The notes beneath the pieces are model-generated. The model saw only the letters and a list, made by a program, of their open reading frames with translations, searched no databases and was not told the origin of the DNA. From Hyphomicrobiales bacterium (GTDB lineage: Bacteria > Pseudomonadota > Alphaproteobacteria > Rhizobiales > Beijerinckiaceae), in NCBI GenBank assembly GCA_025356415.1, contig JANXTB010000252.1, positions 1 to 34,048 of the forward strand: 34,048 bases of DNA. Direction: 5' to 3'. How positions within the stretch are numbered: position 1 is the first letter of the stretch; each line of letters starts with the position of its first letter. The translations under genes were made by a program, and so were the position numbers. Below are positions 1-34,048 of the stretch, in pieces.

Positions 1-934
1 GGCCGGCGCCCGCCGCCGCTCCGTTGATGACGGCCTGCAGCCCGAACGGGTTCTTCTTCTGCGGACGTCCGCTGCTGCCTGACGCGTGCTCGTCGGCGAG
101 TTCGAAGAAATCGAATTCGGACGTCATGAACAGGCGCAGGTCCTCGGCGAGGCGCCCGAGCCCCACGGCGATCTGCGCGAGGACGAAAAACGGTTCGGAG
201 ATATGCTCTTCGGTGATGAACAGCTCCTGCCAGATTTTTCCGACGCGCGAGAAGCCGAGGCGCTTTCCGACTCGATTGATGAGATCGACGACAATGTCGC
301 GGCCGCAATTCGGGGGCGGCGCAAGATCGAGCCGGTCGTCGGCTTGCGCGAGACGATCGAAATGCTTGTCGAAGCTTGCCGCCCAGGACAGGAGGTATTC
401 GCCGAGCGACGTACGTCCGGCATGCTGGAGATGATGATAGAAGGGGGCGATCGCCGTCAGGTTGGGCTCGGCGCGATCGAGGAGAACGCGCACCAACCGT
501 TGGAGCGCGACATGCTCCTTGTGCAGCGCATCGCGAAAAAACATGCGCGGCAGTGATCCGCGCAGACTCTCTGCGCGGTTGCGCCCAACGTGCAGCCAGG
601 AGCCGGCGTCCTTGCCGACCTCCTCGACCACCCAGAGCTCGCGGGACACGACGATGTCGCCGATCGAGCGGTCACGTGACATCTGCTCGGCGCGCGGCAG
701 GAGATCGGCGAGACAGGTCGCCAAAGCCTGTGCGTCTTTTGTCGGCGTCACGCCGAGTTCATGGGCGGACAGGACGCAGGCGAGATCGCCGGCGAGCATG
801 TACTTTGCCGTGAACGGATTGTTGCGGGCTTCGATGGCCAGGACGGCCTTGGCGTAAGACGCCGACTTCGACGCCGCCAGACGCCCGCCAATGCCTTCCA
901 CGAATTGCCGTGCGCCAACGGTTTCGTCCGCCAT
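1..934 (-). CDS. Argininosuccinate-lyase-superfamily protein, divergent, 3' end outside window
   Basis: The reverse strand is open from the ATG at 934 to the left edge (311 codons seen), with a GGGAGG ribosome site six bases upstream of the start. The order of motifs is that of argininosuccinate lyase and the fumarase/aspartase superfamily: HVGRNR at residues 115-120 (family HTGRSRND), HHLQ at 167-170 (family YTHLQ), and a signature loop GSSGRPQKKNP at 286-296 (family GSSIMPQKKNP). The catalytic serine of the loop is kept, but I and M are replaced by G and R, and the substrate-binding RSRND segment reads RNRAE. Known members split off fumarate or a related product by beta-elimination. Because residues contacting argininosuccinate differ, I infer another substrate or no activity, not arginine synthesis. 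It is divergent from a broken LysR gene and may belong to the catabolic island. Confidence 0.82.
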   Translation of the reverse strand, partial: MADETVGARQFVEGIGGRLAASKSASYAKAVLAIEARNNPFTAKYMLAGDLACVLSAHELGVTPTKDAQALATCLADLLPRAEQMSRDRSIGDIVVSRELWVVEEVGKDAGSWLHVGRNRAESLRGSLPRMFFRDALHKEHVALQRLVRVLLDRAEPNLTAIAPFYHHLQHAGRTSLGEYLLSWAASFDKHFDRLAQADDRLDLAPPPNCGRDIVVDLINRVGKRLGFSRVGKIWQELFITEEHISEPFFVLAQIAVGLGRLAEDLRLFMTSEFDFFELADEHASGSSGRPQKKNPFGLQAVINGAAAGAG

Positions 935-1010
935 CTACATCCTCCCTGAGCGCTGCTTTTGTGGTGATTTGCAGCTTTCCGAATGCTAGTCCAGCTGGTC
1001 GGATTAACGA

Positions 1011-1044
1011 AACGCATTTATCGAACGCATTGTTGCGCAATGCG
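1011..1044. promoter_or_regulatory. Repeat cluster, candidate operator of LysR remnant and lyase
   Basis: AACGCATT occurs twice (1011-1018 and 1024-1031). The second copy forms the left arm of a perfect inverted repeat, CGCATTG-N5-CAATGCG (1026-1044). It lies between the divergent lyase and LysR starts and overlaps the ATG at 1040, which is where autoregulated LysR proteins usually bind. The repeats are seen directly; the operator role is inferred. Confidence 0.45.
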
Positions 1045-1168
1045 CACTAATCCTAACACCGGGGACGTGGAGGCCTTTTCGGCGGTCGGGTCCACACTGA
1101 GCTTCCGCTCGGCTGCGGCTCGCCTCAACATCTCGGCCTCCGCGCTCAGCCGTCGCATGAAAAGCTAA
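1040..1168 (+). pseudogene. Truncated LysR-type regulator (helix-turn-helix only)
   Basis: The 42-residue frame from ATG 1040 has the classic LysR N-terminus: VEAFSAV, then SFRSAAARLNISASALSRR, which is the winged-helix recognition region. It stops at TAA 1166 immediately after RRMKS, where intact proteins continue with LEERLG and an effector domain of about 230 residues. The following 27 bases lead straight into the convergent acetyltransferase gene, so no effector domain remains. An upstream GTG/ATG in frame at about 983 is possible but would place the candidate operator inside the gene. I call it a decayed regulator of the divergent lyase. A functional stand-alone DNA-binding stub cannot be excluded. 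Confidence 0.7.
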
Positions 1169-1195
1169 ACTCCGAAATGTCCAGAAAGCGTCGCC

Positions 1196-1711
1196 CTAGA
1201 GCTTGAGGGTCACGCGCACATTGCCCGCTTCAAGTTGGGTCGTCATGGGCAGGCCGCATTTCTGGAAAATCTTCAGCATCTGTCTGTTTGCGGGCAGCAC
1301 ATCGGCGATTAATTCCTGCAAGCCCGCCTGACGCGCGATGGCAACCAGATGGCGCATCAAAATCGTGCCAATGCCTTGGCCCTGATATTTGTCGCCGACA
1401 GCGAACGCCACCTCGCCTTGCCCCCGCGTCGCGATGATATAGCGGCCACCGCCCGCGATGAAAGGTTCACCGTCTTCCTCGACCACAGCGACCAGTGCGA
1501 CGTGACTTACGAAATCCACATCTACAAAATACTGGATCTCCGCCTCGCTGAAATCATGCTTCACAGCGAAGAAGCGGCGATAAAAGGAATCCGAGTTCAT
1601 CCCACGGACCGCGACCATCAAGGCCTCGCGGTCTTCCGGTCGAAGAGCGCGTATTTCGACCTGGCGCCCGTCGCGTAATAATTCCATTTCCGAATAATTG
1701 GCCAAGTCCAT
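1196..1711 (-). CDS. GNAT family N-acetyltransferase
   Basis: This 171-residue protein is predicted to transfer an acetyl group from acetyl-CoA to an amine or lysine in the cytoplasm. The acetyl-CoA pyrophosphate-binding motif is QGQGIG (residues 110-115), preceded by the beta-4 strand with GEVAFAV and followed by a helix with LMRHLVAIARQAG. The C-terminal NRQMLKIFQKCGL segment is typical of beta-5/alpha-4. The N-terminal RALRPEDREAL and SFYRRFF resemble the acetyltransferase domain of Pat/YfiQ-type protein acetylases, but no CoA-ligase-like domain is attached. The start is ATG 1711, with GGGGAA nine bases upstream as ribosome site. It converges on the LysR remnant, and its substrate is unknown. 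Confidence 0.88.
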   Translation of the reverse strand: MDLANYSEMELLRDGRQVEIRALRPEDREALMVAVRGMNSDSFYRRFFAVKHDFSEAEIQYFVDVDFVSHVALVAVVEEDGEPFIAGGGRYIIATRGQGEVAFAVGDKYQGQGIGTILMRHLVAIARQAGLQELIADVLPANRQMLKIFQKCGLPMTTQLEAGNVRVTLKL

Positions 1712-1792
1712 GACGTGTTCCCCGCTGGCTATGGAAACTGGCTTCGCTTGAGTGTTACCCGCTCACGCGCCACGATAAAGCCAATGGCAGGT

Positions 1793-3079
1793 TCATAGTC
1801 CCTGTCTGTCTCCTTGCTTCGCGCGTAGTTTCTCATCTGGATCGCCGAACGATCTATCGATCGAGATGTCGAGGCGCGTCATGAAGGCGCGCAATACGCT
1901 TTGGACGTGATTGTCCGCAGAGGCATTCAGGAGACCGTTCAAAGCTGATCGCAGCCGGCGCATAACCTGAATTGAATCGGCGCCGTAGTGGCTGATCTCC
2001 TCAAATGCGAGAATGACGTAGTCCTTCCATGACGGCACGGGTATCAGCACCCGGAGCTTACCCGTCGCGTCCCTGATCTCCCCGACATTCAAGCTGCGTT
2101 GCTCCATACGTTTCAGGAGATCCTCAAGTTGATCGATTGTCTGGACCGCGGTTGTTGGGTCATTGATTGCCGGAGAAAGGGCCTTGATGCCGATGTCGAC
2201 GAGCAGACGAAGGGCATATTTTGGGTCATTCTCGAACGTTCGTTCGATCTGCAGGTCGAATGCGCGTAGCAGGCTTCCCTCCGAGATATGATCCGAGGGA
2301 CCGTATAATCTCAGGATTGGAATCCCCAGAACCAAGGTATCTCCAACGGAGCAAGTCACCACGATGAGGCATCCAGCTTGCTCTGCAAGTTGACGTAATA
2401 CACCGCTATTTATATTGCAGATCGCTTTCGGGGTCCCGAGATACGTGATGATCCGCGCGCCGGCGGATGTTACGTCAGGATCGGCTTCCGGTCTCGCGTG
2501 CGGCGCCTCGCCGATGCCTCGAGGAAACATCTCATCGATCGTCTTTCGCCCGTTGTCGCCGATCAGCGCCAGGACGTTACTTATTTGAAGATTTCCGAGC
2601 CTTTGAATCAGCACTGAAAAAAGAAGCAGGCTGATGATCATGGAAATAGCGACAATCACACTCGTTACCGCCGGCACATTTCCTGTTCGTCCTCTATCGA
2701 CCCAAGCCAGGGCGAATAGAGAAAACGTGAAAGTTCCGGCGAACATCCCGAGCGAATGGAACATGGTTCGATCGCGGGAAATCCAGAGAACCAAACGCGG
2801 CGAGTAAGCGATCGCCCCAAATTGCACAGTGACAAACGCCATAGCGAAAATGACACCCGTCATGGCCATCATCCCGGACGCGACTGCCGAGAGAAGCGCC
2901 TGAGCGGATGTTGCGGATATCTGGAAATCCAGGTTTGCCGGGTACAGGTGCTCAAGGCGCGGGATCGTCAAGCCCGACACGATACTCGCGACTAGATAAA
3001 TCGAGGGGATGAGCCACAAGTGCATGATTGGTACCTGAGAACTGGTTTCCCGATACACCAGCTCAGCAAGCGTGTGCAT
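1793..3079 (-). CDS. DUF2254 family membrane protein
   Basis: The 428-residue protein matches the DUF2254 pattern: an N-terminal hydrophobic region with about four membrane segments (roughly residues 19-37, 60-85, 105-125, 138-160), then a long soluble C-terminal part. Typical family landmarks are the segment ending in MTGVIFAMAFVTVQFGA, then SPRLVLWI, and later ALSPAINDPTTAVQTIDQL. No biochemical role is established for the family; it is predicted to sit in the inner membrane with a cytoplasmic C-terminal domain. ATG 3079 was chosen. The in-frame ATG at 3025 is an alternative, as ribosome sites at both are weak. It stands alone, and its AT-richer codon use suggests a history separate from the island to its right. 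Confidence 0.85.
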   Translation of the reverse strand: MHTLAELVYRETSSQVPIMHLWLIPSIYLVASIVSGLTIPRLEHLYPANLDFQISATSAQALLSAVASGMMAMTGVIFAMAFVTVQFGAIAYSPRLVLWISRDRTMFHSLGMFAGTFTFSLFALAWVDRGRTGNVPAVTSVIVAISMIISLLLFSVLIQRLGNLQISNVLALIGDNGRKTIDEMFPRGIGEAPHARPEADPDVTSAGARIITYLGTPKAICNINSGVLRQLAEQAGCLIVVTCSVGDTLVLGIPILRLYGPSDHISEGSLLRAFDLQIERTFENDPKYALRLLVDIGIKALSPAINDPTTAVQTIDQLEDLLKRMEQRSLNVGEIRDATGKLRVLIPVPSWKDYVILAFEEISHYGADSIQVMRRLRSALNGLLNASADNHVQSVLRAFMTRLDISIDRSFGDPDEKLRAKQGDRQGL

Positions 3080-3142
3080 TGATCAATGTCAGCACCTTTG
3101 GGGAAAAGGGGGCGTGGCGCGCGAAAATATAACGCCGCCTAA

Positions 3143-4090
3143 TCAGAGCGATGCCGCGCCTGTGTCCCAGTAAGGACGGAATTGCCGGGCGACGACATCG
3201 TCGATGGAGGGCGCGCCGTTCAGCAGGCCGACATTGCGCGAAAAACCAATCAGGCCGTTGACGGCGTTGTCTGAAATTTGCGGTTGGTAAAAGGGCAGGT
3301 CGCGAGCGATCACGTTCTGGATCAGGCCGGCTTCGACGGGCGGAAAAACCTTCCTGCCGATTTCGCCTGCAAGATCGATATTTGTCCTGAGCGCGCCTTG
3401 CGCGGCGACGACAGCCCTGACGCCTGCGGCGATCAGTTCAGGATTTTCCTCAATGGCGCGGTCGCTGGTGGCGAGTACGGGGAGCGTGTAGTCGAAGGCG
3501 AATCTCGGGCCGAGCCCACGCCGCACATCCAGAATGATTTTCCCGACGCCGCGCTGCACCGCGTTCTCGGCCCCCATGGCGTTGGCCCAAAAGCCGTCGA
3601 TGAGGCCATCCTCCAGCGCCCGCGCGGCGGTCACGCCGAATGATGCGCCCGGCTCAAAGGCCGCCGGAATGCCGACGACCTTGACCTCATCCTTTTCCAA
3701 GTCGATGCCGGATTCGATCAGCAGCCGCTTGAAGGTGAGGTCGACGAAGGGCGCGGCGCCGATTGTCTTTCCCTTGATGGCGCTGATGTCGCCCGGCTCG
3801 ATTGCGAGATCCGCGCGCATCACGAGCATCCAGAACGTGCCCTGCGACAAGGCCATTAGAAGCTTGGCGCCGCGCCATTCCGGAAAGGCCGGGAGAAGCG
3901 CATGCGCCGGGCCGGCGACGAGATCGACGGTGCCGTCGCGCAACGCCTCGTAGGTCTTGTTGTTGGGAAAGATCAGCTTGTATTGCGCATCCACGCCTTC
4001 CGCGGCGAACAGGCCCAGCTCCACGGCCGCGATGGCGGGGAAGTAGGAATTGCTGACGAAGTCTGGAACGGCGATCCGGCCCTTGATCAT
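3143..4090 (-). CDS. PBP2-fold (NMT1/THI5-like) protein without signal peptide, paralogue A
   Basis: This 315-residue protein has the two-lobe periplasmic-binding fold of the NMT1/TauA group: SYFPAIAAVELGLFAAEGVD at the N-terminus, TYEALRDGTVDLVAGPAHALLP, and the hinge-lobe GKTIGAAP. The first residues, MIKGRIAVPDF, start directly on the first beta strand, so there is no Sec, Tat or lipoprotein signal. It should stay in the cytoplasm. It is the last gene of the minus operon, 24 bases after the amidohydrolase. A full-length relative of the same size lies at 18559. Cytosolic PBP2-fold proteins are known as enzymes (THI5 pyrimidine synthase, 4,5-dihydroxyphthalate decarboxylase). An enzymatic or ligand-sensing role is therefore as likely as transport. 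The exact function is unknown. Confidence 0.85.
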   Translation of the reverse strand: MIKGRIAVPDFVSNSYFPAIAAVELGLFAAEGVDAQYKLIFPNNKTYEALRDGTVDLVAGPAHALLPAFPEWRGAKLLMALSQGTFWMLVMRADLAIEPGDISAIKGKTIGAAPFVDLTFKRLLIESGIDLEKDEVKVVGIPAAFEPGASFGVTAARALEDGLIDGFWANAMGAENAVQRGVGKIILDVRRGLGPRFAFDYTLPVLATSDRAIEENPELIAAGVRAVVAAQGALRTNIDLAGEIGRKVFPPVEAGLIQNVIARDLPFYQPQISDNAVNGLIGFSRNVGLLNGAPSIDDVVARQFRPYWDTGAASL

Positions 4091-4114
4091 GTGGTCTCCG
4101 ATCCGTGTGTTCGT

Positions 4115-5374
4115 TCAGGCCGCCTTGGGGACATTGCCGAAGATGTCGCGCATCAGCCTGCAGGAGGGGACGATCACCTCGCCGCCCATGACGACGCGGT
4201 GGGGCGCCAGACGCAGGTTGACGACGAGCTCTTCGCCACGGCCGTCGAGCATCGTCCATTCACCTTCGATCTGGTCGAGAATGGTGATGTTCGCATCCAT
4301 GCCAGGCCGCAGCGAGCCGATGCGATCCTGCTGGCCGATGACCTTGGCGGGCGTGATCGTCGTCGCGGCGATGATGCGGTCGATCGGCATGCCCAGCGCG
4401 AGCAGCCGTGTCATTGCGCCACACAGGCTGTAATCGGTCTGCGAGTCGTCGTGATAGCCGTTGAAGTCGCCATGCGCGTCGCTGCTGATCGTGTCCGGAT
4501 AGAGCTCCGCCGCGATCATCTTGCGCGCGATGGGGTAACTGAAGTTCACGCCGTAGCCGATGTCGAACAGAAGACCGCGTTGGCGCGCCTGTCTGACGAC
4601 ATCCGGAATTCCGGGCTCGAGCCCGACAATGCCGTCGGGCATGGCGCTGTAGACATGGGCGAGCACGTCGCCCTCCTTGAGCAGGTGCAGGACGTTGGGC
4701 ACGACGTCAGTCGCCTCTGGCCGGCTCTCTTCGATCACGGGAAAGAGTTCGCCAGTGTGGACATAGAGCGGCAGCCCCGTGCGCTTGGCGATCTCCGAGG
4801 CGTATTCCAAAACCTGCGTGCCCCAATGCGACATGCTTCCGGATTCGGCATGGCATTTGAAGCCGCGAATATATTGCGGGTATTGGGCGGCAAGCGCCGC
4901 CAGCTCGTCGATGTCCACGAGATCGGGATTGTGCAGCCGCGGTCCTTCCATTCCACCCTTGATCGCGCCGAGCAGATTGATGGACGGGAAAGCGACCACG
5001 TCGGTTTTGGACGGCTTGATGACGTGAGCAATAAAGCCGCCAAACGTCCATGCGCCGGAACTGCCCTGATCGACGATGGTCGTGACGCCAGCATCGACGC
5101 CTGCGTCATCCGCGCGGACTCCGAAATTGGTCACCCATTCGTAGACGTGGACATGAAGGTCGATGAGCCCCGGCGTGACGATCTTTCCATCGGCGGACAG
5201 ACGCGTCTTGGCGGGCGTCCGGCCGAGGTCGGCAGCAAGGGCGGCGATTTTCCCGTCCCGGACGGCGACATCGAAACAGCCGTCAAGGCCTTGCGCCGGA
5301 TCGATCACGCGCGCGCCGCAGATGACGAGATCGAACGGGGCGTCGGTTTCGGAAGCAGGTGTTTGTGACGTCAT
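4115..5374 (-). CDS. Amidohydrolase/deacetylase-family metal-dependent hydrolase A
   Basis: The 419-residue protein is a dihydroorotase/deacetylase-like amidohydrolase expected to hydrolyse a C-N bond, often in a cyclic amide. All metal ligands of a binuclear site can be seen: HVH (H74, H76), the bridging carboxylated lysine K173 in RGFKCH, H206 in YVHTGE, H240 in VLAH, and the catalytic aspartate D299 in SSDAHGD. The N- and C-terminal parts form the usual small beta-sandwich (DLVICGARVIDP; GSLRPGMDANITILD). ATG 5374 was chosen because GAAGGA lies eight bases upstream and because the upstream in-frame codons show no homology and overlap the small gene. It lies in the operon with two UbiD decarboxylases and is paralogous to the gene at 20113. 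The substrate is not predictable. Confidence 0.9.
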   Translation of the reverse strand: MTSQTPASETDAPFDLVICGARVIDPAQGLDGCFDVAVRDGKIAALAADLGRTPAKTRLSADGKIVTPGLIDLHVHVYEWVTNFGVRADDAGVDAGVTTIVDQGSSGAWTFGGFIAHVIKPSKTDVVAFPSINLLGAIKGGMEGPRLHNPDLVDIDELAALAAQYPQYIRGFKCHAESGSMSHWGTQVLEYASEIAKRTGLPLYVHTGELFPVIEESRPEATDVVPNVLHLLKEGDVLAHVYSAMPDGIVGLEPGIPDVVRQARQRGLLFDIGYGVNFSYPIARKMIAAELYPDTISSDAHGDFNGYHDDSQTDYSLCGAMTRLLALGMPIDRIIAATTITPAKVIGQQDRIGSLRPGMDANITILDQIEGEWTMLDGRGEELVVNLRLAPHRVVMGGEVIVPSCRLMRDIFGNVPKAA

Positions 5375-5403
5375 GTATGTTTTCCTTCTGAAGGCCGGAA
5401 GGT

Positions 5404-5598
5404 TCAGTGCGGAATCCAATATCGTCCGAACTCGTCGCGCATGAGTTCGTGTTTCTCGCGCACCGCGCTCCACGCGATGAGCACGTCCCGGTAGGGCGCG
5501 TCCGTGCAGAGATCGAGCACGTCCTTGAAGAAGGCGGGATCGGCGAGCAGTGCTTCGATCTTGCCAACAAGCTCCTCGCGGGCGCCTGAGCGGGTCAT
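5404..5598 (-). CDS. 64-residue protein coupled to UbiD, possible small subunit
   Basis: A short frame of 64 residues starts at ATG 5598, overlapping the stop of the preceding UbiD gene by four bases (ATGA). It ends 29 bases before the amidohydrolase start. The product is mostly helical and acidic: EELVGKIEALLADPAFFKDVLDLC, then YRDVLIAWSAVREKHELMRDE. It has no signal peptide, membrane segment or cysteine cluster, so it does not resemble the zinc-ribbon D subunit of vanillate-type decarboxylases. I do not recognise a family. The translational coupling and the neighbouring UbiD pair suggest a small structural or regulatory subunit of that enzyme. This is inference from position only. Confidence 0.7.
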   Translation of the reverse strand: MTRSGAREELVGKIEALLADPAFFKDVLDLCTDAPYRDVLIAWSAVREKHELMRDEFGRYWIPH

Positions 5599-6953
5599 AG
5601 ATAATCCTCCAGGCGAAGACTGTCTGAATAAGCAGGGACGATGCGCTCGTAACGAAAGGCCGGAATGCCTTCGGGTATGGTGGCGTCGATGCCGAATTTC
5701 GATGTCAGAGGAAGCTCGCCGGGTTTCATGTCCCAGGGCCGCACGCTCGGGTCGACATGTTTGGCTTTCATGCCGGAGAGGATCACGATGTCCTTGTCGG
5801 CCTGGCAGCGGAAGGTGACCGCCCATTCCACTTCATTCGAGTCGTAAATGTTGATGTCGTCGTCGGTGATGATGACTTGTTTGACGACTGGCAATGACAG
5901 GATCGCGGCGATTGCGTTCTTGCCTTCTCCCGCGCGCTTGCGGATTGAAACCACCATGGACCAGCCGCAGCAGCCGCCCTCGGTCGCGCGTACGGCGACC
6001 ACCGGAATCCCCGCAAGCGACAGGATCCGCATGCACGCGGCTTCGGTTGCGGGCCCGTTCAGCCAGTCATTCTCCCAAGGCATCTGCAGCGCGAACAGGA
6101 TAGGGTTGCGCCGGTGCGTGATGGCGGTGAGGCGGAAAATCGGATTGTGTTTGAGATCGCCCTGCATGCCGGCGAATTCCCCGAAGGGGCCTTCATCGGC
6201 GGTCCATCCATTCGGCAGCAGCTCGCCTTCGAGGATCATCTCGGCGTCGGCCGGGACCATGAGATCGACTGTCTTGGCGCGAACGAGGCGCGTCGGGGCG
6301 CCCCGCAGGCCGCCTGCTATTTCTATTTCGTTGACGCCAGCCGGCGCCTTGTAGGCTGCGCCCATGTGTTCGAACGCATGGACACCGAAAGCGACGGCAA
6401 TTTGCAGCGGCTTTCCCTGCTCGTAGAACTTTGTGTAAATGCGGCGCAGGTCTGAGGCGGTGAACAGATCAATGCCCATCTCGCGGCGTGTGCGGAACAT
6501 CAGCCGGTAGCAGCCGACATTGACGCCGACATTTGGTTCGTTCGCGAACACGATTCCAGATGAGAGATAAGGGCCGCCATCCTTCTCGTGCATGAACGGG
6601 ATCGGGATGTTGCTGAGATCGACGTCGTCGCCGGTGAACACATGCTCCTGGCACGCAGCGTCTTCGACTTCGACTGGCGGTATCGGCTTTGCGACAGCGG
6701 ACGCGAAACGGCGGCCGAGCTCGCCTTCAGGCCAGCCGAGCGACGCCGCCGTGCGGGCGCGCGTCCAGAAAATGCCGCCGGCCATGGAGAAGTCGTAGCC
6801 TTCGACTTTCTCGGCGAGCAGCACGCCCGGCGCTTTCGTGCAAAGCGCGCTGAAATGCTGCGGCTTAACGGGCTTCTTCATGCGCGTCACATGCCCTTGC
6901 GCCTCCATGCGCGCGAGCATGGCCCGGAAGTCTTCAGTTGCAATGTCCGACAT
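5595..6953 (-). CDS. UbiD-family prenylated-FMN decarboxylase, copy 1
   Basis: The 452-residue protein belongs to the UbiD family of reversible (de)carboxylases that use prenylated FMN. Catalytic residues map clearly: arginine R150 in GCYRLMF (equivalent to Fdc1 R173) and the EGPFGE box with E254 and E259 (Fdc1 E277 and E282). The middle-domain metal/phosphate loop and the C-terminal GIDATIPEG segment are also typical. An ATG at 6953 is preferred over the TTG two codons upstream. The gap to the preceding UbiD gene is 21 bases, and the stop overlaps the 64-residue gene. Likely substrates are aromatic, heteroaromatic or alpha,beta-unsaturated carboxylic acids. UbiX, which makes the cofactor, is not in the window. 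A double cysteine (EGGCCGW) in the C-terminal half is a distinguishing feature. Confidence 0.93.
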   Translation of the reverse strand: MSDIATEDFRAMLARMEAQGHVTRMKKPVKPQHFSALCTKAPGVLLAEKVEGYDFSMAGGIFWTRARTAASLGWPEGELGRRFASAVAKPIPPVEVEDAACQEHVFTGDDVDLSNIPIPFMHEKDGGPYLSSGIVFANEPNVGVNVGCYRLMFRTRREMGIDLFTASDLRRIYTKFYEQGKPLQIAVAFGVHAFEHMGAAYKAPAGVNEIEIAGGLRGAPTRLVRAKTVDLMVPADAEMILEGELLPNGWTADEGPFGEFAGMQGDLKHNPIFRLTAITHRRNPILFALQMPWENDWLNGPATEAACMRILSLAGIPVVAVRATEGGCCGWSMVVSIRKRAGEGKNAIAAILSLPVVKQVIITDDDINIYDSNEVEWAVTFRCQADKDIVILSGMKAKHVDPSVRPWDMKPGELPLTSKFGIDATIPEGIPAFRYERIVPAYSDSLRLEDYL

Positions 6954-6974
6954 GATCAAGCTTGCCTTGTCCGA

Positions 6975-8399
6975 TTAAAGCGTCACGCCGGCGGCCCGCA
7001 GCAGGTCCCGCGCGCGGGCGCGATGTTCCTCGGGGATGACGAGCCGTTCCGCGAAATCGACGCCCATGGGGCGGGTGGCGTCGATGCCCATTTTCGTGAT
7101 CGTGAATGTCTTTGGATCGGACGTGGGATCGATGATTGCGCTCTTCACCCCGGGGATGAGCATGATGTCTTTCTCCGCGTGGACGCGCGTCGCGATCGCC
7201 CACATGACATCGTTCATGTCGAAGATGTCGACGTCCTCGTCCACGACGATCACATATTTAGTGTAGAGCTCGGTTCCGAGCGCGCTCATGACGGCCATTT
7301 GCGGTTCGCCCGGCGCGGTCTTCTTCATGGAGACGATGGCCATGAAGGCGCCGCAGGTGGTGTGCGGCACGTGCACGGCGATCACGTTGGGCAAGTTGCG
7401 CTTGAGCGCGTTGAGGATCTCGCCTTCGCGTGTGATGCAGGAGATGAGGATGTGATCCTTCGCCATCCCTGATACGACGCTGTGGAAGTAGGCGTCGCGA
7501 CGCATCCGCACGCGCTTGGCGATGAAAACATTCTGGGTGCTGCGGTGCGAGGCGTATCCGGTGAATTCGCCGAACGGACCCTCCGGCTCGCGCTCGCCCG
7601 CGAGGATCTCGCCTTCGATGATGATCTCGGCGCCTGCTGGAACCTGCAGGCCTTCATCTCCGCAAGCCGCCAGCCGGTAAGGCTCCTGAAACAGGCCGCC
7701 GATGATTTCAAACTTGCGAACGTTTGGCGCATACGCATAGGTCATCGATCCCATGTAATGGATCGGATGCACGCCGAGCGTGATGGCGACGGGCAAGTTT
7801 TGCCCGCGTTCTTCCGCGCGGCGATGATATTCAAACATGCGCCGCCGCGAATGCAGCGACACGCCGAGCTTATTCTTGCCCTTCAGCATCAGGCGGTGAA
7901 AACCCGTCGTATCGACTCCGGTGATTGGATCGCGCGCAGTGATCTGTCCCGCCGTGATGTAGGGCGCCGCATCGACCGAGAATTGCTTCGGGATAGGCAG
8001 AGCGGTGAGATCGATCTGGTCTCCTTCCAGAACGATTTCGTTCCAGGCGGCGTCCTTGACGAGTTCACAGGGAAGGGGGTTCTGGCAGCGTTCGCGAAAG
8101 GCGGTCGGCAGATCCTTGACGTTGGCACCGATGCAGGCGGCGAGAAGCTCCCGGTTCGCAGCCACATTCGTGATGACAGGCATTTTGAAGCCGCCGACAT
8201 TCTCGAAGATGACGACCGGACTTTTTCCCACGCGCTCAAGTTCGAAGATGATCGAGGTCGTGTCGAATTCGCGGGCGACAGGCTCCTTGATGCGCAGGAT
8301 CTCAGCCGGGAAATGACTTTCGACCATGGAAAGGAAGCCACGCAGAGACTGGTTGTCTTCGCCAACGGCAGCAGAGCCAATTGTCGTTGTCATCGTCAT
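6975..8399 (-). CDS. UbiD-family prenylated-FMN decarboxylase, copy 2
   Basis: The 474-residue protein is a second UbiD-type decarboxylase with the full E-R-E set: R169 in GFHRLMLKGKNK, and E273 and E278 in EGPFGE. The GKNK stretch after the arginine is closer to classical UbiD than the corresponding RTRRE of copy 1. The two copies are therefore distant paralogues rather than a recent duplication. Landmarks such as AAPYITAGQ, LGVHP and VDEDVDIFD follow family order, and length is normal. The start at ATG 8399 overlaps the hydrolase stop by four bases, while ATG 8393 two codons inside is the alternative. The two copies may form a heteromer or act on successive substrates. Confidence 0.93.
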   Translation of the reverse strand: MTMTTTIGSAAVGEDNQSLRGFLSMVESHFPAEILRIKEPVAREFDTTSIIFELERVGKSPVVIFENVGGFKMPVITNVAANRELLAACIGANVKDLPTAFRERCQNPLPCELVKDAAWNEIVLEGDQIDLTALPIPKQFSVDAAPYITAGQITARDPITGVDTTGFHRLMLKGKNKLGVSLHSRRRMFEYHRRAEERGQNLPVAITLGVHPIHYMGSMTYAYAPNVRKFEIIGGLFQEPYRLAACGDEGLQVPAGAEIIIEGEILAGEREPEGPFGEFTGYASHRSTQNVFIAKRVRMRRDAYFHSVVSGMAKDHILISCITREGEILNALKRNLPNVIAVHVPHTTCGAFMAIVSMKKTAPGEPQMAVMSALGTELYTKYVIVVDEDVDIFDMNDVMWAIATRVHAEKDIMLIPGVKSAIIDPTSDPKTFTITKMGIDATRPMGVDFAERLVIPEEHRARARDLLRAAGVTL

Positions 8400-9235
8400 C
8401 CGTGGACCTTTTTGCTGGATGGGCTCAGGAGAGCTTCCGCCATGCGCGGCAGGGCGCCGTCTGGCGATCGGAGATCGTTCAGGATCGTGAAATGATCTGC
8501 GCCGGCAATTGGGAGCAGCGCGCCGGGCGCATGAGCGGCGGCGCGCTTGGCGTGGAGCGCGCGGCTGTCGTCAACGAACGGCTGCAGTTCCCGGCTGCCG
8601 TAAGCAATGAGCATTTCCTTGTTCACGGCGGGCTGCCGCAACGGCGAAAGGTCCGCTATTTCCTGATCGGTCAGGGCCAGGCTTTCGCTGAGATACGTGT
8701 CACGCAATGGCCCCAGTTCGTAGATGCCGGAGATTGCCATGCCAGCGTGAACACGCGGATGATCGAGCGCATGAGCCGCGAGAAGCGCGCCGGCGGACCA
8801 GCCGGCAAGGATCACAGGTCCGGCAATGCCGTGCGAGGGTCCCTCGCTTGCGAGCCAGTCGAGAGCGGTGTGAATGTCCGCGCAGATCTCGGTCATTGTT
8901 GATTGGGGCGCCAGCGAGTAGCTCGGCAGGGCGACCGACCAGCCATTCGGGAGAAAGCCCTCCGTCACACACGCGAAGTCTTCGCGTCCGTTCATGACCC
9001 AGTAGCCGCCATGGATGAAGATGAGGCAGGGACTATTCGCACTTGCGCCCGGGTAGAGATCCCATTTGCAGCGCTCCTTGTCTGCGTAGGGCAAATCGAG
9101 TTTGGCGGCATGGGCTTCGCGAAAGCGCCAGGATGCGGTTTTCCTTTCCAGATTCAGCTTGGCGCTGTCGGCGACGCCCGCCTGATTGTTGTATGCGGCG
9201 TCCCGTTCGCCTCGCGTCATCATGCCCCAGTTCAT
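8396..9235 (-). CDS. Alpha/beta hydrolase, kynurenine-formamidase-like
   Basis: The 279-residue cytoplasmic protein has an oxyanion-hole motif HGGYW (residues 75-79), a nucleophile elbow GWSAG with S147, and a C-terminal histidine H248 in GADHF. The acid of the triad is probably E216 in SRELQPF. The HGGYW motif and overall length are those of the esterase/arylformamidase group that includes kynurenine formamidase, which cleaves N-formyl or ester bonds. The N-terminal YNNQAGV and NWDLYPG-like layout also fits that group. It is the first gene of the minus operon, with ATG 9235 and a GAGG ribosome site close upstream. In context it may remove an acyl or formyl group from a ring-opening product, which is inference. 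Confidence 0.88.
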   Translation of the reverse strand: MNWGMMTRGERDAAYNNQAGVADSAKLNLERKTASWRFREAHAAKLDLPYADKERCKWDLYPGASANSPCLIFIHGGYWVMNGREDFACVTEGFLPNGWSVALPSYSLAPQSTMTEICADIHTALDWLASEGPSHGIAGPVILAGWSAGALLAAHALDHPRVHAGMAISGIYELGPLRDTYLSESLALTDQEIADLSPLRQPAVNKEMLIAYGSRELQPFVDDSRALHAKRAAAHAPGALLPIAGADHFTILNDLRSPDGALPRMAEALLSPSSKKVHG

Positions 9236-9270
9236 CCGCGCCTCGTCTTTGGTGATTTCGCACGATCAAA

Positions 9271-9286
9271 CGCAAGTTGCGGACCA
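9271..9286 (-). promoter_or_regulatory. Candidate sigma-54 promoter for the UbiD operon
   Basis: On the reverse strand TGGTCCGCAACTTGCG has GG (9285-9284) and GC (9273-9272) exactly ten bases apart and TTGC at the -12 element. The -24 element is weaker (TGGTCCG against TGGCACG). Expected transcription start is near 9260, 25 bases before the hydrolase ATG. It faces away from the stronger site at 9489. Confidence 0.55.
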
Positions 9287-9488
9287 AGTTGAAAATAAGG
9301 ATTGTACGGAGAGCAGGGTGGGCGGCCGCCGGGCGCCGGACGGCGTTTTTGCGCGCCGGCAAGTCAATGGGCGCCCCGGGAATGGCTTCTATCGAAAATC
9401 CCGCCCGCAAGGGCATTCGGCCTGTGAATCTGCCTAGCGGTTGAGCATGTTGTTCTGATTATTAAACCGAGCGTAATGCGGGGCGGTC

Positions 9489-9504
9489 CGGCACGGGCCT
9501 TGCT
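9489..9504 (+). promoter_or_regulatory. Sigma-54 (-24/-12) promoter for the ABC/Mo-hydroxylase operon
   Basis: The sequence CGGCACGGGCCTTGCT matches the RpoN consensus TGGCACG-N4-TTGCW at all but the first base. GG (9490-9491) and GC (9502-9503) are ten bases apart, followed by TTT. The expected start is near 9515, leaving a 24-base leader with AGGAG before the ATG at 9539. Confidence 0.75.
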
Positions 9505-9538
9505 TTTGTCCTGATGGTCCTCACCAGGAGCTCAAGGC

Positions 9539-10618
9539 ATGGTCGACATTACCCGCAGATCACTGACAATCGGCGCAATGGCCGCGCCTTTCGTGATCAC
9601 GAGCGCGTCGCGCGCGCAATCGCTGCGTCAGGTGACATTCACATTGCCTTGGCTTGCCGAAGGGTCGAACGCCTACACATTCGTCGCCAAGGCGAATGGC
9701 TATTGGTCGAAGCGTGGTCTTGATGTCCAGATCAGTCGCGGCTTTGGCTCGAACGCTTCCGCGCAGGCGGTCGGCGCAGGCCGCTTCCAGTTCGGCCTCG
9801 CCGCCGGCCCGTCCATCGTGCAGGCGGCCGCCAAGGGCCTGCCGCTCGTGACGCTTGCTTGCGCCGGTTACGACGCCACCATGGGCGTCTGCGTCCTGAA
9901 GGACAGCCCGATCAAGTCGCCGAAGGATCTCGAGGGTCGCAAGATGGCCTCGACGGTGAGCTCCGGCGATTATCCATTCCTCGGCGTGTTTGCGAAACGC
10001 GCGGGCTTCGACATTTCGAAAGTGAACCGCCTGCAGACGGATCCGAACGTTCGTCAGCGCCTGCTCGTCAGCAAGGAAGTCGATGCGATCTCCGGCTTCG
10101 CCAGCACGTTCGCGCCGATCTTCGCCGCGGAGAAGGTCGAGGTCCGCAACATGCTCTACAGCGATGTAGGGCTCACGCTTTACAACAATTCCCTGATCAC
10201 CCAGCAGGCGACACTCGAAAAAGAACCGCAGCTTTGCGCCGACATCACGGACGGGTTGCTGGAGGCGCTGAAATTCTCGCTGCTCAGTCCTGAAGAGTCG
10301 GTTCAGCTTTTCCTGAAGCAGGTTCCGGAAACGGCCCTTTCGGCGACCGGGCCGCAGAGCACGCGCATCGGCGTGAACCTGGCGAACCTGTCGATGCTCC
10401 GCAAGCAGGCCAAGGATAATTACCTCGGTTACATGGCGCCGGACGATTTCGCGACCATGACGGACCTCGTGATGGAACATATCGCCGAGCCGGGCGACAA
10501 ACGCCCTGACCAGAAAACGCTCTTCACCAACTCGCTTCTGGGCAAGACCAAGGTCACCGCAGCCGAGTGGGACGGCGCCCTCAAAGGCGCCGAAGAATAT
10601 CGCAAGTATATTTCCTGA
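9539..10618 (+). CDS. Tat-exported NMT1/TauA-like substrate-binding protein 1
   Basis: The 359-residue protein starts with a twin-arginine signal: R6-R7 in TRRSLTIGA, a hydrophobic stretch, and a probable cleavage after SRA at about residue 26. The mature part is a NitT/TauT-family PBP2 fold: FTLPWLAEGSNAYTFVAKANG, GLDVQISRGFGS, AAGPSIVQAAAKGLP and DSPIKSPKDLEGRKMAS. It should bind a small anionic or heterocyclic solute in the periplasm and deliver it to the permeases encoded next. AGGAG lies eight bases before ATG 9539. It is a paralogue of the protein at 12252 (both share the ISRGFGS motif). Use of Tat instead of Sec suggests folding before export. The ligand is unknown. Confidence 0.92.
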   Translation: MVDITRRSLTIGAMAAPFVITSASRAQSLRQVTFTLPWLAEGSNAYTFVAKANGYWSKRGLDVQISRGFGSNASAQAVGAGRFQFGLAAGPSIVQAAAKGLPLVTLACAGYDATMGVCVLKDSPIKSPKDLEGRKMASTVSSGDYPFLGVFAKRAGFDISKVNRLQTDPNVRQRLLVSKEVDAISGFASTFAPIFAAEKVEVRNMLYSDVGLTLYNNSLITQQATLEKEPQLCADITDGLLEALKFSLLSPEESVQLFLKQVPETALSATGPQSTRIGVNLANLSMLRKQAKDNYLGYMAPDDFATMTDLVMEHIAEPGDKRPDQKTLFTNSLLGKTKVTAAEWDGALKGAEEYRKYIS

Positions 10619-10632
10619 CGGAGGGAAGTCGC

Positions 10633-11421
10633 ATGGCTGGCTTCATCGACGTCCAGAACGTCCGGAAGGTCTACACGACTGGGGGCGGAGATATCGAGGC
10701 GGTGTCGGGCGCGTCGTTCTCGGTGGAAGAGGGGGAATTTGTCGCGATCCTCGGCCCCTCGGGTTGCGGCAAGTCCACATTGCTGATGATGGCCGCAGGG
10801 CTGGAGTCGATCTCGTCAGGACAGATCGACATCGCCTCCACGCCGATGAAAGGCCCGCGTACGAGCGTTGGGATCATGTTCCAGGACAATACTTTGTTGC
10901 CGTGGAAAACCGTTCTGGAAAACATCCTGTTTCCGGTTCGCATCCAGCGCCGCCCGATCGAGGAATATCGGCAGCGCGCCATGGACCTCATTGAGACGGT
11001 GGGGCTGCGCGGCTTTGCCGACAAGAAGCCTCACCAGCTCTCGGGGGGGATGAAACAGCGTGTCTCGATTTGCCGGGCGCTTGTGACCGATCCTGACATC
11101 CTGCTTATGGATGAGCCTTTCTCCGCTCTCGACGCGATGACGCGCGACGAGATGAATGACGCATTGCTGTCGATCTGGGATCGCTACAGGAAGACGGCTT
11201 TGTTCGTGACGCATTCCATTCGCGAGGCTGTCTATCTTTCAGACCGCGTGCTCGTGATGACACGCCGTCCGGCGACTGTCGTGGCCGATATCAAGATACC
11301 GTTTCCGCGTCCGCGCAGCCGAACGATCGGCGAGACGCCCGAGTTCAACGAAATCTGCGCGAGATTGCGCGGGATGATCGATCGCGAGCGGTTGCCGGGT
11401 TCCGCGGAGCTGGCGGCATGA
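10633..11421 (+). CDS. NitT/TauT-family ABC transporter ATPase
   Basis: The 262-residue nucleotide-binding subunit powers import. It shows Walker A GPSGCGKST (41-49), the Q-loop glutamine Q84, the signature LSGGMKQR (136-143), Walker B ILLMDEP (156-162), the D-loop SALD and the switch histidine H194. The LSGGMKQR form and the LLPWKTVLENI stretch are typical of the nitrate/sulfonate/taurine importers (SsuB/TauB). ATG 10633 with GGAGGGA upstream was chosen; it is 14 bases after the binding-protein gene. It overlaps the next permease by four bases. It is the only ATPase in this operon, although two permease and two binding-protein genes follow or precede it. Confidence 0.95.
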   Translation: MAGFIDVQNVRKVYTTGGGDIEAVSGASFSVEEGEFVAILGPSGCGKSTLLMMAAGLESISSGQIDIASTPMKGPRTSVGIMFQDNTLLPWKTVLENILFPVRIQRRPIEEYRQRAMDLIETVGLRGFADKKPHQLSGGMKQRVSICRALVTDPDILLMDEPFSALDAMTRDEMNDALLSIWDRYRKTALFVTHSIREAVYLSDRVLVMTRRPATVVADIKIPFPRPRSRTIGETPEFNEICARLRGMIDRERLPGSAELAA

Positions 11422-12203
11422 AGCCCGCCTATGCCAGCGGAACATGGCGAGGGGAGCGCTTCTATGCTTTCTTCCTGCCGCTCGTGACAGGCATCCTTGT
11501 CCTGGGCGCCTGGCAATATGCCGTGAAGGCTTACAATGTATCGCCGGTGATCATGCCCGCGCCGCTCGACATTTTGCTGTCGTTCAAGGGGATCGGGGCT
11601 GAACTCGCGCATCATGCGTGGGTCACGGGGAAAGAATCTCTTCTTGCGTTCTTTCTTTCCTGTGTGATCGGCGTCGTGCTGGCTTATCTGCTCAGCCTGT
11701 CGGACACGCTCTTCGCATCGTTTTATCCCAACCTCGTCGTCTTCCAGATTATTCCGAAAATCGCGCTGGCGCCCATGTTCACCTTCTGGCTGGGCATCGC
11801 ATCAACCTCACGCATCAGCTACGCGATCTTCATCAGCTTCTTTCCCGTGATGCTTGCCATGATGAGCGGGCTCTCGCGCGCGGACGTCAATGCGCTTCGG
11901 CTCTGCAAGTCCATCGGGGCGAGCAAGTGGCAGACGCTGTTCAGCGTCCAGACGCCTTACGCGCTGCCGTACTTCTTCACGGGCGCGAAAGTCGCGGCGA
12001 CGATGTCCACGATCGGCATCGTCACCGGCGAGTTGATCTCGGCTAATTCGGGCCTCGGTTTTTATGTTGTGCGGGCGCAGTCGCTCGGCCAGACGCCGAA
12101 GGTCTTTTGCGCACTGCTCGTGCTCTGCGTCGTCGGGCTCGCCGTTTACGCGATTCCCGTCCAAGCGGAGGCCAGGGCTCGCAGGTGGTGGCGAGGCAGC
12201 TGA
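11418..12203 (+). CDS. NitT/TauT-family ABC permease 1
   Basis: The 261-residue inner-membrane protein has about six hydrophobic segments (first at residues 17-35) and the cytoplasmic EAA-like coupling loop near residues 155-185 (MSGLSRADVNALRLCKSIGA, SKWQ, FSVQTPYALP). This matches SsuC/TauC-type permeases of about 250-270 residues. The start ATG 11418 overlaps the ATPase stop, and translation is probably coupled. It would pair with itself or with the permease at 13337 to form the channel. The substrate is that of the neighbouring binding proteins. Confidence 0.92.
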   Translation: MKPAYASGTWRGERFYAFFLPLVTGILVLGAWQYAVKAYNVSPVIMPAPLDILLSFKGIGAELAHHAWVTGKESLLAFFLSCVIGVVLAYLLSLSDTLFASFYPNLVVFQIIPKIALAPMFTFWLGIASTSRISYAIFISFFPVMLAMMSGLSRADVNALRLCKSIGASKWQTLFSVQTPYALPYFFTGAKVAATMSTIGIVTGELISANSGLGFYVVRAQSLGQTPKVFCALLVLCVVGLAVYAIPVQAEARARRWWRGS

Positions 12204-12251
12204 TCGCGGCCGATTTTGAAATCATTTCAGATTCAACCAGGAGAATTTAGC

Positions 12252-13340
12252 ATGAGCCAGTTCAAATCGACCCGTCGTCGCTTTCTGCAGGCCGGAGCCG
12301 CCGCTGGCGCCTTCGGCATGATCGGCCGCCCGGCGATTGCGAAAACCTGGAATGTGAAATTTACGCTCGCCTGGCTTGCGCAGGGAACGAGCCTGTTCCC
12401 GTATGTCGGCAAGCAGAAGGGCTTCTTCGCCAAGCGCGGGATCGACCTCGATATCAGCCGCGGCTTCGGATCGCTCGCCGCGGCGCAATCCATCGCGAGC
12501 GGCCAGTTCGATTACGGCATCGTCATTTCCGCCCCGCTCGTTCTGATGGTTGCAAAGGGCCTGCCGCTCAAGGGTCTCGCAACGGTTGATTACGATGCGA
12601 TGATGGGCGTTGGCGTTCTCGCCGACAGCCCCATCAGAACGCCCGCCGATCTGGTCGGCAAGAAAATCGCGACTGTGCCGGCCTCGGCGGAATCACCCTT
12701 CTTCGCCGCTTACGCAAAGCTGGCGAAATTTGATGCGTCCACCGCGCAGATGGTGAATGTCGATGCGAAGGTGATCGAGCGCACGCTCGAGAGCGGACAG
12801 ACCGATGCGATGACCGGCATCGCGTCTTCGAGCCTTCCTGTCCTTTTGTCGTCGGGGAAGCCCGCGCGTTGGATGCTCTATTCCAGCGCGGGCATTCCGA
12901 CTTACGGCAACGCCATCGTGGGCTCGACCAAGAGCGTGGAATCCGATCCCGAGCTCAGCGCCGCGCTCGTCGATGCGCTGTTCGAAAGCCTCGCCTTCAC
13001 GATCGCCAATCCCGAAGAAGCGGCGGATCTCTTCTTCAAGGCGGTTCCGGAAGCTGGTCTCACGGCTGGCGCGCGAGAGTTCGTCCGCATCGGAATGGGA
13101 TTGCATCGTGTCGGCATCGCCAAGCCGGAAGCCATCAAGAACGGTCTCGGCTATGGCGATCCGAAAGTGTACGACGCAATCACGGATCTCGTGATGAGCT
13201 ATCTCGGAACGCCTGACATGAAGCGTCCTGCGGTCGATGACTGGTACTCCAACAAGTTCGCCGGAAACATCAAGCTTGCTCCGGAGCAATGGTCGAAAAT
13301 CGACGGCGGGCTGGGCGAGTTCCGGAAACTTCTTTCATGA
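12252..13340 (+). CDS. Tat-exported NMT1/TauA-like substrate-binding protein 2
   Basis: The 362-residue protein carries a textbook Tat signal, STRRRFLQAG (residues 6-15), with cleavage likely after AIA near residue 31. The mature region has WNVKFTLAWLAQGTSLFPYV, RGIDLDISRGFGSLAAAQS and DSPIRTPADLVGKKIAT, closely parallel to the protein at 9539. An in-frame upstream start at 12216 was rejected because AGGAG sits eight bases before ATG 12252 and the Tat motif then has normal spacing. It follows permease 1 after 48 bases and overlaps permease 2 by four bases. It is probably a second receptor with shifted ligand range for the same transporter. Confidence 0.92.
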   Translation: MSQFKSTRRRFLQAGAAAGAFGMIGRPAIAKTWNVKFTLAWLAQGTSLFPYVGKQKGFFAKRGIDLDISRGFGSLAAAQSIASGQFDYGIVISAPLVLMVAKGLPLKGLATVDYDAMMGVGVLADSPIRTPADLVGKKIATVPASAESPFFAAYAKLAKFDASTAQMVNVDAKVIERTLESGQTDAMTGIASSSLPVLLSSGKPARWMLYSSAGIPTYGNAIVGSTKSVESDPELSAALVDALFESLAFTIANPEEAADLFFKAVPEAGLTAGAREFVRIGMGLHRVGIAKPEAIKNGLGYGDPKVYDAITDLVMSYLGTPDMKRPAVDDWYSNKFAGNIKLAPEQWSKIDGGLGEFRKLLS

Positions 13341-14155
13341 AACTACGCTCTACTTTGTTCGGGTTGAATTTGGGTCTGAACGCGTTGGCCTCTGGTCGGC
13401 AGGTCATGCTGCCGATCATGCTCGCGTGCCTTCTGGCCATAATCTGGGAGGCGGGCGCCAAGATCGCCAATGTGTCCCCGAGCGTCATGGCGCCGCCCAG
13501 TTCTGTGTGGCGAATTCTCAACGCCACCTTTTTCATCCTGATGCAGCAATCCGTCTCGACCGTGAGAGAATGCGTCTTTGGCTTTCTCATCGCCGCCGGG
13601 GTGGGCACCGTGCTGGGCGGCATCCTTGTCTTGTCGCGTCGCGCCCAGCAGGCCGTCTATCCCTATGCGCTGTTCTTCCAGCTCATTCCGAAAGTGGCCG
13701 TCGCGCCGCTGTTTATCGTCTGGTTTGGCGTCGGCCCGACCTCGCGGCTGTGCCTGGCTGCATTCATGGGGTTCTTTCCAATCCTGCTTGCAACGGTCAC
13801 GGGCCTCATGAGCGCCGACCGCAATGTGCTGCGCATGGCTGAATCGGTGACCGCGAGCCCGTGGCAGATCTTCTGGAGCATCCAGCTGCCTTACTCGATG
13901 CCGCATGTCTTCGGTGGCCTTAAAGTCGGATTATCGATGGCGATCATCGGCGTCATCATCGGCGAGTTCATCACCGGACAATCAGGGCTCGGCTACGTGA
14001 TCATGCTGGGCACGTCGGCGGCCGACACGGCGCTGTCTTTCGCCGCCATCGCGCTGCTCGCTGTCCTCGGACTAGTGCTTTACGGCGCGGTGAGTTTGCT
14101 CGAATGGCTCGTCGAGCGGCGCATGGGCGTCTCGATAACCACGAACGAATTCTGA
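13337..14155 (+). CDS. NitT/TauT-family ABC permease 2
   Basis: The 272-residue membrane protein is paralogous to permease 1: an N-terminal hydrophobic anchor, then KIANVSPSVMAPPSSVW (permease 1 has AYNVSPVIMPAPLDIL), and the coupling loop LMSADRNVLRMAESVTASPWQIFWSIQLP. About six membrane segments are visible. ATG 13337 overlaps the preceding stop (ATGA), and upstream in-frame residues were rejected as non-homologous. It has no ATPase of its own, so it likely shares that at 10633, either as a heterodimer with permease 1 or in a separate assembly with binding protein 2. Confidence 0.92.
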   Translation: MKLRSTLFGLNLGLNALASGRQVMLPIMLACLLAIIWEAGAKIANVSPSVMAPPSSVWRILNATFFILMQQSVSTVRECVFGFLIAAGVGTVLGGILVLSRRAQQAVYPYALFFQLIPKVAVAPLFIVWFGVGPTSRLCLAAFMGFFPILLATVTGLMSADRNVLRMAESVTASPWQIFWSIQLPYSMPHVFGGLKVGLSMAIIGVIIGEFITGQSGLGYVIMLGTSAADTALSFAAIALLAVLGLVLYGAVSLLEWLVERRMGVSITTNEF

Positions 14156-14176
14156 CCCGTTTCATCGGAGCTTCAT

Positions 14177-15025
14177 GTGCTTGCGCAGGCAATTCACCCC
14201 CCAGCTCCGCCGCATCCCATCGCGATGCGGTCACGGAAACACATATCGCCCTTCAACCTCGTGCGCGCCCGCACCGTCGATGAAGCCGGGCAGGCCATGG
14301 CCGCTTCGCGCAACGCTCGATACGTCGCCGGTGGAATTGATTTGATTGACCTGATGAAGTCCGGGCTCGAGGTCGGCACGATCATCAGCCTCGACGCCAT
14401 TCCCGGCTTGCGCGGCATTAGCCTCGAAGGCGATCGGCTTTTCATCGGCGCGCTGACAACCCATGCCGACATTGCAGAAAGCGAGCTTCTGCATCGGCAC
14501 GTGCCGGGGTTCCGGGAGATCTGGGCGACCGTCGCCAACCTGCGGATCAGAATGGTCGGCACATTCGGGGGCAATCTCATCTCGGCCTTGCCGCATTACG
14601 ACGCGCCTGCAGCCTGCGCCGCGCTTGGCGCCGTCGGACGGGTGCGCAAGGCGGCAGGCGAATACATGGACGCGCCCGTCACGGCGCTTGGCGGCGACAA
14701 GAGCGCGCTACTTGAAGGAACGTTCATCGACGTGCATGAGCCCGTGCGCTTGCTGGCCGACAGAAGCCTGCATCCTGTGCTGTCAGTCTATCTTGCTGTT
14801 CGTCCCACGGGCATGCGCGCGACGATCGCCTGCGCCTTTGCAAGGCCCCACGTGATTGATCTTCCACTCGATGCAAGCCTTGCCCAAGCCGACGTCGCCG
14901 CCGAAGTCGCGGCTTCAGCCCCGGCCATGATGGAGAGCAGCATTGCGAGCGCCGCGTATCAACGCAGGATGATTGCGGTTCTGCTGAAGCGATTGCTGAA
15001 GCGGGCGGCGGAGAGGCAGCCATGA
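14177..15025 (+). CDS. Molybdenum hydroxylase FAD-binding subunit 1 (CoxM-like)
   Basis: This 282-residue subunit of a xanthine-oxidase-family enzyme carries FAD and passes electrons from the 2Fe-2S clusters to an acceptor. The first FAD motif is YVAGGIDLIDLMKSG and the second GTFGGNLISALPHYDAP. The latter departs from the usual TIGGNLxxASPAAD, so FAD contacts may be altered. A C-terminal domain of the CoxM type follows. GTG 14177 with GGAG six bases upstream is preferred; ATG 14225 (MRSRKHISPFNL) gives a more typical N-terminus but has no ribosome site. It follows the permease by 21 bases and overlaps the 2Fe-2S gene by four. Confidence 0.88.
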   Translation: MLAQAIHPPAPPHPIAMRSRKHISPFNLVRARTVDEAGQAMAASRNARYVAGGIDLIDLMKSGLEVGTIISLDAIPGLRGISLEGDRLFIGALTTHADIAESELLHRHVPGFREIWATVANLRIRMVGTFGGNLISALPHYDAPAACAALGAVGRVRKAAGEYMDAPVTALGGDKSALLEGTFIDVHEPVRLLADRSLHPVLSVYLAVRPTGMRATIACAFARPHVIDLPLDASLAQADVAAEVAASAPAMMESSIASAAYQRRMIAVLLKRLLKRAAERQP

Positions 15026-15504
15026 GGCTGAACGTCAACGTCGTCGTCAACGGCCGAAGCCATGCGCTCGAGGTCGGCGCACACGAGACACTGTCGGACG
15101 TCTTGCGTGAACGTCTGGGCCTGACCGGATGCAAGGTCGCCTGTGACCAGAGCGTCTGCGGCGCCTGCACAATTCTCGTGGACGGGGATCCAGTGTCGGC
15201 CTGCTCGACTTTCATGTTCAAGGTCGACGACAGCAAGATAACCACAGTGGAGGGCCTCGCCGCTGGCGGCGTGCTCACGCGCGTGCAGGAAGCTTTCCTT
15301 CAGGACGGGGCGTTTCAGTGCGGCTTTTGCACGTCGGGAATGATCCTTTTGGTCACCGCTCTGCTGGCGCGCGATCCGAACCCTGACGACGCGACAGTGC
15401 AGCAATGGCTTTCCAGCAATATCTGTCGTTGCACGGGTTATAATTCGATCCTGGCGGCGGTCCGTCGCGCTTCAGCCGGCTTGCGGACGGAGGCGGCGGC
15501 ATGA
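15022..15504 (+). CDS. Molybdenum hydroxylase 2Fe-2S subunit 1 (CoxS-like)
   Basis: The 160-residue cytoplasmic electron-transfer subunit binds two 2Fe-2S clusters. The N-terminal plant-ferredoxin-type cluster uses C41, C46, C49 and C61. The C-terminal four-helix domain has C100, C103, C135 and C137 in QCGFC and ICRCTGY. All eight ligands are present and the length is normal. An additional cysteine, C37, precedes the first cluster. Start and stop each overlap the neighbouring subunit genes by four bases, showing one transcript and coupled translation. It connects the molybdenum centre of the large subunit to FAD in the medium subunit. Confidence 0.95.
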   Translation: MRLNVNVVVNGRSHALEVGAHETLSDVLRERLGLTGCKVACDQSVCGACTILVDGDPVSACSTFMFKVDDSKITTVEGLAAGGVLTRVQEAFLQDGAFQCGFCTSGMILLVTALLARDPNPDDATVQQWLSSNICRCTGYNSILAAVRRASAGLRTEAAA

Positions 15505-17798
15505 CGCATTCCCACACACAGGAAAGCGACACGTATTTTCGCGCCTTTCGCAAGAAGGCTACGGGCCAGAGCGTTTATACGTTCGATGTCGTGCTGCCCT
15601 TCATGCTGCACGGCAAGCTTCTGCGTTCGCCGCACGCGCATGCGCGGATCAAAAGCATAGACGCAAGCAAGGCGCTGGCGATGGACGGCGTCTCGTGCGT
15701 CGTGACCGGTGCGGATCTCGCCGAACTGGCTGATCCTTATTATGGGGTCGGGCTGCGCGACCAGCCGGTGATCGCGATTGATCGTGTGCGGTATGTGGGG
15801 GATGTCGTCGCGGCGGTCTGCGCCGTCGATGAGAACACCGCTTACCGCGCGCTGCAGCAGATTGTCGTCGACTACGAACCGCTCCTGTCGGTGATGACGC
15901 CCAGCGCTGCTCTCATGGACGATGCGCCGGTCCTGTTCGACACGCCGACACGCGGCGTATCCCCCGTCATAGGCGCGGGCTCGGCGTACAAGATCGATCC
16001 GGCGCCAAATGTTCTTTACGAATATACGTTCGGTTACGGCGACGTCGATCGCGCGCTGGATTCCGCGCACGCTCTGTTCACCGATACTTTCGAAATCGGC
16101 CGCATCAATCATTTTCACCTCGAGCCGTATGTCAACGTCGCGCGCTGGACGGGGAGCCAGGTCGAATTCTGGTCCTGCAACCAGGATCCATTCGTGCTTC
16201 GCGCGGATGTCGCGCGCATCTTCGGCCTGCCGGTCACGGACGTCCGGATTCGCACGCCGTTGATCGGCGGCGGCTTTGGCGGCAAGTCCTATTGCAAGAT
16301 GGAGCCGCTTGTCGCGCTGATGTCGCGCAAGGCCGGCGCGCCTGTGCGGCTTGCCTTGTCGATGGACGAGAGCATGCTGACGCTCGTCAAGCATCCCGCA
16401 TCGTTGACGCTTACCACTGGCGTGGACAAGCAAGGCTTGCTGCTGGGCCGTCGCGCCGACATCACACTCGATGGCGGCGCATATTCGGATGCGTCAACGC
16501 TGGTCGCGATCAAGACGGGCTTTCGCATTGGTGGTCCTTATCGCTGGCAGGCGATCGACAGCAGGGCCCGCATCGTGCGTACCAATACCATCCCGTCAGG
16601 CTCTTTCCGTGGCTTTGGCGGCACGCAGGCCTCGTGGGCGTCGGAACGCCAGATCGACATGATCGCGCGGCGGCTGGGCCATGACCCTGTCGCCTTCCGC
16701 AAGCGCAATCTCTTGAAGGCCGGGGAGCCCTTCGCGCCCAATGACCGCGGGATCGACCTTGATCTGGCTGCCGGTTTCGATCGTCTCATCGCGTCCATGC
16801 CCGCGCGAACCAAGGGGCGGGGGCAGGGCGTTGCGATCGGCATCAAGGACGCAGGCGGCACGGGTAACCACGGTCAGGCGCTCGTGCGCGTCAATCAGAG
16901 TGGGCAGGTTTGCGTGAGCACTGCGACGGTCGACATCGGGCAGGGCGCGCCGTCAGCCATGTGCCGCATTGCGACCGAGGTTCTCGGACTCCCGCGCAAT
17001 ACCGCGGTCTACGCTTCCGTCGACACGGAACACAATCCGCCGGACAACGGCACGCATGTGAGCTGCGCCACGATGATCACCGGCCTCGCGGTCGAGGCGG
17101 CGGCGCGCGATGCGCTCCAACAGGTGCTCGCCTTCGCGGCGAGCCAACTTGGTTGTACTGCTGACGACATCACGCTTGAAGGATGGCTGGTGCGCCATGG
17201 CGGCGCATTGCATCCGCTCGAACCGATGATCCGCAAATATTTCGGCGGGATCGGCTGGGAGTTCATTGGTCGCGGCGCATTCAAGGAGCCCTATGCTCCG
17301 GCAACGCCAATGGGCGCCGAGAATGTCTCATGGATGCCGTGCTGGTCGGGCGCCGAGGTCGAAGTCGACGAGGAGACCGGGCAGGTCCGCGTTCTCAGTT
17401 TGGTGGTTGGATCCGACGCCGGGCGCGCGCTCGACATGGGGACCTGCATCGGGCAGGTCGAGGGAGCCGCCGCCCAGGCCTTCGCGCAGGCGATGTTCGA
17501 AGAAATGCGATATCGCGGCGATCAGCCCGACAATGCGACGCCGCTTGCCTATCGCGTTCCGCGCGTGGCGGACATGCCCCAGGATTTTCGCGCCTTCGTC
17601 ATGGAGAGCCGGCTGGGCGTCGGACCCGGCGGGCTCAAAGGCATTGGCGAAGCCGGCATGCTGGGCATAGCGGCCGCGATCGCCAACGCCATCGAGGATG
17701 CGACCGGCGCCTCGCTCACGAAGACGCCATTCACGCCGGAACGCGTGCTCGCTGCTCTCGACGCCCGTCAGGCGCCTGATATTGCGGCATCGAAGTAA
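15501..17798 (+). CDS. Molybdenum hydroxylase large subunit 1 (molybdopterin-binding)
   Basis: The 765-residue catalytic subunit belongs to the xanthine dehydrogenase/aldehyde oxidase family and should hydroxylate a carbon using water and the molybdenum cytosine-dinucleotide cofactor. It shows the GGGFGGK loop, the arginine-glycine RGFGG loop and the catalytic glutamate E717 in LKGIGEAG. The AYXCSFR active-site loop of true CO dehydrogenase is absent; here the stretch reads GSFRGFGG with no cysteine. Family members act on N-heterocycles, aldehydes or acyl-CoA rings. It is the last gene of the plus operon, and its 3' end overlaps the convergent GntR gene by 31 bases. The substrate is unknown, but the linked importer suggests it is taken up from outside. 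Confidence 0.93.
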   Translation: MTHSHTQESDTYFRAFRKKATGQSVYTFDVVLPFMLHGKLLRSPHAHARIKSIDASKALAMDGVSCVVTGADLAELADPYYGVGLRDQPVIAIDRVRYVGDVVAAVCAVDENTAYRALQQIVVDYEPLLSVMTPSAALMDDAPVLFDTPTRGVSPVIGAGSAYKIDPAPNVLYEYTFGYGDVDRALDSAHALFTDTFEIGRINHFHLEPYVNVARWTGSQVEFWSCNQDPFVLRADVARIFGLPVTDVRIRTPLIGGGFGGKSYCKMEPLVALMSRKAGAPVRLALSMDESMLTLVKHPASLTLTTGVDKQGLLLGRRADITLDGGAYSDASTLVAIKTGFRIGGPYRWQAIDSRARIVRTNTIPSGSFRGFGGTQASWASERQIDMIARRLGHDPVAFRKRNLLKAGEPFAPNDRGIDLDLAAGFDRLIASMPARTKGRGQGVAIGIKDAGGTGNHGQALVRVNQSGQVCVSTATVDIGQGAPSAMCRIATEVLGLPRNTAVYASVDTEHNPPDNGTHVSCATMITGLAVEAAARDALQQVLAFAASQLGCTADDITLEGWLVRHGGALHPLEPMIRKYFGGIGWEFIGRGAFKEPYAPATPMGAENVSWMPCWSGAEVEVDEETGQVRVLSLVVGSDAGRALDMGTCIGQVEGAAAQAFAQAMFEEMRYRGDQPDNATPLAYRVPRVADMPQDFRAFVMESRLGVGPGGLKGIGEAGMLGIAAAIANAIEDATGASLTKTPFTPERVLAALDARQAPDIAASK

Positions 17799-18475
17799 GA
17801 CAGATGGCGTGTGCTCGTCTCAATAATATGGTTCCGGAGCGTCACGACGGCGAGATTGCGGTTTCCGGACATGACAGCCGTGTAGATGATGTCGTGGTCG
17901 TATTTGTTCGCGGCTGTCCCCCCGAGTGTCGGGCTGCTCAGGCGCCGGAAGCGGTTCGTCTCGTCGTGCCAGAGCTGGACCTGCTCAAGGATGCCATGCT
18001 CGTTGCATCCGGACAGAAGAGAGCGATGAAAGGCGCTGTGGGCGGCTTCCCATGGCTCGTCGATCAGCCGCATGTCGCCGACGAGAGCGTCGATGTCGGT
18101 GAGTTCGGCATAGGCTTTTTCGACATTCGCCAGATAGTCCGGGCCGCCAGTCTCGATGGAAACCTCGAGCGCCCAAGGCTCGATCTGCTGCCGCAGGATC
18201 GCCAGGCTGCGCAACCGCTCCGGCCGCAGGCGCGAGACCCTGAAGCCGAGGTTCGGGATCGCTTCCACGAGACCTTCGCCGACAAGCGCCCAGAGAGCCT
18301 CGCGCAACGGCGTCGCCCTGATGCCATAGCGCTGCGTCAGCGCCCTCAGGGCGAGGTGGGACATGGGCTTGAACGCCTGCGCGGTGAGGATGTCTCGCCG
18401 CAGGAGTCTGTAGGCCTGATCGGTGAGGGTCACCTCGCAGGTCGCTTCACTGAATATCGCGCCGTTCTGGATCAT
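17768..18475 (-). CDS. GntR family regulator, FCD (FadR-type) domain
   Basis: The 235-residue repressor or activator has a winged helix at residues 17-82 (TDQAYRLLRRDIL, LALRALTQRYGIRATPLREAL, LVEAIPNLGFRVSRL). An all-helical FCD effector domain from about 87 follows, with AHSAFHRSLL and a distal RNHI histidine that typically bind a metal and an organic acid. ATG 18475 was chosen; an upstream in-frame start at 18544 would run into the divergent promoter. It is divergent from the PBP2-like/Rieske genes with 83 bases between starts. It converges on the first Mo hydroxylase and probably controls its divergent neighbours in response to a pathway acid. No clear operator palindrome was found. Confidence 0.9.
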   Translation of the reverse strand: MIQNGAIFSEATCEVTLTDQAYRLLRRDILTAQAFKPMSHLALRALTQRYGIRATPLREALWALVGEGLVEAIPNLGFRVSRLRPERLRSLAILRQQIEPWALEVSIETGGPDYLANVEKAYAELTDIDALVGDMRLIDEPWEAAHSAFHRSLLSGCNEHGILEQVQLWHDETNRFRRLSSPTLGGTAANKYDHDIIYTAVMSGNRNLAVVTLRNHIIETSTRHLSYFDAAISGA

Positions 18476-18558
18476 TGCGACGGATCTCCGCTTCGACCCA
18501 AACCCCAAGCAAGCATCGGGCCGCATTGCGCGCCATCTGCGCACAAAGCCCGTTGCTC

Positions 18559-19506
18559 ATGAAAGGTCACCCCTTGAAGCTCGCCGTTCCCGATTTGATC
18601 ACCAACTCCTACTTTCCCGCTGTCGCCGCGGTGGAACTCGGCTTCTTCAAGCGCGAGGGGCTCGATGTCGAAATCGAGCTCATCGCCCCGGCAGGCCGCA
18701 CCTATGAGGCCCTGCGCGACGGCGTGGCCGATTTCGTCGTGGCGGAATCCCACGCGGGCCTCGCTGCATTCGACGAGTGGCAGGGAATGAAGCTGCTCTG
18801 CGCCCTGTCGCAAGGCATGTACTGGTTTCTGGTGCTGCGCGCGGATATCGCAGGCGAACGGGGCGATCTTAGCGTGCTGCGTGGCCGGCGGATCGCCGCG
18901 GCGCCATGGGTCGAAATGGGTCTGCGCCGTCTCCTGATGGAAGCGGGGATGGACCCCGAACGGGACGACATTCGTATCGCGCCGCTGGAGGGCTCTCTCG
19001 GGCCCAAGGTCAACATAGGCGTCACGGTCGCGCGCGCCTTGGCGGAAGGGCGGGTCGATGGTTTCTGGGCGAATGGCATGGGGGCCGAACTCGCGGTCCG
19101 CAGCGGCGCCGGCAAGATCGTTCTCGACGTTCGCCGGGGCGATGGGCCCAAGAAGGCGTTTGATTATACCCAGCCGACACTGGCGACGACCGACAGGTTG
19201 ATCGAGCGTCAACCCGAGGTCGCCGCGGCTGCAGCGCGGGCCATAGCGCGTACGCTCGCCGCGCTGAGAGCGGACCCCTCGCTTGCGACGCAAGCCGCGC
19301 GCTCGGTATTCCCCGCAGAAGAGGTGCAGCTGATCGCAGAACTCGTCATTCGTGATTTGCCTTTCTACGACCCGATGCTACATCCGCAATCCATTGAGGG
19401 CATGAACCAGTTCCTGCGCGATCTCGGCGTGCTGAAGGGCTTTCCGAGCTACGAGGATGTGGTCGCGACAAAACTCTTTCCGCTCTGGGCTGACGCCCAT
19501 GAGTGA
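18559..19506 (+). CDS. PBP2-fold (NMT1/THI5-like) protein without signal peptide, paralogue B
   Basis: The 315-residue protein is the same length as paralogue A at 3143 and matches it along its length. Examples are NSYFPAVAAVELGFFKREGL, TYEALRDGVADFVV, GFWANGMGAE (A: GFWANAMGAE), KIVLDVRRG (A: KIILDVRRG) and AFDYTQP (A: AFDYTLP). The chain begins MKGHPLKLAVPDL on the first beta strand, so there is no export signal. In-frame codons upstream to 18475 were rejected because they overlap the divergent regulator start and carry no signal either. The gene overlaps the Rieske gene by eight bases. A soluble cytoplasmic enzyme or sensor role is inferred; periplasmic transport is unlikely. Confidence 0.87.
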   Translation: MKGHPLKLAVPDLITNSYFPAVAAVELGFFKREGLDVEIELIAPAGRTYEALRDGVADFVVAESHAGLAAFDEWQGMKLLCALSQGMYWFLVLRADIAGERGDLSVLRGRRIAAAPWVEMGLRRLLMEAGMDPERDDIRIAPLEGSLGPKVNIGVTVARALAEGRVDGFWANGMGAELAVRSGAGKIVLDVRRGDGPKKAFDYTQPTLATTDRLIERQPEVAAAAARAIARTLAALRADPSLATQAARSVFPAEEVQLIAELVIRDLPFYDPMLHPQSIEGMNQFLRDLGVLKGFPSYEDVVATKLFPLWADAHE

Positions 19507-19873
19507 CGACGCACCGCGCTGGATCGAGGTCGCTGCGCTGGACAACGTCAAGCCGGGCGGGCTCATACAGGTGATCGTGAAGGGCACGCAGATCGTGGTG
19601 GCGCGCGCCGTGTCCGGTCTCCACGCCTTCCAGGCGATCTGCCCGCACGAAATGGCCAATCTCTCCACCGGTCGGCTCGAGGCCGCTCACGTGGTGTGTC
19701 CACGGCATCTGGCGAAGTTCGACATAGCCACCGGCGCGGTCTCTCCCGGCTGGTCGATCAACGGCTTGCGCATCTACCCCGTTCGCGCCGTCGACGGGCG
19801 CATCGAGATCGATGAAGCCGCCGTCGAGCGCGCGCCGCCTTTCCGAAAGAAAACCACGTGGGACCTGACCTGA
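19499..19873 (+). CDS. Rieske 2Fe-2S ferredoxin
   Basis: The 124-residue protein has the Rieske cluster pattern C48-x-H50 (CPHEM) and C67-x2-H70 (CPRHL), with 16 residues between the two halves as in biphenyl/naphthalene dioxygenase ferredoxins and NirD. No transmembrane anchor or signal is present, so it is a soluble electron carrier. ATG 19499 overlaps the stop of the PBP2-like gene by eight bases, hence the two are co-translated. No Rieske oxygenase or ferredoxin reductase is encoded in the window. It could feed an oxygenase elsewhere, serve the Mo hydroxylases, or act with the PBP2-like protein; the sequence does not decide. Confidence 0.92.
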   Translation: MSDDAPRWIEVAALDNVKPGGLIQVIVKGTQIVVARAVSGLHAFQAICPHEMANLSTGRLEAAHVVCPRHLAKFDIATGAVSPGWSINGLRIYPVRAVDGRIEIDEAAVERAPPFRKKTTWDLT

Positions 19874-19939
19874 AACTCAGGTGTGGCGGACTCATCTGCT
19901 GAATTTCTGTGCGTTGTCGAAAGTGGTTTGCGGGCAGCG

Positions 19940-19962
19940 GGCGCAATCAGCAATTGAGCGCC
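19940..19962. repeat. GGCGC...GCGCC inverted repeat upstream of sigma-54 promoter
   Basis: Five-base arms GGCGC (19940-19944) and GCGCC (19958-19962) flank an AT-rich centre (AATCAGCAATTGA). The element lies about 60 bases upstream of the -24 box at 20023 in the gap after the Rieske gene. It may be an activator site, but arms this short occur by chance in GC-rich DNA. Confidence 0.25.
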
Positions 19963-20022
19963 TTCCGGCGCAAATCTGGGCAGCGGGAAGCAATGCGCGC
20001 GACGGTTGGCCGACGCGCTCCA

Positions 20023-20038
20023 TGGCATACGCCTTGCT
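20023..20038 (+). promoter_or_regulatory. Sigma-54 (-24/-12) promoter for second amidohydrolase/Mo-hydroxylase operon
   Basis: TGGCATACGCCTTGCT fits the RpoN consensus TGGCAYR-N4-TTGCW completely, with GG (20024-20025) and GC (20036-20037) ten bases apart and TT following. It shares the GCCTTGCTTTT core with the site at 9489. The expected start near 20049 gives a leader of about 64 bases to the ATG at 20113. Confidence 0.75.
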
Positions 20039-20112
20039 TTTCCAGACGTAACTCGTCGCCTCGGGATCAGAGCTCGTGGCATCGCAGAACGCAGCGAAAA
20101 AGGAACATTTCG

Positions 20113-21384
20113 ATGTCCATGGACAACGTCAGCTTCGACACCATCCTGCATGGAGGCTTGGTGCTGGATCCCGCGACGGGCCGGAACGGAATGTTCGACA
20201 TCGGCGTGACCGGCGGGCGCGTGGCCGCCATTGAATCCGATCTCTCGAAAGCGCAGGCGTCTGAAAAAATAGATGTGTCCGGCAAGCTCGTGACAGCCGG
20301 AATGATCGATACGCACGCGCATATTTATCAGCACGTCACCGGAAAATTCGGCCTCGAACCCGACCTCGTTGGCGTCCGCTCCGCGGTAACGACGCTCGTC
20401 GATCAGGGTGGCCCGAGCTGCATGACGATCGGCGGCTTCAAGAACTTCCTCGCGAAGAAATCAGACTCGCGGATGCTTTGCTACATGTCGTGCTATCTCG
20501 TGGGCGGACTTGAAGGGCACCTTTATCCCGAACTCCATTCTCCCAGCGCGATGAATATCGATCACAGCGTGCGCGTGGCGCGCGAGAACCGCGCCATGGT
20601 GCGCGGCATCAAAGGGCACGCCGAGATCGGCGGCGCCTCGCGCTGGGGGCTGGAAGTGCTGAAAATGGCGAAGGAGATCGCGCGACAGGCCGAGCTTCCA
20701 TTGTACATTCATCTGGGTCAGATGTGGCCGTCGGTGGAAGAAGGCGATGTGCCGAGCGCTGACGAACTCATCCGCGCGCTCGTGCCGCTCATGGATCCGG
20801 GCGACGTGCTCTCGCATCCCTTCACGCGTCATCCCGGTGGTTTCGTCTCGATGGACACGGGCGAAGTTCATCCGATCGTCTTCGAGGCGCTTGCCCGCGG
20901 CGTACTTGTCGATGTCGGACATGGCTCGCACTTCAGCTTTGAAATGGCCAAGCGCGTGCTCGACGCGGGTGTCCGGCCGTTCACGCTCGGCGCCGACTTG
21001 CACGGCTATAATGTTTCGGTTCCCGGCGAAGGCCTGAGCGATGCAGATCGAAGTGCGAGTCCCTTCGCTGGCTCCGCGCCTTTCAATCTGACTGTCGCGA
21101 TGTCGGAGCTTCTCGCACTTGGCTTGACGCTCGACGAAACGGTCGCGACTGTTACGTCCAATCCCGCCAAGTTGCTCAAGATGGAAGATGAGATCGGCAG
21201 CTTGCAGGTCGGCCGTGTCGCCGACATCAGCGTCGTCGAAATCCTGAATGGCCGATTCAAACTTTCCGATAACAGTGGCGTCGATGTCGTTACCGACAAG
21301 CTCGTCTTCCCGCGCTTCTGCTTGCGCGAAGGCCGCAAGATTGAGGCCGACTCCCCGCTGATCCCGCCTCCGTTCTACGCCTGA
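20113..21384 (+). CDS. Amidohydrolase/deacetylase-family metal-dependent hydrolase B
   Basis: The 423-residue protein is a paralogue of the amidohydrolase at 4115 and has the complete metal site: H68 and H70 in DTHAHIY, bridging lysine K167 in RGIKGHAEIGG, H200 in YIHLGQ, H235 in VLSHPF and D295 in GADLHGY. The beta-sandwich ends are DTILHGGLVLDP and GSLQVGRVADISVVE. It should hydrolyse an amide, probably cyclic. AGGA eight bases before ATG 20113 fixes the start; in-frame codons upstream run through the promoter and were rejected. It is followed after 29 bases by the second Mo-hydroxylase large subunit, so hydroxylation and amide hydrolysis are probably consecutive steps. Confidence 0.92.
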   Translation: MSMDNVSFDTILHGGLVLDPATGRNGMFDIGVTGGRVAAIESDLSKAQASEKIDVSGKLVTAGMIDTHAHIYQHVTGKFGLEPDLVGVRSAVTTLVDQGGPSCMTIGGFKNFLAKKSDSRMLCYMSCYLVGGLEGHLYPELHSPSAMNIDHSVRVARENRAMVRGIKGHAEIGGASRWGLEVLKMAKEIARQAELPLYIHLGQMWPSVEEGDVPSADELIRALVPLMDPGDVLSHPFTRHPGGFVSMDTGEVHPIVFEALARGVLVDVGHGSHFSFEMAKRVLDAGVRPFTLGADLHGYNVSVPGEGLSDADRSASPFAGSAPFNLTVAMSELLALGLTLDETVATVTSNPAKLLKMEDEIGSLQVGRVADISVVEILNGRFKLSDNSGVDVVTDKLVFPRFCLREGRKIEADSPLIPPPFYA

Positions 21385-21413
21385 TCATTTGGACGCGGAA
21401 AGAGGAGTCGACC

Positions 21414-23756
21414 ATGCATGACGGGAACGTCAGACGAGGCGTTGGAGCTTCCATGCTCCGGCTCGAAGACGATCGTCTGCTGCGCGGAAAAGCCCGCTTC
21501 GTCGCAGACATCAAGATGCCCGGCATGCTGGAAGTCGCCTTCGTTCGCAGCCCTGTCGCACATGCGCGCGTGCGCGGCGTCGGCAAACCTGCGGGGCACG
21601 AAGACAAGGTCATCGTCAGCGCCGACCTGAAAGGCGTCTCCGGCATCCGTGCGGATTCCGGGCTGACGGGTTTCAAGAGTTCGATCGAGCCGATCCTCGC
21701 CTTCGACAAGGTGCGCTTCGTCGGCGAGCCGCTGGCGGCCTGTCTCGCCCAGACGCGCGCCGAGGCCGAGGACATTGCCGAACTGGTCGGCCTCGACCTC
21801 GATACGCTGCCCGCCATTTCCGAGATGACGAAGGCCTGCGATACGGATGCGCCGCTCATCCATGAGTCATGGAGCGAGAACGTCTTTCTCGAAACGCTGG
21901 TCGATACGAATTTCGCGGCTGCGGACAAGGCGGATGTTCGAATCTCCCGGACGTTGCGAACGGCGCGGCAATCCATGGCGCCGATTGAAGGGCGCGGCGT
22001 CGTCGCTTATTGGGACGCGCATGTCGAGCAGCTCGTGGTCTATTCCTCCACGCAAATGCCGCACATCGTGCGCAATGGGCTGGCCGAATGTCTCGGCATT
22101 CCGCAAGGCATGATCCGTGTCATTCCGCCTGATGTCGGCGGCGGCTTTGGCTACAAGGGCGTCCTGCTTCGCGAAGAAGTTTGTCTCGCTTATCTGGCGA
22201 TGCAGCTGCGCCGCCCGATGCGTTGGGTCGAGGACAGACGCGAGCAGTTGACCGGCAACGCCAATTGCCGCGAACACCATTACGAAATCACCGGCTACGC
22301 CAATCGCGACGGAACGCTCGTCGGCATCGATTGCGATGCGATCGTCGATTCCGGCGCGTATTCGCTTTATCCGTTTTCCGCGTGCCTTGAGGCGGCGCAG
22401 GTCGCGAGCATTCTTCCCGGGCCTTACAAACTCGAAGCTTATCGCTGCAGGACGCGGTCGATCGCCTCCAACAAGCCGCCCATCCTCCCGTTTCGCGGCG
22501 TGGCGCGGACCGGCGTCTGCTTTGCAATCGAAATCATGATGGATGCGCTCGCGCGCGAAATCGGCATGGACCCGGTCGCATTTCGTCTGAAAAATCTCGT
22601 GCAGCCCACGGAAATGCCATTCACCAACATCACGAACAAGTATTTCGACAGCGGCGATTATCCCGAGGCGTTAGGGCGCGCGGCGGCGGCGGTGGATATG
22701 CAATCCCTGCAGGCGCGGAGGCAACTTTCGACGCCGAACAAGAAAATCGGAATAGGCTTCGCGATCTATTGCGAGCAGGGCGCGCACGGCACCTCGGTCT
22801 ATCATGGCTGGGGCATCCCGATGGTGCCCGGGTTCGAGCAGGCCAATGCGCGGTTCACGCCGGATGGCGGCCTCGAATTGCGCGTCGGCGTGCAGAGCCA
22901 CGGGCAGGGGCTGGAGACGACTCTCGCGCAAGTCGCCTGCGAGATTCTGGGTATCGATGCCCGCAAGGTGAAACTTGTTCACGGCGACACGGCCCTGACG
23001 CCGTATTCCACGGGCACCTGGGGATCGCGATGCATGGTGATGGCGGGCGGCGCCGTCGCCGCGGCTTGCGATACGCTGGCGGGGCGCATGAAATCCATCG
23101 CCGCGCATCTCCTTCAGACCGATCCGTCCGAGATTATTCTGGCCGATGACAAGGCGTCATCAGGGTCTCGCGAAATCAGCATCGCCGAGATCGCAAAGGT
23201 CTGGTATCGGCGCCCGCAGGACCTGCCCGCCAACATGGATCCCGCCGGTCTTGAGGTCACGCAGGGCTACAAGCCGAAAAAGGACACGGGCACATTTTCG
23301 TATGGCGCTCACGCTGCTGTGGTTGAAGTTGATACGAAGACCGGCGCTGTTGAAATCCTCGATTACATCATCGTTGAAGACGGCGGCGTGCTGATCAATC
23401 CCATGGTGGTGGATGGCCAGATTTATGGCGGCGCCGCGCAGGGAATTGGAACCGCGCTCTACGAAGAGATGCCCTATGACGTGGACGGGCAGCCGCTCGC
23501 CTCGACGCCCGCGGACTATCGCATTCCCGGATCGGTCGAAGTGCCGCGCATCAGGCTCGATCATATGGAAACGCCGTCGCCGCTGACGCGCTTCGGTCAA
23601 AAGGGACTCGGCGAAGGCGGCGCCATTGCTCCGCCCGCGGCAATCGCCAATGCGGTGAATGATGCGCTCGCCGAATACGCGGTCGAGATGCTGGAGCTGC
23701 CCATCACGCCAACGCGCATTCGCGAAAGTCTCTCCCGCGCGAGAGCATCCTCATGA
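21414..23756 (+). CDS. Molybdenum hydroxylase large subunit 2 (molybdopterin-binding)
   Basis: The 780-residue catalytic subunit has an N-terminal domain with LRLEDDRLLRGKARFVADI, typical of CoxL/aldehyde oxidase large chains. It also has the VGGGFGYKG loop, the PFRGVAR loop, the Q-loop SHGQGLETTLAQ and the catalytic glutamate E734 in QKGLGEGGAIAPP. No AYXCSFR loop is present, so it is not a CO dehydrogenase. GAGGAG lies before ATG 21414. The stop overlaps the FAD-subunit gene by four bases. Subunit order large-FAD-2Fe2S differs from the first enzyme (FAD-2Fe2S-large), and the sequence is only distantly related. The two complexes therefore probably arose separately and act on different substrates. 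Confidence 0.94.
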   Translation: MHDGNVRRGVGASMLRLEDDRLLRGKARFVADIKMPGMLEVAFVRSPVAHARVRGVGKPAGHEDKVIVSADLKGVSGIRADSGLTGFKSSIEPILAFDKVRFVGEPLAACLAQTRAEAEDIAELVGLDLDTLPAISEMTKACDTDAPLIHESWSENVFLETLVDTNFAAADKADVRISRTLRTARQSMAPIEGRGVVAYWDAHVEQLVVYSSTQMPHIVRNGLAECLGIPQGMIRVIPPDVGGGFGYKGVLLREEVCLAYLAMQLRRPMRWVEDRREQLTGNANCREHHYEITGYANRDGTLVGIDCDAIVDSGAYSLYPFSACLEAAQVASILPGPYKLEAYRCRTRSIASNKPPILPFRGVARTGVCFAIEIMMDALAREIGMDPVAFRLKNLVQPTEMPFTNITNKYFDSGDYPEALGRAAAAVDMQSLQARRQLSTPNKKIGIGFAIYCEQGAHGTSVYHGWGIPMVPGFEQANARFTPDGGLELRVGVQSHGQGLETTLAQVACEILGIDARKVKLVHGDTALTPYSTGTWGSRCMVMAGGAVAAACDTLAGRMKSIAAHLLQTDPSEIILADDKASSGSREISIAEIAKVWYRRPQDLPANMDPAGLEVTQGYKPKKDTGTFSYGAHAAVVEVDTKTGAVEILDYIIVEDGGVLINPMVVDGQIYGGAAQGIGTALYEEMPYDVDGQPLASTPADYRIPGSVEVPRIRLDHMETPSPLTRFGQKGLGEGGAIAPPAAIANAVNDALAEYAVEMLELPITPTRIRESLSRARASS

Positions 23757-24565
23757 AGCCCGCGCCATTCGCCTATCAAGCCGTACCGAGCGCGAAGGAT
23801 GCGCGCGCGTATCTTGCATCGCCGGACGCGAAAGCGATTGCGGGCGGGCAGTCTCTGGGACCGATGCTCAACCTGCGGCTGGCAAGGCCCGCCTTGCTTG
23901 TCGACATCGCGCGCACGCGAGATCTGCGCGGCGTGCTTGAGGACGGCGACGTTGTCACTTACGGCGCCGCGGTGACCCATGCCGATATCGAGGACGGGCG
24001 CGTTCCGGATGCGACTCCCGGATGGCTGCGAAATGCCGCGCGTCACATCGCATATCGCGCCGTGCGCAACCGTGGGACGATCGGCGGCAGTCTTGCTCAT
24101 GCCGACCCGGCGGCGGACTGGGTCAACATCATGACAGCGCTCGGCGCCATGGTGCTGATCTCGGGTCCGCATGGCGATCGTTCCATTTCCATGGAGCAAT
24201 TCATCCTTGGACCCTACGCCACAGCGCTCGCAGCCGGCGAACTGATCTCGGGCGTTCGCGTGCTGCGCCGGAGCGCGAAGGCGCAATGGGGTTATGCGAA
24301 GTTCTGCCGGAAAGAGGGCGACTTCGCACAGGCGAGCGCCGCCGTCCTGATCGATCCTGAGCGGGGCGAGCAGAGAATTGTGCTCGGCGCCATCGAGCGC
24401 GCGCCCGCGTGCATCCCGGATCCCGAAGCATTCCTGAGCGGCAGGCTGAGCGCGGATGACGTGGTCGCGCAGATTCTGCCGGAGCGCGATGAAGCTTCGC
24501 GCGCCCTGCATGCGGCGATGCTGGAGCAAGCGCACGCCATGGCTTTCGGAGGCGCAGTCAAGTGA
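23753..24565 (+). CDS. Molybdenum hydroxylase FAD-binding subunit 2 (CoxM-like)
   Basis: The 270-residue subunit has both canonical FAD motifs, AIAGGQSLGPMLNLRLA near residue 30 and NRGTIGGSLAHADPAADW near residue 110. The N-terminus MKPAPFAYQAVPSAKDA is typical of the family, as are YAKFCRKEGDFAQASAA and the C-terminal domain. Unlike subunit 1 it has no unusual motif changes. The start overlaps the large-subunit stop (ATGA), and the stop overlaps the next gene's GTG start. It should carry electrons from the 2Fe-2S clusters to a quinone or other acceptor. Confidence 0.94.
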   Translation: MKPAPFAYQAVPSAKDARAYLASPDAKAIAGGQSLGPMLNLRLARPALLVDIARTRDLRGVLEDGDVVTYGAAVTHADIEDGRVPDATPGWLRNAARHIAYRAVRNRGTIGGSLAHADPAADWVNIMTALGAMVLISGPHGDRSISMEQFILGPYATALAAGELISGVRVLRRSAKAQWGYAKFCRKEGDFAQASAAVLIDPERGEQRIVLGAIERAPACIPDPEAFLSGRLSADDVVAQILPERDEASRALHAAMLEQAHAMAFGGAVK

Positions 24566-25689
24566 CACAATCGACCACACTCACGGTGAACGGCGCTCGT
24601 GTTTCGGAGACGATAGAACCCCGCACGCACCTGGCCGATTTCCTTCGCGAAAAGTTGAACCTGACGGCGACGCACATTGGTTGCGAGCACGGCGTCTGCG
24701 GAGCCTGCACGATCCTCGTCGATGGACAGCCTGTTCGATCCTGCCTGACCTACGCGGTTTCCTGCGAAGGCGCGGAAGTCGTGACCATTGAAGGGCTCGA
24801 ACACGATCCCCTGATGGCGAAGCTGCGGGAGGCTTTCAGCCGCCATCACGGTTTGCAATGCGGTTATTGCACGCCCGGCATGCTCGCCACCGCCTACGAT
24901 CTGGCAACGCGCATACCGGATGCCGATGAAGCGCGCGTTCGTCTTGAGCTCGCTGGCAATCTCTGCAGGTGCACAGGCTATGCCGGCATCGTCGCCGCGA
25001 TACTCGATGTTCTGGCGCAAGGCCCGCATGTATCCGCTTTCACGTCGCAGTGGCGCGAATGCGCGGAGCCTGGCGCCCTGGCGCCCGTTCTCTCACACGG
25101 CGCGACCACGACCGTCCAAAGCGCGCCTGCGCTGCTCCCTTCGTCCGACAGCGTGGATCTGACCGGCGGGACGAAAATCACCCGGTCTGTCACGATTCAT
25201 GCGGATGCCGATCTTGTCTGGAAGATTCTCTCGGACCCATGGCAGGTTGCGAAATGTTTCCCGGGCGCAGCCGTGTCGCAGGTTTCGGGTAACCGAGTGG
25301 ACGGCGCGCTGACAGTCTCTGCGGGACCGATCCGGACGTCTTTCGCAGGCCGCGCCGAAGTTCTCTACGACGCCGCCACCCGGACAGGTGAAATTCGCGG
25401 GATCGGAGACGATCGCGGCGGGCGCTCGCGCGCGCAAGGCATGATGGTCTTCGCGGTCGCGCCGGCAGCAGAGGGCGCGAGCCAGCTGACGGTGGACATC
25501 ACCTACAAGCTGACCGGCCCTCTGGCCCAATTCGGAAGGCCGGCCATCATATCGGCGATCACGAGCGGGCTCCTTGCGGAGTTTGCGCGTAACGTCGCGA
25601 TCCTGGCGGCAGGCAAAGAAAAGCTGAAGACCAGCCTGATGCGTCAGGTGTGGTATACGCTGACAGCGTTCCTTCAACCTCGTCGCTGA
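24562..25689 (+). CDS. 2Fe-2S subunit 2 fused to CoxG-like SRPBCC domain
   Basis: This 375-residue protein is a fusion. Residues 1-155 form a complete CoxS-type subunit with C41, C46, C49, C61 and C100, C103, C135, C137. After a linker of about 30 residues rich in A, S and T, residues 186-340 form a CoxG-like SRPBCC domain: VTIHADADLVWKILSDPWQV, CFPGA, VDGALTVSAGPI, FAGRAEV, then YKLTGPLAQFGRPAII. In the CO dehydrogenase operon CoxG is a separate protein thought to help recruit the enzyme to the membrane. The start is GTG 24562, overlapping the preceding TGA by four bases (GTGA). It is the last gene of the operon. Confidence 0.93.
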   Translation: MTQSTTLTVNGARVSETIEPRTHLADFLREKLNLTATHIGCEHGVCGACTILVDGQPVRSCLTYAVSCEGAEVVTIEGLEHDPLMAKLREAFSRHHGLQCGYCTPGMLATAYDLATRIPDADEARVRLELAGNLCRCTGYAGIVAAILDVLAQGPHVSAFTSQWRECAEPGALAPVLSHGATTTVQSAPALLPSSDSVDLTGGTKITRSVTIHADADLVWKILSDPWQVAKCFPGAAVSQVSGNRVDGALTVSAGPIRTSFAGRAEVLYDAATRTGEIRGIGDDRGGRSRAQGMMVFAVAPAAEGASQLTVDITYKLTGPLAQFGRPAIISAITSGLLAEFARNVAILAAGKEKLKTSLMRQVWYTLTAFLQPRR

Positions 25690-25727
25690 CGGCGTATCGG
25701 CTTGGAAGCTGAAAACGTCGCCACGCT

Positions 25728-25895
25728 TTATCGTTGGGAGTAATGAGTCAACAAGGGGCCATGCAGCTGGTGCGCGCGCGCGATCATCGCTCCGGTCAGC
25801 ATTGCTGTGAGAACGGCGATGATCTTCAGCAATAATGCCGCATCGGCGTGGAGCCCGACCTTGACGGCGATGCGCCCTGACAATTTCGACTGCAT
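25728..25895 (-). CDS. Possible 55-residue single-span membrane protein
   Basis: A short reverse-strand frame from ATG 25895, with GGGGG five bases upstream, encodes 55 residues: a basic N-terminus (MQSKLSGRIAVKVGL) and one hydrophobic span, LLLKIIAVLTAMLTGAMIA, ending shortly after at TAA. Small one-span proteins of this kind are common next to stress genes, but I recognise no family. An AT-rich stretch upstream (25905-25990) could hold a promoter. Evidence is the ribosome site, the coherent membrane segment and the otherwise empty 427-base gap between the fused 2Fe-2S gene and the DUF892 gene. Confidence 0.4.
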   Translation of the reverse strand: MQSKLSGRIAVKVGLHADAALLLKIIAVLTAMLTGAMIARAHQLHGPLLTHYSQR

Positions 25896-26062
25896 TAAAA
25901 CCCCCGTTAATTTTTTATTAAATTCTGGATATCGGCTAAAGGTCCGATAAACAAAGGGAATTCGGGATCTTCATTGAAAATTAATCTTAACCCAGCAGGC
26001 GGCGTCCGCATCGCATGCGCTACGCCTGCGCGCGATGCCTACAATTTGACTCAAAGTTTAGG

Positions 26063-26087
26063 GGAACAGCAGGCGGGCGAGTGGGTT
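26063..26087 (+). promoter_or_regulatory. Candidate EcfG-type general stress promoter
   Basis: GGAAC at 26063-26067 and GGTT at 26084-26087 are 16 bases apart, close to the alphaproteobacterial EcfG consensus GGAAC-N16/17-CGTT with one mismatch. The position, about 30 bases before the DUF892 ATG, is right for a promoter. DUF892 proteins are often stress genes, which supports the reading. Confidence 0.4.
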
Positions 26088-26116
26088 ACCCGGGCTCCCA
26101 ACAACAGGAGCCATCC

Positions 26117-26620
26117 ATGGGTATCTTCTCGAAGGATATTGCAACGCTTGACGATCTGTTCGTGCATCAGTTGCAGGACATCTATTACGCCGAGAAGAAG
26201 ATCACCTCGGCTCTGCCGAAGATGATTGAAAAGGCGACTGACCCGCAGCTGAAGCAGGGCTTCCAGACGCATCTGCAGGAAACCAAGAAGCACATCGAGC
26301 GCCTTGAGAAGGTGTTCGAAATGCATGGCAAATCGGCCAAGGCGGTGAAGTGCCCAGCGATCGACGGCATCATCGAAGAAGCCGATGAAGTCTCGGGCGA
26401 AATTGCGGACAAGCGGGTGCTGGACGCGGCGCTGATCGCGTCGGCCCAAGCCGTCGAGCATTACGAAATGACGCGCTACGGCACGCTGGTCGCATGGGCG
26501 ACGCAGCTTGGCCGCGCCGATTGCGCCAAGATCCTGCACGAAACGCTGGAGGAAGAGAGAGCGACCGACAAGAAGCTGACGACGCTCGCAGAGGGCATCG
26601 TCAACCGCAAGGCTGCGTAA
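26117..26620 (+). CDS. DUF892 (YciE/YciF-like) ferritin-like stress protein
   Basis: The 167-residue helical protein fits the DUF892 ferritin-like family. The N-terminal LDDLFVHQLQDIYYAEKKITSALPKM is the family hallmark, and acidic/histidine metal-ligand candidates recur as YAEK, QETKKHIERLE, AQAVEHYEMTRYG and ETLEEERATDKKL. This makes a four-helix bundle with a possible di-iron site. Relatives are linked to general stress and desiccation responses, though no reaction is established. ATG 26117 has CAGGAG seven bases upstream. It is probably monocistronic. Confidence 0.93.
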   Translation: MGIFSKDIATLDDLFVHQLQDIYYAEKKITSALPKMIEKATDPQLKQGFQTHLQETKKHIERLEKVFEMHGKSAKAVKCPAIDGIIEEADEVSGEIADKRVLDAALIASAQAVEHYEMTRYGTLVAWATQLGRADCAKILHETLEEERATDKKLTTLAEGIVNRKAA

Positions 26621-26635
26621 TCGCGACTGACGCAT

Positions 26636-26666
26636 AAAAAAGGCCCGGCGCATTGACGCGCCGGGC
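26636..26666 (-). terminator. Rho-independent terminator of the Hsp70-like gene
   Basis: A perfect nine-base stem GCCCGGCGC (26643-26651) pairs with GCGCCGGGC (26658-26666) around a six-base loop. On the reverse strand the stem is followed at once by six T residues (A run at 26636-26641). It lies 166 bases past the stop of the minus-strand gene and 16 bases after the DUF892 stop. On the plus strand there is no T run, so only weak stopping is expected there. Confidence 0.75.
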
Positions 26667-26831
26667 TCAAGTCAATGGCGCCAGGATCTGAATGAATGGC
26701 GCCACTGAAAATATGAAAACATGGATCGGCATGGCGCGCACGCCGCGTATGGTTTTGTAGTGACGGCGTTTTTAAGATCGCTCTCTGCAGATCGTTAAAC
26801 TTCGTCAACCATGTTTCACGGGCGCGAAGCC

Positions 26832-28079
26832 TCAGCCGTAGCGGCGTGCGGCCTCGATGGTGAGCCCGGCGCCAACCGCGCCGAACGTATCGCCCTCGAC
26901 GATGCGCGCTTGCGGCATGAGCGACGTGATAGCTTGCGCCACATGCAGGATGCGCGTCGAACCGCCCGTCAGAAACAACGACGACACAGCCTCTTTCTTC
27001 AAGCCGGCCATACGCAGGCATGCGTCGACACGCTCGCCGATGCGTCCGGAGAGCCGCGCAGTGTCGGTTGCGAAGTCATCGCGGGTAATGGAGAGGTCGA
27101 GCTTGTCCTCAACCATCGCGAGATCGAGCAGAATATCGTCGCGCTCCGACAGGGCGATTTTCGCCGCTTCGATTTCCATCGCCAGCGTGTGACCGAGTTC
27201 GCGGTCCAGCGCATGCATCATGCGGTCGATGAGCTCGGGTCGCAGCGCATCGCGGCGCATGGCGCGCAGGTCGCGATGCGTCTTGTCGTTGTAAAGCCGG
27301 TTGATGTTGGACCATGTCGCGAGATCGTGGAACACGCCGCCCGGCACGTCGCGACCTGGACGCGTGGTCGGGGTGCCGTAGCCGAGCAGCGGCATCAGCC
27401 GCGAGAGCGACAGCACGCGGTCGAAATCGACGCCGCCGATGCGTACGCCGTCATTGGCGAGAATGTCGTCGGCGCGCTCGATCTTTTTGTGCCGCTCGGG
27501 CGACAGGCGGATGATCGAAAAATCCGACGTGCCGCCGCCGATGTCGGCGATCAGCGCAATCTCTTCTCGGCTGATCTGCCGCTCGTAATCGAGCGCCGCC
27601 GCAATCGGCTCATATTGGAAGGAGATGTCGCTAAAGCCGGCTTCCTGCGCGATGTCGCGCAGCATGTCTTCGGCTGCGTGGTCGCCCGCCGGATTGCCGT
27701 CCACGAAATGCACGGGGCGCCCGTGCACCACGGCGTCGAAAGCGACGCCCGCCTGCGCTTCCGCGCGGCGCTTCACTTCCTTTACGTAAATAGCGATGAC
27801 GTCGCGGAAGCGCAGCCGGCGGCGGCCCACCGCCGTAGTTTCATCGGCGAGGCTGGTGCCGAGCACGCTTTTCAGCGAGCGCATCAGGCGCCCTTGCGTG
27901 CCCTCGATATAGGTCGCCATGGCGGCGCGCCCGAAGGTGGGCTCGCCCGACCAACCGAAGAAGATCGCACTCGGTATCGTGACGTGTTCATGCTCCAGCG
28001 CATGCATCCAGGGCGCGCCGTCGCGCGTGCTGCCGAGGGTCGTGTTGGACGTGCCGAAATCGAGGCCGCAAGCGGGCAT
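26832..28079 (-). CDS. Hsp70-family protein, YegD-like
   Basis: The 415-residue protein is a stand-alone actin/Hsp70-type ATPase. The phosphate-1 loop is GLDFGTSNTTLG (residues 5-16), phosphate-2 is ADIGGGTSDFSII near residue 190, and the adenosine motif is LFLTGGSTRIL near the C-terminus. The substrate-binding beta domain and helical lid of DnaK are missing, as in Escherichia coli YegD (about 450 residues). The exact role of YegD-type proteins is unsettled; they are usually called putative chaperones. The family start MPACGLDFGTSN agrees with ATG 28079. It has no DnaJ or GrpE neighbour and is transcribed alone toward the terminator at 26636. Confidence 0.92.
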   Translation of the reverse strand: MPACGLDFGTSNTTLGSTRDGAPWMHALEHEHVTIPSAIFFGWSGEPTFGRAAMATYIEGTQGRLMRSLKSVLGTSLADETTAVGRRRLRFRDVIAIYVKEVKRRAEAQAGVAFDAVVHGRPVHFVDGNPAGDHAAEDMLRDIAQEAGFSDISFQYEPIAAALDYERQISREEIALIADIGGGTSDFSIIRLSPERHKKIERADDILANDGVRIGGVDFDRVLSLSRLMPLLGYGTPTTRPGRDVPGGVFHDLATWSNINRLYNDKTHRDLRAMRRDALRPELIDRMMHALDRELGHTLAMEIEAAKIALSERDDILLDLAMVEDKLDLSITRDDFATDTARLSGRIGERVDACLRMAGLKKEAVSSLFLTGGSTRILHVAQAITSLMPQARIVEGDTFGAVGAGLTIEAARRYG

Positions 28080-28113
28080 GGTTCTCTCGTGCGGGGAGGG
28101 GCGCGCAGCTCAC

Positions 28114-28147
28114 GGCGAAGCTCGCCGGGTGGGCGCCGGGGCACCCG
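28114..28147. repeat. Tandem small hairpins, possible terminator
   Basis: GGCGA-N3-TCGCC (28114-28126) is directly followed by CGGGTG-N10-CACCCG (28126-28147). They lie between the stop of the minus-strand binding-protein gene and the start of the Hsp70-like gene. No T run follows, so a termination role is only possible; they may be a degenerate intergenic palindrome. Confidence 0.35.
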
Positions 28148-28207
28148 ACCTACTCCGAGAGACCCTTCAAGCGCAAGCCCGTTCGGCCCACAATCACGAG
28201 AGCAGCG

Positions 28208-29254
28208 TCACTCCGGCCTCTTGTAGGGGCCAAGCTTCACCAGCGCAGCCTCGACGAAGGAATTGTCCACCACGGCCTGCGCCTGAAGCTTCGGGTCTGA
28301 AATCAGCCCGCGTTCCCGGAAGAACGACAGGTCATTGTCGAGCGCGGCAAGATTCAGCTTCCCGTCCGGATCGACTGCGAAGGCGCTCATCTGGCGATAG
28401 ATGCTGGCGTCCTTTATGGGCGTCCAGTCGACCAGCACCTTGATGATGTCTTCGGCGCCGGGGCCTGCGAGCTTGCCGTCCTTCAACGCGGAATTGTAAT
28501 CGCGGATCGCGCGCACATAGGCGATCATGAATTTTTCCGCGAGCGCGCGTCGATCGCGCATGAATTGCTCTGAATAGAGCACGACGGCGGTTTGCTGGCC
28601 GGGATAGATAGCCTCGGGGCTGGCGCGCACCGCGATGCCTTTTTGCAGGACGAGCGACAAGGTCGGCTCATTCGTCACGCCGCCATCGATCGCCTTGTTC
28701 GACATCGCGGCGAGCATTTCGGGGAAACCCATATGCACGACGCTGATATCCGAGAAGCGAAGGCCGCCTTTTTTCAGCGCTTCGTTGAGAGAGGATTCAG
28801 AACCGGCCCCTTGCGCCGCAGCCGCGAGCTTCAGCCCCTTCAGGTCCGCAAGTGATTTGTATTTGCCCTCATCGGCGAGGCTCTTGCGGATCACCAGCGT
28901 CGAATATTCATAGCCGTTGGTGATCGATCCCTTGTCGGCGACGATGCGAAGATTGATGCCTCGCGCCACGCCATTGTAAAGGCCCGCCGCCACTGTGCCG
29001 CCGCCGGCGTCGAGCTGTCCGGTGCCGAGCGGCGCCACCATTTGCGCCGCGGAATTGAAGGGTATGATCTTCGGCTCGATGCCCGCTTCGCGAAAATACC
29101 CGCGGGCTTCGGCGAGATAAAAGCCGACATCCGTCGCCGTATTGGCGGTGCCGATGACCACCGTTTCGGCCCGCACGGGCCCCGCCATCAGCAGCGGCAG
29201 GCAGGCGAGCGCGACGGTCAGGCGGGCTTTCATCGGCATGCGTTTCATCGACAT
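28208..29254 (-). CDS. Sec-exported NMT1/TauA-like substrate-binding protein
   Basis: The 348-residue protein has a standard Sec signal (KARLTVALACLPLLMAG) with cleavage after VRA near residue 29, leaving ETVVIGTANTATDVGFYLAEARGYF as the mature start. PBP2/NMT1 landmarks follow: PFNSAAQMVAPLGTGQLDAGGG, YKSLADLKGLKLA and NEPTLSLVLQKG. It should bind a small solute in the periplasm. No permease or ATPase of the NitT/TauT type is next to it, so it is an orphan receptor. Of several clustered ATG codons (29254, 29248, 29239, 29233), 29254 was chosen for its GGAG eight bases upstream. It is divergent from the signal-less relative at 29492. Confidence 0.9.
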   Translation of the reverse strand: MSMKRMPMKARLTVALACLPLLMAGPVRAETVVIGTANTATDVGFYLAEARGYFREAGIEPKIIPFNSAAQMVAPLGTGQLDAGGGTVAAGLYNGVARGINLRIVADKGSITNGYEYSTLVIRKSLADEGKYKSLADLKGLKLAAAAQGAGSESSLNEALKKGGLRFSDISVVHMGFPEMLAAMSNKAIDGGVTNEPTLSLVLQKGIAVRASPEAIYPGQQTAVVLYSEQFMRDRRALAEKFMIAYVRAIRDYNSALKDGKLAGPGAEDIIKVLVDWTPIKDASIYRQMSAFAVDPDGKLNLAALDNDLSFFRERGLISDPKLQAQAVVDNSFVEAALVKLGPYKRPE

Positions 29255-29491
29255 CGCGAATGCTCCAGGCCGGCGTGGGTGGTCATCGTAACGCGAAAGG
29301 CCACCGGTTCGCCAAGGCCTTTTCTGTGCATGCATTGCAGCATGAAGAGGCATGGCGTGTTTAGGCGCCTCAATTGAGGGCTTTGTATTTGTGCGGTCCG
29401 TCCGGATACAGGCGGGAACAGGTCTTTCTCTTGCGCCACTCCGGATTGGGCGCCAAACTTTGCCCAAGGTGGAGACAGCCGGAGGCTTGCC

Positions 29492-30421
29492 ATGAAAACA
29501 TTGAAGCTTGAGAGCACCGCACCATTCCAGGGACTTCCCGAACTCGTGGCCGATCAGGAAGGCCTGTTTGCAAAGGAAGGCCTGCAGATTGAGTGGATCG
29601 AGCGCGAGACGACGCCCATTGAGCCCACCGAGAAGCTCTCGACGCCTCAAGGCGCCAATCCTTTCGTGAGCCACGGCAGTCTGCTCGAGCAGGGCAAGGC
29701 CGACATGTACAATGCTTGCGAGTGGGGCAATTACTGCCGCGTTCAGGACACATCGGTGAATAGCCGCCAGATCGGCCGGCGCGGGATTGTCACTTACACG
29801 GCGATCGTCGTGCGGCCGGACTCCGCTTCATTCACGCCGCAGCAGATGGCTGATGTCACCGTCGGCGTGCCGTTCTATTTTGGCTCGCATTACGCGGCGA
29901 TCCAGATGCTGGAAGGCTTTCTTCCGCGTGAGCGCATCAAGCTGGAGAACGCATCCAATTCCTCGAAGGCGCGCTATGACGCGCTCATGCGCGGCGACGT
30001 CGATGCGACGACGCTCACTGAACCCTATGTCACGCTGGCTGAGAAGAACGGCTGCCGCGTGATCTGCGCAACCATGTATCACGGCACCGAAGTCGCGACC
30101 GACAAGGTCGATGCTGAAACCTATGGGGCGTTCAATCGCGCGGTCCGCGAAGCGGTCAGCCGCATCAATGCGAACAAGGAGGCCTATTTACATTACTTCA
30201 TCGATTATCACGCCAAGCGCGATCCGCGCATCGCGACGTTGAAGCCGTCCGACATTCCCGCCGGTCGCATCATCGTCACCGATCCGGCGCCGATCCCGGA
30301 AGACGAACTTACCCGCACGCACGACTGGCTGAAGAGCTGGGGCATGCTGGAGACGACCGAGAAGCCGATCGATCTGGTGAACATCCTCGTCCAGAAGCAG
30401 GCGCATATCGCGGCGGAGTAG
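29492..30421 (+). CDS. PBP2-fold protein without signal peptide, third type
   Basis: The 309-residue protein belongs to the PBP2/NMT1-like group: LESTAPFQGLPELVADQEGLFAKEGL at the N-terminus, then a lobe with VTVGVPFYFGSHYAAIQMLEGF and ARYDALMRGDVDATTLTEPYV. It lacks any export signal. It differs from the 315-residue pair, having a cysteine-containing YNACEWGNYCRV stretch around residues 73-84 and no GFWANxMGAE motif. GGAGG lies about seven bases before ATG 29492. It has no operon partner and is divergent from an exported binding protein. A cytosolic enzyme role is possible but unproved. Confidence 0.85.
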   Translation: MKTLKLESTAPFQGLPELVADQEGLFAKEGLQIEWIERETTPIEPTEKLSTPQGANPFVSHGSLLEQGKADMYNACEWGNYCRVQDTSVNSRQIGRRGIVTYTAIVVRPDSASFTPQQMADVTVGVPFYFGSHYAAIQMLEGFLPRERIKLENASNSSKARYDALMRGDVDATTLTEPYVTLAEKNGCRVICATMYHGTEVATDKVDAETYGAFNRAVREAVSRINANKEAYLHYFIDYHAKRDPRIATLKPSDIPAGRIIVTDPAPIPEDELTRTHDWLKSWGMLETTEKPIDLVNILVQKQAHIAAE

Positions 30422-30459
30422 GGGGAAGGCTGGGCGCTCACGAATGAGGTGAGATGCTG

Positions 30460-30515
30460 CGACCCCCACCGCTAGCCCCTCCCCACTAGGGCGAAGGCGA
30501 GCGGTGTGGGGGTCG
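30460..30515. repeat. Long inverted repeat between convergent genes
   Basis: CGACCCCCACCGCT (30460-30473) is matched by AGCGGTGTGGGGGTCG (30500-30515) on the other side of a 26-base loop, with one two-base insertion. It sits in the 115-base gap between the convergent 29492 gene and livF, where it could fold as a bidirectional terminator. The CTCCCC-containing loop looks like a dispersed intergenic repeat of Hyphomicrobiales genomes. Confidence 0.55.
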
Positions 30516-30536
30516 TGAGGCCTCAATCGCGCGCCG

Positions 30537-31241
30537 TCACACGCCGAGATAAGTCTCGTGGACGCGCTTGTCGGCCATCAGGTTGGCGCTCGCGCCGCTC
30601 CAGACGATCTCGCCTTTCTCAATGATGTAATGGCGGTCGGCGAGCGCGGTGAGTTCTTCCAGCTCCTTGTCGATGACGAGGATGGCGAGACCGGTCTGCT
30701 TGAGCTGGCCGAGCCGCGTCCAGATTTCCTCGCGAACGACAGGCGCCAATCCTTCCGTCGCCTCGTCGAGGATGAGCAGGTCCGGGTTCGTCATCAGCGC
30801 GCGGCCGATGGCGAGCATCTGCTGTTCGCCGCCCGATAATTGGTTGCCCGCGTTGCCTAGCCGCTGGCCGAGGCGCGGGAAGAAATCGATGACGCGCTCA
30901 AACGTCCACGCCTCGCGCCCGGTGTCGCGGCGGCGCTCGGCCATGACGAGATTTTCGCGCACGCTCAAATTCGGGAAGATGTGGCGTCCCTCCGGCACGA
31001 GGCCGAGCCCCGCGCGCGCCATGATGTGCGGCGCAGCCCGCGTGACGTCGCGCCCGCGCCAGCGCACACGCCCGCTGGTCGCGCGCAGGAGGCCCATGAT
31101 GGTGCGGACCGTGGTGGTCTTGCCCATGCCGTTGCGGCCCATCAGCGTTACGGCCTCGCCCTCGGCGATGGAGAGCGTGACGCCAAACAGCACCTGCGCG
31201 GAGCCGTAACCTGATTGGAGCGTATCGACTTCGAGCAGCAT
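30537..31241 (-). CDS. livF: Branched-chain amino acid-type ABC ATPase (LivF-like)
   Basis: The 234-residue nucleotide-binding subunit of a HAAT-family importer has Walker A GRNGMGKTT (35-43), signature LSGGEQQ (135-141), Walker B LLILDEA (155-161) and the LivF-typical VPEGRHIFPNLSVRENL stretch. The length matches LivF. ATG 31241, preceded by GAGG, was chosen over upstream in-frame codons that lie inside the livG gene. It follows livG after eight bases and is the last gene of the minus operon H-M-G-F. The family imports branched-chain amino acids, but many relatives carry aromatic acids or amides, so the substrate is open. Confidence 0.93.
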   Translation of the reverse strand: MLLEVDTLQSGYGSAQVLFGVTLSIAEGEAVTLMGRNGMGKTTTVRTIMGLLRATSGRVRWRGRDVTRAAPHIMARAGLGLVPEGRHIFPNLSVRENLVMAERRRDTGREAWTFERVIDFFPRLGQRLGNAGNQLSGGEQQMLAIGRALMTNPDLLILDEATEGLAPVVREEIWTRLGQLKQTGLAILVIDKELEELTALADRHYIIEKGEIVWSGASANLMADKRVHETYLGV

Positions 31242-31249
31242 GTCGCGCC

Positions 31250-31999
31250 TCAATGCCGTTTGCCGAGATAGGCTTCGCGCACAGCCGGATCGTTGCGGAT
31301 CGCGTCCGGCGCGCCCGTCGCGATGGCGCGGCCAGCCACCAGCACGCTGCATCGGTCGGCCAGCGCGAAGACCGCGTCCATGTCGTGCTCGACGAGCAGG
31401 ATGGAATAGCGGCCCTTCAGGCTCTCCAGAATGCGCGTCATGCGGATGCCTTCCTGACGACCCATGCCGGCCATCGGCTCATCGAGCAGGAGCAGGCTGG
31501 GGCGCATGGCGAGCGCCATGGCGAGTTCGAGCTGGCGGCGCTCGCCATGCGAGAGGTCGCGCGCGTCGCGGTTCGCGCGGTGCGTCAGGCCGATCGTGTC
31601 GAGCGCCTCGCGCGCGGGATCGAGCAGGCGCTTGTCGTGCGCCGTCTGCGCCCAGAAGCGGAAGCCGTGGCCCTCGCGCGCCTGCACTGCCAGCGCGACA
31701 TTCTGCATGACCGTGAATTCCGGAAAGATCGACGTGATCTGGAACGAACGCGCAATGCCGAGGCTGGCGCGCGCATGCGGCGGCTCGCGCGTGATGTCCT
31801 GCCCCTTGAAGGCGATCACGCCCTGGTCCGGCGACAGCTCGCCCTGCAATTGTGCAATCAGCGTCGTCTTGCCCGCGCCATTGGGGCCGATGAGCGCATG
31901 CGTTTCGCCGGTGAGTACGTCGAGGCTCAGGCCATCGGTCGCGGCGAGGCCGCCGAAGCGCTTCACGAGATTGGTCACTTCGAGCAGGGGCGCGCTCAT
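31250..31999 (-). CDS. livG: Branched-chain amino acid-type ABC ATPase (LivG-like)
   Basis: The 249-residue ATPase has Walker A GPNGAGKTT (38-46), signature LSHGERRQLE (149-158), Walker B LLLLDEP (169-175) with the LivG/LivF-typical MAGM, and the switch histidine in LLVEHDMD. The segment GIARSFQITSIFPEFTVMQN is characteristic of LivG. ATG 31999 overlaps the livM stop by four bases. It should pair with LivF in a heterodimeric motor under the LivH-LivM channel. Confidence 0.93.
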   Translation of the reverse strand: MSAPLLEVTNLVKRFGGLAATDGLSLDVLTGETHALIGPNGAGKTTLIAQLQGELSPDQGVIAFKGQDITREPPHARASLGIARSFQITSIFPEFTVMQNVALAVQAREGHGFRFWAQTAHDKRLLDPAREALDTIGLTHRANRDARDLSHGERRQLELAMALAMRPSLLLLDEPMAGMGRQEGIRMTRILESLKGRYSILLVEHDMDAVFALADRCSVLVAGRAIATGAPDAIRNDPAVREAYLGKRH

Positions 32000-33003
32000 G
32001 CGGCGTCTCCCTTGTCTTGCTTGCGCACGCGCAGCATCAGATCCAGCAGCCCGCCGCGCAGCAGCACGATGGTGAAGATGATCACGAGGCCGAGCGGCAA
32101 TTGCCAGAACACGGTGTAGTTGGAAAACAGGGCCTGCAGCACGAGAAACACCGTGGCGCCGACGACCGGCGCCCAGACGGAGGCGAGGCCGCCCAGCACC
32201 GCCATGACGACGAGATCGCCCGAGCGCGTCCACGCCATGTCGGCGGGACTGACAAAACCTTGTCCCGTGGCCCAGAGCGCGCCCGCGAGGCCCGCCACCG
32301 CGCCGGAAATCACAAAGGCCGCGAGCTTGTAGCGCAGCGCGGGCACGCCGATGGCGATGAGGCGGCGTTCGTTTTGCGCACTGGCGCGCAGCGTCATTCC
32401 GAAACGGCTGCCGACGATGCGCATGAATGCGACGATGACGACAGCGAGCACGCCGAGGCAGACGTAATAGAAGGTGATGCGCTTCGTGATGTTGAGCCCG
32501 GCGAAATCGATCGTGCCCAGAATCTGCAGGCCATCGTCACCGCCATATTCCTGCAGCGCGACGAAGAAGTAATAGAGCATCTGGTTGAAGGCGAGCGTGA
32601 TCATGATGAAGTACGACCCGCTCGTGCGCAGGCAGATGAAGCCCATCACCAGCGCCGCCAAGGCTGCAAGGGCGATGGCGATGGGGCCCGAGATGGCGAG
32701 GTTCGACGTGCCCATCCAGCCAAAGAGGATGGGCTCGGCGTTGTAGTCATGATGCGAGAGGATCGCCACGCCATAGGCGCCGATGCCGAACAGGCCCGCG
32801 TGCATGAGGCTGACGAGGCCGCCGAAGCCCAGCACGAAATTCAGCGCGACGGCGGCAATCGACAGCACGATGACGCGCGTGAACAGGCGGATCAGGAACG
32901 GATTGTCGATCGCCTGCGCGATCAGCGGCACGCAGGCGAGCGCGCCGATGAGCAGCACGGGCGCCGCGAGATTGAGCCAGTTTGTGCGCGTCTTCTCAGC
33001 CAT
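31996..33003 (-). CDS. livM: Branched-chain amino acid-type ABC permease (LivM-like)
   Basis: The 335-residue inner-membrane protein has roughly eight to ten hydrophobic segments and the LivM signature ALNFVLGFGGLVSLMHAGLF near residues 54-73. The coupling loop MTLRASAQNERRLIAIGV and the C-terminal VMAVLGGLASVWAPVVGA are also typical. The length is usual for the family. Start ATG 33003 overlaps livH by eight bases and the stop overlaps livG by four. With LivH it would form the channel of an importer whose binding protein is not in the window. Confidence 0.93.
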   Translation of the reverse strand: MAEKTRTNWLNLAAPVLLIGALACVPLIAQAIDNPFLIRLFTRVIVLSIAAVALNFVLGFGGLVSLMHAGLFGIGAYGVAILSHHDYNAEPILFGWMGTSNLAISGPIAIALAALAALVMGFICLRTSGSYFIMITLAFNQMLYYFFVALQEYGGDDGLQILGTIDFAGLNITKRITFYYVCLGVLAVVIVAFMRIVGSRFGMTLRASAQNERRLIAIGVPALRYKLAAFVISGAVAGLAGALWATGQGFVSPADMAWTRSGDLVVMAVLGGLASVWAPVVGATVFLVLQALFSNYTVFWQLPLGLVIIFTIVLLRGGLLDLMLRVRKQDKGDAA

Positions 33004-33868
33004 GGACGGTGAACAATCCTCTGGGACGCCAGGCGAGGATCATCGCCATCAGCATGAAAATCGCCATGCTGCCGAGCGCTGGCGGCAGCAACACGCGGCC
33101 GAACGTATCGACCATCCCGATCATCAACGCCGCGACGAAAGCGCCGCGAATGGAGCCAATGCCGCCGATGACAGTGACGACGAGCGCGAGAATGAGAATG
33201 GGCTCGCCCATGCCGACCTGCACGGCGGTGATCGGCCCGGCCATGCTTCCAGCCAACCCTGCAAGCGCCGCGCCGCTGGCGAAAACCAGCGCAAACAGCA
33301 CGCCGACATCGACGCCGAGTGCGGAGGCCATCTGGCGATTGCTGGCGCCGGCGCGGACCTTCATGCCGATGCGCGTGTGCACGACGACGAGATATAGCCC
33401 GAGCGCGACGAGCAGCCCCGCCGTGAGAATGACGAGCCGGAAGGCGGGATATTTCACGCCCGCGAACAGATCGACCGAGCCAGCGAGCGCTTGGGGCAAG
33501 GGCAGCGGCACGGGCACGACGCCGAAGGCCATTCGCGTCAGATCGTTGAACACGAGGATGAGCCCGAAGGTGACGAGCACCTGATCGAGATGCGTGCGGT
33601 GATAGAAGCGCTGAAGCACGAGGCGTTCAAGAATGAGCCCGCACAGCGCGGTCGCCGGCAGGGCGAGCGCGACGCCGAACCAGAAATTGCCGGTGAGCTT
33701 GGTGAACAGCGCCGCGAAAAAAGCGCCCGCCATATAGAGCGAGCCATGCGCGAGGTTGATGAGGTTCATGATGCCGAAGACGAGCGTCAACCCGGCCGAC
33801 ATCAGGAACAGCATCACGCCGAGCTGGACGCCGTTGAGGGTTTGTTCGATGAGGAGCGAGGCGGGCAT
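32996..33868 (-). CDS. livH: Branched-chain amino acid-type ABC permease (LivH-like)
   Basis: The 290-residue membrane protein begins with the LivH pattern QTLNGVQLGVMLFLMSAGLTLVFGIMNLINLAHGSLYM. It ends with VVTVIGGIGSIRGAFVAALMIG, both diagnostic of LivH, and shows about eight hydrophobic segments. ATG 33868 gives the canonical N-terminus, though no good ribosome site is visible. It is the first gene of the Liv block; promoter and binding-protein gene would lie to the right of the palindromic repeat or elsewhere. Confidence 0.93.
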   Translation of the reverse strand: MPASLLIEQTLNGVQLGVMLFLMSAGLTLVFGIMNLINLAHGSLYMAGAFFAALFTKLTGNFWFGVALALPATALCGLILERLVLQRFYHRTHLDQVLVTFGLILVFNDLTRMAFGVVPVPLPLPQALAGSVDLFAGVKYPAFRLVILTAGLLVALGLYLVVVHTRIGMKVRAGASNRQMASALGVDVGVLFALVFASGAALAGLAGSMAGPITAVQVGMGEPILILALVVTVIGGIGSIRGAFVAALMIGMVDTFGRVLLPPALGSMAIFMLMAMILAWRPRGLFTVHG

Positions 33869-33936
33869 TCGGTGAACTTTATGGGTTCGTCATTGCGAGG
33901 GACTTTCAACATGGAGCGTAATGGCCGCCACCGCGT

Positions 33937-34048
33937 CCTTCTCCCGCGCTGGCGGGAGAAGGTGTCACGCAACGCGTGACGGATGAGGGCGGTTGTTGCA
34001 GATCGCAGGCGCCCTCACCCGTCATGCTTCGCATGCCACCCTCTCCCG
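33937..34048. repeat. Composite intergenic palindromic repeat, runs off right edge
   Basis: A perfect 11-base stem CCTTCTCCCGC (33937-33947) pairs with GCGGGAGAAGG (33952-33962). Next come GTCACGC-N3-GCGTGAC (33964-33980) and a GAGGGCG...CGCCCTC pair, and the segment ends in ATGCTTCGCAT and CACCCTCTCCCG. Such nested palindromes with CCCTCACCCG are dispersed intergenic elements (REP/BIME-like) in many Hyphomicrobiales genomes. Mobility or function is not shown by the sequence. Confidence 0.65.

Follow-up and report, generated by a model that had tools for sequence, protein, structure and literature searches.

The DNA analyzed here, referred to as the window, corresponds to positions 1-34,048 (34,048 nt) of contig JANXTB010000252.1 in the Hyphomicrobiales bacterium assembly GCA_025356415.1. 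The source genome is MAG-like, originates from an uncultured bacterium and is 93% complete in 429 contigs. Gene calling based on codon usage, with the window itself as training sequence, places 21 genes in an island at positions 3143-25689. These genes, the names used for them below and the evidence for each are as follows.

3143-4090, minus strand: SBP3, NMT1/THI5-like protein that lacks a signal peptide and is encoded downstream of AHyA (Pfam NMT1, 33.5 bits)
4115-5374, minus strand: AHyA, cog3964-type amidohydrolase (Pfam Amidohydro_1/3; nearest PDB entry 2ogj, 165 bits)
5404-5598, minus strand: smallC, 64-aa predicted winged-helix partner of UbiDb (conserved directly behind UbiDb; structure model)
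5595-6959 (start at 6953 or 6959), minus strand: UbiDb, prFMN-type decarboxylase with the signature QMPWENDWL..TEA (Pfam; nearest PDB entry 6h6v)
6975-8399, minus strand: UbiDa, prFMN-type decarboxylase (Pfam; nearest PDB entry 6h6x)
8396-9235, minus strand: ABhyd, alpha/beta hydrolase, esterase/formamidase-like (Pfam; profile matches)
9539-10618, plus strand: SBP1, NMT1-type binding protein with a twin-arginine-like leader (Pfam; leader inspection)
10633-11421, plus strand: ABC transporter ATPase (Pfam; start from the codon-usage call)
11418-12203, plus strand: Perm1, ABC transporter permease 1 (Pfam)
12252-13340, plus strand: SBP2, second NMT1-type binding protein with a twin-arginine-like leader (Pfam; codon-usage call)
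13406-14155, plus strand: Perm2, ABC transporter permease 2 (Pfam; codon-usage call)
14225-15025, plus strand: M1, FAD subunit of Mo hydroxylase 1 (Pfam; codon-usage call)
15022-15504, plus strand: S1, [2Fe-2S] subunit of Mo hydroxylase 1 (Pfam)
15501-17798, plus strand: MoL1, molybdopterin subunit of Mo hydroxylase 1 (Pfam; nearest PDB entry 4-hydroxybenzoyl-CoA reductase alpha)
17768-18475, minus strand: GntR/FCD transcriptional regulator (family search; codon-usage call)
18559-19506, plus strand: SBP4, NMT1/THI5-fold protein without signal peptide (Pfam; structure model)
19499-19873, plus strand: Rieske [2Fe-2S] ferredoxin (domain match)
20113-21384, plus strand: AHyB, cog3964-type amidohydrolase of the core pair (Pfam Amidohydro_1/3; aligned to 2ogj)
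21453-23756, plus strand: MoL2, molybdopterin subunit of Mo hydroxylase 2 (Pfam; nearest PDB entry quinoline 2-oxidoreductase)
23753-24565, plus strand: M2, FAD subunit of Mo hydroxylase 2 (Pfam)
24562-25689, plus strand: S2, [2Fe-2S] subunit of Mo hydroxylase 2 fused to a CoxG domain (Pfam Fer2_2, 89.1 bits; COXG, 49.5 bits)

All the modules named by an earlier sequence-only reading (importer, two Mo hydroxylases, two amidohydrolases, two UbiD proteins and a hydrolase) were located by Pfam where that reading had placed them. The GntR/FCD regulator, the Rieske ferredoxin, the two signal-less NMT1/THI5-like proteins, the CoxG fusion and the 64-aa reading frame are additions to it. A further reading frame (17804-18562, plus strand, 252 aa) overlaps the GntR gene in antisense orientation and is probably not a gene. 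SBP3 displays no leader ahead of the first strand of its fold and is 51% identical to SBP4, whose model resembles transport binding proteins and also Thi5, DszB and 4,5-dihydroxyphthalate decarboxylase. The profile search of the PDB with SBP3 and SBP4 returned a single weak match, and the plasmid search with SBP4 gave matches of just 26-27% among the 15 of 20 records listed.

The two Mo hydroxylases (14225-17798 and 21453-25689) are complete, each with FAD, 2x[2Fe-2S] and MoCoBD subunits according to Pfam. This subunit set and the C-terminal region of the catalytic Glu (GQKGLGEGG in MoL2 and GLKGIGEAG in MoL1, aligned to QorL and the HBCR alpha subunit) place both in the xanthine oxidase family. 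MoL2 is best matched by quinoline 2-oxidoreductase (Qor, 477 bits vs 138 for XDH) and MoL1 by HBCR (264 bits vs at most 175 for xanthine dehydrogenase/oxidase), and an identification of either as a xanthine dehydrogenase was rejected on these lower scores. MoL2 aligns to QorL with 468.7 bits and keeps its C-terminal Glu region, whereas the island enzyme has the CoxG fusion on its FeS subunit and a cog3964-type amidohydrolase as its partner. The subunit set and the CoxG domain are also those of aerobic CO dehydrogenase (CoxMSL with CoxG), but CoxG is here fused to the FeS subunit and MoL2 displays ILPFRGVART where CoxL (8uem) has VAYACSFR. Since the active-site Cys loop is missing, CO oxidation is ruled out for MoL2, in agreement with the earlier exclusion of that pathway.

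The two amidohydrolases are of the type that we take to be cog3964. Both are similar to 2ogj and possess the HxH, Lys, His, His and Asp metal ligands, in the motifs HAH, GIKGH, YIHLG, LSHPF and ADLHG of AHyB (aligned to 2ogj) and HVH, GFKCH, YVHTG, LAHVY and SDAHG of AHyA (aligned with AHyB). The best NCBIfam match of both is PRK09237 (amidohydrolase/deacetylase), with 358.3 bits for 4115-5374 and 369.5 bits for 20113-21384, each below the cut-off of 371.

UbiDa and UbiDb each contain the N, Rift and C domains in Pfam and keep the catalytic R-E-E residues (R169/E273/E278 in UbiDa, R150/E254/E259 in UbiDb), by which both are assigned as putative prFMN decarboxylases of the UbiD family. UbiX is not present in the island; two PF02441 genes located elsewhere in the source genome could supply the prFMN. 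Among solved structures, both UbiDs are nearest to 6h6v/6h6x, which we take to be HmfF. An oxygen heterocycle, furan or lactone, could accordingly be considered as the substrate, with UbiDa acting as an HmfF-like furan dicarboxylate decarboxylase, a Mo hydroxylase oxidizing the furan and the amidohydrolases opening lactones. Ring oxidation by a Mo hydroxylase belongs to the HMF/furoate pathway and would be shared by the island, and members of cog3964 can hydrolyze esters. The HMF/furoate route also needs a furoyl-CoA ligase and an enoyl-CoA hydratase, but neither family was found by Pfam among the island genes, which include amidohydrolases instead. The H296/R304 pair, presumably important in HmfF, has its counterpart in H316 and R324 of UbiDa, whereas UbiDb has D296/E304. 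The text of PMC7976604 mentions neither H296 nor R304. The AllG-type, HpxZ, amidase and isochorismatase neighbors of related loci, described below, act on amides or ureides and further argue against a furan, which we judge distinctly improbable. The earlier statement that this is not a furoate cluster stands insofar as the island displays no furoate-type CoA ligase, even though HmfF is the nearest match of both UbiDs.

The smallC protein has no Pfam match. Its model (pLDDT 90.5) displays the H-E-H-H-E-E topology of a winged helix, and the Foldseek matches are mostly winged helices, with a best E value of just 0.04 and a TM score to the query of up to 0.76. A smallC-related domain is fused to the C-terminus of UbiD in relatives, and smallC is predicted to be a winged-helix partner subunit of UbiDb. 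UbiD enzymes of the VdcBCD type likewise have a small third subunit, but VdcD is a small Cys-rich protein while smallC has no conserved cysteine. A called smallC neighbor is missing for 5 of the 35 UbiDb-type genes: L043 stops at a contig end, L013 has a smallC detected by tblastn though uncalled, UbiDb of L052 is split in pieces with smallC behind the last one, and L046_09 and L045 are longer proteins.

Orthologs of UbiDb, AHyB and MoL1 were found in the identical 3 of 37 genomes of the genus, the source genome counted among them, and in none of 24 same-order relatives at the cut-offs used. In a separate genome, G005, the block is collinear apart from one two-gene move (AHyA-SBP3), with a contig break inside SBP2 and protein identities of about 50-86%. 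A chimera of assembly or binning might be suspected in such a fragmented MAG-like genome, but the gene order of G005 at this divergence leads us to reject it as exceedingly improbable. In Skermanella stibiiresistens SB22, one contig carries SBP4, MoL1-S1-M1, Perm2, SBP2, AHyB, an alpha/beta hydrolase, Perm1, the ATPase, SBP1 and MoL2-M2-S2, and a second one carries GntR-SBP1-ABhyd-UbiDa-UbiDb-smallC. AHyA, SBP3 and the Rieske protein were not seen in these two loci, and a single amidohydrolase of that genome passes 1e-60. As orthologous blocks recur in other genomes, the island is more than a chance arrangement.

Among 385 genomes of the class, AHyB (E<=1e-115) is present in 18, and MoL2 (at least 60%) lies within ~10 kb of it in 16 of these, own included. 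UbiDb (at least 50%) is present in four of the 385, always with AHyB, three of the four belonging to one genus. The remaining 14 AHyB genomes are devoid of UbiDb, 12 having MoL2 and two not. AHyB and Mo hydroxylase 2 are therefore a widespread core which UbiD joins in a subset. The M2-type FAD subunit was not found in 11 of 26 MoL2 loci, including L031 and L116-L119, some of these stretches being cut by contig ends; the gene rows at L029, L034, L036 and L039 hold few genes and are incomplete since codon-usage calling under-calls such loci. Conversely, among 22 other genomes with UbiDb-type loci AHyB reaches E<=1e-115 in just 11, and MoL1 passes 1e-150 in four, with 60% in Skermanella alone and 40-41% in the others. 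UbiDb-smallC often occurs without Mo hydroxylase genes in the fetched stretch. Given that AHyB-MoL2 mostly lacks the UbiDs, that UbiDb-smallC is often alone and that MoL1 is rare, the island is a local assembly of sub-modules. The blocks proposed to be co-inherited are so within the genus and, for most modules, in Skermanella, and in neither were they found scattered; in distant bacteria this does not extend to the UbiD pair, which the core mostly lacks (14/18).

These distributions would also suit two unrelated pathways collected side by side in one genus, a decarboxylation by ABhyd-UbiDa-UbiDb-smallC-AHyA and an oxidation by MoL2-AHyB, the more so as the two halves occupy separate contigs in Skermanella. 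We consider this rather unlikely: the presence pattern is identical within the genus, L031, L117 and L118 unite AHyB, MoL2 and UbiDa in one locus, and ABhyd, part of the UbiD operon here, is found in Methylobacterium and Geminicoccaceae within the operon of AHyB and MoL2. Among the 15 of 261 plasmid records listed, four contain ABhyd at more than 45%, all four in the order AHyB-ABhyd-MoL2. The description of ABhyd as a formamidase-like hydrolase is correct as to the alpha/beta hydrolase and loose as to the formamidase, kynurenine formamidase scoring 42.6 bits vs 159 for a lipase and 81 for an esterase.

In many related loci AHyB is accompanied by AllG-type genes. Of 34 loci examined, 33 contain AHyB (L044 does not); an alpha/beta type adjoins it in 7 and an AllG type in 16, never both (one-sided Fisher p=0.0046, a value not corrected for kinship, which overstates independence given the close relationship of several loci: L116/L117/L118 and L152/L154/L156 each come from a single genus, L077/L127 from Azospirillum, and L147/L149/L150 include two genomes of the same genus and more). 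Neither type was present in 10 of the 33 at this first count; a later count recovered the alpha/beta gene of L153, located at the edge of the fetched stretch, giving 8 vs 16. The window and G005 were left out and would add two alpha/beta loci. The cut-offs, chosen by the analyst, were 28% for AllG-like, 35% for AllG, 45% for ABhyd and 40% for the second alpha/beta type with half of the query covered, and the stretches extended ~10 kb per side for most loci, some being cut by contig ends. At L077, an alpha/beta hydrolase is annotated ~8 kb away from AHyB, but it fits neither type. AllG itself (oxamate carbamoyltransferase) has no match in the 93% complete source genome, in contrast to the allantoin/oxalurate AllFGH and HpxZ systems whose AllG-like and HpxZ-annotated genes adjoin AHyB-MoL2 in relatives of the island; among 14 control genomes, E. 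coli alone matched. Two Azospirillum plasmids and one from Caballeronia carry AllG-like, HpxZ and amidase genes in the vicinity of MoL2. L031 displays AHyB, MoL2, AllG-like, UbiDa, UbiDb and smallC, followed by AllG, a CoA-ligase-fold gene that we name FdrA/AllF-like, an amino-acid-kinase-fold gene and AllH. The AllG-type, HpxZ, amidase, isochorismatase and deaminase genes of related loci favor an N-heterocycle that forms a ureide or amide.

A special case of such a substrate is a fused pyrimidine of the purine, pterin or flavin type: the amidohydrolase would open the pyrimidine, the ureido group would be removed, UbiD would decarboxylate an amino-heteroaryl acid, and a deaminase with the Mo hydroxylases would finish the ring. 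Classic xanthine fermentation includes the decarboxylation of an aminoimidazole carboxylate, the AllG, AllH, FdrA/AllF-like and kinase-fold genes adjoin the L031 block, and a PF00383 deaminase lies directly behind UbiDa in L117 and L118. This deaminase was however seen in just these two genomes of one genus, neither MoL1 nor MoL2 is nearest to xanthine dehydrogenase, and the island contains no purine gene. The same logic operates in lumichrome (riboflavin) catabolism by the lum cluster of Nocardioides simplex, in which the pyrimidine ring is hydrolyzed open, a urea-derived group is removed, a heteroaryl acid is decarboxylated and a xanthine oxidase-type hydroxylation takes place (PMC12746152), in the order of chemistry proposed for the island. 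This parallel also counts in favor of the broader scheme set out below. The lum pathway starts with a P450 and employs a Rieske dioxygenase and the TPP-dependent LumK/LumL decarboxylase (PMC12746152), whereas the island has UbiD and a lone Rieske ferredoxin; neither the TPP decarboxylase pair nor the Rieske dioxygenase is among its genes, nor is a P450. Overall, we hold a fused pyrimidine to be rather unlikely.

The reading that we prefer, with somewhat better than even confidence, is that the island is one catabolic unit for a carboxylated N-heterocycle, with a lactam or a cyclic ureide as its most probable identity. The reactions that we infer, in their presumed order, can be summarized as follows. 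The compound would be imported by the NMT1-type ABC system with its apparently Tat-exported binding proteins. Both Mo hydroxylases would then oxygenate ring carbons next to nitrogen, the second one probably passing electrons to the quinone pool via its fused CoxG domain. AHyA and AHyB would open the lactam or ureide ring, and ABhyd would take off the exposed carbamoyl, formyl or other acyl group, a role in which AllG-type carbamoyltransferase proteins may replace it in relatives. Finally, UbiDa and UbiDb, the latter with its predicted winged-helix partner, would strip the ring carboxyl groups with prFMN; as the core pair lacks UbiDb in 14 of 18 class genomes, UbiD may instead serve a neighboring route. 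No genes for the final C2-C4 products were recognized.

A more detailed version of this scheme, which we advance as an improbable one, has the cog3964-type amidohydrolases open a ring resembling that of purines, pterins or flavins, either a fused pyrimidine or a cyclic ureide, the carbamoyl group lost by hydrolysis or through an energy-conserving AllG-type transferase, a two-part prFMN UbiD (UbiDb with the winged-helix subunit) decarboxylate the amino-heteroaryl acid, and the two cytosolic THI5-fold proteins add lyase steps. Searches of the open-license PMC literature found no described cluster for this heterocycle route and no two-part prFMN UbiD within it, no UbiD together with a molybdenum hydroxylase, no catabolic cluster combining UbiD, amidohydrolase and the xanthine dehydrogenase family and, by title, nothing relevant on aminoimidazole/xanthine or UbiD/ureido heterocycle clusters.

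For the genes labeled 'amidohydrolase/deacetylase' in public plasmid records, the scheme, if true, suggests a hydrolase of cyclic amides that has a Mo hydroxylase as its partner. A two-part UbiD, made of a catalytic and a winged-helix subunit that are fused in some relatives, would extend an enzyme family that attracts interest because of its reversible (de)carboxylation. If the proposed scheme is true, it names the genes for a route of heterocycle degradation, most of which are also carried by a cultured Skermanella strain, where the route would be testable.

Codon-usage gene calling, together with Pfam and NCBIfam scans, placed 21 genes within positions 3143-25689, one of them of just 64 codons, and confirmed both the borders and the module list that the sequence-only reading had given for this island. 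The leftward genes encode, in order, the alpha/beta hydrolase ABhyd, the prFMN-type decarboxylases UbiDa and UbiDb, the 64-aa protein smallC, the cog3964-type amidohydrolase AHyA and SBP3. The rightward genes begin with an ABC importer (the NMT1-type binding protein SBP1, ATPase, permease 1, the second binding protein SBP2, permease 2) and Mo hydroxylase 1 (FAD subunit MoM1, [2Fe-2S] subunit MoS1, molybdopterin subunit MoL1) and continue, past an opposing GntR/FCD gene, with SBP4, a Rieske ferredoxin, the second amidohydrolase AHyB and Mo hydroxylase 2 (MoL2, MoM2, MoS2-CoxG). SBP3 and SBP4 are NMT1/THI5-fold proteins devoid of signal peptide. The genome holds 11 UbiD-family matches and, since Mo hydroxylase subunits adjoin UbiD in two (L004 and L008) of its six other UbiD loci inspected (L003-L008), the pairing recurs there. 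Further features lie to the right of the island:

26832-28079, minus strand: a 415-aa gene whose N-terminus looks Hsp70/actin-fold-like by eye
28208-29254: an NMT1-type gene
29492-30421: a gene with merely a weak SsuA-type match
30537-33868: a branched-chain-type ABC transporter

The island is one unit in its genus. In a sample of 61 genomes (the window's own, 36 congeners and 24 further members of the order), orthologues of UbiDb (at least 76%), AHyB (at least 75%) and MoL1 (at least 69%) were found, at the cut-offs applied, in the same three genomes: G000, which is the window's own, G005 and G010. One extra UbiD match (G015, 43%) is a C-terminally extended paralogue. G005, an uncultured Rhizobiales bacterium, retains the window's gene order over two contigs, the last part of one and the first part of the other, each of which breaks off within SBP2; the only exception is AHyA-SBP3, placed at the opposite end of the block. 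None of the window's flank genes (DUF2254, DUF892, LivM and LivH) was matched in those stretches of G005 that were searched; the block thus holds together while its surroundings change. In G010, the island pieces are spread over three short contigs and their order is readable only within pieces.

Skermanella stibiiresistens SB22 is a cultured strain carrying most of the island modules. One of its contigs displays a run of SBP4, MoL1-MoS1-MoM1, an SDR gene, a gene of 111 aa, permease 2, SBP2, AHyB, a second type of alpha/beta hydrolase, permease 1, ATPase and SBP1, with MoL2-MoM2-MoS2 and a MarR gene divergent from it. The presence of both Mo hydroxylases in one locus argues that they serve one pathway. 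A second contig carries GntR, SBP1, ABhyd, UbiDa, UbiDb and smallC. AHyA, SBP3 and the Rieske gene were not seen in these two loci, and the genome as a whole has only one amidohydrolase of the AHyA/AHyB kind at E 1e-60 or better.

A sample of 385 genomes of the class was searched as well. AHyB (E<=1e-115) was detected in 18 of them, from 12 of 277 genera; three are the genomes behind loci L116, L117 and L118 under other handles. MoL2 (at least 60%) lies within about 10 kb of AHyB in 16 of the 18, the window's own included, the remaining two being G380 and G458. UbiDb (at least 50%) is restricted to four class genomes, namely the window's own plus three from a single genus, and each of them has AHyB. 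The only other match (G186, 41%) is a paralogue, and its genome lacks AHyB at E<=1e-115. Among 22 UbiDb-type genomes, which were our own choice from 63 UbiDb-type loci and are not all of the class sampled, AHyB occurs in 11 at E<=1e-115 (18/385 in the class sample) and in 15 at 1e-60. UbiD thus looks peripheral to a wider AHyB-MoL2 core, which it may feed or to which it may add a step. MoL1 passes 1e-150 in 4/22 UbiDb-type genomes and, at 60%, only in Skermanella, so that Mo hydroxylase 1 is little spread beyond the genus of the island and Skermanella.

The two halves are joined in several ways. ABhyd is the first gene of the UbiD operon in the window, G005 and Skermanella; in Methylobacterium and Geminicoccaceae it sits between AHyB and MoL2. 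Four ABhyd matches above 45% identity were among the best 15 of 261 plasmid records, all four with AHyB, ABhyd and MoL2 consecutive (two from inspected regions, two deduced from coordinates). In the class sample, ABhyd (at least 54%) is present in three genomes, all with AHyB, and one 43% match falls in a genome without it (G440). A single locus, L031, unites AHyB, MoL2, an AllG-like (oxamate carbamoyltransferase-type) gene, UbiDa, UbiDb and smallC with AllG, an amino-acid-kinase-fold gene and AllH; its CoA-ligase-fold gene is read as FdrA/AllF. AHyB, MoL2, AllG-like and UbiDa are united with a PF00383 deaminase in L117 and L118. An ABhyd copy near the core operon at G443:C1:4221799-4222608 is reported with one in-frame stop, a second copy elsewhere being open.

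Of 35 UbiDb-type gene calls (at least 40% to UbiDb), 30 have a smallC-family gene immediately behind them, versus none of 14 UbiDa-type calls (two of these being fragments of a single gene). At E<=1e-20, the smallC profile retrieved only the four UbiDb genomes of the class sample, adjoining UbiDb; a further weak match (8.6e-6) falls within a UbiD frame of 549 aa. A C-terminal domain matching the profile at E 3.8e-7 to 3.2e-4, values which come from a small set of frames, is present in five longer UbiD frames (41-43% to UbiDb), namely the paralogues L164-L167 (open frames of 533-549 aa) and L011 (864 aa). The AlphaFold2 model (pLDDT 90.5) is a winged helix, and the top Foldseek matches are mostly winged helices at weak E (at least 0.04; TM to query at most 0.76), including DsrD, an enzyme activator. 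In our reading, smallC is less likely to be a regulator than an accessory part of UbiDb, either subunit or domain.

The R-E-E residues are kept in both UbiD proteins. UbiDb displays a near-invariant QMPWENDWL..TEA stretch, in which Asp and Glu replace the His and Arg of UbiDa and of the nearest structures (PDB 6h6v and 6h6x). The five metal-ligand motifs are kept in AHyA and AHyB. MoL2 comes closest to quinoline 2-oxidoreductase and has no active-site Cys loop of the aerobic CO dehydrogenase type; for MoL1 the closest match, at lower scores, is 4-hydroxybenzoyl-CoA reductase alpha. The CoxG domain forms the C-terminal end of the Mo hydroxylase 2 FeS subunit; the annotations of Pacificitalea, Methylobacterium, Sinorhizobium and Geminicoccaceae likewise show one gene of this length, and those of Azospirillum, Paraburkholderia and Caballeronia show two. 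An M2-type FAD subunit was not found in 11 of 26 MoL2 loci, some of whose stretches stop at a contig end, though not L154 and L118. As PMC13240472 (citing Kropp 2025) reports that CoxG connects CO dehydrogenase with the quinone pool, Mo hydroxylase 2 may, by analogy, pass electrons to quinone.

By eye, SBP1 and SBP2 bear twin-arginine-like leaders, and SBP3, SBP4 and the Skermanella copy start directly with the fold's first strand. The SBP4 model (pLDDT 87.2) matches transport binding proteins but also Thi5, DszB and, at rank 50, 4,5-dihydroxyphthalate decarboxylase, a resemblance which makes an enzymatic role possible.

Various other genes accompany AHyB-MoL2 or MoL2. A phytanoyl-CoA dioxygenase-family gene is found in L147, L148, L080 and L128, and a phosphoribosyltransferase-domain gene adjoins MoL2 in L148. 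In all four loci L116-L119, AHyB-MoL2 has beside it a gene of the same cluster, the L117 version of which is a pyridine-nucleotide oxidoreductase fused to AIR-synthase-related domains. On Sinorhizobium meliloti pSymA (L078), MoL2-M2-S2 has an ArgE/DapE-type deacylase and transhydrogenase genes on one side and a diaminopropionate ammonia-lyase on the other, with no AHyB in the stretch shown.

AllG-type genes stand beside AHyB in 16 of 33 loci and alpha/beta hydrolases of the two types in seven (eight with L153), never both together; ten loci (nine once L153 is counted) have neither. L077, placed in the AllG group, has at a distance of about 8 kb an alpha/beta hydrolase whose annotation differs and which matches neither type. 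This mutual exclusion suggests that the alpha/beta hydrolase may hydrolyse what AllG-like proteins handle by carbamoyl transfer. HpxZ and amidase genes occur on two Azospirillum plasmids, both with an additional gamma-glutamyltransferase-type gene, and on one Caballeronia plasmid; isochorismatase-type genes lie close to UbiDb in two loci of Rokubacteria, and one alphaproteobacterial genome has them close to AHyB. The AllG-type, HpxZ, amidase and isochorismatase-type families are enzymes of ureides and amides, and their presence points to a ring releasing carbamoyl or amide nitrogen. Any specific ring is proposed with less confidence than the reading that we somewhat favor, in which the island would constitute a single N-heterocycle pathway.
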